From Henricia sp. BOLD:AAB3569 (lineage: Eukaryota > Echinodermata > Asteroidea > Spinulosida > Echinasteridae), in assembly GCA_037783545.1 (NCBI GenBank), contig JBBELK010000064.1, positions 1,054,001 through 1,118,000 on the forward strand: a DNA stretch of 64,000 nt, in the 5' to 3' direction. Made by a program: the position numbers and the translations under genes. Shown in pieces: positions 1 through 64,000 of this stretch; position 1 is the stretch's first letter, and every line of letters begins with the position of its first letter. A model generated the notes under the pieces. It searched no databases. It saw only the letters and a program-made list of their open reading frames with translations, and was not told the DNA's origin.

Positions 1-2518
1 CAGTTTGTGTTGAGAAAATGGTTCATCGTGACTTTTCTCTATGTCCAACTAAATATCTTTTCCCCAAGCATATTTGTAAGCTAGACATACTCGGTTTCAC
101 TTAATGCTAAAATGTACATGTACTTAGCCCACGTCCTAAAATATTTAGGACCGTTAGTTCGAGCGTATAAAAAACAGACGGAAAAGAAATACATGTAGGC
201 CTTTCTCGGTTTGTTGATAAAGCTATTAGCTTTCGTATATGAGGTATAGACCCTTTGCACAAGCAGCCATGTTTAGGGGCAGGTTTTTCTAAACGATGTA
301 CCAATAGTTTCACAAAGCGCGTAATCGTGAATGACGCACGGCGACAATAAGATTGCCCTTACATGGCCGGCTGCCCTGGAAACATTCTAGAGAGGAATTT
401 CACATTGTTATTGAAAGTCGAGGGTCTCGGTGATTTGATTCTTTTTAAAAATTTGATTCATTTGCAAATGAAAAGCGCGTGACGTAATACAATGCATAGT
501 TCCGACCTGTCAATCAAGCCGAACCCGCGACCAATCACAACAGAGCTAGCAGACGGCGCCCACAAAGGTCAAAGTGATGCAATCATCACAAACCATCCGC
601 GATGTTCTGCCCATACAGTTTGTATGCGCCAGTGACCGGGTGAATTTTTGTTTCAATGTTGGGCGATTCGCTGTTCAAAGGTAGGAAAGCGCATTTTTAT
701 GAAAGATATGTCATCCCTGCATTACTAGCCCTTCGCTCAGTGTGTGCTACGGTAACTGTCGACCTCAAAACATAAATACCTTTGGGTTTTCTCCAATGAA
801 TCTGTGCTTTCCATGCCGAGTCCCGTTGCTTTGTACGTAGTCTCGCCATTTTTTTGCGATGGCTTGTGAGCACATAGCAACAATATCCAAGGGGGCGGAG
901 TTAACTGGGCAATCTCGGAACTATGCATTGGCTCAGCATCTGAAACGAGGCTGCCAGAGTGCTAATTTGAAATTTGTCAATATACAAGCAATCCACCAAT
1001 GAAAATACAAACAAAAATCAGATGGAATTGAAATGTATGATGCAAATTATCTTGCCTGCTGCGATTTTAATATCGGCTGGAAAGAAAACGTGTTTTAAAT
1101 AATCAACGAGTAAGCTAATACCTTTTACGGTTTAAAACTTGTTGATTCCGAAAGTCCAAGAAATCCAGGACTTGTGATTTTCAGTTTTCCTCCGGATTTG
1201 TTGTATGAAATCCCAGACATTTTCCAGTGATTATCGTGCAAGTCGATATTTTAACGGAACTGGGTTTTTCCCGTAGAGCAGACTGAGTTGGTTCACGTCG
1301 TTACAGGTCACTTATTCCCAGAAGGGAATAGAACTTTTATCATTGCACTTAAATATTCCTGCGGCTTCTACATGTGGTTCTATTGTTTTGCTCATTCTTT
1401 TACAGTACAAACATTGAGAGTTAACGACCCGTAACCGCGTGAATTCTGAAACCACTCAGGTTTTGTATGGCCAGTTCAAGCATCGGTTACCTTTAAAGCT
1501 GGGTATTCCGCAGTTTGGATTGCGCAATGCATGCGGCACCAGGAAACCTAACGTCACTTGGTATGATGCAATGTACACTGTAGATGGGGTTTCCCCATTG
1601 ATGATGTAGTGTATGCGCCCCGCGCGCCCTCGTCATTTTAACGGCGTGTGTAGCACATGTACATTTTCGCTCGTTTTGGGCGAAATGTACGTTAATAATA
1701 ATGCATGGACAGACGTACGGAAATTTGCGTAGAACCTTCCTTGCCGCATGGAGAAACATGTTGATATTGCCCTATAGGCCTATGTAAATTTCAACGCCTG
1801 ACATGAACGAAAAATGCAGTGGGCAGATAGCCGTGCGAAAACCTGGCAAGATATTCAACCGAGTACACGACGTGTGCACGCAGAAGTCGTGGAAGTCAGC
1901 TATGTAGTATGTGTAGGCCTACGTTAATTTGTGTGGAGGAAGGTTTATGGTACGAGTGGGGAATGGAGGCGGTCGTTGCTTCATTTGTTCGTGGAATTGG
2001 GTAAGTTCAAACATGGTTCAAACGTACGGCAGAGCTGGAGTAAAGATTGGTAATTGTATTCGTGACATTTATTTGTAATGCTAGTTACGTGTAACCATGC
2101 TAATAATAATATGCAAATGTAAACTGGCAAACCTTTAGTAGTAGTTGTAAAGTTATGGGTAGGCCTATCCATCGTGATTGGTATTGTACAGTGTTAGTAC
2201 ATACCTTGTTTACCACAAAGCTCGCTTCAGACATCGTGCACATGTCGCACGTGTCGAACCATGGCATAATAAATTGCATTCAGGACGACGGTTTCACGGC
2301 AGACGTCTCCGTCGTGTACTTCTGCCGTATTTAATTTTAACAATATTCAACTGGACTTGTTCATAAAGCAGAAGCACGGCCTGCCATGCGCCAGCCTATA
2401 TAGTTTGTCGGACAAACTCACGTCCTTTTTGGCGCAATTGCGTATGATAAATCCTGTCTGCACTGTAGGCCTAGGTTCATTTAATACATATAAATGTACA
2501 ATATATATACTTTGCAGT
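1..2518. other. No gene recognised
   Basis: Only short chance ORFs. AT-rich with recurrent TAGGCCTA. I see no coding signal, RNA gene or clear element boundary. Confidence 0.5.
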
Positions 2519-2550
2519 AAGCAAGCAAGCAAGCATGCATGCATGCATGG
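2519..2550. repeat. (GCAA)n(GCAT)n microsatellite
   Basis: A run of GCAA units passing directly into GCAT units. Confidence 0.85.
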
Positions 2551-2901
2551 CTTGCCATGCCACATTCTGTATCTGGAGCCTGTAATCCCAGAACTGTCCA
2601 AGCATGGAGGTAGCTTATATAGCGTAGCGCCGACAGGGGAAGTCCAGCATACAGCAGTGACTCTTGTATACGTGTGTATGTAGATTGTACTTGTTGGCTC
2701 CGCCTTCACATCGTACGGGATACGTAACTGATGGGGTGCTCGGAAATCAACAACAGACTTTGCACAGTTGTTTCGTCTGCATGCACTGACCAGCTGGACG
2801 ATGTTTTTGGGTAAGCTTGTTGTAATAATTCTTTCCAGTGCTCTGTAGATGCATACTGCTTCATTTTTATGTTACAGGACCATATTTAAACCAAAATTTA
2901 A

Positions 2902-3034
2902 AGGCACAGGTTCGTCAATGCGCGCGTGAGGCTAAATTCGTGCCACGAAATACGCAGCTCCATGCCTTTGCTATTGAGCTGCGTATTTCGTGGCACGAAT
3001 TTAGCCTCACCAGCGCATTGACGAGCCTCTGCCT
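2902..3034. mobile_element. 133-bp foldback MITE flanked by TTAA
   Basis: Almost the whole element is an inverted repeat with arms of about 60 bp and few mismatches. Ends AGGCA and TGCCT. TTAA lies on both sides (2898-2901 and 3035-3038), the target duplication expected of piggyBac-type transposition. Confidence 0.8.
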
Positions 3035-3095
3035 TTAACTGACGGCCAATTCAAACAACTATACAATAAGTATTTCGAAATTCAGATAATGTTAA

Positions 3096-3630
3096 AGATA
3101 TACAGTCCATGGTTTTAAGCAAAAACATAATTATTTTTTTCTTCGAGCAAAGTATTTATTTTATTTTAAACAGAAAAACATCATACTATGTATTTTAGAC
3201 ATCGGCAACCCTGTGAAAAACGGTATTTACGCCTTGCCTAGACTTGCACACAGCACAGGTCTGACGTGTTTGATATTTGGTGCGGTGCGTGCAGTGCGCC
3301 TCTGGAGTCAAATCTCTTTTCTCGGAAGACTTTCTGAGGAAACAGAAGAAAACAGATTGGACATACCGGTCTGGACGGCGCACTGTGCGCTGCACGTTGC
3401 AGACCGAGGGGAGGTCAGAATTTGGCAAGTATACGCCTTGAATTTTTGGCGGACCGCCAATAATTCGAAATATTGACAGTAATAATATTGTTCGATAACT
3501 AAACGTTGGTCGTTTTTTTTTTCGTTGATGTCTCATTTGAAAGCGAATAACTTTTATATTTCTAGAAAATTATCGATTAGAAAATATATATATATATATA
3601 TATATATATTTCGAGATGCCACACCTAAAA
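3096..3630. mobile_element. TTAA element, second copy of the 26255-27186 family, truncated
   Basis: Starts at TTAA (3092-3095) followed by AGATATACAGTCC. Its reverse complement matches 26255-27186 with the nested MITE removed. The far terminal repeat is missing and a (TA)n run lies at about 3584-3609. The long ORFs inside are antisense shadows of repeat sequence. Confidence 0.7.
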
Positions 3631-3843
3631 TCTTTGAGCAAAATTAATTTACAAAACAATTTCCAAGTACATGTATATGTATTTGTACTTTATTATAATC
3701 GTCTGCATGACATTACCAAACATCTGAATGGTGTATACGTATGTGCATGTACGTTTTGCAATTCGCTCTTTGCACGGTACCGCCATACTGGCTAAACAGC
3801 AAGGTTATAAATGCAAGAACAATGACTCCTTCGCGTCGTTGCT

Positions 3844-4329
3844 ATCCCAGACAGCAAGCCAACCATGGGTTACATGGTGCAGGTTTTTGTGGAGCATAAA
3901 TAGAAGTCGCGCATAAAGATAATGTATGAGTAAGTAGTGTATGTAATGAGTAAGTAGTGTATGAGTAGTGTATGAGTAGTGTATGAGTATCGATAAATAT
4001 GTATGAGTAATGTATGGGGCGTCAGGAAAAGACGTCTTTTGGCTTTGCATACGACCCCACAAAGACGTTAATAAGACGTCAATAAGACGTCAATAATTTA
4101 CGTCTGCCGTTGAGCCAGCATTGAATTGACGTGGAAATAAGGTTGGGAATTGAGCGATATGACGTTTGTCCAACGTTAACGCCAACTTATAAACAACGTT
4201 GTGCCAACGTTATTCGGAAGTGCAACTTTACGTTGAAACAACGTCACTTTCTAACGTTGGTCCAACGTTTCTTCATGAATTACTGACGTTGATCCAACGT
4301 TGGGGTAACGTAAGTTTGCTGTCTGGGAT
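3844..4329. mobile_element. Short element with 14-bp ends and internal ACGTT repeats
   Basis: Ends ATCCCAGACAGCAA and its exact complement. The interior has an 11-bp GTATGAGTAGT-like tandem (about 3922-3990), GACGTC repeats, and many spaced AACGTT units. No clear target duplication. Confidence 0.6.
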
Positions 4330-5176
4330 GTCGGTTATTGTGACGTAGTCGCCCATGGTGTTGAAGTTTGCATATAGAGCCTCATTTTGAACGCAACTCA
4401 TCTTCCTGTCGCAATGGTATTAAATGAACAGTCAGGAAATTTTTCAATGGATACGTATCTTTATTCAGATGACCCGCGTTTAGCTTTTAGCGAAATATAG
4501 TTAAATCTTCCTTCAGGAACATCTATACTGCGTACACAAGTACACGATAAAATAATATACATGTACATAAAAAAGATCTCCCCCATAAGAATTGTGGTAA
4601 TTGTCGGCTACGATTTTTGAAATGATTTTTTTAAACAAAGCCTGAGCCAACGGAAAGGTCGAATTATAAGTATGATTATGTCTCATTCTGAAATTCTTGA
4701 GTAATGGATACTGATAGGTGTGCTACTTAAGGCAATCTAATTCACAAACATGTTTTTTTTCAATGTCGCTAGCTGATACAACGCACGAGATGATTGGTCG
4801 AACAGCCCAGGGGTACGGGTCTAATACAGCCTAGATAAACTCGATGCAGCAAGGGTTTTGTGGAACTCGGTGTGGATCGACAGGAAGATGAACGCAACCG
4901 TGCAAAGAGCCCATAGACTGTCACTTTCTAATGCTATGGTACTTCACTTCATGGTACTTCACTTTAGGTCGCCGTGGCAACCATGTGATTAATATATTCT
5001 CTTTGTTTAAGCTCAAACGAGTTCAGACTTTGAAAGTAAATTGGCGTTGTAATTTAACCCTAACATTCCTCAATTCTCCAAAATCAATATGATTTTACAT
5101 ACACCTAGGGAGTTAGGGTTAATACGTAAAGCCATTTGACACAAAACTATACAAGGTTGATTCCAGCTTACCTCTG
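4330..5176. other. No gene recognised
   Basis: AT-rich spacer with a short segment near 4865-4915 repeating sequence near 4380-4410. Nothing else identified. Confidence 0.4.
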
Positions 5177-5986
5177 CAGGGTGGATAACAAAAACGAAAC
5201 CGAGATATATATATCGCTAATTGTAACTGAAGTAGGGTACGTATGAATGAACGGGAGATATAATCTGTTAGGGTGGAATCTCCTCTTTAAAATGACACAG
5301 GGATCAAGTCATTATGTTTTCGGTTGACTGAGCAGTGACCAGTGTTATGCAAGGGTCTACTTGTGGATTTGCGCCACTTTCTTTAATGCATGGCATAGCC
5401 TTTTAGGACGCCGGACCAAGTATCCAGTAGCCAAGGACGCCTCGGTAAAAATGTTATTGGGGAAAAACCTGCATTTTTTTAAACAGAACATTCAGTCCTA
5501 CATGAGAATGCAGCAAGTTTTTTGTTGAGTCCAAGGTCTGGGCGAAGGAGAACTGGTCGGAAATCCGACAACATTAATGCAATCATAGACAAAATGTTTT
5601 AGCCGGGACTGGCCCTAACCATGTTCAACACAATTGTTCGGTGGTACCCTTTCAAAATTGTGGCTATTAAGACATCAACTGCTTTCTGGCGATCTTTAGA
5701 GGCATCTGATGTTTAGCCAATGGATACTTGATCGTCCAAACAGGCCATGCCATGGTTCAGGCCATAACTGGACGCCATTGAAGAAAGTGGCGCAAATCCC
5801 AAACTAGACCCTTGCATAACATTGATCACTGCTCAGTCAACCGGAAACATAATGACTTGATCAGGGTGTCATTTTAAAGAGGAGATTCCACCCTAACAGA
5901 TCATATCTCCCGTTCATTCATACGTGCCCTACTTCAGTCAAAATTAGCGACAATATCTCGGTTTCGGTTTTTTTTTATCCACCCTG
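5177..5986. mobile_element. 810-bp foldback element
   Basis: Ends CAGGGTGGAT and ATCCACCCTG. Arms of over 200 bp (about 5177-5395 and 5765-5986) pair almost throughout, and the complementarity continues towards the centre. No coding capacity. Confidence 0.8.
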
Positions 5987-6624
5987 TATAAATGGATGGT
6001 TGCTTCCCTAAAACGGTTGGATTCGATTCACAAGCATGTTCTTCCACACATCGGAAAGAAAGAATATATCTGAAATCGATGTCCGAAATTCCTGTTTTAC
6101 TATATAAAAAAATACATTTTTACACATTCTATGCGTGTGTCTTCGGTATATTTATTCCTACATCCCTCACATTATTTTAAATTTATAACCTCTTTCTACT
6201 TGAAGTCCACACTCTCTCCTTCGATGCATGTTTGAATTTTTCTTTTTCATATCGCACTTTTTTCGATATGATTTGACGAGCATATTGGTGATTTCTGACG
6301 AGCATATTATTGCTGATCTGCCCTTTTGTCCATCACCAATGACAGATTGGTTTCCTTGAACGCCTCTTTGCACGCGTTCGATAGCTAGGTCACCGTTGAG
6401 AGTCGGTTCTACAAAATAATGTATACTGCTCCGTATATGGGTTGAGAATCAGTTATGTTTCTTCAATCTGGTCTCTACTACAATATTTGGTATGGTGCCC
6501 AATCACCATTGTGGAATGAAACAACTGAAATGCTGTGGCGGATCCAGCCTTATTAAAATACAGGAATACAATAGATTTCAGGGGGTCCGACCCCCTGAAT
6601 TCCATTCGAGAGTTCGATCGTAGG

Positions 6625-7690
6625 CTGATGGGAGCCCACATTGACTTCAAGAAAGCGTTCGTCAGTGGGCTCTGCGGGATCCCCGCTTAGTTGTATTCGG
6701 GAACAGAGAGTGCAGTAAAGTGCGGTGGTGGCGTCTCTGACCTTTTTCAAGTAGGCATATACTGGAGAAAGGCAGGGATGCGTATTGGCCCCGACACTTT
6801 TCAACACCTGCATGGACTGGATTATGGGACGGACATTGGGAAGGGCCGACTGTGGAGTGTCGTCCGGAGATGTTCAGATATATAGACTTTGCCGACGACA
6901 CTGATCTTTGCCGAGACGATAGAGATTATGATAGGGGCACTGGAGACACTGAGCGTGGAGGCAGAGAGGCTTGGATTACGAGTATCCTGGATCAAGACCA
7001 AGATTTTCGGTGACCTTCTGGATGCTGCTGTCGAATCTCGTCTTGCATCGGGTGAGAGTGTTGAGATCGTGGACAGTTTCACTTACCTCGGCAGCATGGT
7101 TCATCGCTCCGCAACTATAGCTAGGCTGACGTTATTCGGCGTCTAGGCCTAGCGCAGGGAGTGATGAGCTTGCTAAATAAGACTGTTTAGCGCTCTCGGC
7201 ATCTGAGCAGATGGACAAAAGTCCGAGTCTTCCGCTCGCTGGTCCTGCCGGGCTTGCTTTACGCAAGTAAAACGTGGACCTTGACCAGTAGGTTGAGGCA
7301 ACGACTGGACGCCTTCCCGACTACTTCCCTTCGTCGCATCTTCGGGTACCGCTGGATAGACTGTGTCGAACCGGGAGGTGCTCGATAGGATGCGGATGGT
7401 GAGGGTCACCTGCTTGATCTGAGAGCGACAGCTCCGCCTCTACGGCCACGTGGCTCGCTTCTCCCCGTTGGATCCGGCGAATCGGATCCTCAGAGCCAAT
7501 TAAGGACCTATAAGGGGCCGGGATGGAGGCGACCTGTTGGTCGACCCCTTGCGTCGTGGTTGGCTCACCTGGGGGATACCTAGAGGGGTGGGAGATGGGC
7601 CCGGCGCAGGCACGACCGATCGCTATAAGGAGACCAGAGGGGTGGGAAGGAAGGTGAATGCGGCGAAGTGCCGCCGCGGCACGTGCTCCA
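6625..7690 (+). pseudogene. LINE reverse transcriptase remnant (LINE B)
   Basis: The translated frames, with frameshifts and stops, give reverse transcriptase landmarks in order: HIDFKKAF near 6640, RQGCVLAPTLFN near 6770, FADDT near 6885 followed at once by a frameshift into IFAETIEIMIGALE, then VDSFTYLGSM near 7070 and a degenerate YASKTWTLTSRLRQRLD. The catalytic FADD is present, but the 5' part, including any endonuclease, is absent and there is an internal deletion after KKAF. It is a dead copy. Its 3' end abuts an oppositely oriented LINE at about 7690. Confidence 0.8.
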
Positions 7691-9121
7691 ACACCTGACA
7701 TGACCGAGAAATGGTAAAAACTGCAGCCTAATTGTTTTACTCCTGTACGAATAGTGAAAGTGTCGGTCTTGGTGTTGCCACATACCACTGTAAAATCGAA
7801 GTCTGTATACAGAAGCTTGGTGACGCTCACGAGCTTTAGAGGTATGCCATCATGTCTCATTATCTTCCACAGAGAATCACGCTGGATGCTATCAAAAGCC
7901 TTTTCGAAATCAATAAAATTTGCATAGACCTGGCTTTTCTATTTGACACTCTGTTCATGGATTTGATTAAGAGATAAAATCTGACACAGCACCCACCTTT
8001 CCTGAACCATGCTTGTTATTGCCTCAAACAATATCTACTGATTTTTGTAGGCGGCGCAGTAGAATATGACTGAAGACTTCACATGTGGATGATAGTAGTG
8101 TAATGCATGCCTCTCCAATTATTACAATCGGTGATGTCACCCATTTTGAAGCAATTTCACCTATCCAGATTTCTCTGGAAGCTTCCGTCAAGTTTTGTTA
8201 GGTCGTCTGCTCATCAGCTTTTAGCATCTCTACACTCACTCTATCTGCCCCAGGAGCCGTATGTACCATTCTTCGTTGCTCCGATGGAGTCTTTCACTGC
8301 CTCAAAACTCGGACAATTCATGTTGATGTCCAAATCTACCTCTGCCGGTTTGATGTCTGCTCTAAGACGAGGTTCCTTTCTATTCAAGATGCTCTCAAAA
8401 TGTTCTTTCCATAATCTTCTCCTCGTTCTTTGTGATTGGCTTTCCATCTTTGTCTAAAGTTGCAAATCGATGCTTCACCGGTCTTGTATCCACCTTTTAG
8501 ATATCTGGTGATTCTTTACGAGGTCCCCATATATCCTGTCTTTCTGCTGCCTCTTCAGCCTTTTTGGCAATATCTTTGATGTATTTCCTCTTCTTAATTC
8601 TTATTTGCAAAGGAGTACCGTTTCCTCAGCTGATCTTTCTTTCTTTGAGATTTAACGTGGTTTACTTGCTGTTTTACTTTCTTCCTCTCTTCAATCTTTT
8701 CCCAAGTTATAGCCGAGCTTTTCCTCAGCAACGTCATGCAAGAATATAGGCCTACATTAAATCCTGCAAGGACGGATCTTTCTTGTTCATCAAGATATAT
8801 TTTGTAATTCGAATAGAAAGTCTCTTTTGATTCTAGAGTCTTTGAGTTTGGTCACGTCGAAAGTGGGTTATCTCTCAGACTTGTGTTTTTTTGCTCTTAG
8901 ATTGAGTTTGATTTTTACCCAGAAGTAAAGGATGATCTCATCCGATCAGTAGCAAGTCGTGTCTCGGAATATTCTGGATGACGTCTTGCAACGGGTCATC
9001 GAAAGAACGTTTGCTTCCGTTGGTGCATAACATGTTATGATTGAAAGCTTGGCAAATTTAAAATAAGAACGGGCGTTCAAGCTCATTTCACACAATAAGT
9101 GCCATGCATTCTATAGGAGAG
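7691..9121 (-). pseudogene. LINE A, endonuclease C-terminal part and reverse transcriptase, degenerate
   Basis: Read from right to left: KLSIITCYAPTE near 9030 and IPRHDLLLIG near 8960 (APE-type endonuclease), a basic spacer, LWKEHFESILNRKEP near 8400, then FEKAFDSIQRDSLWKIMRHDGIP near 7850-7920 and a damaged RQGC box (KQLGC) near 7725. Many stops. This is the downstream half of an element whose upstream half lies at 10930-11320; the two halves are separated by the LTR element at 9122-10929. Confidence 0.8.
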
Positions 9122-9184
9122 TGTAATATATTTCTATATATGCAACAGGTGTTTCGTATTTCACTTTCCACTCATAACTTTCCC
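9122..9184 (+). repeat. Partial 5' LTR fragment
   Basis: Matches the first ~63 bp of the LTR at 10658, with small indels, then switches abruptly to integrase coding sequence. Confidence 0.8.
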
Positions 9185-9472
9185 ACCGAAAGGCCGAACG
9201 CGAGTGCTACAGTATGCCACGAAGGTCACCCTGGCATGGCCCGCATGAAAGGCCTAGCCAGAGGAGTTGTCTGGTGGCCTACGATGGACGCCGACATTGA
9301 GAATCAAGTTCGACAATGCCATAATTGCCAGCAGGATCAGCCCATGCCGCCAAGAAATGAGTTGCATCCATGGAAGTGGTCTGCTCGCCCATGGTCGCGA
9401 TTGCATATCGACTATGCTGGACCATTCATGAACAAAATGTTCTTGATCGTGGTTGACGCAACGACTATTATA
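9185..9472 (+). pseudogene. Gypsy integrase, N-terminal part
   Basis: Open in the frame of 9104. Contains the zinc-binding region (CHEGHPGMARMK, VWWPTMDADIE, CHNCQQ) and the first catalytic Asp in LHIDYAGPF (codon 9410-9412). It is cut at VVDA by a 146-bp MITE. The frame resumes at 9619. Confidence 0.85.
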
Positions 9473-9618
9473 AAGCGGGCCTCCCACTGCGATTTTTGTC
9501 ACGAATTTCCTACGATACGATTACCAGGGACTGTCTGTAGACTCTACACCCAATCGTACTTAATCGTAGCGAATCGTAGGAAATTCGTGGCAAAAATCGC
9601 ACAGTGGGAGGCCCGCTT
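9473..9618. mobile_element. 146-bp MITE inside the integrase
   Basis: Terminal inverted repeats begin AAGCGGGCCTCCCACTG and extend about 45 bp each side with few mismatches. It separates the first and second catalytic Asp of the integrase and breaks the frame. Confidence 0.85.
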
Positions 9619-10557
9619 AAGTGGTTGAAAGTTTTTCCACTTAACGCCGCAACATCACACTGGACCACCGAAAGGCTTCGAGGTTGTTTCGCAACGCACG
9701 GATTGCCGGAGAAAATCGTAAGCGATAACGGCACGCCATTCACGAGAGCCGAATTTCGCGAGTTCACGACAAGAAACGGAATTCCCCACATTCGCACGTC
9801 ACCATACCATCCGTCCTCCAACGGACTAGCTGAAAGAGCGGTACGCACTTTCAAGAACGCGATGAAACGCATAGACTCGGAAACAGTCGAAACCAAAGTC
9901 TCAAGGTTTCTGTTCTCCTACCGGATAACCCCGCATACATCTACCGGGTTATCACCATCCGAAATGCTAACGGGAAGACGTCTACGCTTTCGCTTTGACC
10001 TACTTCGTCCTGATGTTGGGAAACGCGTGGACAGTCATCAAGAAAAACAAAAACAACATCACGACAAACGCGCGAAGCCACGTTCATTCGCAACTGGAGA
10101 GAAAGTTTTCGTGCGCAACTTCACCAAAACCGGTTACAAGTGGTTACAAAGTACCATCGTCAGTCGTATTGGATCAGTGTCATACAAAGTTCGCCTAAAA
10201 CACAATGATTGCATAATTGATCGACACGCCGACCACCTGCGGGGAAAACAGCAACCGCCAACCGAATTTCAACCCGCTTCGCAAGCACAGAGTGATGCTG
10301 AGGACATTGACATTAGACTTGATACCACACCACCACCTCAGCTCCCTCCAATACACGGCAACCCTACAGCCGCGCGGTACCTAACCCACAAGCTCCGCCC
10401 ACTACTGACCAATCTGGTTTACAACCATCTCAACCTGATCGTAAATATCCAACCCGCGATCGTCACCCACCGAATCGCTTTAGTTTCCCAAATGCAGTTG
10501 CGCAGAATAATCCCTTGTGAATACTGGATAGTCTACCCCTGCACTTGTAAATCATAG
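9619..10557 (+). pseudogene. Gypsy integrase, core and C-terminal part
   Basis: Continuous frame starting KWLKVFPL. The second catalytic Asp is in IVSDNGTPF (codon 9724-9726) and the Glu in NGLAERAVRTFK (codon 9832-9834). A GPY/F-like C-terminal module follows (IVSRIGSVSYKVRL, ADHLRG). The DDE triad is intact apart from the MITE, and this part is free of stops to 10555, so the copy is fairly recent. Confidence 0.87.
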
Positions 10558-10644
10558 TTGTGTATTAATAAATATAATGTTTAGTAGAATTAGTTGCATC
10601 AAAAACACGATGAACAGTTTGGACATTTGCAATAAGTCACACTA

Positions 10645-10657
10645 TAGGGAGGAGGAG
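10645..10657 (+). other. Polypurine tract
   Basis: TAGGGAGGAGGAG ends exactly where the LTR TGTAAT begins, the normal plus-strand primer position. A shorter similar tract (ATAGGAGAG) precedes the LTR fragment at 9122. Confidence 0.75.
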
Positions 10658-10929
10658 TGTAATATATTTCTATATGCAACAGATATGTTTCGTATTTCAC
10701 TTTCCACTCATAACTTTCCCCAAGATCTCAAGGAGTATAAGCCAGCCATAAAGGCTTTGATCTTTGATTTCTTTTATTTCTATGCTTGTGTATATATTAT
10801 ATATCACTATATCGCTGACCAGTATGCCACGTAGTCAGAAAGTAGTATATTTGTTCGCTCTCTAATAAAGTTTTTTCTCGACTTGTGTGCTTGTTTTATT
10901 CATTTAAAACATCCACTCGGTCCATTACA
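10658..10929 (+). repeat. 3' LTR, 272 bp
   Basis: TGTAAT...ATTACA ends, preceded by a polypurine tract, with an AATAAA-type signal near 10864. Confidence 0.85.
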
Positions 10930-11320
10930 GAGATCTTTTCACTTCTTTTGTCGATGGTAGTGCTACTCCTTGGTGAATTCCATCTTCTCTTCCAGAGTAG
11001 AGAAGTGTATGTCCGGATTTCAGTTTCTGTCGTCCATTTCCTGTCCATCTTGCCTCACTGATGCCCAAGATGTCGGTGTTGTATGTCTCGGCCCCTGACT
11101 TGAGTTTAAGTCTTCCCGTTTAAAACATCGTTTGTACACGTTCCAACATTCAACATTAATGACGTGTTTGGGCTTTAGAGGGTGTGCCATCCGATTGTCA
11201 GCTTGCTTTCGGGTTAGGGTGCCATCCGTCTTTCGTGCAGTCTTTTGCTGTTCCTTTCCTTCGGCCACAGTTAAGTGTTTTGGTATCTGTTTCTTTCGGG
11301 AAACTATTAGACTGGTTTAG
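10930..11320 (-). pseudogene. LINE A, N-terminal endonuclease part
   Basis: Right to left: HVINVECWNVYKRCF near 11150 (family pattern NVGTWNVRTM), then DILGISEARWTGNGRQKL near 11030 and GVALPSTKEVKRS near 10940. These are N-terminal blocks of the APE-type endonuclease. The frame resumes at 9121 leftward once the LTR element is discounted. Confidence 0.78.
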
Positions 11321-12048
11321 TCTCGGCTCTCACTCAAGACCTCCCTGACTAATTGGTTGAACCTGCCTGGGGTATGCACCGCAGACAGTATGATGAGCTC
11401 ACCGGGCCATACAAGCTTATATACCACTGTAAGGTACAGCCCACGGATTCTGTTATGTATCCACTGCATTTCCACCTTCCGCACTGCTATGTCTGGTGTT
11501 CATGTGCATATTAGAGCCTCTTCGCCGCGTGCGGCCATCTTTGCAACACCAAAACAGTTAATTTCTCAAAATGACTATTGTCGTGAACTTATGATACTTT
11601 GGCAACCAACACCATGTGCACTTTCGACGTTCATCTGATCTATTATTTTGAAGATTTGGCAAGGAAAACCCCAGTGCCCAGTATTCTTGGTTAAATTGTA
11701 TGCAACGATTTGCATAGAAATAATCACACACAAAATGTTCTTGTGTTGTGGTATTTCTTATGTACATGTATTTAGTAATTTGATCTTATTCATGCTTCAC
11801 TGTAAACATTTCATTTTTTTTAACGATTTTATTTTTTGAATGAACGAGTTCCGTAGGACTTGAACACGGGCCAAGCGAACGGTTTTGATTAAACAAACAA
11901 AATCTTTATTATTTCTTTAATTAAATGAAAGTGGAGATTGCCAACGTGAAATAATAGACCGTATATCGCGCGAATAGCTGCCATAGCTATATCGCGCGAA
12001 TAGCTGCACTTACATTTTGTCAACGAAGCACAAAATGTGCAACCTTAA
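11321..12048. other. No gene recognised
   Basis: AT-rich spacer. A 20-bp motif containing ATATCGCGCGAATAGCTGC is repeated in tandem near 11962-12008. No coding signal. Confidence 0.4.
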
Positions 12049-12875
12049 AGGAACACACCGGCTTTGTTGGGCTATTTTGGGCTCGAAATAGACCCATACA
12101 TTATTCTGAAGCGCCTTCGAGAGTAAATTAGACATATCCTGAAAAGACGCCGTCAAATTTGGCCGTTTTTGAAAAATTCAAGGTCACGTGACTTTTCGGA
12201 ACCAAATTCTGGTTCCGAAAAGTCACGTGGTCTTGTGAGTTAGTTGTATTTTCAGCCGTATAAACGTTTGTTACTGCAGAACTGCACCAAATTCAACTCT
12301 GATTTCCCCCCAATATTTATAAGTAATTGACAAAAGAGAGACTATTTATGCAGGTATGAAACAAAGTTAAACATAAGTATGAAGATTCGAACATAATTTT
12401 TTGTTTCGAGAGTCCGGAGAACGGGAGCGAGCGCGTGCTACGGCAGGCTACCGTGGAGTGCAGGATATTTGCCCCGTGCAGCACAGCAAATAGCCTGAGT
12501 GCACACACACACGGGCGTGTTGCTCTGGTGTACATTCGTGAAGAAAAAACATGTAGCCAACTCCTCAAAAGAAAACGGAAATTCCTATTTCGGTCGTGAT
12601 CGTCCGGGCTGTCCAGTGAAATCGTGAGCAGAAAACTGGAGATCATCCTGAGCAGGAGAAGAGCGAATCGTTTGTGACAAAGTCGTGAGGCTCGCGCGTA
12701 GTTGCAACGGCTGGTAAAGCGTATAACCCGTCTTTTGATCGTTTTTGTTAATTTTGCACTTCTTTAGTAAATTACGGGATATTTTCATGATCTTTTTTTT
12801 ACAACGACCATCAAAAAAGTATTGTCAATGCTGCTACACCACTAAATCATGTAAACAGTAGGCCGGTGTGTACCT
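12049..12875. mobile_element. TTAA element, AGGAACACACCGGC family, copy 1
   Basis: Ends AGGAACACACCGGC and GCCGGTGTGTACCT with TTAA on both sides (12045-12048, 12876-12879). The interior contains a near-perfect palindrome around 12187-12231 (CACGTGACTTTTCGGAACC and complement). Oriented opposite to the copy at 14241. No transposase. Confidence 0.85.
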
Positions 12876-14240
12876 TTAACCATGCATGTTCTTACGCATC
12901 ATGTTCTCATGCCACGGCAATGGCAATGCTATTACATTAAATTACGTGTCCATACAAGCTGTTGCGTGAAGGCGCTCACCCGCTCCCCGCCCCCGACTGA
13001 GCGGTACCCGAGCGACCGGCTACACCACCACCCCCTCCCCACCCACTTTTTAAGAGCTTGCTACGCCTATGAAGGAACAAATCTGTTATATGCCGGAGGA
13101 AAGTTCAAATTCCCAGAATCAGTTATGTTGATTGGAAAGGTACCAGTTACGTACTTATGCGTAACATGCCTCGTTGGCAAGACGACGTTTTAACGCATAA
13201 CTAGAGTCTGCCATGAATGGCAATGACTACCACATGAAAATATGACGTTGCAAATTTGGCGTGTCGTGGCGTGGACATGTCATACAGTGTCATCACATTA
13301 TTTTTATTACATCACATTTTGAAATGACGATGACGCCATTGATTGTTTAAAATCAGTATATAGGCCTACCTGTAAAAATCTTCGCACCTGAACACATCTC
13401 ATCAAACGGGGGCTTCTGAAAAGTATCAGACTTGTTCATATATGGTAAGTGGAATAACGTGACGATTTATTTCAATGATTAGAAAGTGTGAGTCTTATTT
13501 ATTATGTATTTATTTTATTTTATTTTTTATTATTCTATTTTACTTTTTTCTTTCTTGTACATTTCCAATTATGTGCATCCTATAATATTATTGTGACGCG
13601 ATACTCCGCTTTACTGTAATCTTGGATTTGTGACTTCGTGTAGGCCTACCACATTTAAAGGAAGAGTTTTTGTACATACATCTTACCTAGAATTATTGCA
13701 TGCTAATAATATGCAAAAATAGTGCTTATTTTAGGTGTGGTTTTTTTTCCGAAAAACAGATTAATCTGATGAAACACCTACTGTTCCCGCAAAACGTGGG
13801 AGACATTTTTAATTAATGGAGTTGGTTTATTTATCACTGTTTTCAACTGACTTTTTTATGCGATGGAATGAATTCCTTGGGCAAAGTGATGTTAGCCAGA
13901 TACATTCAACTTGAATGCAATACTGATAAAGCTCGTTGGAATATTGATTGGCCAAAGTCATCATCAGTCAATTACGATGAAACGAGAGAATTTTGGAGAA
14001 AAAATGTAACTAAAAGGGGAAAATTACAGTTATTTTCCGATATGAAACCGGCATGTGTGAATCAGGATTCCGTGTATGGAGGGGAATGGAAGCCATGATG
14101 ATGTAGCAAGTCTTATTTAATTTTAATTTAGTGGGGTCACGGAACTACTGTGACACATTAATAATCACAATTACACAATATTTTGAAATGGCAGTGACTT
14201 CACTGCAGAAAAAGTGCGGCATCACGGTGATGATCTTTAA
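12876..14240. other. No gene recognised
   Basis: Includes a 76-codon ORF at 13868-14098 with no family I recognise and no support from neighbours. Otherwise AT-rich spacer. Confidence 0.4.
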
Positions 14241-15408
14241 AGGAACACACCGGCTCACTGTTTATATAATGTAGCGATGTAGCATCATTGACAATAATTT
14301 TTCGATGGTCGTTGTAAAAAGAAATTATCAAAATGTCACGTAATTAGGCCTAAGTAATAATATTTAAAATAAACAATTTCAAAAGAGGCCCAATATACGC
14401 TTTACTAGCCGTTCGGCGCTGTATTATGTGTATTATTTGTAAAGTGGCGTTCGATAAGCGTACACGGGTCGACACGTGTTTAACCTCGTTTCCCCTGACT
14501 CATCACACCGTGCATGATCCTCCTCAGGTCAGCACTGACTCGAGGAAACAACTCGAACCCAACTAGTTGGTTTCTTCAACGTCCGCAATAGTGTTATTTT
14601 GTCCTCGGAAATGTATTGTTTGCCGCAATTACGCGGAAATCTGAGAGATTCTTGTCCATATCAACACCCAGAAACCTAGATTGGTTCCCGATCCCTATAG
14701 ATTTGTTCGCTTATTGCGAAAATATAGGGATCGGTAAAGGGCAGCCATGACGGGCAGAATTCTGCCCGTCACGTGGTTATTATTATTATTATTTTAAGTA
14801 AGTGCGCAGGTTTTGCATTGACATTTGTAACTTGGCCGTGCGTGTCAAACATATCCAATTAATGTAAAAAAAGTACATTGCCAAAAGCAAAGGGCTTGGC
14901 CAATGTTTAAATATAAAAAACACAATGCGCACGCCCAAAGACGACCAATTACAGATCAAGATGAAGCGCCCTTTACCTGTCCTTATATTCTCCTGTGTGG
15001 AATATGTGGACGGGAACCAGTCTACCAGAAACCCTTCTTGTGAAACCTGTTGGCAGATTTGTCTAAAGATTGGAAAATACAGTCTGTATGTACATAGTTT
15101 TCGTAGGCTATATGAAATTATTTTCCAACAAAAATTGAAACCAACCGCGATTATGCATGGAACAAACTTTTCTATACGGCTGGACATAAAACTAACTCCA
15201 AGACCACAAGGTCACATGATTTATCCGAACCAGATTCTTGGTTCAGATAAATCATGTGAACTTGATTTTTTAAAAATATAATGCTAACAAACGGCCAAAT
15301 TTGATGGTTTCTTTTCAGGATCTATTTAGTTTATTTCGAAAAGACTTTCAGAATAATGTATGGGTCTATTTCAAGCCAAAAATAGCCCAACGAAGCCGGT
15401 GTGTTCCT
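14241..15408. mobile_element. TTAA element, AGGAACACACCGGC family, copy 2
   Basis: Ends AGGAACACACCGGC and GCCGGTGTGTTCCT; TTAA at 14237-14240 and 15409-15412. Left part (GTAGCATCATTGACAATA) matches copies 1 and 3. Contains an (ATT)n run and a diverged internal palindrome around 15215-15265. Confidence 0.85.
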
Positions 15409-15412
15409 TTAA

Positions 15413-16374
15413 GCAAACATGACCCTGAAACCCGTGGTGCAAAGTGTGACAGCGTCAAAGGGTTTGCCAATGACGTGTACCTAGATGTGCGTACATCGAT
15501 TTTTGTCACGCGGGCAAGTCGTGTTTACCTTTTTTGGATTCGTTTTGGACGTTGATCTCCATCTATAGCGCTAGGCCCATGTAAATAGCAATCAATGTGT
15601 TTACGCATAGGCCTACATGTACATGTACACTGAAAACTTTATTTAGTCAATCACAGTGGAAAATTAGTCAAACCATGGTCAAACAAGGGCAAAATGATTA
15701 GTCATGTATACAATTTGTCAGTTGACAACTTTTTGTTGGTGCATGACAATCCTTTGTTGGTGCACGACAAATTAAAACTTTTGCATTACGAGGTTTAGCC
15801 TTGACCAAGGCCGTCTCCAGGTTTTTTGCTGTGCGAGAGAATATTGGGTCTAGCACATGCAAACTGCACACGGCATCAAAACGAGCCACTAGCACTGTGA
15901 GCTGAGATAACGACTTCCGTAGTAAACCCGTACGGCAACACTGGCTGCGTACATACTGCGTACTAGCTGCGTACGGCCTGGCCTACCTCGTTAATACGGA
16001 CTGTACCGATACATGTACGTGCATATGTGCATAGTCGTAGCGCAGGGCGCTGTGAGCCAATACGTGCAACAGATGCTGTATATAGTTGGTAAGCGCTTTG
16101 TTTTCAGCGGGCCGTCTAAAAGACAAGCATGAAATCAGTCGTGGGAAAATAAATCTTCAGTTCTTGTTTTCGTGCAGCTGTGCGACGCCATTACATGCGA
16201 ACCGCACCGTAAAATGAAGTTGTGTTTGACTGGACTGAACATTCTGTGACGTAACTCTGGAAATAAGCGTGTGACGGGTTTTGTGTGACACCAAAGAATT
16301 GTGCGGGACTCTGAGATTTCTAAAGCAATCATTGATTTGTATGTTTCAAACTTGTCGTGTGTCGGAGTAAAGAC
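15413..16374. other. No gene recognised
   Basis: AT-rich spacer with short chance ORFs only. Confidence 0.4.
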
Positions 16375-16683
16375 ATATGTGACGGGCTCTAGGAAAATGA
16401 GTCGCAAGTCGCGCTGGCTAGTATTCGTTTTGCGACCATAAAAAGAAATCCGCGGCAAATCCACGCTCAATAAAATACCAAAACACAATGGAAATTCCTG
16501 GCGGTGCCCAGATACCGCCTGGAATGTCTGTGTTCCCCCTGGAATGTCTGCGTTACGCCTGGAATTTATTTTGTGTTTAGGTATTTTAATGAGCGTAGAA
16601 AAGCCACAGATTTCTTTTTATGGTCGCAAAAAGAATACTAGCCGCGCGACTTGTGACTCATTTTCCTAGAGCCCGTCACATAT
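16375..16683. mobile_element. 309-bp foldback MITE with tandem centre
   Basis: Arms of over 100 bp beginning ATATGTGACGGGCTCTAGG and its complement. The loop has three repeats of CCTGGAAT(GTCTG). Confidence 0.82.
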
Positions 16684-17413
16684 AGTTGAGGCCGTGCCTC
16701 GGGTCTCAACATCCGTGTATTAATTGACACAAATAGTCGTGATCTGTAAGGACAACTCAGTACGTATTCGTAATTTTAGGTCAGCCCAGGTTGGACTCCT
16801 TTCCTCGCTGCATGCAGTTAAAAGTAAGTTTATAAAATAAGCTACGAATGGTTAATAAATGTTTTCCTGGGTACATCGTTGCCTCTTCTATTCATGTTGT
16901 CCCCATTATCGTCATCAAACTGCGGATATCTTTGTTGCATTAACAAAACGCACCGTGCAGTCATTGCACGTATTCTGCGTATAGGCCTATTTCAGTCCGT
17001 TATACGAAACACACCGTGTATTGCACGTGACAATTAAAGTTTGACAGGCTGACTAACTGACATTACTAATTCATTTTGGTATTTTTTTCGTATACATTGT
17101 CGCAAATGTTGCTTTTCTGTAGAAAAATCACATTTTCTCCTTCAAAAATTGCCTTTAGTTAGTGCACAAGATAACCATTCACGCGCGCGTGCAGCGCCCT
17201 CTGTTGTCGCGCTTACGCACAGACCGCTCACCTCGTCATTTTGTGCATTGCTTTATGCAGTAATTTTATCGTTTATTTATCTCAGAAATGCAACATTTGC
17301 GACAGAAGTGCAAGTGAAAAGTATATCTTAAAATTTGATGATCTGTTTATTCCAGGAGGTAATTTCCTTAAAATCTTTGTTCAATGTATACGAACAAAAT
17401 ACCTTAATTTTAC

Positions 17414-17539
17414 TGTAGGACTAATTAATTTTCCTGCAAGACTAATCAATTTTTCTGCACGACTGATACATTTTTGTGCAAGACTAATTAATTTTCCCGC
17501 ATGACAAATTAATTTTCCCGCATGACTAATCATTTTTTA
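17414..17539. repeat. 21-bp minisatellite, six copies
   Basis: Six consecutive 21-bp units of the form TGCAAGACTAATTAATTTTCC with point differences. Confidence 0.85.
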
Positions 17540-18073
17540 AATTGGGCAAATAAGACCCTTTTTCATAACTTATTAAAATTAGTCAATTCAAACCACGTAT
17601 GACTAACTAGAAATTAGATAAACAGTGACGTCGGTCACTTCCATGTATTTAGACTAACGTCAGTCGCCAGCTTTAAAAGCAGTATAGGAAAACCTTGGAA
17701 ACGCAAAAATTGTGACGTTTTCGCTTTATCAGGCCTACTCGATAATGAAACGACCCCGAAGTAATATAGTCAAAAAGTGGAAAATGTGCTAAGTACTCCT
17801 TTAAAATTACTCGTTTCGCTGCAATTTTCCGACAAAGGTAAGGCACGCCTTCTAGTTTCGAGGATCAAATTGTTTTGTCCCGAAACCCTCAGTTTAAAGA
17901 GCACCACTAAGAAAACATCAATTTCGACAGTTCTTTGGGTTTAGGATAGAATACATACCCTCTTAACCTACTTGATATCGTTCAATTTCATAAGTACAAG
18001 TTTTAGCGAATAAAACGCGATCAAAATGTCCCACTTTGAGACTCGCTTCGCCCAAATTTCTGACAACGCTTAA

Positions 18074-18755
18074 AGGTACACACCGGCCTAATCTTTACAT
18101 GATTTAGTGATGTAGCAGCATTGACAATACTTTTTTGATGGTCGTTGTGAAAAAAAATCATCAAAATATCCCGTAATTTACTAAAGAAGTGCAAAATTAA
18201 CAAAAACGGTCAAAAGACGTGTTGTACGCTTACCAGCCGTTGCAACTACGCGCGAGCTTCACAACTTTGTCACAAACGTTTCGCTCTTTTCCTACTCGGG
18301 ATATCTCAAATTTTCTGATCACGATTTCACTGGACAGCCTGGCCGACCGATTATGAATTTCCGCTTTCTCTGGAGAAGTTTAGCATCGTGTTTTTTCTTC
18401 ACGAACGTACATGTACACCAACCATTCCGCCGTGTGTGCACTCGGGATATTTGCCGTGCCGCGCGCGCGGGGCGATCCACCGTAGTTTGCCATACCAGCA
18501 CGCGCTCGCTGAGTTCCATTCTCCGGACTCTCGAAACAAACATTTCTGTTCGAATGTTCATACTTATGTTTAACTTTGTTTCATACCTGTAAAAATAGTC
18601 TCTTATTTGTCAACTACTTATAAATATTGTGGAAAAATCAGAGATCAATTTGGTGCAGTTATGCACTTTCATGCGACTGGACATGCGACTGGACACAAAA
18701 CTAACTCGCAAGACCATGTGACTTTTCGGAACCAGAATCTGGTTCCGAAAAGTCA
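18074..18755. mobile_element. TTAA element, AGGAACACACCGGC family, copy 3, truncated
   Basis: Starts after TTAA (18070-18073) with AGGTACACACCGGCC. Follows copy 2 through the TTTTTTGATGGTCG block and the GTGACTTTTCGGAACC palindrome, then loses similarity before any right end. Confidence 0.75.
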
Positions 18756-19974
18756 CACATACTTTCGCTAATCCAGTTGTATAAAACTGAAAAATAAATC
18801 CCACAAATTCCCAGCTCGAATATTCTACAAAATGTGTTGATGATGTCATGTCAGTTCACTTAATTATTTTGGAGGAAAAGCCAACTGGGAAAAGGCTAGG
18901 TGGACAGTTTGTATTGGCCATGCGCTATGCATTGTACATGTTTGCGTGTGTAGGCATCCCCTCGGTTTTTGTTTTCCCTCAATATTTGCGTGTATAAACA
19001 AAAGCGTGACCTCTGGGTGTTTCAGAAATCGAGCGGAGCGGGTTTTGACAAAAGTGTATTAAAAGCAACTTTTTTTGTGAGATTTCAGCACTAACTTGGT
19101 TACATGGTGTTTTGATATTGTTTGATGTGTATATAAATGGGGGGAAAGATATAATGTGCTTTTTCAGTAGAGGTGCTCTGACAGGCAGTGTCTAGTCTAG
19201 TCTGGTACCCGGACCAAAAATTCTTTGACTAGACTGAATTTAATTCAGTCGTGGTATGTGGAATATGTGGAGCGGGAACCAGTCTACGTCAAGACCTGGG
19301 GTTACCAGTTTATTTCAGAGACTGAAATAAAAGGTCAGATTTATAATTTTATGAAATGTTTGTTTAATTAACTTTTCGCACAGTTAATAAATAGGATTTT
19401 AAGAAAATCTTTAAAGTGGACCCCGAATCGGTGAGTGCAACTGCTAATATTAACGTGGGGTCAAAATGGTACCGAAAAAACGGTGGCCGCTATAAAGCTT
19501 TTATACGTGATCTCCGGAAGTGGATGAATCTCGCAGCGTACCGCGAGTTCTCGAGGGCAACTTACACGGTCTATTGCGGGTCTGGGGAAATCCCGAAGCG
19601 GTGTGTGTGCCCGTAACCATGGAGCGTCGCGTCACGGACGCTCAACGACCAACACGGTGTTGATGCATTCGAGTTCATAATTATTCACTGGCAGAAAAAA
19701 ATAAGTAGTCTACATGTAGGGCCTATATCATATCAGCACATGAATTGCTGCGCAGATCGTTGTAGACCTACTTCTACATTGTGCATAGGCCTATGCATTT
19801 TGAAACAAAGAGGTACAGGTAGGCTTTTTCGTTCGATTTGAAACTGCTTTTGCGATCACTTTCTGTAGGAAAATGTGATCAGGAGAATTCTCTGTTTGAA
19901 CGCTACTGTCATGATAATATACTGTGGGTAGCCGTGTTTGTCTATCAAAACAGTGATGGAAAGTGCTACCTTAA

Positions 19975-20546
19975 AGGGTCTGTGACATGCTAAACAACTT
20001 CGTGCCTAAGCTTTGCTTCATAATGACGGATTACTTGTTCAGCAAGACATACTATTGTTCGTTTGGATGTAAAATCAATAAAAGGTGGCCTTTTTCAACT
20101 TTGAAGATTTCATTGCAATAAATCACAGACAGAGGGCGCTGTTTTGAGTGCATCACATAAGGAAGACAGAAGAGAAAAGTTAAGAAAAAACATAAGACTT
20201 CAAGTTGGACTTGTGGCAAATTGCTGCAGTTTCTACCCCCAGTTTTGTCATGGCTTACAGCAGGCAACATGTAAAACAAACTCAAACAGCCATGGATTAC
20301 AAAAGTTTCAGGAAAATTGAGAAAAAAGTGGAATCTTTTGTGCACAGTTGAATGTGATTTTCCTGTGTTTGCCTCTTGTGACATCGTGACTTTGGTCATG
20401 AATATGCATATTCGCATTAGCATAAAAACTAAAAACCTTTGTTTTAACCCTCAAAGCAAGCTCCAAATAGGATTTTTATGACTTTAACTGAGTAGAGTGG
20501 TTTTAAAGCATATATTTCATTGATAAAAATCCTAAATAAGGGCCCT
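19975..20546. mobile_element. TTAA element, AGGGCC family, copy 1
   Basis: TTAA at 19971-19974 and 20547-20550; ends AGGGTCTG and AGGGCCCT. Interior closely matches 43916-44411, including AGAGGGCGCTGTTT and CATGTAAAACAAAC. Confidence 0.8.
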
Positions 20547-20716
20547 TTAAAGTTGCATTGCCCGTGTTTCGATGAAAGGATTAAAAAAAAAAATTTACAC
20601 AAGCGAACGAATTTAGAAAGCTTACGTGTCTATGTAACGAAAAATATCAAAAACTTAAATTTCCGACGTCGGGAATTGGAGATACAAGCCTTTTTCTTGA
20701 AACGTGCTTCACATGT

Positions 20717-20786
20717 TGTACATGTGCGCGTACGCTCATATGTACATAGTATGTGTACAATGTACACATGTACGCGCACATGTACA
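20717..20786. repeat. 70-bp near-perfect hairpin
   Basis: Arms rich in TGTACATGTGCGCGTACG and complement, made of nested TGTACA palindromes. Confidence 0.75.
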
Positions 20787-21837
20787 TTTACGTCATAACC
20801 CTGTCGATTAATTGACCTGCCAGCCTTTTAATCATTTCTTGTTTTTAATCGACTGGCATTAATCCTTGACGGATTTTTACGTTCTTGGTACCAAATGAAA
20901 GCTGATAACTTTTTCTATTCTAGAGAAATACCTATTTAACTTTAAAAAACAAATTTGACGCCCAAATCGGCCCAAACACGGGCAGTGCAACTTTAATTTC
21001 CATCATTATCATGATAATGAAATCGGCGACTTTCGGGGCATCTTTTTTGTTAGACTGGTTCCCGCTCCACATATTCCACATACAACGACTGAATATGAGG
21101 ACCGGCTACTGTGGTGTTTAAAATAGCACTTTAAGCATTACGTCATGCATTTATTTTTAGAAGCACATAACCGTTAATTTTCAAAGCGCGCTGCGCGCTA
21201 TTTGCATGAGTGTACAACAATTTGAAAGGGGTTATTCCATATTTGACCAATACAAATTTAATATATTATTAACCTTAAAATATTAAATATGCCCATTTTA
21301 ATATACATGTAGGATAGCATCAAAAAGAAAATTCAAACCTTGTCTGCATCACCCAGTGAGCTCCATATTGTACATTAGTTTTAATCTGCTGTTGCAATCC
21401 CGTAAATATAGCCACTGACAGCCACTGGGTATAGTTTTAAATCCGTGGCATCACCATAAATACACACGCAGCAGCACGCGTACGTGCACGCGACGTCAAT
21501 TCAAATTCTCGAAACAATGTCGAATTGACCCGACGATTAACGGTAACGTCCGGACGACCGGACGTGCATTCGGGTAACTTCGGGAACCTTCGGAAAAAGG
21601 AGGAATTCCTCCTGTTTCAAAATGGCGAAATTGGCGGCTGCCGGACCTTAATTTCAGTCTAGTCAAAGAATTTTTGGTCCGGGTACCAGACTACTTTTTT
21701 TGTGACACATTTTGAGAACTGCAAAAGACCAGTTGCATGATAGATTTGCATAAATGCTAGAGTCCCGCCTTCGCGCTATATGGTGCTCGCGTAGGAGTTA
21801 GTCAAGCACCATGCTATACACGATTCCGGTAACTAAG

Positions 21838-22154
21838 GCTGGATCCGAATTAGTGGCTTTGGCTGTGGCTATGCTGTTGCTACAGGCGGACAATGACAAC
21901 CCTTAGAAACAGCATAGCAACCAGGGGCGGATCCAGGGGGCGTGGGGGGCGCACCCCTCCCCCCACCCCCCGCCCCCCTTTTCAAAAAAATAAATAAATA
22001 AAATACAAATTCCACTTTTTGTGCAAACTTTTACTGCTTAAATATCTGGTTAAATATCTACAGCATCTAGAATCCATCTAGAAGCCGTTGGGGCTTCGCG
22101 CTACGCGCTCGTTATTTTAGTGTCATCAGCGTTTCATGCTTAAACATTTCACGC

Positions 22155-22188
<34 letters not shown>

Positions 22189-22257
22189 AAACCCCCTTTT
22201 TCAAAACCCTGGATCCGCCCCTGGCAACGGCCACAGCCAAAGCCACAAATTCGGATG
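21838..22257. mobile_element. Middle foldback element
   Basis: Arms beginning GGATCCGAATTAGTGGC and complementary sequence ending near 22257, both rich in GGCTTTGGCTGTGGC. Split by the element at 21922-22223. Confidence 0.75.
21922..22223. mobile_element. GGATCC-end MITE with 5-bp target duplication, copy 1
   Basis: Ends CAGGGGCGGATCCAGG and CCTGGATCCGCCCCTG. GCAAC on both sides (21917-21921, 22224-22228). Contains a long poly(C) run near the right end, which produces Pro-rich false ORFs. Confidence 0.87.
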
Positions 22258-23187
22258 CAGACTAAGGACTCCTTTCCTGCGCGTCCGCCATAACTGGGGA
22301 GGGGCGTGGGCATCCAGTGCCATGAAGTGTGCGTTCTGTGTTGTTGTTAACATTAAATAGTGTACAAAGCGCCCCCTAGTGTGTGCACAGGCTTGCGCAA
22401 ATTGTTCGAAGTGACAACATAATGTAACGTACAGTTCAGGGCACGGGGTTGGTCCCCAGTTAAGGCAGACGTACAGAGAACAGGTCCTCGGCTCTCGGAT
22501 TGGTGTATACCTGGCAAATCGGGCTGTTTCCAGGTGGTGCACGCTGGTGCATGGTAACCGTGCGGTACCTGGAATACCTCGCACATTACTCTATGTATTT
22601 TTAAGCTGGACCATGTATTTTTAAACTGGACCATGTTGATTGAACATGTTGATCGTCACATAACCCAAAATCGTTTCTCCGCTTTCTTGAATGCATCATG
22701 GCAGTTTGGAAACGTTTCAGCTTTCAAAGTTGACATCGATTTCAAGTAAAAAAAACGCGTTCTATTTCGTTGTTTTGACGAAAATTCACGATGAGTACAT
22801 GTTTTAACATGTTCATTTCAACATGTGATTTTAAAATGCTGAATAGAGCAATGTGTGAGGTATTCCAGGTACCGCACAGACTTTCGCGCCGGTTACTATG
22901 TACCAGCTTGCACCACCTGGAAACGGCCCGATTTGCCAGATAGTATGGTGCTTGACTCACTCGTACGCGAGCGCCATAGCGCGAGGGCGGGACTCTAGGA
23001 TTTATGCAAATCTATACACATCTATACACGCAACTGGTCTATTCATGAAATAAAGTGATTTAGAGTCAGGAACAAATATTAATTGGGGATTGTTTTGCCC
23101 TTACCAGACGTAACTTTATTAGCACAGTATATACTCGCTGCTTTCCCGAGAGCAAGAAAAACTTCATAGCGTAGGCCTTCTCGGGTG

Positions 23188-23232
23188 GGACTCGAACCCA
23201 CAATGTCCTACATATAGATAGACGTCTTAACC
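23188..23232 (-). repeat. tRNA-like SINE fragment
   Basis: On the minus strand, GAGTGGTTAAGAC resembles a D-arm/box A and GGGTTCGAGTCCC is a perfect box B. No matching 5' acceptor strand, so it is probably a SINE piece or tRNA relic, not a working tRNA. Confidence 0.45.
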
Positions 23233-23332
23233 ACTCGATTGAAATTTAATTGTGTATAATTCTGGGTCGAATTGAATCGAAGGTAATCTATGGCCAAAAT
23301 TAATGATAATTTATGCAACTGTGAAACATATA

Positions 23333-23535
23333 GACGATGTGCTCTTTGTTTATATCTAAACCGCCCTTTGTTGAAAATTGGTCGTCGTTATGCGCAGGCA
23401 TCCTGTTTTGCATAAATTTGGTTTGGTAATGATACCAAAGGTCACATAATTCGAAGACGATTTGACATGCGACCTCATTCCTGAACCAAATTTATGCAAT
23501 ACACGATTTATGTTTTGATTTGCTGTGACGCCAGA
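23333..23535 (-). repeat. Dispersed repeat W, copy 1
   Basis: Reverse complement of 31213-31450, sharing GCATAAATTTGGTTT, CGACGACCAATTTTC and the flanking GATGTGC. Confidence 0.75.
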
Positions 23536-23726
23536 GGGTAACCAAGGACGCACTTCGCCATGCATGCATGCTGAGGTGTCCCCGCGGGAACATGCTGAAC
23601 TTAACTGTGCGTTTTGTTTGCTGTTGGTGAAAACAAAACGCGCGTGTCCGTTTCCAGTGTCGACACAATGCTACAATTTGGGATCCACATAAAACGTGGA
23701 GTTTATGTGCCCGGGGACACTTCAGA

Positions 23727-23820
23727 ATATAAACAGTGCATGCCCACCGAGTAAAAAATGATAGCAAAAATGATGGCATCATTTTTTACTCGGTGAGGAC
23801 TGTTTATATTTTGTATTTTA
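23727..23820. repeat. Hairpin of about 94 bp
   Basis: Arms ACCGAGTAAAAAATGAT and complement, preceded and followed by AATATAAACAGT and its complement. Confidence 0.7.
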
Positions 23821-23906
23821 ACTTTGGTGATAATTCACAGTGCTACGCAGCATCATTTATTTCTGACACCTCATAAAATAGGAAACGGATCGGTCTACCG
23901 CGCGAT

Positions 23907-23945
23907 AATAATAATAATAATAATAATGAAAATTTATAATGCGCC
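23907..23945. repeat. (AAT)n with a SINE-like GCGC tail
   Basis: (ATA)n followed by GAAAATTTATAATGCGCC, resembling the reversed 3' tail of a SINE. Confidence 0.4.
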
Positions 23946-23984
23946 GGTAACCATCAAAAAAGATGCTCATGGCGCAGACAAAGG

Positions 23985-24145
23985 AACACACGCTACTGCC
24001 TTCTGACGTAACAACAAACCAAAACACGCCCGGCTTTATGCGCACGCATCATGTTTTACATAAATTTGGTTCAGAAATGAGGTTGCTTGCCAAATCGTCT
24101 TTGAATTTCGTTACCTTTGGCATCATTACTAAACCAAATTTACAG
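23985..24145 (+). repeat. Dispersed repeat W, copy 2
   Basis: Shares CATAAATTTGGTT, the TACCTTTGGCATCATTAC block and ACCAAATTTA with copies at 23333 and 31213. Opposite in orientation to copy 1, and separated from it by a hairpin and a microsatellite. Confidence 0.65.
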
Positions 24146-24149
24146 TCGT

Positions 24150-25407
24150 TCGATTGCACATGCAGCTGCTTTTCAAGTGAATTTAACCTAACCCGTTGTT
24201 TTCATTGAATTTTACCAAAAATAACTTTGTCAAAATGCGGAAATTCCTATTTTAAAAACGGAATCTAGCATACAATAAAAATGAAAAATTTGTGAGTCTG
24301 GTGGGATGTTATAGCCAATAATGACTGACACGGAGAAAAGGGTAGAAGCTCTTCTGATCATTTTATACAAACATTGTCAAATTTTATTGTTTATTTTCAA
24401 TGCAGTAAAACATTTCAATCACCCTTGCCGACATGTAACATTTCAAACCCATATTTTCAAACAAAAAGGCCCCTAAATACCACATGTTGGAAGTGTGTAT
24501 ATGGAATAGCTATTTAGCCTATAGCTTCTATAACATTAATTGAATGACATATAAAAGCCATATCAAGCCAAACCCCTAAAAGTATAGTTTGTGCCTTTTA
24601 AAAAAATGTAACACTCTTTTTGCATTTTAAAAGTGTACACATGATTGTGGCCATATTACAAACCATAACAATTTTAAGAATAATGACAAGGTGCCATTAT
24701 GTACTTGGGCCATTTCGGTTCATTTACTACAAAATGACAGTTTTACATAACATAACATTTAATTTACTATAATGTGAGGTACATTTTGTCCATATTGGAA
24801 TATTATGGCGACCGTATTGATTTCATACTCTGTCTTGGATTTCTACTATACATGAACCAGTATTTTCACATGAACATTAAATTTTCTAAATAATGGCACC
24901 AATCGCTATACATTTTGGTGTACAGTTCATGCCTTCACCCCTATGACAGGAGCATTCTCCCATATCTAGAGCACTTTTTCACCTTCGGCCTACTGAGCTT
25001 TGTTCTGTTGGGCTATGACCCGAGAAATGGCGCGAAACTACATGGCATTTTAGCGCCAAATTTCGTGTAGGAGTGATAGTACCTCAAAGCACATGTACAT
25101 TGGAGCCATATGGTACGTAGAATTTCTAATTTGTTTCTATTTTTTGTGCCGATTTGATGAAATATAGGCACATAATATTTGGTGGGCCATATCTCGGTGC
25201 TAATCATAATTTATTATATCACTTGCAAGAAATAGGCTGGCTGGTTGGTCAACAGCTCTGGAAGTACATACGGAGAATCGCCGTTGTTATGTGCCTGCAC
25301 TCAAATATTTACAACATATTGAACATGTGGGTTAATAAATGATTTCGAAATTAGCTATGGGGCAGTTTGACGTCACAGGTCACCGCTGGGACGGGTCATT
25401 TGTGGTT
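24150..25407. other. No gene recognised
   Basis: Low-complexity AT-rich spacer. No ORF with a recognisable domain on either strand. Confidence 0.45.
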
Positions 25408-25490
25408 GACGTATTAGCATAAAACCCAAAACCTTGATTTTAACCACCAAAACAACTTTCAAATATGATTTTTGTGACTGCAACTGTTGG
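25408..25490 (+). repeat. Fragment of the AGGGCC TTAA family
   Basis: Matches the right part of 19975-20546 and 43916-44411 (TTAGCATAAAA, AACCTTGATTTTAACC). Both ends missing. Confidence 0.6.
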
Positions 25491-25729
25491 AGTACCGGGT
25501 AGTTGCATTGTATAGCTGTCCATTGTATAAATATTAGTAGTCCAGTCCAAATTTATCATGTGACCAATCAGAAATCGCATTCAACGAAGCTGTATATTGA
25601 TTAATTGGAAATTGTCTCAGAAAAACATGTAGCTGCATGTTTAATCTTTTGACGAACAAGTTTTGAACTTGTATGACATTATTTGATTGTGTTTGATGCA
25701 CAGCCCACACTGTAAAACATCATACTTAA

Positions 25730-26250
25730 AGGCAGTATATACATCATTAGTAATCTCGAAAATCAAAAATGTTCACAGATTTACGCCTAACTTACACAAT
25801 ATAAACATGGTGACCGTAAAAAACTTCCCCCGAAATGGTTTTGTCTGAAGTGCTATAGTCTTTGAGAAATGAGTAAAACAATTAGTTTTCGTCTCATGAG
25901 ACGAAAATTCCATTCGCCCCAAAACCACTTCGCCCGAGTGCCATTTCGCCCCAAACCACTTCGCCCAAGTGCTATTTCGCCCCAAATTACTTCCTCCAAA
26001 CACTATACATCGCCCAAATTCCACTTCGCCCCAAAACCACTTCGTGCACAGGCCGTGGTTTAGGGCGAAATGGTTCAGGGCGAAATGGTTTTGGGGCGAA
26101 ATGACTGCAAACCCTTTTTTGACTGTTTTCTCAAAAGTTAGACGAAGTACGGAGCTAGTTTTTGCTCAGGTTGGTTTTAATCATGCATATCTTCAATCAC
26201 ACAGGGGGATAAAACTATTTGTAACAGTTTACCAATCATGTATACTATCT
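25730..26250. mobile_element. TTAA element with internal minisatellite, copy 1
   Basis: TTAA at 25726-25729 and 26251-26254; ends AGGCAGTATATACAT and ATGTATACTATCT. The interior (about 25912-26105) is a tandem of units such as TTCGCCCCAAAACCAC with alternating inverted units. Its right TTAA is also the left TTAA of the next element. Confidence 0.85.
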
Positions 26251-26254
26251 TTAA

Positions 26255-27186
26255 AGATATACAGTCCGTGCGTTTTGGGTGTGACGCCTCGAAAAATAAA
26301 ACGTTTTTTTGAATTGATAATTTTCTAGAAACATAAAAGTTAACGAACAAATTTACCAACGTTTAGTTATCGAACAATTATTGTTAATATTTCAAATTAG
26401 TGGCGATCCGCCAATAATTCAAGGCGTATAGACTTGCCCAAGTATGACCTCCCGTGCTGGGCGGTTTGCAACGCGCAGCGCACAGTGCGCTCTCCGGACC
26501 AGTGGCCTGTCCATTCTCAGTGTTTTCTTCTGTCAGAAAGTCTTCCGAGACAGTTTGCTCGTTCCCACTGCCCATACTGGGCGCTGGGAAGGGCTAATCT
26601 GTTTGCGCCCTCATTGGACAAAATTGTATACGACACGTGAGCACGAGGTCACGTCTTGTTCTTGTAAACTGACGTAAAAACTTTTTTTTCTTCCTGCAGA
26701 CAAGGCAGGTCTCGCACACAGTACACTCTTTCACTCGTAAATTTGATTTTTGCACTCGTAAATTTGATTTTGATATATAAGTGTGAATATACTATTTATT
26801 AATTTTTCGTCTGGCAGTATTAAAGCAACCCGTAATGCTCCGCGCGTCTGTATGTGACCTTTGTGTCAAAAGTTTTCTTCACAAAAATCTGTGAAGGCAC
26901 ATTAACCCGTACCGGCGCCTAGTATGGGTGGTAGGAGCGAGCGAACCGAGACAAAAGAAAAGAGATTTGACAGGCCGTCAGTCCAGAGGGCGCGCTGCAC
27001 ACAGACACCACAGACTAAACACGGCAAGACAGACCTGGACAAGTCTAAGCAAGCCTTGTTTTTCACAGAGTTGCCGGTGTCTAAAATACAAAGTATGATA
27101 TTTTGTCGTTACAATAAAGTAAATGCTTAAAAAAATCGTCAGAGAAAAAAAAATCAAATTTGCTGAGAACCACGGACTGCATATCT
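26255..27186. mobile_element. TTAA element hosting an hAT-like MITE
   Basis: TTAA at 26251-26254 and 27187-27190. Terminal repeats AGATATACAGTCCGTG and CACGGACTGCATATCT. Matches 3096-3630 in reverse. A 393-bp MITE interrupts it at CCGAGACA. Short ORFs with no known domain. Confidence 0.83.
26553..26945. mobile_element. hAT-like MITE with 8-bp target duplication, copy 1
   Basis: CCGAGACA at 26545-26552 is repeated at 26946-26953. The related copy at 3096-3630 has an uninterrupted site, which confirms the insertion. Imperfect ends of about 24 bp contain GCTCGTTCCCAC. An 8-bp duplication is typical of hAT elements. Confidence 0.87.
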
Positions 27187-27190
27187 TTAA

Positions 27191-29904
27191 TAAATGGGGC
27201 AAGCCGGGCCGGGGTTTGGGTGAAGAGGGTCGGAACTGCTTTGCGTTTTAAACAAAAGGCTGTCGATTTTTGTGATGGTGTTGTAGACACATACACCTCC
27301 GTGATAAACATGAAAACTTAAAACATTTGGACGGGGAGATATTAGCTGTTTAAGGAATGCAGAAAGACATATATATACAATTAAGAAAAAGAACCAGCCA
27401 TAAAAACTCCCTGATCCTATGTAACACGACACGCTAGTTGGCCAAAAATGCACAACTTTTCGACATTGGTCGAATAGTTAACTCATCCGACATCTGGGCA
27501 AAACATTGCCCATCAACATTAAGCAAATAAAATACCCAACAATAGGCGAATTGTCCTCTACCAACATCTGGGCATGTAGCATACCTCAACAGTTGGGTAA
27601 TGTCATGCGTTATTTTGTTGGGCATTTTGTGGATAACCGTTATTTTTTGTTTTAAAAAAATGGCTGACTTGCTCAACAACTGGACAAAATATCCCCCACA
27701 CTATGAACAACACTTGTTGCCGTGGTAACTAAATATCAATGCCATGTTGGAAGATTCAACGTCTACATGCCAATGTTTTATTGTCTTAAAACATCAATTT
27801 ATACACATTTTACATATGCGTATATAAACATATTGAATACAGCATAAATACAACGATTGTTTTAAAGATTTCCCTTGAAGTCAAACTTGCAAAAACATAA
27901 TTTATTGCTATTTTTATTGTAAACATTTAAAGAATGTTCCAGTTAGAGGTATAGCAAAATACGTAAATCATGGTTACTTCGGAAAAGTGAAAACTACTGC
28001 TCTCTCGATGTTGGATGTTTGGGAATATACCCCTATACCAGTTTTACATGTGGAGATTGTCCCAATCTTCCAAAATCTTTGGACCAGTAGTTTTCACAAC
28101 TTGTGCAACCGGTAGCCGGCTGCAAAACAATGATGCTCTCTTTACAAATCCCCAAACCTATACTCTTCAAAACGTTATCACTGCTATCCCTGACATGTCT
28201 TGAAAATCAAAATTCGGCCTTAAGACACCATTAAAAATGCGTTTTAACACAACACGTTTTAGCCTGTTTTCCTTTACAATATTATTTTGATTCATCTTAT
28301 GAATATTAGAACAAAAATGATGCTCAAATATGTCTATACAATACATCGATTAATTATTTTTTGTATAATTATCAATCAAAGCTGTGCCATGATATGTGTA
28401 TTCCTGTATACTTTATTTAAATTGAATGCAAAATATGCGAATTTAAATCATAGCAAATGAAAAGGAATATTAAATTCAGCCTGTGTCGCAATAAAAACGT
28501 ATTTTTCTGCGAATTGGATTGTACATTTCGTAATAATTGGCAACGTACACTGAAACCGAAAGCCTATAACGCATTTGCAATCTTTAAATGAAACGTTATG
28601 CACATTCGTTTATTTGAATGACGCAAAATGAAATCAAATGCTGGTTATTGCGAAATTGAATTTATGTTTTACAAATTTAAATGCGTATTTTCCAAAATTG
28701 TCCGGGAAAACCTATATTATTATTATTTGTGTGTGTGTGTGGTTTTGGGTTTTTTTTTGTTCATGTGCAAGTTAATACTTACAGCATGTCGTACGTATTT
28801 CCCGGATGTTATTATTTTGGTTATCTTACGTTCGAGGATGTGAAGTTACTGGGAGAATCCCTTAGGAAATTCAGGGGTATTACAGACAATATTGGGTTGG
28901 TTCCGGGAATGATGGAAATGGATTAACGCTTACTTAAAATAAGCCTTACTTCATCATTGATGGCATAAACGACTTTAAATTCGCACATTTGTTAGTTAAA
29001 AAGACCAGAATAACGCACATTCCCAACGAGGAATTTATTTCACCACCTCTTAACCGTGCACACGTGGCTTTAATACAACATTTTGCATTTACCCACAATT
29101 TTACTTCACGAGTTGACCAGAAAAAAACTGTTGATAGCAATGGTAACAAACGCCACATGATTGTTTCCCGTGTAAAATGGTACCTTTGCGGGAGAAATTG
29201 CCAACTGAAGGGTTTTTTGTTTTTGTTTTTTTTTTAAATTGTCTGCAGACAATTCCTTTTTAAAATTAACATTCATTTAACACCAAAAAAGTATGTTTTT
29301 TCCCCGATTTTTTGAAGTATTATACTGCATCTATACCAAATATCTTACCAAATACGGTAACATTTTGTCGTAAAATGGACTACCTGCGTATGCTCTATGC
29401 TTGTTTTGCGTGACGTGACAACACCAAAACATGTATAGACCGTGGCGCTGGATTAATGAAAGTGCCTGTACCGTACCGACGTCGTAGCATTCCCGCATTC
29501 ATGCTTGCACTAAGTTTGTTGTCAGAGTTCAGTTACCATCTCCGGATTATTTGCACATAATGCCTTTGATGGTCAAACGAAACTTTTTTGGGGCTGCATA
29601 CGTGTACAGTAAAACTCTCTGAATACTTTGCGTGCATTTTGAAATACATGTAAAATGGCTTAATGAGCTCGTATTTTTTTCCTTCGGTAAATATACGAGC
29701 TGAACCTTGCACTTAGTCATGACATATGCCTAATTGCAATTTAATTGCCTAATATGGATGAGTAAATTTCACGTGCTTGCTTGCACATGCTTGCAAAATG
29801 TTATCGTTCGTTACCGTGAAGAAGTTCATTTTAATGTAATACGCAAAACTAATGTTGATCATTGCTATGTATTGCGTAGTTATATAGTCCTAACGGCGTA
29901 AGAT
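27191..29904. other. Region upstream of the kinase gene, no gene recognised
   Basis: AT-rich sequence with a (GT)n run near 28729-28741. It must contain or lie near the kinase promoter and any 5' untranslated exon, but I cannot place them. Short ORFs here match nothing I know. Confidence 0.45.
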
Positions 29905-29931
29905 TGATTTCGTCGTCACCAACAGAATATG
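29905..29931 (+). other. Start-codon context of the kinase gene
   Basis: An in-frame TGA lies at 29905-29907, seven codons before the ATG at 29929, so translation of this exon cannot begin further upstream in the same exon. Position -3 of the ATG is A, which suits initiation. A possible 3' splice site (CAACAG) ends at 29925, so a non-coding 5' exon further upstream is possible. I see no convincing TATA box or other core promoter. Confidence 0.55.
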
Positions 29932-30060
29932 TTTGGCCGCTACCGAGTACCTGCTGTCCGGGAACCGAAAGAGCTTCGGAGTACGCAGACTTACATCTAC
30001 TACACGGACGACAAGAAAGGAGAAGGTGCGACAGGGAGTGTGTTTGGAGGCCGAGAAAAG
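29929..30060 (+). CDS. TBK1: TBK1-like exon 1 (residues 1-44)
   Basis: Encodes an N-terminal extension of about 17 residues compared with human TBK1, then the first kinase beta strand and the Gly-rich loop [11 protein letters not shown]. Ends in phase 0 at a GTAGAT donor. Confidence 0.9.
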
Positions 30061-33000
30061 GTAGATTGTAAAAAAAAAATATTATTTAAAAATGCGTGCA
30101 CGGTTCGTGCTGCGTGTACATGAAAACGTATGTAAATAAATACGTTACGTACATTTACACATACATGTATGTACATTTAAATGAAAATCGCTGTACATTT
30201 TGAACAAAAGTGAGATATCGGCAAGTAAAATCATCCTATACTTGAAGTTGCAACGCCGAAAGATGTAATCTGAGCAAAGCTCCAACAAAGCTCAAATTGC
30301 AGTTGTTGTTTCGTAATTTGGTGAATTTTTTAATTTGTTGTCAATTTTTTATTGTTTTTTTATGGTGTAAGTTGGCCGTTATTCTTTTGGCAAGGCATTA
30401 TGGATTTTGAGTTATATTGTTTGGTAAAATGTGAGACGATTGGGCGTCTTGAGCGGAGTATACAAAGGCTGGTCGAATGTTACGCCTTCTGTCTTGCAAG
30501 TGAATGAGCCACCCTATTTGGTGCAAGATATGAGACATTGTTCCCCTATTGTGTGTATAGGGGAAGTCGTACGTTAACAAAGGGGAAGAGTGTGATGAGG
30601 TATAGTATAGGGGCGGTAGGGGGAGAGTCACTCTGTACTCATCATATCTTGCAGCATGTAAGCCACGCGGCGTGTGTATGTAGACTCTACTCAAGTTACC
30701 AAATTATCGCCCAAATTCACGAGGCCTTGTCAAAAGGCTAGTTGGACCTATAGCATGACAGATCTGCGTCATTTAAGATGGATTTTCCATATTGTGGGAT
30801 CAAAACAAGAAGGTGGGCCTACCATATTCCAAAAAAAGAAAACGACGAGTTAAAATAATATGTTGCTGGCACTTTACTTGAGTCACATTTTCGGGTTTTG
30901 CAGGGTGAGGTGATGGTTTTGGGGGAGTGTGGACGTTGGCGTGATGGAATTACGAATTTATGTATAGGGGCACACACAAGTTCAAGTTGTTTAGGCTAAT
31001 GACTCCAACTCATGCCACTTTATCGTCTTCCGTAGGAGAGCCCGAAAAAATTACTATAACTGACTTTGTAGACTATACTAAAGTGAAATGTTACTGGTTC
31101 TAAACTAAAACCAGTGAACTGTTTCACTGCGCTTCACCAATGGAAGCGTCATATTACCAGCGAATGTTTTAACTCAATTACCATGGTAACTGACGTCACA
31201 CTCGAGTAGTCTACAGACGATGTGCCCTTTGGCGTCACAGCAAACCAAAACATGCCCGGCGTTATGTGCACGCATTAAGTTTTGCATAAATTTAGTTTAG
31301 GAATAAGATCGCCTGTCAAATTGTAATTTAATTATGTGACCTTTGGCATTATTACCAAACCAAATTTATGCAAAACAGGATGCGTGCGCATAACGACGAC
31401 CAATTTTCAACAAAGGGCGGTTTAGATATTAACAAAGAGCACATCGTTTATAATTGAACTATTTAATTTGGCCGGAACGCGGTCTAGTCAACGTTGGGGG
31501 TCGGATCTTGTCAACCGCTTGGAACCATCGCTCAGGGTGTCACTGTACCCGTCCTGAGTACGCTGTGTCAAGACGCGTGGGCGAACCACGAGTGAACTAT
31601 GATTGTTGCTTGAAACCGTCCCAAGTGTGACATTTTGTTATTACAGAAATCTGGTGAGAGGGTTGCTGTGAAGGTTTTCAACAATGTCAGCCACCGGAGA
31701 CCAGACAGCGTGCAGGAACGCGAGTTTGATGTTCTGCTCAAACTCAAACATTCAAACACCGTCAAACTACTCGCCATTGAGGAAGATGTGAGTTTACATG
31801 AACATCCTTGCTTTAAAAAAATGTGTATAGATACATTTGTTTTTGGATGGGACCGGTATCATATCAATTTACGATCATATTTGTTTGTCATAAAATTGTT
31901 CATTCGTCCAGTTGTGGAGTGGTGCGCGCAGTTATGGATGAATTTTCATCCTTTCTGCCGTGCATCTAGGACGAGTTTCCCCGGGTTGGGGACCTAGTCT
32001 CGCCGACACGTAACATGTCTTAACTGTTCCTTTCATGCCTTAACTTTATTATGCATGAAATGATTGTTCTGTTATTTTTTTGTTTTACTGTAGTCTCATT
32101 CTCGAGATCGCGTCATTGTCATGGAGCTATGTACTGGCGGTAGTCTCTTCAATGTGCTAGACAAACCGGAGAATGCCTTCGGGCTGGAAGAGGGGGAATT
32201 CCTCATTTTGCTACGAGATGTCAGTAAGTTAAAGCCAAGTTAGAAACATTCCTTTTTCCCCTTCTCCTAAATGTCCAAATGTGTATAGATTTTATCACAG
32301 TATACCCAATACTATAACGACAGTGAAGAGAAACGCGTAATAAAATGAATGGCAGATGGGTGCTGACTGTTTTTCAAAGTGTGAAAAGTGGGTGCCGTCA
32401 GTTTTTCAAAGTGTTGTGATTGCATTTGACCGAGATTGGGAGGGAATTCTTCGTGTTTGACGAGGGACGACGCCATAAATATGTGCCAGTTACTAAATAT
32501 AAACCTGTTATGTGATATGTGAGCGAAGAAGGTATATGTGTCATGTTTCTCGTAAAGACCATTAAGGTGTGTGTTATGGTACTGGTGTGTGACAGTGCAG
32601 CCTTCCAAGCTTTACCCGCGCGTGGTTATGATAATGAGCCAAAACCTTCGCGGGGGTCCCGCACCGAAATTCGGTGCGGCCTCAACCAATCAGTGACGAG
32701 CTCTCATCGCATGTACCCAGAACCTACGGCCGAGCATCCCCAGTAGGTCTGGGTACGAGACTAAAGTGTGCATGCTCAATATGTAGAAAATTTGTTGATT
32801 TGGAGGGTGCCAGACTATTTTTAGCGTTCCAAGCCTCGTCGTTTTCAAACGAGGCTTCAAGTGGAACCCATAGTCTGATACCCAGGGGCGGATCCAGGGG
32901 GGTGGGGCGTGGGGGGCGCACGCTGCCCCCCCCCCCCCCCCCCCCCCTTTTCAAAAAAAACAAAACACCACTTTTTGTGCACACTTTCTTTGCTTAAAGT

Positions 33001-36000
33001 GGTTAAATATTGCCCCAGATCGCACCACAGAGCATCTAGAATCCATCTAGAAGCCGTTAAGGCTTCGCGCTATGCGCTCGCTATTTCATTGTCATCAGCA
33101 TTTCATGCTGAACAATTTCACCCCCCCCCCCCCCCCCTTTTCAAAATCCTGGATCCGCCCCTGATACCTGTATACTCACTGCAGTATGCATTTTATGATT
33201 TGCGACAGGGTTGAAAGTTACTTTCGCGTGAATACGACCTTTGGAACAAAATGTGTCAAGGTATTTAGTCCGGGAGCCCAGCAGGATTTCATCATAATTT
33301 TGAGTGCAAAAGGTTTGAAGTGTGGGATTGGTAGAAGTAGCTGGGACATCTCCCAAACGGGCTTTCTTAAGTGTCCCGGGTGGTGCGTTGGGAGGGGGCA
33401 GCCCCCTAAAGTCACCCAAAAATTCGGTTTCATCATAATTGAGAGTGCAAACCCAATTTTAGCACGGATCGTAAGGCCAACCTACACTGATTGAGAATTC
33501 GTTACTTAAGAAAGATAGATTTGGTGCGTTAGCCACTTAAGAAAGCGGTTAATTAGCGCTAATTAGACGTTTAATCATAATTCTGAGTGCAAAGACAAAA
33601 CGTATGTCTATGTGCACCCTACACACGGCTGAACACAAAAATGCCACTTAAGAAAATTTCTGGTGGTGCGAACCCTACTTAAGAAAGGGTCAAAGGTTAA
33701 TTAGGTCAAAGGTCACCAATATTCAAAATACTAAGAGCAAGTTTCTAGCGTGTTTGGATTAAAAGTTTATGACAAATCAATCACTGATTAACCATTTAAG
33801 AACAATATATGTGGTGCTAAGTCTAATTAAGAAGGCCTTCAATTAGCACTAATTACACCTTTAATCATAATTACGAGTGCATCAATAAAACAAGGGCCAA
33901 TGTGTTCCTATAACCATACAAAAGCAAAATCACCCGCTTAAGAAAATGTTTGGTGGTGCGAACCCTGCTTAAGAACGCCTGGAAATCCTGAAGGTCAGGG
34001 TCACGTGTAACAGTAAGCCCCGCCCCCTGCGTCTTCCCATTCCCGCCCTGCACCCTGGCGCACTGCATCCCGGGCGCCCTGCACTGCCGACCCCCACCTC
34101 CTGGACCGCATGACCCAGGCGCCATGGTCCCCGGTTCCCTCTCCCGGTCCTGATCCCCACACCAATCACCGAACTTCCCCCCCCCCCTCCCCCCTCCCCA
34201 GCCGGTCATGATACCTGCAAGTTACGGATATGTGCTGTTGTCAAACACGATTGCCTAATACATATGCCAAATTGAAGAATAATGTCGAGGTGGTTACGGT
34301 GTATAAAAGGAGGGCACCAGCGCCCCCTCCCCCTTCCCCGCTGAGCTACATCAGACCGATCACCCAACCCGACGATCTGAGTGGGCTTGTCAGGAGTTGA
34401 AGTTCCGCTTTCATGAAAATCCCCCCCACCCCGACCAAACCAGCCTACGCGCCACTAACTGTTTCCGATTTGCTGATAAATAATTTGTAACCTAAGAACA
34501 GCATATCACGTGTATCAAGTGCGTAAGGACAACTTATATAGCCAATTTATTGGTATCAATTAGAGTAATGCGCGCCAACAAGTTCAACACTTGATTCACA
34601 AACAAGCTAATGAACCAAATTCCACAAATTAGGAAGAATTATTCCCAGTGACGGATCTAGCCTCATTAAAATACAGGAATACGATGGATTTCAGGGGTCC
34701 GTTTTGTGTTTAGGAACTGCTTAAAGATCGGTAATATTAGCCACCTTTGGTAATGGAGTACGTGCGAATTTTTACGTTTGTGTTGATTTTGGTTAACCTA
34801 TCCGGACCGGAACCACAAGTAGTCAGACCACATACTGCGAGCTTCCAGCCTAACCCTCCGACGACTCCAGATCTCTAGCACCCGGTCACACCGAGCTGCC
34901 CTAAAAAAAAGAAAGATATACCCATGCTTCTGACACTATCCGCCACTTTCCAAGCCCTCACCAAGTAATTTAGTAACCACGCCTTGGACCAACCGCCGGC
35001 CGTAAACAGATCTGAGTGATTTCACAAAATCACTCGTACCCGCGCGCCCGAGTCCGCCCTGAGCCGGACAATGAGAACTGATCTATATCCTAACGTCCGT
35101 ACAATACCAAGCCCTTCAGGTCCCAGCCAGCCTTGATTAGCCAAACCGTGTTCAACCTCAGCCTGCAGCGACCGCTCTCACGCACAGAAACCAAAGTTCT
35201 GTCCCTCGGCATGAACTTTGCCATCCCGGTCGAGGACATCATTCAGTCAACAGAACTGGCCTTACAACAACTCAGCAAGACGACCGTAGATGATGAATGA
35301 TAATGGCATCTTATGTGTTAGTGGCCTTGCCACAGGGTGATGTGAAGTGTCTAGTGCAGTAGTGTTGTTGTAGATAGTATTGCACACCCCGCTTTCTACC
35401 CTCAGCTGCTGCCGCTGGCTAGCCTCGTTCGGGGCGAAAAGGGAGCCGAGCGTGTAAGTCTCCCCTGCCAGTACATAGCCTCTCCACCACCAAGACCCCT
35501 GCAGTGCCTCCTCGTGGCAACACACGGTAACTGGGGACCTTGCGGCCTCAGGCTGAATCTGTAGGGGATCTCGGAGCAGCAGTGGGCCCCAGAGACATGG
35601 TGTGCAGGCCCACCGACGTGTGGATACGTCCTGGTGCCATGTCAACCACCGCCCCAGCTATGTGTCAAATAGCTCCACTGCCTTGTGGATGTCTTGGGAA
35701 AGTCATAGGCTAAGGGAGTAAACCCCGACAGCAAATCGGGAGTGGAGCCCCCAAGGCGGTTGTATGGCATACTTTTCACCTTCCGGCAACTCCTGCATCC
35801 CGGTCCGCCCCCAGCCGTCTCGACTTTGTCTTGCCACTGGACCTGGCGTATCAGGACGAGAGAGTGAGGCCGATGCAGCGCAAGTCTCCCTCACTTTAAT
35901 CCAAGTCACGCGCATGTCATGACATCACCATCAGTCGATCTTCAAGTCCTGTGGCGATGGGGAAACGGCGAAGCAGTAGGTGTGGATACACTGGGAGCTG

Positions 36001-39000
36001 TAGTCGCGAACCTGCACACAGGCGGCTCAGGACATGTGGTCGTTCTTCACTGGACCGAGGCAGCAGTGGACTCCGGCAGCCTTCTGGGTGACCGAGCAGC
36101 CCTCTTTAGGATCGCTCTGCTCGCCTTCATAGTATGAGGACGGGGCTGCGCAGTGCTATCACAACAGGAGCCCAGAGAGCGGAGGAGCGCCAGATGCGCA
36201 AAGCCAGAGTCACCGGCTCCAAAAGCACAGGGCCTATACCCACTTCTGCCCCACCTGTGGGAGAGGTTTCCTTGCCCGGATTGGCCTCACCAGCCATCCC
36301 CGGACTCATCGCAACAGCTCACCATCCAACTGATGACATGGTCATCTTCGATTTCGAAGGACGAACAACAACAACAACAACATATAGCGCACATCATATC
36401 TATCCTGCAAGGTACTCATGGCGCTTTACACATTATGTCCGACTCCAAATCAACCAAGTACTCAAGCAAGCCAAGCAAACCAGACCTAACTACTCAAGGC
36501 AAGAACTGTCAGCACTCCAAGCCCTACGCCAAGACCGATCCATACCCATCCTTCCCGTAGACATGGACAAAGCAGACTACGATAACTGCCATCTTGTCCT
36601 GGCTGGTGGAGAGTCAGCAATTGACTGGACATATTGCGTTCTGTGGCTGGTGTGGGGTCCTTCCAGAGAGAGTGGTATATATGTGGGGGTGGACAAGATG
36701 GCAGTAATCTTAGTCTATATAAGATGCCATTATCATCATCATCTATATACAGTCGTCTTGCTGAAGTGTTGTAAGGCCAGTTCTGTTGACTGAATGGTGT
36801 CCTCGACCAGGATAATTGTCTTAAGCGGGATGGCAAAGTTCATGCCGAGGGACAGAACTTTGGTTTCTGTGCGTGAGAGCGGTCGCTGCAGGCTGAGGTT
36901 GACCACGGTATGGCTATAAATCAAGGCTGGCTGCGACCTAAAGGGCTTGGTATTGTACGGACGTTAGGATATAGATCAGTCCTATTGTCCGGCTCAGGGC
37001 GGAGGGCGGAGGGCGCGCGGGTATGAGTGCTTTTGTGGGAGGGGGGGGGGGAGGGGGGGGGGGGGTGGGGGGGGGGGGGATTTTCATGAAAGTGAACTTC
37101 AACTCGTGACAAGCCCAGATCGTCGGGTTGGGTGATCGGTCTGATGTAGCTCAGCGGGAAAGGGGGAGGGAGCGCTGGTGCCCTCCTAGCTTTTATACAC
37201 AGTAACCACCTCGACATTATTCTTCAATTTGGCATATGTTTTAGGCAATCGTGTTTGACAACAGCACATATCCGCAACTTGCAGGTATCATGACCAGCTG
37301 GGGGAGAAGGTGGGGGGTTGGGTGATTGGTGTGGGGATCAGGACCGGGAGAGGGAACCGGGGACCATGGCGCCTGGGTCATGCGGTCCGGGAGGTGGGGG
37401 TCGGCAGTGCAGGGCGCCCGGGATGCAGTGCGCCGGGGTGCAGGGCGGTAATGGGAAGACGCAGGGGGCGGGGCTTACTGTTACACGTGACCCCGAGCTT
37501 TAGGATTTCCAGGCGTTCTTAAGCAGGGTTCGCACCACCGAACATTTTCTTAAGCGGGTGATTTTGCTTTTGTATGGTTATAGGAACACATTGGCACTTG
37601 TTTTATTGATGCACTCGTAATTATGATTAAAGGTGTAATTAGTGCTAATTGAAGGCCTTCTTAATTAGACTTAGCACCACATATCTTGTTCTTAAATGGT
37701 TAATCAGTGATTGATTTGTCATAAACTTTCAATCCAAACATGCTAGAAACTTGCTCTTTGTATTTTGAATATTGGTGACCTTTGACCCAATTAACCTTTG
37801 ACCCTTTCTTAAGTAGGGTTCGCACCACCAGAAATTTTCTTAAGTGGCATTTTTGTGTTCAGTAGTGTGTAGGGTGCACATAGACATACGTTTTGTCTTT
37901 GCACTCAGAATTATGATTAAACGTCTAATTAGCGCTAATTAACCGCTTTCTTAAGTGGCTAACGCACCAAATCTATCTTTCTTAAGTAACGAATTCTCAA
38001 TCAGTGTAGGTTGGCCTTACGATCCGTGCTAAAATTGGGTTTGCACTCTCAATTATGATGAAACCGAATTTTTGGGTGACTTTAGGGGGCTGCCCCCTCC
38101 CAACGCACCACCCGGGACACTTAAGAAAGCCCGTTTGGGAGATGTCCCAGCTACTTCTACCAATCCCACACTTCAAACCTTTTGCACTCAAAATTATGAT
38201 GAAATCCTGCTGGGCTCCCGGACTAATTAGTTAGCGAGTGATATGGACCCGTGAACTATCTACTTCTAGTAATCATTTGAGTGATTGCAGACTGAACAGG
38301 GGCGCGTTTTGGCAGCTGGATGACGTCTTTTATTTTGATAATCCCTACTTTTAGTCTATAAATAAAATACAGAGCGCTGTCCCGTTTATGACCACGTATG
38401 GTCGTTTTTTTTTGAGAAGTTTATTGCAATTCAAAAAAATCCATAAAAGGTCACATGCCATTCCTGTTGAGTTTTACAAATAGATTGTAAAACCTAAATG
38501 GCACGGTATGTGACCTTTTATGGAATTGTTTATATTGCAATAAATACAGTTTCCTGATTCCACTGCATGTATGGTGCTATAACTTGACGTGGTTAGCTAT
38601 TGTTAAAAAATATTTGCTTTCTTTGTACAAGGCAGCAAGTCAAGCATGCATAATTTTGCACTTTATAGTTCCGCTGGTATACAGCCCGACCCGCGTATTT
38701 TTTTTTTTTACACCACTGCGAGGGGAAAATGAGGGGTTTTGTACCTTTTTAGCATCTTGAGAGGAGACTATATAATAGGTTAGAGTTTATGGTTAGTTAT
38801 TTTTAAAGCATTTAGGGTTTTGAATGAGGTCGGTTTGCAACCAGTTTCGTTAGTCTGGTTAGAAGAGAGTTCGACTTGCAATCATATGGTCCCTGGTTCA
38901 AATCTCAGTGTTGTTTGGGATTTTTCGAAATTTCTCGGTTTCTTCTTTTTTTTTCTCATAGTGAGAGTAAGAGTTCTGACTATTTCCAAGATTGTCACTT

Positions 39001-42000
39001 GAGAAGTATCAGTCATTGGAAACTTAGTATACTCTATTCGGGTTGAAAATTTGAGGTGTATACCCCTCGCTGTGGTGTAAAAAAAAAAACACGCGCCCGG
39101 CCCAAACCTGCAAAACATTTTTTTTGCCAATGTCGGAGTGTTGCGTATATATTGTATTTTCTACTTGCGCGATGCCGTCAAATTAGCCTTTTGTGTGTTT
39201 CGCATGAATAGCGTCTGGTGTACTGACGTACTTCCTTTCACATGCACACTTAGTATCCACTCGATCAGACTAAATTTGTGTTGCTACATGTATGTGGTGC
39301 ACGCGGCAGGTGTAAAGTACAGAATCAATTCTTTGTTCACCGTAGGGGAAAATAGCGTAAAGCAACCAGACTGTTGGCTGCTTGAAAATGGCGTGCACCA
39401 CATAGCAACAACTGCGTAGTGTGTGACTTCCAAAACTGCACCTCCTTTTGAAAGTGAATTAAGAATTCGGGGCGACAGCCATTATGCAAAATGTTACACG
39501 CAAAAGGCTAATTGACTATAACAGCCAGGCTGGACATGCATCATTCCGTCGTTATTATGTCGCAGGATAGGCGAAAGAACGAATTCAGTAGGGGCACAAA
39601 ACCTATACCAAGGGGAGGTACTACATGCACGCAAACATGCAAAAAAATGTGTATTTTATACTAATCAGAAGAGTTGGCTTTAATCTTGTTTGGCAACGGT
39701 ACGCCCTAACCCGGGACGTATTCGAACCGACACGTGAACGAGATTTTTACTCAAGAACAAGAAGAACGAAGGTGCTTCGCTCGTTCCCACCGCTCATACT
39801 AGGCGCTGGTACGGGCTGATGTGCCTTCACAGATTTCTGTGACGGAAACACGTGACACAAAGGTCACATATTTTTTAAATTAATAAATAGTATATTAACA
39901 CTTATATATCAAGTGCAAAAATCAAATTTACGAATAAAATGAGTGTATTGTGTGCGAGACCTACCATGTCTGAAGGAACAATTGTTTTTACGTCAGTTTA
40001 CAAGAAAAAGACGTGACCTCGTGGTCACGTGTCGTATACAATTTTGGCCAATGAGCGCCCAGTATGGGCGGTGGGAACGAGCGAACGAAGATGCATGACC
40101 AACAACGCACAGAAGTTCGGAAATTGTTTAAAAATTACAACTCATACAAGACAGCTAGCCAAGCATGCATATTTGCATCAAAACTCATTTTGGATAGAGC
40201 GAAAAAGTAAAACAACTGAAAGATATTGAGGTAAAAACTGATGAACTCATATAGACAGAAATACCTCTTTGCCTTACATTTCGCGTTACAACGGTTCCGT
40301 ATTTTCAATGATGCAGTCGCTGTAGGCCTATGTAGTCGACATCCCTTAAGTATCTTAGGCTGGATTCACACTGAGCCTTTTTTGACGCACGTCACTTTGA
40401 GAAAAAAACGGTGTGGGTGGAATTTGCAAGTGAAACAACGCACTCAAAATCCCAGAATCACAGAAACACACTTGAAATTCCGCCAATGTTGATTCTGTGG
40501 TTTTCAGTGCTTCGCTTCACTCCGAATTCCCTCCGCGCCGCTTTTTCTTTCTTCAAAGCGACTCGCGTCAAATTAACGCGCAAAAAAGCCTCAGTGTGAA
40601 TCCACTCGTAGAAGCGGCGGTGGTAATGATGGCCTGTTGCAATATCTCATGTAGGTCAGGGCATGAAGCATCTTCAAGATAGGGCCGTGGTGCATCGCGA
40701 TCTCAAGCCTGGCAACATTATGTGTTGCTACCAACCAGACGGCTCGCCCATCTACAAACTTGCCGACTTCGGAGCAGCACGTGAACTCGCCGAGGGAGAG
40801 AACTTCGTCAGTATATACGGCACGGAAGAATATTTGGTAACTGTTATTTATGCCCAGCAATGGGAGACGTTTGAGACGCTTGGTGGCAGCAAACAAACCG
40901 GTCCTTTTCCATTGTCGCGTCATATTGAGCATGCGTATACACTTTACCTCAGACGTGACGTAAACCATGGAAATAGACCGGTTTGTTTGCTGCCACCACG
41001 CGTTTCAAAAGTCTCCTATTAGACAAATACCTTAGCTTTCCGCATATCCATCTGAGGTGAAATATTGGGATAATGCACAAAATGATGTACGAAAACGCAT
41101 ATAAAAAATATGATTTCCTGATATCTTACAGATACCGTTGAACGACGATGTGTGTTTTTACAGGTCATTTGTTGGAAAATGTTAAAGATAGGAAACAGTG
41201 CAGTGATGTATCCATGTTCAATATTAAAATAAAGGAGTATACAAAGTTAGGGTCGTGCCTTTGAGTCACTTTCTGGGAAAATTTGTTCAAGATATGGCAT
41301 GCAGAAAATATGTCTTTCCATGACGTTGAGACAGAATGAAAATGTGACATTTTTTTCATTTGCACAAAGTGGTCAACGAGTGAGCAACAAGTCGTGGTTC
41401 ATGGCATGGTTCATGCTTTGGAATCTTTAGTCTTGATGGAGAATGACACCTTTCAATTATTTGATAAAGTGGTGGTTACAGATGTAACTGGGACACCACG
41501 CCAATTTAGCACAAATTATTCACTCCGACTCTGAAAGTGTTCTTGTTGAATTTAAAATTAGTGCACAGTTCTAAACCTCAGCAATATTCTGTAATCTAGA
41601 TTTTTGTATGGTGCATGAAAATCTGTCGGGGAAAAAATCAAATGTCACAACTGCGAAATTCCATTTCGTTGACTCCTGTGTTTCAAAATCGACTCGGGTG
41701 TAACGGAGCACTGTGACCCAAATACAAATTCGCCAGCCGTCGTGACTCATTTTGAAAGAAGACTAAACAAATACATTTGCAAATAGGCGAGGCATATCCT
41801 ACTTATTTTGTGCATGAGTTAGTGGCTAAATTATATAAATATTTTGTAAACAAGCGCGTCGAGAAGGAAATGAGCTATAGTGTGACCATAAGCTTTCGTA
41901 GCAACAACTATATATTTTTCATCAGATGCAGATGTTTGCATCTGATGCAGATGTTTGCATCTGATGAAGTAGTTGTTGTTACGAAAGCCCATGCTCAAAC

Positions 42001-43356
42001 TCATTTAAAGGTAGTATACTTGTTTGATAAAGTGTTAAAAACGGCATGATTTCCACTGGTATCTGAAAGCATAGGTCAAGAAATATACCTTGTAGAAATT
42101 TCAGCCACATAGATGCAGTATTAGTAATCATTTACTTGAAAAATCCAAGTACGGTTTTTGTGTACGAATGAATGGCTCCAAAGATCGCCTGCAGGATTTA
42201 AATAGTTTTGTAATTTTTCTCATGAATGGGGCAATTCAGACGAAATAAATTCACAGGATGATTACTACCATTACCATCTTGATAACAGGTAGGCCTAAGC
42301 TTATATATTAATATAATAATTCAGAAATATTTTTGGAGGATAATTACCAAACAAGTAGACTATATACCTTTAAGTTAGTCCTAAAAAGCTATATACAGTT
42401 GAAGTCAGAAGTTTACATACATGTACACCACTACCATCATCACCCAAAATGGTAAACAGGACTACCGGAACCATTGCAAGGTGTGCAAGCTATGTTTTAA
42501 GTACTGCAAGCACGTCAGGAATTCCACAAAATCACGACTTTAGTAAAGACTGTTTCAAAAATGGTGGCAACGCTAGTTTAAGCACATCAGTTTTAACACA
42601 GTTGTATGTAAACTTCTGACTACAACTGTACCTTCTGAATTATTTTGTTATCAATTATTTATTTCGTATCTTTGTGTGACTTATTTCAGCACCCAGACGT
42701 GTATGAGCGAGCCGTCCTTCGGAGACCGCTGGTGAGGCCATTCACGGCCTCCGTTGATTTGTGGAGTATAGGCGTAACGTTATCGCATGCAGCTACGGGG
42801 ATGCTCCCCTTTCGACCATACGGGGGCAGGCGAAACAGAACTACCATGTGAGTTTTTATTTAGTTTTGATGTCTTCCTTATATGAGTCAATGGTCATTGT
42901 ATATACGTATACACAAAGACTTATGGGGCCGCAGTGCAGTGGGGGCGAGCATTTGGAATTTCCGAGTGTATTAAAGTTTGGTTTAGATTTTATTCATTTA
43001 TCCCGTCATCGGTTGTTACACGTACTGTATTGTTTGAAATTGACATTTTTTATAATGAAGTATATAGGCCTGGTTCCTTTTAAAAAAATAATAAAGTATA
43101 GTTAAAGCAAATCTCGTATAGTTGATGCCATAAAGGGCCTTAGTTGCCGAAGATGCCATAAATTAACAACAACAACAACATTGTAGTTGATGTAGTGTCA
43201 AGCCTAAAAGTACTGGAAGGATTAATTAGTGAGAGCACCAGGGAAAAGTACGGGAAAATCACCGTAAAATATGGGAATAACGTAGAATTGTATGGGATAA
43301 CCGTTAAAATGACGGCAGAAAGGTGCAGGCGCGGATCCAGATGGGTTTTTTTGGTC

Positions 43357-43392
<36 letters not shown>

Positions 43393-46300
43393 ACCCCCCT
43401 CCCCCGACCGATTTCATCGGCACTCGGAAAAACCCCTCACTGGTAACAATCCTGGATCCACCCCTGAGGTGGCATTTCGCTGCACACCTTTCGACCGTAA
43501 AATGGGCAATTGTTTACAGTGAATGAAGAGCCTATGTGGCTACAGTGCAACGACTTAAGTATGCTAATCTCAGCAAGAGAATCATACGAAAGAGGAAGTG
43601 AATTAGTTCAGAACTAAGCTGGTGAAACATATGAAAGTGACTTCTTCGTAGAAGGCATTGATCGCGTTACCTTTCCTTGTCTACTCTCGATCTCACAGGC
43701 ACCAGATGACATCCCGCAAGGCCTCCGGTATCATATCCGGCGTTCAGAAAGATTCAGAAAACGGGAGGATTGAGTGGAGTAGAGAGCTGCCGAAAACGAC
43801 CCAGTTGTCACAGTAACTATCAGTTTCAGACGCTTTGATTTATAATTTCGTTTAAATAATTGTTTTTACTTTGCAAGTAAATTACTGCTATGTAGCATGT
43901 ATTAAAGGGCCTGAAATGTTCAATACCTTTATGCACAGTTTTTGCTGCATATGAAGGATTACCTTCAACTTTGAGAATTTCTTCACATAAACTAACAGAA
44001 AGAGGGCGCTGTTTGGGGCATGTCACTTCAGGAACACACAGCAGAAAAGCAAAGAAAAAACATTAGACTTCAAACTGGAATTGTGGAAAAATGCTGCAGT
44101 TTCCAGCCTTAGTTTTTTTCATGGTTTACAACAGGCAACATGTAAAACAAACCTAAACCGTCATGGGTTACAAACGTTTCAGCAAGTTGGAGAAAATTGT
44201 GGAAACTTTTGTGCACAGTTGAATGAGATTTTCCTGTGTTTTCCTATTGCTCATACATATGTAATTTTTCATTGGCATAAAAATCAAAAACCTTGATTTT
44301 AACCCCCCCCCCCCCCCCCCCCAAACAACTTCCAAGTAGGGTTTTTATAATGGACTATATAGTTCCATATAGCACAGATTTCATGGATAAAAACACCATT
44401 TCAGGGGCCCTTTAAGAAGAAACTATTGCTAAAAATGAAAATCCAAGTACCTTGATCAGTTTAGAGGGGCTCCCTGTTGTCAGTTAACACTGTTGACTAC
44501 ATGGAAACACGCGTCACCACGCGCTTCAGCGATATATCCCTTGTGCCTGAACGTTTTTGAGGGGGAAGTCTGATCATTCAATGTTGTTTAGTATTGTGTA
44601 TTATGTCGACTTTTGAAATTTATGCAGAAGTTTACCTCACCAATAAGTCGATTTCGTAAAACTAAAAAGTCACCTTGTTCAATGAAATTATTTTGACAAA
44701 ACATGTAGAAGGTGTACTTAACAAGCGAGTATAAATCAACACGTACCAATACAAGTTACATCGTGTAGAATAGTTTTCTCCTGTCAATACATTTCACAGT
44801 ATCAGTCCATATACGGGGGTACCTCATATCGATATCAGAATATTACAAAGTGTGGCACTCGGCATAGCCTTAACTATATGAAGGAAGATCTACAATTGCT
44901 TTGTTTTTTTTCTGCTCGCAGGGGACTACGGTACCTCGTTGAAGAAATGTTTGCCGGACTTTTGGAGTGTGACGTCAGCAAAATGTGGTCATTCTCAACA
45001 TTCTTTAACTTCTCGCAGTCCGTTGTAAGCAAAACGGTTATCGACGTTTTCTACGTGCAAACCTCTCAGCTTTTAAAAGTCTACGTGGATCCCTCGCATA
45101 CGTAAGAATTTGTTTGGTGATATTTTGCACTATCAAAAAAATTAAACTCATAATATAGCCTTTATTTTTCAGCGATATTAAGATTTTTACTTTTCTTTGG
45201 AGCTACCTCAGATAACGTTCATCTTTTGAAAATCTGAGCGACTTTTCGTAAGTATATACGAAGTGCATCGGATAAGTCAAACTCGGCTGTTAACTCTACA
45301 CGCCAGCTTACTCAACGCAAGAGATGCTTCCCGTAAAATAAAATAAAAATAAAACGGTGCCTAACTTATAGAATCTGAGCTTATGCACCATTTGTGTACA
45401 GACTTACTTGTACAAAACGCATATGCTAAGCTTGACACGTCAAAAAAAAACCACGATTGTCTTTGGCTGGTATATTGCATCTGTAGGGACCTACTGCATG
45501 AAAAGTTCCTTTTCAACAGAATGTTTTACTGAATCATTTTTTGTAATTGCAGTTTTGCGGAGTTCCAAGAACACGTTGCCATACAGACAGTTGTACAATC
45601 TGCCAATCAGATGCTCGTCTTCGATGACGCCATATTCTACCCAGACTCGACCATACCATGTCGCTCATTTACAAAGACTTCACCGGAAAACCCTGTGCTG
45701 TTGTTCAGTCAAACATTTCATGGCTCAACTTCGCCGATTTTACCTGTCGTCCGTAAGTTTTGTGCCGTAGAGGGGTTTTGCAAGCCGACGGGTATACAAG
45801 CAAACGCATGCGTTAAGCTATCAGTAACCCATTGTGGTATTTAAGTGTAAGCTAAAATGAGCCTATTTCCGACAGCGAAAGAAAGTCCTCATTTTCATCC
45901 GAAACTTCAAAAATGCAAGCGCAACAAAAAATGAGGAAACGACACCATAGATATCCGATATTTTAATATAAGCGGTTTTATCAAACAAACTCGTTGTTTA
46001 CGACGCAGAAACCGAAGAAACGTGCGACGTATCCGTTGCGCTATACCGAAACCCCTGTAATATCTCACAGACACCCGTATAAATGCATGGATGTTGGATG
46101 GTATGCATATATATAATATTCATTAACTCACATATTTTTTCAGACGTTTTATTTAATGTTTTGTTTTCCAGCTTCTGTACCGCAAGTTCAGACCAAATAT
46201 TCATTGTCTTCTGACGCACTTGCCACAAAGGTACGGATGTCCCATAATTTTCCACTCAATTAATTCATGATAATTATATGTCGTGATTGTATTATAAATA

Positions 46301-49300
46301 TAGAATTTCTCACACGGTATCGCTGCACGGCACAATATTTGGTAGGGAATCTTCGTTGTATCTCTGCTTTTTTTCTTGGCCGAATTTTCTCGTTAGTCTG
46401 TCCTATCCATGGTGTCCTATCATAGCTATGATAGGACACCATGTTCTATCATAGCTGTTCTGTGATGTAATCATGGCGCACATGACGTCATTATGTCCTA
46501 GGTCTATTGGTAGCGGTACAAATTAAAAAGAAAGGGTGGTATGCCCATTTTGGATGGAGGAAGTCCGTCACCAGCGCATTTTCATCCAAAAAGGCTTTGA
46601 TTTCCGGGAAGTCCAGTTCTTCCTTAATTATTTAATGTTTGGTTTGCTTTGGGTTTTTTTCAGAGAAATATTTCCACCTTATTCTGTTGGAAAAGAAAGC
46701 AGGAACAACTTCTTTTAATGCAGAAACTGCACGATAAAGCTGTTAAGGCTTTTACGTAAGTATAGTATTTGTTTTCATTTGGTTCAAAGATTGAGGGTAT
46801 TGGGAATGCGTTTGGAGAAAGGGATAACATCCACATTTGCAGATGTGGTCAATGAAACTGGATATTTAAAATTAATCACGATTGTTGTTCGATCTTCGTA
46901 TGTCATTTTCGTCGTGAGTGACAGCTAGGATTCGCTAAATCTGAATTAATTTTGAGTTAAATCTTAGTTAAATACCATACCGTAAAGTGACCAACACTGA
47001 ACAAATGGTAGTTGAGCATACACGTTCCAATGTTGGTCATGCATGATTCTCCTCTTGGGAGGGGGGAGGAGGGCGGATTTTGATATAAGCTCGACTTTTG
47101 TTTCGTATACGATACCAAACATTTTCCATACGCGACGTGTTTACATTAAGCACATTATTGGCGGGTCAGTTTCCAGTCGGTTCTGGTTTTTTTTAATGCC
47201 AGCATGGTTCGCTTATAAACTTAACTTTTGATTCCCATTTTTGTATCGTGTGGACAGTCACGTGGTCAAAGACGAAGACAGACATCTACAATACTACCTT
47301 GTAAACTTGGAAGTCCAAAAGCGGACGCTTCCACTCTTGCTAAAGAACGTAGACACGCGTGTGAGTGGTCTACTCCGGATTTGCCAGTCGTGTCAAGGTC
47401 TTTTCAATGGAAATCGTTTGCACGTAGACCAGCTATATACCTCCTTGGAAAACCTTGAGGAAGAGACACATATGAAATTGGATGATATTCACCAGGTGAG
47501 CATCGTTTACCGTCATTATGTCCTTTTCATAGTGATTTATTTTCGCTTAGATTATAAGTTTTTATTTTAAAATTGGAAATTGCCGAGGTAATACATTTAT
47601 AGCACTGCACTCTTATAGTGCTGCACTCTTCTCGAGATTCGTGTGAACAAATGTGCCATCGGGTGAGATTCGAACCCAGGACCTGCATTCTAAGCAGACG
47701 CATGCAGAGAAAATATATTAACTTCCTTCGAATAATAATTGTTTTCAGTTACATTTTCCCATTTTCTTGTGAACCTATCACTGGGGATGAGGCTGAATAT
47801 ATATACAACAAAATATAGAGATCAAACAAGTACAACTGGGGGAGGGGAGCAGTCGAGTTGGCGTTTTGATTACTCCCCGCCTTTCACCTCTTGCGTCCCT
47901 GGTTCGATTTGGATTGGGTTTTCAATCCCTATAGGATATTGCCTTATTGGGGGTTTTCTCTCACTTCTGAAGCCGTATCCATTTCTTTAATATCTCAAGT
48001 TAAAGTAATAAACATAGCATAAAGAACATTAAATTGTCGTAACATTGGCAATAGTCACCAGTACAAATCCATTTTTTGAAGTTTATTCACAAAGGCTCGA
48101 ACTCTTGTTTTTCTTTCAATTATGGAGTTCGTTTGAAATGCAACTCACCGGTGATAAATTTGGGAGAATTTGTTTGGTTTTCTTCCAAAATGATGTACAC
48201 CGCAGGAAAATTCCCAATTTGCTTTAGAGTTTACAGTGCTTTTCGAGAGTATTAGTGTCTGGTAAATCCCTGAAGATAGTGAATATGGTAGGCCTACAGG
48301 GTGTGGCACTAGTCAGTGACTTCGGCCACACAATGCAGAGCAGGTAGCGTTAATGCTACAGTGAAACTTTGGCCACCGTTGCGTCCAGGAAAACCGGCCA
48401 CTGTGCACGCTGAACAGGTGCATGACACCTTCACAAAGGTCGCACATAGCCTAGCTCTTTATCCCGGTGGCTACTGTGATCGGGTAATTTTCGGGTTTGA
48501 CGATACATGTACGTACAGAAGGCAACAAATATGCAAGAAAAAGAATCCGTTGGATTGTCTTGACGTCGACGATGATTAAATTAGAAGATTGTTGATGGTC
48601 TACGACACGCCGGGCCACAAGCGTTAAAACGAAACCCAACAAGGCCCTTTTCGAAACGACCAAAGCCACATCTGTAGCAAGTAGCTTCGGACCACTCGTG
48701 ATAACTCGAACTGTCGTTGAAATATTATGAAATCGTCGTCGCCCTAAAATATAAAATGTTACATGCAAAAAATATAATTAGAAGATTTGTGATGGTCTAC
48801 GACACGCCGGGCCACACATATGCAGCACGATATGTGGCAGAGGGTATCCCCCTACCATTATTCCCCCATTGTGTCTCAAACATCCAAGGAATTTCAAAGG
48901 AATTCCTTTAAGTTTTTAGGGGGAAATGATGCGTTAACAAAAGAGAGTGTTGAGGTATAGGGGCGTTAAGGGGGAGTCCCTTTGCCACATATCGTGCTGG
49001 GTATAGGGCCACAAGCGTTAAAACGAAACCCAACGACCATATAGCCACATCTGCAGCAAGTATCGTCGGACAATTCGTGTTAACTCGAAACTATCGTTGG
49101 AAAATTACGAAATCGTCGTCGCCCTAAAATATAAAATGTTAGATGCAAAAATCAAATGGTTCATAGTCCAGATTTGTAAAATCGCTTGCGTGGTATGCGC
49201 AGGTTGCGCTATAATGGCAGTAAATGCCGTAAAAATTGTGCTGTATAACCACTTTTGACTATTTGTGAAATTGGTTGCAGCAAAGCGGTTGCTATTGTTG

Positions 49301-52300
49301 GACTATTTTCGAGCGCTGCACCAAGGATCCCATGGTGTTCTGGTGTCGGATATGTGAGGTATAGAGATGCCAAATGTACGACAAAGAAAATTCGGTGAAA
49401 CTGGAATTCGAAGCCGGGTATTTGTTGGTCATTTATCTCAGCCTTAAAATATGAAGCATTACTGATTAAAACTTTTGGGAAGAACTTATTAGGTAACGTT
49501 ATCGCTAGCTGACGACGGTATGGCACATAATAAGGGATCCAAAAAACCTCTGGCAAGACATATTGTGCATCGTGTAGAACTTTAAATATTCCAGCACCTG
49601 GCCTCCCTGGGACCCGCACTCGAGAGCAGCCAATGGCAATAGCTCCCTTGCTCACTATCTTGATTTGGTCTTATAAAAAATGAAGATCAAAAACTTCAGA
49701 TTAAGAGAGTACGAGGCCTATATAGGCCTACTTTGCTTGGAACGCCTGCGCCGTCCAGGACAGTCTGGTGCCTTCAGCATTTTTAGATTTTATAAAGTGA
49801 TACAGTTGAAAATGGGTTCTGCGTCAATCAGGACGTGGACAACTTGACATTGACCTCTTGTTGGAGAAAACAAAAGTGGGTACATTTGTTCATAGGCCGT
49901 GTTGGAATAAATATTTGGCTACGTCCTGAAATTACTTATGAGTCTACAGAAAATGATGAAGTTGTCTACCTTGCGTCTACTGTTGACTCATTGGAGTGAT
50001 TTCAAGACGTTGAAGTGAGAGATTATAACAATTATAGTCCGAACGTATAGCCTGTAGAATTGAAGATATCTTAGATGTCACTAAAGAGACCTTACTGCGG
50101 CCGGGAGAAAATCAGCGTTCTAAAAGTAACCAAGGCCCCAAAATCTTTCAAGTTATTTCCCTTTTCCCTTTTCTAGCTCTGTTGGCGGCACGATGAGGTT
50201 GCCGAGCTTCTACATGCTACCCACAGGGAAGTAGTAGATCAAGATAAGCTGACGAAAGCGTGGACCGAGCAGACTCGGTGTCAGACAGCAGACAAATGGT
50301 ATGACTTTGGGGAACCCTCTGGAGCGACGGAGCCACCCACTATATACAGGATTCAAACAAGATCTCACCAGAAAGCAGTGAAACTTGAAAATAAGTTGCT
50401 GTAATAGCCCGTTCGTCCTGTGTCGGTCTGGATGTCCGTTCCTGCTAATCGACACAAGTTCCTCGGGTTTTGGCCCTGTGTACATGCCATTGCATGCTGC
50501 CCATAGGTTTGCATTATGGCACCTTGGATTTTGTTCTTGCTGGCTGAGTTGTATACCTGTAAAGGTGTTTCACGTTTCGATTGGTCCTGCGTATGTGCTT
50601 TCGAAAAGCATCTTGCGCAGGTGCCAAATCACACTTGCATCCATATAGGCACCCAATGGAAGTATGTCCAACAGGTACTGAAGGTCGAGTGTACCTCACT
50701 TGCATTACCAAAAAGGAAATGATCGCCTCCAAGTGATTTCTTAAATGATATTTTCAAACACTGCTCGCTGGTATACGGTGCTCCATGAGTGCTATGCTAT
50801 ACCGAGATCATTTATCTCACCAAGTTGACTTATGAAAGCAACATCTGGTATGTGGTATACCTAATCACTATTGAAATAAAACAACCAAACTTGGGATGAG
50901 AGAAAAATCGTAAGTTGCGTTACCATGCAACACCGAGGGAAATATTAAGTCCATGGGGAAAACGTGAGGGAGTATACCATTGTGCCTTATAGCTCAGCCG
51001 GTAGAGCGTCTGTCCAGTGAGTTACGTCTCGGGTCCGGATCCCGATAAGGCCCTTACGATTTTTCTCTCATCCCAAGTCAGGTTGACTTATAACGTGGAT
51101 TATATCGTCTTGACGACAACATTTATGTTGCCAGGGCCCTATTTCATAAAACTATTTAGGAACATTCCTAATTAATTGTTCCTAAGTCACTTAGGAACAA
51201 TTAATTGGGAAGATTCCTAACTTAGGCATTATTAATTATCCTAAGTTAGGAACAATTCTAAGTTAGGAACAATGCATAAACTATACAGACTACACATTGT
51301 ATGACTGAGTTTGAACACTCTTTCTCTCCGTCTAGCTCGCCTATTTTCCCTGTCAAGTAGGCCTAGAGCCATAAACATAGCAAAATTGACATGTACACAG
51401 TTGACAAGCAAGCAAACTGAAGCAGTGTTTAATTTTCCCGCCAAATTGTCATGTGATACCTAACTTTAGGTATGATTATGATCAGTCCTAAAGTTAGGAA
51501 CAATTTCAACCAAGATAGGAACGATTTTTTACCTAAATTGTTTTATGAAATAGAACTTTAGGAATGATCCTAAAGTTAGGAACAATTTGGATTTAGGAAT
51601 GATAAATGTTCCTAAATCCTACTTAGGAATATTCCTAAAATTTTATGCAATAGGGCCCAGGTCGACTTCCTAGATGTCGACTTCCAAGTCGACTTCCTAA
51701 ATCTATTAAGTCGACTTGGTGGGTCTCGCCAAGTCGAATAATTGATTTAAGGAAGTCGACTTGCCAACATAAAATACCTCGCCAAGTCCACTTATTGAAT
51801 TCAGAAGGGCGCCTTGGCAACATCAATTATCTCGTCAAATCAAATTAGTAGATTGGGGAAGTCTACTTGGCAACATAAATTATCTCGTGGTGAGAAATTA
51901 TCTCGGTATTTGAACAAGTGGGATGAAACTCACATCAGCGTATATGTTGTTGATACTGTTAGAGGGCTGTTTGTTCTGTTGAAAACATGTAATGGCACAT
52001 TCTGTTTGAGACTCACCCGCATTCATAACAGAGTTGCTGAACCCTCATCGTGAAAGGCAGAGAATGAGCTGTCCGTTGACATGCAACATAATATAAACCA
52101 AGCACAAATAGCCGAAATATGTGATGGAAACAAATATCCGAATCTTTTTGGAGGAGATTAAGTTATTCGTAGTATTTTTAAATTGTGTGTGTATGATGTA
52201 GTTAATTCAATGCAAATTCCAAGAATGAATAAAAGGGTGAATTAAATAAACAAATAAAATAAACAAACAAATAGATCACGTGGAAACAGACAAGCAATCA

Positions 52301-55300
52301 AAGCACGTAGGCATATTGGAATCGAAATTATACCGATCGTGTGGCCCCATAGATGTTTCAACGGCATGGAGGAATCAGCTAAACCGATGGCACAGCCTAG
52401 ATCTGCATAAAGAAACAAGTCGTCTTCGTTGCCATTTTCCAGCCTCCTGGCACCATAGAGGACACTAAATTTGTAAACGTCTTATAAGGAGGTCCAACTA
52501 ACAAGCATCGCAGCAGACTTTATAAGATACGCTGCAAAGATCCGCCATGTGGTAAAACCAGGCTTCAGCAGATGCAGAGAGTATCAGCCACAGTTGAAAG
52601 ATCGCCGTTTTGACGAGGGATAATCAATGAACACGCACAACAGAACTTGCCTTTGTTGTTCATTTGAATGGCTTGTGGCTTGAATTAAAGCCCCTTTCAC
52701 ACATTCAAGGATAAGACGATGGATGATCCCGGAAGGCTCTTCCGAAAGCCTCTTCCGGAAGCAATACGGGGACTGCCGGGAGTCCGTACAATCCCGTACA
52801 ACAACCCTCATATCCCCTCTAGAGATCGTCGTCAGCCGTACGCAGCACGTCTGGTGCCCGTGATTGATGACGTCACAACGCCAAGAGAACACGGATGTTC
52901 CCGGAGAACGAGATTTTCGCTTCCGGGATCATCCGTCGTTCTTTCCTTGAATGTGTAAAAGGGCTTAAGACCCAGAGACCGTGGACTGGCCGCGGCGTGG
53001 CCTCGCCGTGGACTTGCCGTGGACCCGCCGTGGACTCGCCGTGGACTTTAGAGATGAAGTTTCATTCACAGTGTCACAGGGGAGGCAAAATAATGAAATG
53101 TGATAATGTGAATATTGCACCTGATTCTATTATCATTGCGGTCAGCAGAACTACATGTAGACCTATATCGTAGCTTGGGACGTTTAGGGAACCACTCGGT
53201 CGGTATATCATATTTGACTGCATGCTCGTTTTATGTCAAGAGAACGTGACAAGCCAGTACACGTAATAGACCTAGCTACACGTAATAGATCTATCCTAAT
53301 GGTGTCATGCTTTCGTTTACATTTGCACTTTTCTATGAAAGCACGGGGCCGTGTCCCCCAACGGGGTCCGATAGGAAAGCGCACATACAAACGAAATGTG
53401 ACATCATTGTGTCTTAGGTCTATTCCTGTTTGAAATTAAAAACCCTGGGTTTTTATTTTCCTATATACAGCGTGGAGCGATTTGATGTCATGTTCTACAC
53501 TCTCCTTGAAATACATTCAAACTACTGTCGGGACAGCAAGCATTCGTCTCTCTCCTTCAACGCAGAGCAGATACACAAAATGGAAAAGTAAGCTTTGTGG
53601 CTATTTTTGTTTTATTTAGCAAATCACTGAGCGACTCTGCGAAGGCCGGCAGCCGTCGGCAAAATTTGGTCTCACCCCCAATCAAAATGGTCTAGCTACG
53701 CCCCTGGGTACCACCACCATGAAGAAAATCCCAGTTCAGGGCGGAGTGAGAACCCTACCTGCACACGCCCTATTATACCGGATTTGAACACGGAAGCACT
53801 TTGCCTATTATGTCGTACACATCCTCACAAACTCACTATGTATTATGTTATAAATATGGGGTACTCCCAATGTTCTCCCGCGGTTTCATGTATTTTTCCT
53901 ATACCGCAAACCACATGCACAATGTTGTTCCATTGTATCGACAAACTTTTTTGAGGGGTTTGAGGACATGCGGTCCATTATTGGTTCCGTCGTCTAAACC
54001 CACCTCCTTGCCCCCGATATACCCAGCACGATATGTGGCAAAGGGACTCCCCCCTAACGCCCCTATACCTCAACACACTCTTCCCTTTTGTTAACGCACC
54101 AACTACCCCTAAAAGCTGAAAGGAATTCCTTGGAAATTCCTTGGATGCTTGAGACACAATGGGGGAACAATAGTAGGGCGATACCCTCTGCCACATATCG
54201 TGCTGCATATGGCCCCGGAGACCGATTCGTAAGCTCGCCCAAACGGGTGCTCATGGCGCTAACACACTCCTGGAAAGGTTCCAGGGCTCCTTTGCAATTG
54301 AGACTCCCATAAAATAATGTTCAAATGTGGAACTCCAAGTCATTGGTCCAATGTGTTTGACGTGATTTTCGGCTTGATTGTTTCACTCCTTAGACTTAAG
54401 TTCAATGAAACCTGGCCCCAGCTTGTGTCTCTTGTCAATGATCATTGTGAAGCCAACTGGTCCAACAAGCACAGCGAGATGATGGAGTGGTTGAGGTGAG
54501 CTTTCTGGGTACACCATACAAATAATTTCACAAATCAGTTTCCACAGTCCTGCTTTTGCAATGGACGCATTGCCCGACGTCTTAAAATGTTTAAAGGCAG
54601 TGTACGTGGTTAGTTTTTGCCAGACGTTTCGGAAACGGATACATCTATAGATGGTGTCTGTAAAATCATTACATCACAATACTCCCATTTTGATACCTGT
54701 AGTAAAATTACACTGCAAAAGTAGTGGCCTCACCATCCGACCCCATAAGAGGATCTTCTTCAGAGTCTTCTTCAGAGTCGATTTTTGTCTTTGACGACGA
54801 CTCAGCTAGGGTCGGAACGTGAGGCCGTTAATGTCACAGTGTGCTATTCACCTTTTGATACGGTATCCTTTGTGGATCAAGGGGAAAACGAGACATAAAT
54901 GTTATCGCAGTGTTATCGCGTGTCCTGATGACGGTAGAAATATTACCAACACTGCTGAAATGAGTGTTTAAATGAATATTTTTGTACTTTTAAACAGGAT
55001 AGTATTTCGTATTGGACCTTTCCCCTTCTACATATTTATAATACGTGTGTACATGTATATTACCTTTACGGGGAACCGATGCTACACTTCAGTTAAAAAA
55101 CAGTTCCAAATCATTTGGGTCATCCCTAAAAATAATCACTTTTTCATACAAAACAGTTTAGTACAATTTAGCAGACAGCTAACGGAAAATACCGTAACTC
55201 GCTATGTCTTTAATTATTTTTTTGTCCAGGTTGGCCTATGGATTGAGAGAAAGAATTAAAAAAGCAGATCAGCATTTGACGCCCTTGGTGTCTGCCTTCA

Positions 55301-56349
55301 CAACAAAGGAGACTGAAATTGCAACGGTATGTCAGATGTGGTTAATACTGGTGTTGTTCACAGTTGAGTTTGACTCATACTACTTTTTAAAAAAAACGTT
55401 GTTTTTTTTAATTCGTGAATATTACAAAGTCCCATTGTGGTAAAAAACGAGTATGGGGTAATAGTCAACTATATACTCAGTTTTATCCCAATGTGCAACA
55501 TGTCACCACTAGTAACAGTTTGTCTTTTTTTTCAGTTCCAACAAACATGCCAGGAAAAGATAGACAGTGCAACTAGAGATATTTTGTCTTTCCTGGATAA
55601 GGGAAGAAATCCTGATAATCTCGAAAGCGGTTATAGAACTTTCTCCAACTCTGGGGCAAATAGCAAGGTAAGGAACATGTTAGTTCAGTCAGTCTTGAAC
55701 AAAGAGCATCAACTAAATTATGATTTCACTCAATTTTCGGAATATAATTAATTACAGCCATCTGAAAGGGTTTCATAATAATTTCATAATAATTATGCTT
55801 GTATAGACCATTTGCACCAGCGGCCATGACAGTGGGTTAGTTTTCGTATTTAAATGATGTGACAATAATTATAGATCCCCAAAGTGCCTACTCGTACATG
55901 ATGCACAGTGACAATGTGACTGCCCTTTGTCATAGCCGCCTGTGCAGAGGGTCTATACGGGCTTTAACAACGACCCCGACATTTAGTATACTAGTGTGTT
56001 TTTCTTTGCAAATACATGTACATGCATGTATATAGGGTTGTAGTCGAGTCCATTACAAGTCCATCATAACTCGGAAAATGGAATTAAGTAACGACAAAGA
56101 CATGCTGAAGCACTTTTAGATTTCCACTCATCAGAGCAAAACGCAAGAATGGCTTTATGACGTTTTTGACAATTATAGTATAAGGCTAAAGGCGGAAATT
56201 ACGTGTTCAGAATGTTAATTGGTTTACAGCAGGGAGCACGCTACAGGGTTGGATTTTAGGGTAGGATGAGCAGGCCTTTGGGCCACAGTGACTTTCACTT
56301 TTGTTCATCTTGGCCACCTTAGATTGGTTTGTATTTGTGTCTTTGTTAC

Positions 56350-56382
<33 letters not shown>

Positions 56383-58298
56383 ACCCCCTCTCCCACAACT
56401 TTCCTTTTTATATTTATATACTTATCTATTTATTACCCTATTTATTTGCTCTATTGTTTATAGGAATATTCTGTTGTATTGTTGCTTGTGCTGGCCGAAT
56501 AAATAATAATAATACAGTGCATGCGCAGTTAGATTACATAGGCCTATAGCGTGTGCACAAATTCTTTTTGACGACACAGAACGGACTTAGTGAAGTGAGT
56601 GTACGTATACATTGAGCATGCGCATGCATAAAACTACGTGCTCTGGCCAGTACATGTTGTTTCGAGCATTCAGGGTGATCAAGCAAGTGTTGTCCTATAT
56701 GACAGCAGATGTGCATTCAGACTGTGTGGCAGTTTTGCGTGCATCTTTGCCGACGCGCGACGGCTGTTTGCGGGAAGCAAGCATGTTGCTGAAGATGAAG
56801 GATGGAACGTGCTCTTTTATGCGATCAGCCAGCCGTTCAGACGTCGGCACCGACATTCATAGATAACATTGTTAAGTTGTGTGGTAGGTAGTACGTCTCA
56901 AGCCTTATACTATACTGTCGATTAGCGTCATGACGCCATTCTTGGTGCAAGTGGAAAAGTGCTTTAGCATGTCTTTGTCGTTACTTAATTCTATTTTCTG
57001 AATTTAGAGCACCAAACATCCATCATAAGTCCCCATACGCCGTTACAAGTCCACCACAAGTCCCTGGGTCTTAATTGAAGTTACAAGCTATATTAAAAGG
57101 AATTCCAACAAATGCATTATTTTGTGTGTGTTCATCCTTAGCTTCTTGTTACTGGACTTGTAACGGACTTGTGCGGGACTTGTCACGGACTTATGATTTT
57201 ATCGGCTCTGGACTTGTGATACACTTGTGCAGTACAATGATATTTTTGTTTTTGCCAGATTGCAAGCCGAGGACCCTTTTTGGCAAGTTCACTAACAGTG
57301 TTACCGGAAGTCATCGACACGATGCAGTCTTGCCAAGCCGCCACTCAAACTGACCATTCTGTACAACTAACAGTTGATTTGCATGATGTCACTGCACGTC
57401 TTCGCTCACAAGGTCCGATTCTCGTCCCTAGTGAATTGAAGCAAGAGTAAGTTGTGTGTTCCTTTAATATTAGGACGTTCATTTCTAAATATAAAAGAGA
57501 ATTTCATTATTAAACCGGCAAGCACAAATGTCCTTATTACATACAGTAAAATCTCATTAATAACTCATGAGTTAAAGGAGGTGTACAGATTTTTCCAGAA
57601 AAAGGATTTCATTTCAACCTAAGAATCATATAAAATAACTCCCCAAAATACTATCGATGGGAAGAAAACGGGAAATTTGCATTCTCCAATTTGGTCAGTG
57701 GTGTAATTACTGCACTGATTTATTGAACCAGATAAATTAGTTTACAAAATATCGGTAGTTTTTTAAAGATATCCTTGAAAATAAACGGATTGAGAATGCG
57801 AAATTTCAGAATGGTAATGAGAAAAATATGACAAATGATATGGTATCAAAATCTCAACACCCATCGGAAAAAGAAGTGTTCAAAAATGTGATCTGGACAC
57901 GCTCTTTTAAACGTTTGAGTTGTACATGTACAGTAGAAAATCACATTTCACCGAAGATTTTATATAAGCTGCTGTTTTTCGCAAGTTCCTGTTATCTACA
58001 TCATCATTTTTGCAGCACCCTACCTATAAGGAGCACTATCATGCTGAAATTTACTTTGAGATACGGAGCCTCTGCAGTTATAATTTTTGGATTTCATCAA
58101 ATACGTTTTTTGTCCATTTACAGGTACGAGAGATGGTACAATGAAAGGCAGCACACCGAAAATGCAATGAACAGATGTAAATATTTGACTGAAGAAATGC
58201 TGAATGTGTCCCTGGGTGCCAGCGATATTGATGTTGATCTGTACGGATGTTCAGCGGCGAGCAATGAGGAAACCACAACTTGTCCCTTGGATATGTGA
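29929..58298 (+). CDS. TBK1: TBK1/IKK-epsilon-like protein kinase, complete gene in 18 coding exons
   Basis: Serine/threonine kinase of the non-canonical IKK family; known relatives act in the cytosol downstream of innate nucleic-acid and bacterial sensors and phosphorylate IRF-type factors and autophagy receptors. CDS join: 29929-30060, 31647-31787, 32094-32223, 40655-40836, 42690-42847, 43699-43812, 44922-45101, 45553-45752, 46172-46230, 46664-46755, 47258-47495, 50177-50298, 53471-53587, 54394-54495, 55230-55326, 55536-55667, 57259-57446, 58124-58298. Total 2559 nt, 852 residues. Seen: Gly-rich loop near 31-41, catalytic Lys53, HRD at 148-150, DFG at 172-174, activation-loop [11 protein letters not shown] with Ser187 (equivalent of human Ser172). 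Ubiquitin-like region about 336-415, helical scaffold about 430-690, divergent C terminus. Human TBK1 has 729 residues, so this protein is longer, mainly after the kinase domain. Invertebrate deuterostomes usually have one gene of this type, so TBK1 versus IKKE is not resolved. Splicing is my reconstruction and has no transcript support. Confidence 0.93.
30525..30660. mobile_element. Diverged foldback MITE in intron 1
   Basis: Ends TGCAAGATATGAGAC and CTCATCATATCTTGCA. The interior (GTTAACAAAGGGGAAGAGTG, TATAGGGGCGGTAGG) resembles 48817-49005 and 54018-54211, so it is an older or related member. Confidence 0.6.
31213..31450 (+). repeat. Dispersed repeat W, copy 3, in intron 1
   Basis: Reverse-complement match to 23333-23535. 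It has inverted ends with AAATTTRKTTTRG-type cores, and lies about 200 bp before exon 2. Confidence 0.72.
31647..31787 (+). CDS. TBK1: TBK1-like exon 2 (residues 45-91), catalytic Lys
   Basis: Begins after TTACAG and ends before GTGAGT, phase 0 at both ends. Contains VAVKVFNN with the ATP-binding Lys53, then the alpha-C region with [12 protein letters not shown] and VKLLAIEED, very close to the family consensus. Confidence 0.95.
32094..32223 (+). CDS. TBK1: TBK1-like exon 3 (residues 92-135)
   Basis: Acceptor ACTGTAG, donor GTAAGT, ends in phase 1. Encodes the hinge ([12 protein letters not shown]) and the following helix ending FLILLRDV, matching the noncanonical IKK hinge. Confidence 0.95.
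32883..33163. mobile_element. GGATCC-end MITE, copy 2, in intron 3
   Basis: Same ends as 21922-22223, with ATACC on both sides (32878-32882, 33164-33168). Two poly(C) runs and the shared GAATCCATCTAGAAGCCGTT block. Confidence 0.87.
35148..35300 (+). pseudogene. Penelope-like N-terminal fragment, left arm
   Basis: Open frame [19 protein letters not shown] then LGMNFAIP and [12 protein letters not shown], ending at a stop. The pattern (N-L-S, L-S-x-x-E/T, L-x-x-G-x-x-F-A) is that of the region before the reverse transcriptase core in Penelope-like elements. The same fragment is on the minus strand of the right arm (about 36775-36925). Confidence 0.6.
35920..36385 (+). pseudogene. LINE 3' end fragment with C2H2 finger
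   Basis: In one frame [18 protein letters not shown] and RTH (36244-36312) form a C2H2 finger of the type found at the C terminus of many LINE ORFs. A short (ACA)n tail follows at 36366-36385, as at a LINE 3' end. Upstream frames are broken. It sits in the spacer of the giant palindrome. Confidence 0.6.
36430..36590 (+). pseudogene. Penelope-like reverse transcriptase fragment
   Basis: [33 protein letters not shown] and MDKADYDN resemble the Penelope-like segment ending ILPADKG...MDKADY, with part of that motif deleted. It would follow the left-arm fragment in an intact element. Confidence 0.55.
36718..38226 (-). repeat. Right arm of the giant inverted repeat
   Basis: Reverse complement of the left arm with small differences. 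Includes a long poly(G) run at about 37040-37080 where the left arm has poly(C). Confidence 0.8.
38845..38915 (+). repeat. tRNA-like SINE head in intron 3
   Basis: TTAGTCTGGTTAGAAGAG resembles box A and CTGGTTCAAATCTC box B, about 40 bp apart. No clean acceptor stem. Confidence 0.45.
39775..40085. mobile_element. hAT-like MITE, copy 2, in intron 3
   Basis: Same ends as 26553-26945, in reverse orientation. Flanked by CGAAGGTG (39767-39774) and CGAAGATG (40086-40093), an 8-bp duplication with one change. Confidence 0.82.
40361..40604. mobile_element. MITE 50 bp before exon 4
   Basis: Terminal inverted repeats TGGATTCACACTGAGCC and GGCTCAGTGTGAATCCA-like sequence with CTTTTTTG, about 26 bp. 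No coding capacity. Confidence 0.82.
40655..40836 (+). CDS. TBK1: TBK1-like exon 4 (residues 135-195), catalytic and activation loops
   Basis: Carries [12 protein letters not shown] (catalytic Asp150), ADFGAAREL (Mg-binding Asp172) and [11 protein letters not shown] with activation Ser187. The acceptor ends CATGTAG and the donor is GTAACT. Phase 1 in, phase 0 out. Palindromic MITEs lie 50 bp before and 26 bp after the exon. Confidence 0.96.
40863..41016. mobile_element. Foldback MITE 26 bp after exon 4
   Basis: 154 bp with arms of about 41 bp (GGTGGCAGCAAACAAACCGG and complement) and four mismatches. Lies just inside the donor of intron 4. Confidence 0.85.
41868..42006. mobile_element. Foldback MITE in intron 4
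   Basis: Arms AAATGAG...GCTTTCGTAGCAACAAC and complement, with a centre made of direct repeats of GCAGATGTTTGCATCTGAT. Confidence 0.65.
42009..42369. mobile_element. TTAA element in intron 4
   Basis: TTAA at 42005-42008 and 42370-42373; ends AGGTAGTATACTTGTTTG and CAAACAAGT...ATATACCT. End sequence related to the 25730 family. Adjoins the foldback ending at 42006. Confidence 0.8.
42396..42628. mobile_element. Tc1-type MITE with Sleeping Beauty-like ends, intron 4
   Basis: Ends CAGTTGAAGTCAGAAGTTTA and complement, flanked by TA. These ends closely resemble the outer repeats of Tc1-like elements such as Sleeping Beauty. 233 bp, no transposase. Confidence 0.88.
42690..42847 (+). CDS. TBK1: TBK1-like exon 5 (residues 196-248)
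   Basis: Acceptor TTTCAG, donor GTGAGT, leaves in phase 2. Encodes [11 protein letters not shown], the APE-equivalent region, and [23 protein letters not shown] of the kinase C lobe. Confidence 0.95.
43326..43466. mobile_element. GGATCC-end MITE, copy 3, in intron 5
   Basis: Ends CAGGCGCGGATCCAG and CTGGATCCACCCCTG, AGGTG on both sides (43321-43325, 43467-43471), with a long poly(C) run. Confidence 0.84.
43699..43812 (+). CDS. TBK1: TBK1-like exon 6 (residues 248-286)
   Basis: Acceptor TCACAG, donor GTAACT, phase 2 at both ends. Encodes the C-lobe stretch with [11 protein letters not shown] and RIEWSRELP, which align with the human segment preceding the final kinase helices. Confidence 0.93.
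43916..44411. mobile_element. TTAA element, AGGGCC family, copy 2, in intron 6
   Basis: TTAA at 43912-43915 and 44412-44415; ends AGGGCCTG and CAGGGGCCCT. Matches 19975-20546 throughout, with an added poly(C) run near 44305. Confidence 0.82.
44922..45101 (+). CDS. TBK1: TBK1-like exon 7 (residues 286-346)
   Basis: Acceptor CTCGCAG, donor GTAAGA, phase 2 out. Encodes the last kinase helices ([19 protein letters not shown]) and the start of the ubiquitin-like region ([11 protein letters not shown]). Confidence 0.93.
45553..45752 (+). CDS. TBK1: TBK1-like exon 8 (residues 346-413), ubiquitin-like region
   Basis: Acceptor ATTGCAG, donor GTAAGT, phase 1 out. Encodes most of the ubiquitin-like domain, ending [12 protein letters not shown] and a proline-rich linker. 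It is less conserved than the kinase exons. Confidence 0.9.
46172..46230 (+). CDS. TBK1: TBK1-like exon 9 (residues 413-432)
   Basis: A 59-nt exon, acceptor TTCCAG, donor GTACGG, phase 0 out. Encodes a short linker with [18 protein letters not shown] that aligns with the human segment joining the ubiquitin-like domain to the scaffold domain. Confidence 0.82.
46409..46442. repeat. 34-bp perfect palindrome in intron 9
   Basis: A perfect, loopless palindrome with half-site ATGGTGTCCTATCATAG. Followed by another partial half-site. Confidence 0.85.
46664..46755 (+). CDS. TBK1: TBK1-like exon 10 (residues 433-463)
   Basis: Acceptor TTTCAG, donor GTAAGT, phase 2 out. Encodes the first long helix of the scaffold/dimerisation domain ([18 protein letters not shown]), comparable with the human helix at this place. 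Confidence 0.87.
47258..47495 (+). CDS. TBK1: TBK1-like exon 11 (residues 463-542)
   Basis: Acceptor TGGACAG, donor GTGAGC, phase 0 out. The longest exon; helical, Leu-rich scaffold domain with [20 protein letters not shown] and a heptad-like pattern. Confidence 0.88.
47640..47690 (-). repeat. tRNA-like SINE fragment, intron 11
   Basis: Minus strand CTGGGTTCGAATCTCACCC is a strong box B; box A is weak. Confidence 0.4.
47835..47940 (+). repeat. tRNA-like SINE fragment, intron 11
   Basis: Contains CCCTGGTTCGATTTGG (box B-like) followed by a GGGTTTTCAATCCC hairpin, arranged as in tRNA-derived SINEs. A weak call. Confidence 0.35.
48581..49151 (+). repeat. 197-bp tandem duplication, second copy split by a MITE, intron 11
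   Basis: Unit 48581-48777 is repeated from 48778, sharing GGTCTACGACACGCCGGGCC and AAATCGTCGTCGCCC. The second copy is interrupted at GGGCCACA by the element 48817-49005. Confidence 0.85.
48817..49005. mobile_element. MITE with 8-bp target duplication, copy 1, intron 11
   Basis: Terminal repeats contain GCAGCACGATATGTGGC and complement. GGGCCACA is duplicated at 48809-48816 and 49006-49013, and the intact site in the first tandem unit proves the insertion. hAT-like by duplication length. Confidence 0.9.
50177..50298 (+). CDS. TBK1: TBK1-like exon 12 (residues 543-583)
   Basis: Acceptor TTCTAG, donor GTATGA, phase 2 out. Reads [20 protein letters not shown], helical, with [10 protein letters not shown] aligning with the human scaffold segment. 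Chosen by phase and by the fit to exon 13. Confidence 0.83.
50890..51077. mobile_element. Foldback element enclosing a tRNA-like unit, intron 12
   Basis: Perfect 25-bp inverted repeats (CTTGGGATGAGAG...) at 50890-50914 and 51053-51077. Confidence 0.82.
50984..51051 (+). repeat. tRNA-like sequence
   Basis: GCCTTAT pairs with ATAAGGC, GCTC...GAGC forms a D-arm (TAGCTCAGCCGGTAGAGC, a good box A), and TCGGG-TCCGGAT-CCCGA forms a 5-bp T-arm with a changed loop. The anticodon stem does not pair, so it is a tRNA-derived repeat, not a working tRNA. Confidence 0.6.
51134..51658. mobile_element. 525-bp foldback with repeated CCTAAGTTAGGAA motifs, intron 12
   Basis: Ends GGGCCCTATTTCATAAAA and TTTTATGCAATAGGGCCC. 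Both arms are built of many copies of TTAGGAA/TTCCTAA at short intervals. Confidence 0.83.
51660..51895. repeat. Degenerate tandem with AAGTCGACTT core
   Basis: Repeated units of GGAAGTCGACTTGGCAACAT followed by AAATTATCTCG, with the AAGTCGACTT palindrome recurring. It directly follows the foldback. Confidence 0.7.
52689..52964. mobile_element. TTAA element in intron 12
   Basis: TTAA at 52685-52688 and 52965-52968; terminal repeats CCCCTTTCACACATTCAAGG and complement, with inner arms GGATGATCCCGGAAG. Confidence 0.8.
52982..53047. repeat. 11-bp GC-rich minisatellite
   Basis: About six units of TGGACTCGCCG with small changes, GC-rich against an AT-rich intron. Confidence 0.8.
53471..53587 (+). 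CDS. TBK1: TBK1-like exon 13 (residues 583-622)
   Basis: Acceptor TATACAG, donor GTAAGC, phase 2 out. Contains [11 protein letters not shown], a close match to the family NEEQIHKFDK motif, which anchors the scaffold-domain alignment. Confidence 0.93.
54018..54211. mobile_element. MITE with 8-bp target duplication, copy 2, intron 13
   Basis: Reverse-orientation copy of 48817-49005. Flanks GCCCCCGA (54010-54017) and GCCCCGGA (54212-54219), one mismatch. Confidence 0.85.
54394..54495 (+). CDS. TBK1: TBK1-like exon 14 (residues 622-656)
   Basis: Acceptor TCCTTAG, donor GTGAGC, phase 2 out. Helical, with [19 protein letters not shown] and MMEWLR, matching the human helix ending in EEWIRK. Confidence 0.9.
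55230..55326 (+). CDS. TBK1: TBK1-like exon 15 (residues 656-688)
   Basis: Acceptor GTCCAG, donor GTATGT, phase 0 out. Charged helix ([17 protein letters not shown]). Identified by phase, splice sites and continuity with exons 14 and 16. Confidence 0.85.
55536..55667 (+). CDS. TBK1: TBK1-like exon 16 (residues 689-732)
   Basis: Acceptor TTTCAG, donor GTAAGG, phase 0 at both ends. Ends the helical scaffold and begins a Ser/Asn-rich linker ([11 protein letters not shown]) with no clear human equivalent. Confidence 0.85.
56040..57180. mobile_element. Foldback element spanning much of intron 16
   Basis: Arms near 56070-56190 and 56900-57005 pair (AAAGACATGCTGAAGCAC, TAGTATAAGGCT and complements). 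Outer parts repeat ACAAGTCC/GGACTTGT. A long poly(C) run lies at about 56351-56382. Boundaries approximate. Confidence 0.6.
57259..57446 (+). CDS. TBK1: TBK1-like exon 17 (residues 733-795)
   Basis: Acceptor TTGCCAG, donor GTAAGT, phase 2 out. Divergent C-terminal linker ending in PSELKQE. If the donor were not used, the frame would stop at the TAA at 57448-57450, giving a shorter alternative C terminus of 795 residues. Confidence 0.78.
58124..58298 (+). CDS. TBK1: TBK1-like exon 18 (residues 795-852) and stop
   Basis: Acceptor TTTACAG; the CDS ends at TGA 58296-58298. Encodes a charged, probably coiled-coil helix ([18 protein letters not shown]) and an acidic Cys/Thr-rich tail. In vertebrate TBK1 the C-terminal coiled coil binds the adaptors TANK, NAP1 and SINTBAD; that role here is inferred from position only. 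Confidence 0.82.
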
Positions 58299-58520
58299 CC
58301 GGTTTTTCAATGTGATGAGACGACCTATCGTCCTTCCCGGCGTATACCAGTAGTTTGATGTTAATTCGGAAGTGATACGTCTGCGGAAGTTGCTGAAGGT
58401 AGGAGGTCGCGGGAGTGAATGGGATGCAAGACGTCATGCATGGGTATACCAATTCTTCCCGTGTAAATTGTGTTCAAATGGTGTAAGTATGTTAGCAACC
58501 GAGACAACACCCAACAACAG

Positions 58521-58526
58521 AATAAA
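58521..58526 (+). terminator. Candidate poly(A) signal of the kinase gene
   Basis: The first AATAAA after the stop codon, 223 nt downstream. Position only; other downstream hexamers could be used. Confidence 0.4.
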
Positions 58527-59015
58527 CACATATTGAAACATATTGGCAAAAACACATTGGTCTCAACTGCAATGGACGACTCATGGAAGACCTCAAGAAA
58601 AATCCACGACGAACTAGTTTAATTTCATGAAAACACAAGTAAAACAAAAACAGTATCAGATACAATCCACAAATACATGAGCACGGAGAGGAAGAAGGTT
58701 GTAAGGAGAAAGCCCTACATGTACCATCTTTATTTGTAGGTGGTTTAGGGTATAGTCTTCGTATTGTCGAGACTCTGAAAAGAATAGCACGACGAGAATA
58801 TAGGTACGTCACGGAAAAGAACCTCAAGAATTTAGGAGAGCAACTAAAATCTAGTCACAGGTATAGAAAGAAGTGAAGAGTAAAGATGGTGCGGATGGCT
58901 TTATGATTTTATCGCTATAATATCCCGGGCGAGACACCCATAGAAATACCCAGGTTTTTAAAATATCGGAATACATAAATAAATAATATGGTAGTAAGAC
59001 AACTTCCAGCCATTG

Positions 59016-59973
59016 GGCCGAATACATAACTAGCAATTGCTTTATCTAACCTTAACTTACATTCTTAACATAAAAATAAGCAAGTGCTCACAAGCAAAAG
59101 CTTCTACTTTGAAGCAAAAGCAAGAGCTAATTTCCTCAAAGCAAAATCTTCCCAGATTAGCAATTGCTTAAAGATAGTATACACATGATTGGTAAACTGT
59201 TACAAATAGTTTTATCCCCATGTGTGATTGAAGATATTCATGATAAAAAACCAACCTGAGCCAAAACCAGCTCCGTACATCGTCTAACTTTTGAGAAAAC
59301 AGTCAAAAAGGGGTTTACAGTAATTTCGCCCCAAAACCACTTCGTCCTGAACCACTTCGCCCTGAACCACGGCCTGTGCGCGAGGTTGTTTTGGGGTGAA
59401 GTGGCTTTTGGGCGAAGTAGTGTTTGGACGAAGTGGTTTGGGGGCGAAATGGCACTTGGGCGAAGTGGTTCAGGACGAGGTGGTCCAGGACCAAATGGTT
59501 TTGGGGCAAATTTAATTGACGTCTCGCGAGACGAAAAATAATTGTTTTGCTCATTTTTCAAAAACTATATAGCACTTCAGACAAAACCATTTCAGAAGAA
59601 GTTTCCTGCCGTCATCATGTTTATATTGTGTAAGTTATGTGAAAATTTGTGAAAATTTCTGATTCTTCGAGATACCAATCATGTGTACTGCCTTTAAAAA
59701 CGTATACATAAAAACAAGCTTTTGCTTTTAATTTGCCACTAAGCGTCTATACAAAGCCGTTACATAATACCCGTGCCCCTTGATGAATAGCGTTTTTGTT
59801 CAGAACCCCGATTATTGCTAAGGAAGCTTAAGAAAAAGCTGAGTCAAAGCAAGGGGTTATGAATATTTCTTTAAGCAATTGCTTTTACGATTGCTTTTGC
59901 TTGATGAGCATGTATGCGTTTGCTCGATGATGCTTCTTATTGCAGTTGCTAGTTTGCATGTATTCGGCTCATT
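59016..59973. mobile_element. Foldback element downstream of the kinase, hosting a TTAA element
   Basis: Arms GCCGAATACATAACTAGCA (near 59017) and complement ending CGGCTCATT. Internal arms are rich in AGCAAAAGC/GCTTTTGCT. The TTAA element 59172-59693 sits in the left part. Confidence 0.65.
59172..59693. mobile_element. TTAA element with internal minisatellite, copy 2
   Basis: TTAA at 59168-59171 and 59694-59697; ends AGATAGTATACACATGATT and complement. Reverse-orientation copy of 25730-26250, of nearly equal length (522 against 521 bp), with the same CGAAGTGGTTTTGGGGCG minisatellite. The ORFs here are read through that repeat and are not genes. Confidence 0.85.
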
Positions 59974-60282
59974 ATAAAACTGAAATAGCTATCAAGAATT
60001 TGTGATGTCAATAGATTTGTTGACGCTTGTGAATCTTGCCAAAAAACACTATAGAGCATGGAGTCGGCGCTGATCATGATAAGATAAAACTACAGGCACA
60101 TCACTTCTCTGTAAATGTAAAGAAGTGAAAACCTACTCTTTCCAGAGTGAAATCTCCATGCACTTCAAAAAAATAGAGAAATATCCATTCGTAAAGAGAA
60201 GGGGATTCTCCCCGGTGTTCCTGGTTTGGCAGCCGAAGGCGCCACACGCCTATGTATCTCGATGTTTAGGCAGTTTCTAGGT

Positions 60283-60358
60283 ACTTGTAAAGCGCATTGA
60301 GATGTCGACAGACATGGAATGCGCTATATAAGAACTTGCTATTATTATTATTATTATT
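60283..60358 (+). repeat. SINE-like 3' tail
   Basis: TGTAAAGCGCATTGAGATG, then GCGCTATATAAGAACTTG and (TTA)n, a tail seen in many animal SINE/LINE pairs. The head, if present, would be upstream near 60190-60280. Confidence 0.6.
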
Positions 60359-61924
60359 TGTCACAAACTTTCAAAAGTTATATACATAAATGGACAAAAC
60401 TATATCAATTTTGTATATCCAATCACGCCAAATCATGTTGCTTAGCACTATCGCAGAATTAAAAAAAAACTTATTAGGGGATTCACCCTACAACCACAAC
60501 CAATGTCTATTGAAATCAATTGGCCGCCCGTTAGCCGATTAGTCACCAAATTATGGCGAAGTAACCATTCAATTTAAATCAATAAATCAGCATTGGGCTA
60601 ATAAGTCAAACAAATTCTAGAAGGTCTTTGACTCAAACCTTAAAAACATGTAATCCTATTGAACATTGTATTCTAACCATTTTAAAACGAACACGCGACA
60701 TAAATCGAAACTAATAAATTGATGTCAGAACATAGAAAATATCAAAGAAATGGGAATATAACAACTGTTTGGGGTCCCGTATGGAGAAGGTGCAGGAATG
60801 GACGAAAATGCCTGTGTTGACGGACCAACGCTTTGTTAGTAAAACGGAATTCAGGGAAATCGGGGAACCTATTGACGACTTGCCTTCATCGTCATTCCAT
60901 GAAGTTGGGATACGGTGTCCCCTGTTACATCGGATACCTTTTTAGGCTATATTTTACACTTACGAATTTCATTAGTCAATAGTACTCAGAAATGCCAGTG
61001 GTTTAATGAGAAAAAAACCGACAATTGTAACAAAATATAGTATAGCAGTTAACTAAATAAAATTGTGTGCAAATGCAGGTGTGCAGGCAATTGGTGTTTT
61101 TTAAACTACATGAAAATTCAAGTTTTTTCCAAATTTAGATTACAAATGATTGTTTAGATCTAGAACTGTATGCTAATGTCAAATTCAACAAGACTACTTT
61201 CAGGGTTGGGGTGAATTGAGATAAATTGGCGTGGCGTTTCGTTACATCGGTAACCATCATTTTTTAGAATAAATTCAAAATTGCTAAACTCCATCAAGAC
61301 TGAAGACTCAAAATTTATCAGGGAGCAGGCAAATTAACCACATCGAGCAACATCATTTTATAGAAAACACGACTCTCTGCTAACTTATTGGCCATTTTGT
61401 GGAAATTAAGAAATGTCACACTATTGTGTCCCAACTTCTTGGAATGAACCCTCGGTCAAAGGAGCAATTTTTCTGTGATTACTGTGATCCAAGGACCTGC
61501 TGCCCCAAAAATAGCTAAATAAGACGTTCTGTATGGAAATAAATCATTGAACTAAAATACAATTTGAATATATGAAATATGAAATGAAAAAATATAAAAA
61601 TATAAAAAGAATCAACACTACAAAATTAAAAAGGAATAAAAAGATTTAAATTGCAAGGGAAAAAACCGCAAAATTATAACTTATCCAAACAAATAAATAA
61701 TTAAATTTTATAGATAAATAAATACACAAGCACACAAATAAACTTAAGCAAGCAAAAAACAGTGAATTGGCAAATAAACAAGGTGAAAATAAAGAAGAAA
61801 AAATACTAGCAAATTAATGTTTAGGGGGGGGGGAGGACAAAAACAACCCCCAAAAAACGATTCGATAAGCGAAAAACCCGAGTTAAATGATGGCATTAAA
61901 GAAAGAATATTATTCAAAAAATAA
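60359..61924. other. No gene recognised
   Basis: Very AT-rich spacer. No domain-bearing ORF on either strand. Confidence 0.45.
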
Positions 61925-62962
61925 TTGTGTGCCAGTTAAGTTTTCTTAGTCTTTCAGGATAGGTCAATTCCATTTTTCTCTGTTTCAAGAGAATACGCGT
62001 TGCTCTTCTTTAAACCTGTTCCAAGTCGCCAATAAGATTCCGGGTGTGAAGGTTCCACACGGGCAGCCAAGATTGGTATAATAAGCGACTTGTAAAGGCA
62101 AAGAAGAGAGCGCGTGGAAATGCCCCCGGATACATGAAATTAAACCTAGCATTTTTTTGGCACGAGATATTAGATATAGCTTACACGGCTGGTCCAAGTG
62201 AGTTTGTTACTTAGCATAACACCGAGGTATTTAACTTCTTTGGCAGTTTCAAGGCGACGGAGTTCAGATTATAGATGAGCCGAGCAGGGTTTCGTTTACC
62301 GGTGAATCGTATAACTTTAGTCTTAGCCGGGTTTAATCTCATACTATTGTCCACACACCACTGAGACATAGTGTGCAGGTCTGTTTGCAGGAGGTTCTCA
62401 TCGGAAGTGTCGAACACAGGCCGGTAAATGACAGTATCGTCGGCAAACATTGCACACGATGATTTGAGGCAGGATGGCAAGTCATTGATGAACGTATTTA
62501 ATAAGAGCGGTCCAAGGAACTCAGAACGATGCTGGTTCAGTTCGAGTACCGGTAGTGTCCACGATATAATATTCGCTGCTGCCGGTCATGGATGGACGAA
62601 CGAATCCAAAACCAGACGTGTTCAATGATGTTGTATAATGAAGAAATCTTGCAAAGAAGGATGATGTGCGGCATGATATTAAATGCTTTCGAAAAAATCG
62701 AGGAAAACTGCGTCGATAACGGGCGGTCTTCGTTGATCCAAGGTAGAAGCCCACTTATTTGCGATGTTGAGAAATTGTGTAACCATGGAAGAAGGAAAGA
62801 TTCCTTCCTCCATGGTGTAACACAGGATTTACCCTTGGTAAACCCATGTTGCACGGGTGACAGAAGACAGTTATTGTCCTGGTGATTACGAATGGCGCCA
62901 GCTATGACGGTTTCTAAACTTTTACAGACGACTGATGTAAAGCGTATATGTTTCGGCTTGGT
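61925..62962 (-). pseudogene. LINE reverse transcriptase remnant (CR1/jockey-like), C2
   Basis: Right to left, with frameshifts: FTSVVCKSLETVIAGAIRNH, LSPVQHGFTKGKSC, then MFADDTVIY (catalytic FADD at about 62436-62447), SMRLNPAKTKVIRFTGKR and YISRAKKMLGLISCIRGHFH. These are consecutive blocks of a CR1/jockey-type reverse transcriptase. Several stops; inactive. The 5' part is replaced by another LINE at 62963. Confidence 0.82.
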
Positions 62963-64000
62963 ATAGATCCTGAGTTTCGTTGATATTTTGATACCCCGTC
63001 TATTCCAGGGTCTTTTCCGCAGGCGTCCGAAAACAGCCCATGCTGATTGAGTGCGAGCACCAAGCTCAGCATCCAGGGAAAGGTCGCCTTGATCCAAGGT
63101 ACCTGAAGCAATCAATGGCGTTAAGAGGCGGGAAGTATAAGCAGTGCATGGTACATTAATTATGTTTTCTTGATATTAACACGAAGTCCAAAGAAGTGGA
63201 TGCAGTAACGAATCGGTCTAGCATCAGCTGCAATGCTGTTTTAGAATGCGCGGCTAAACGCGTATCGTTAGCGTACATTAGGTCTCTCGCCCATGACTTG
63301 TTCACTTTCGTCTCCGCCTTGAGCCTTCAACATTGAAGAGCTTCCCATCAGTCCGATATGTTACAATAATATTCCGTCTTCAGTTCCTCAGTTGGCAATG
63401 AACATCACAGCGGAGAGATACAACGTAAACAGTGTCGGAGCAAGAACGCAGCTTGCTTCTCCCCGTGCTCCACAGTGAATTATTCACTATAGTTGTACTG
63501 CAAGCTGAGACGCTGTCCTTCATACGGTCGATCGTCGAGACTTTGCAGAAGGCCGGTGAGTTTGTCCGGACAGCCATACTATGGCCAAAAGAGTGGACGG
63601 GTGACCGTGTCGAATGCCTTCGAGAATTCTACAAATGCAACATGGAGGGGATGGATATGTTCGGCACATTTCTCCTGAAGCTGTCGCAGGGTGAATATCA
63701 TATCGATGGTACCTTGAGCTGCTCTGAAGCCGCACTGCGGCTCTGGCAGGACCTCTTCAGCAATTGATTGTAGGCGTTTTATAAGGACTTTTCCAAGGAT
63801 TTTAACAGCGATTGATAGAAGTGAAATACCACGGTAATTCCCACATTCTTGTTTGCTGCCTTTGCGTTTGAAGATGGTGACGATTAGTGCGTCATTGTAT
63901 ATAAAAACTTGGGGAGTTCACCGACAGCCACTTGGATAGACTCACTTCCCTGCTTTGTTGTTGGGCAGGTCTTTGATGGCTTTTTCTCCTTCCTTAGCGC
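62963..64000 (-). pseudogene. LINE reverse transcriptase remnant, different type, C1, runs off the window
   Basis: Right to left: a degenerate conserved block around 63840 (GNYRGISLLSI-like), SFRRNVPNIS near 63660, DRMKDSVSACSTTIVNNSLW near 63500, CSDTVYVVSLRCDVHCQL near 63400, then DLSLDAELGARTQSAWAVFG and RRGIKISTKLRIY at 63080-62963. The last block is typical of the region after the reverse transcriptase in another LINE group. Frames are broken. It joins C2 in frame at about 62962. The 5' end lies beyond the window. Confidence 0.75.

Follow-up and report, generated by a model that had tools for sequence, protein, structure and literature searches.

Identification and reconstruction of the gene

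The window, i.e. the whole stretch of 64,000 nucleotides of Henricia DNA analyzed here (source assembly of 740.7 Mb in 2104 contigs), raises the question of whether it encodes an intact kinase of the TBK1/IKK-epsilon type, and of whether the long C-terminal tail predicted for this kinase is genuine. Exons were called using plus-strand translation, the flanking bases and likeness to TBK1, including alignments to PDB sequences. Joining of the exons by their GT-AG sites and phase yielded an 18-exon gene at 29929-58298 on the plus strand, with a single open frame of 852 residues. Its introns are of the GT-AG type in 17 of 17 cases, their phases join without an internal stop, and the stop codon lies at 58296-58298. 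The preliminary description had given the same exon number, span, protein length and intact frame, and rebuilding from the raw sequence returned the same figures, though this rebuild was not blind to them; the evidence from homology and splice sites is independent of that. The constituent exons are:

Exon 1, 29929..30060, plus strand: start ATG, N-terminal extension of ~15 residues and glycine-rich loop (GEGATGSVF); the PDB alignment with TBK1 starts at residue 16
Exon 2, 31647..31787, plus strand: catalytic Lys of the VAVK motif (K53) and alphaC Glu (E70)
Exon 3, 32094..32223, plus strand: kinase N-lobe and hinge (MELCTGGSL); PDB alignment
Exon 4, 40655..40836, plus strand: catalytic loop (HRDLKPGN), DFG and activation-loop Ser187 (human S172)
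Exon 5, 42690..42847, plus strand: kinase C-lobe; PDB alignment
Exon 6, 43699..43812, plus strand: kinase C-lobe; PDB alignment
Exon 7, 44922..45101, plus strand: end of the kinase domain and start of the ubiquitin-like domain; Pfam
Exon 8, 45553..45752, plus strand: ubiquitin-like domain (TBK1_ULD, residues 323-401); Pfam
Exon 9, 46172..46230, plus strand: linker into the scaffold domain; PDB alignment
Exon 10, 46664..46755, plus strand: first scaffold helix; TBK1 alignment, with weak codon statistics
Exon 11, 47258..47495, plus strand: scaffold/coiled-coil domain 1, with insertions relative to human; Pfam, acceptor score 2.5
Exon 12, 50177..50298, plus strand: scaffold domain; PDB alignment
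Exon 13, 53471..53587, plus strand: scaffold domain; PDB alignment
Exon 14, 54394..54495, plus strand: scaffold domain (EMMEWLR); PDB alignment
Exon 15, 55230..55326, plus strand: end of the scaffold domain
Exon 16, 55536..55667, plus strand: C-terminal region, residues 689-699 weakly aligned to human TBK1 and the remainder unmatched; splice sites
Exon 17, 57259..57446, plus strand: C-terminal linker, unmatched; splice sites and phase only
Exon 18, 58124..58298, plus strand: C-terminal end with the stop, no TBK1 match; acceptor, phase and stop

The start of exon 1 was assigned from the ATG alone, the PDB match to TBK1 beginning at residue 16. The acceptor of exon 11 is weak (score 2.5), yet it is the one with the fitting phase. 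A frame at ~46757-46860, picked by eye as a potential scaffold exon, was rejected in favor of 46664-46755, which matches the spacing of TBK1 and has a good acceptor.

Domain architecture and relationship to known kinases

Searches with profiles of the kinase, ubiquitin-like and TBK1 coiled-coil families, which had been proposed as a check of the assignment, recovered all three above their curated Pfam cut-offs: Pkinase at residues 28-296 (E 5.6e-42), TBK1_ULD (PF18396) at residues 323-401 (E 8.1e-15; 54.9 bits against a cut-off of 31) and TBK1_CCD1 (PF18394) at residues 416-670 (E 1.3e-23; 84.3 bits against a cut-off of 25.9). The best match in the PDB is TBK1, with 454 bits over residues 16-666, followed far behind by IKK-alpha (109 bits) and IKK-beta (103 bits). 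On account of the Pfam and PDB E-values, chance can be excluded as an explanation for residues 16-670. The TBK1 entries 5w5v and 6nt9 are of the human protein.

Pairwise alignment with human TBK1 revealed that the catalytic residues are retained as K53, E70, D150 and D172 (human K38, E55, D135 and D157), and that the activation-loop serine is present as S187 (human S172), as the preliminary description had claimed. In a wider comparison of 17 selected human positions, those kept are K38, E55, D135, D157, S172, K30, R54, L352, E580, K589 and G159, while I353, E355, R547 and Y577 are changed to the similar residues V, D, K and F, respectively. Human R357 and K401 are lost, being replaced by A and Q. 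These six changes were counted against a TBK1-type reading, as was the weak conservation of the ubiquitin-like and scaffold regions: pairwise identity to human TBK1 is 167/301 in the kinase, as opposed to 23/77 in the ubiquitin-like and 62/232 in the scaffold domain.

Over the kinase domain the window protein is about as close to human TBK1, with 172/314 identical positions (54.8%), as to human IKK-epsilon, with 177/314 (56.4%), whereas identity to human IKK-beta, whose sequence agrees with 4kik, is 80/289 (27.7%). An assignment to the canonical IKK-alpha/beta group could appeal to the PDB matches at 103-109 bits and to the succession of kinase, ubiquitin-like and scaffold domains, which from knowledge of the family is common to both groups. 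However, it is exceedingly improbable, as it stands against the 454 bits to TBK1, the presence of TBK1-specific Pfam domains and a kinase identity about which IKK-beta falls so far short of TBK1. The same domains and the same disparity in bit scores bear out the original classification of the gene as TBK1/IKK-epsilon-like. In a FastTree phylogeny of the kinase domain from six sequences, IKK-alpha not being among them, the window kinase branched outside the TBK1+IKK-epsilon pair with a support of 0.888; it is therefore not specifically an IKK-epsilon, and its position fits what is expected of an invertebrate pro-ortholog. Although six sequences make a small tree, it agrees with the suggestion, published in a study of a scallop kinase, that TBK1 and IKK-epsilon split after vertebrates arose (PMC9879056). 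Thus, the window almost certainly carries an intact invertebrate TBK1/IKK-epsilon kinase gene that is the pro-ortholog of both vertebrate paralogs.

Invertebrate proteins of this family have previously been cloned and studied (PMC9879056, PMC8218723). The scallop protein CfIKK3, compared here by its published description, has 773 residues as against 852 in the window protein and shares with it the kinase, ULD and CCD1 (PMC9879056). Its authors grouped it with invertebrate TBK1/IKK-epsilon proteins outside the vertebrate TBK1+IKK-epsilon pair, and it interacts with MyD88 and MAVS (PMC9879056). In the oyster, knock-down of TBK1 is reported to lower the induced expression of IRF8 and of an interferon-like gene (PMC8218723). 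The window gene is an ordinary further member of this known family, with a longer predicted tail, unmatched elsewhere, as its single unusual trait. The presence of the family in invertebrates was already known; to comparative immunology the gene contributes a further complete TBK1/IKK-epsilon locus of the kind that preceded the duplication in vertebrates.

As to copy number, it could be proposed that the gene is one of several TBK1/IKK-epsilon copies and represents an extra, lineage-specific paralog. This is very unlikely. A DNA search of its own genome with 46100-47600 matched the window alone, a result that, with a single candidate kept at the first look, speaks solely to near-identical copies. 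An exon-by-exon scan of the genome for Pkinase, in which 130 of 1071 candidates were scored, gave none in the window among the 132 matches listed, and has no bearing either way on the TBK1/IKK-epsilon reading of the gene. Several of the kinase matches occur in equal-scoring pairs on different contigs, suggesting that both haplotypes may have been partly kept in the assembly.

The probable C-terminal extension

With human TBK1 being 729 residues long, the 852 residues of the window protein upheld the earlier statement that it is longer by about 120. On this basis, the ~123 extra residues are apportioned by arithmetic as ~15 at the N-terminus, ~20 within the scaffold and ~88 at the C-terminus. 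The preliminary description had placed them in a short N-terminal extension and, for the rest, after the kinase domain; the N-terminal part (~15) stands, and the remainder can now be divided between the interior of the scaffold (~20) and the region following it (~88). The PDB alignment to TBK1 stops at residue 699, which is aligned with human residue 664. Past this point a PDB search found no TBK1 match, a vimentin coil over the last part (E 0.6) being not significant, and from exon 16 onward there was no Pfam match up to E 0.1. The description of the C-terminal linker as being without a clear human match thus agrees with the absence of any confident Pfam or PDB match beyond residue 699.

In human TBK1 the adaptor-binding end is formed by M686, M690, L693, M697, V700, L704, N707, N708, L711 and L717, with F714 being used for optineurin alone (PMC5027247). 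When nine of the hydrophobic positions were slid along the tail, the best register accommodated 6/9, and this value was reached in three different registers; the adaptor-binding helix of human TBK1 (residues 679-729) is accordingly not recognizable by this comparison, and the window protein may or may not have such a site.

The lack of homology past residue 699, which leaves exons 17 and 18 and most of exon 16 without support from Pfam or PDB, is what would be expected if the core exons 1-15 were right and the true 3' end were different, with exons 16-18 partly replaced or skipped, the protein shorter and the "novel linker" an artefact of the model. Exon 16 is bordered by phase 0 junctions at either end and could be left out with the frame preserved; in contrast, skipping of exon 17 would shift it. 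Codon statistics, trained on exons 1-14 and referred to 350 stop-free intron windows, with an exon regarded as clear at a fraction of 0.05 or less, set 9 of the 18 exons apart from intronic windows (1-4, 7 and 11-14), and those of exons 15-18 fall inside the intronic range (0.13, 0.29, 0.14 and 0.09, respectively). However, the homology-supported exons 5 (0.23), 6 (0.08), 8 (0.20), 9 (0.23) and 10 (0.57) also fail this test. Moreover, the splice sites of exons 16 and 17 are strong, with scores of 24.2 and 19.1 in a hand-set model. Among candidates that share the phase of either exon and are close to it in length, a control scan of the whole minus strand and of plus-strand positions 1-29000 found 0 with an equal score. 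The cuts of this control were post hoc, being set after the exons had been seen and at their exact scores, and the scan recovered exons 16 and 17 themselves as a positive control. With any phase allowed there were two candidates scoring at least 17, and lowering the cut by 6 gave exon-17-like candidates numbering one and two. Weighing these points, a different 3' end appears rather unlikely, and the long C-terminal tail is probably real.

The likeliest origin of the tail is a lengthening, specific to this lineage, of the stretch between the scaffold and the adaptor-binding end, which is poorly conserved. A bolder reading, in which residues ~700-852 are genuine and have taken the place of the adaptor-binding end in this lineage, with recruitment by partners other than those of the TANK/NAP1/SINTBAD/optineurin type, is quite unlikely. 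The divergent tail could show the pace at which adaptor recruitment changes under a fixed kinase core.

Predicted function

By analogy to the known members of the family, the window kinase would be expected to dimerize through its scaffold and to be recruited by adaptors or receptor complexes via its C-terminal end. Ser187 would then be trans-autophosphorylated, thereby activating the kinase, which would phosphorylate innate-immune and autophagy substrates downstream of innate-immune sensors.

Repeats and mobile elements at the locus

Scans for tRNAs and Rfam families found none in the window. Intron 3 (32224-40654) holds a large inverted-repeat element at 33262-38229, whose arms (33262-34191 and 37300-38229) are 930 nt long and 97% complementary, with further nested arms at 34177-34379/37116-37322 and 35074-35304/36732-36983. 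The G+C content is raised at this repeat (0.486 and 0.457), and five ORF pieces within it gave no Pfam match above the cut-off. It is perhaps a fold-back-like mobile element or, alternatively, two opposed copies. Upstream of the kinase gene are pieces of a retroelement integrase at 9062-10554 on the plus strand (Integrase_H2C2, 9e-14; rve, 6.5e-07, below cut-off), and RVT_1 fragments of broken retroelements are found on the minus strand at 7324-7938 (0.011, below cut-off), 62214-62585 (6.1e-08) and 63582-63917 (9.5e-14). Runs of C or G of 31-48 nucleotides occur at 22156-22186, 37037-37079, 43358-43405 and 56351-56388, three of the four lying within introns of the kinase gene. Finally, two short tandem arrays at 25913-26103 and 59335-59499, with units such as TTCGCCCCAAAACCAC and AACCACTTCGCCCTG, are alike and flank the gene at a distance of ~33 kb from each other.
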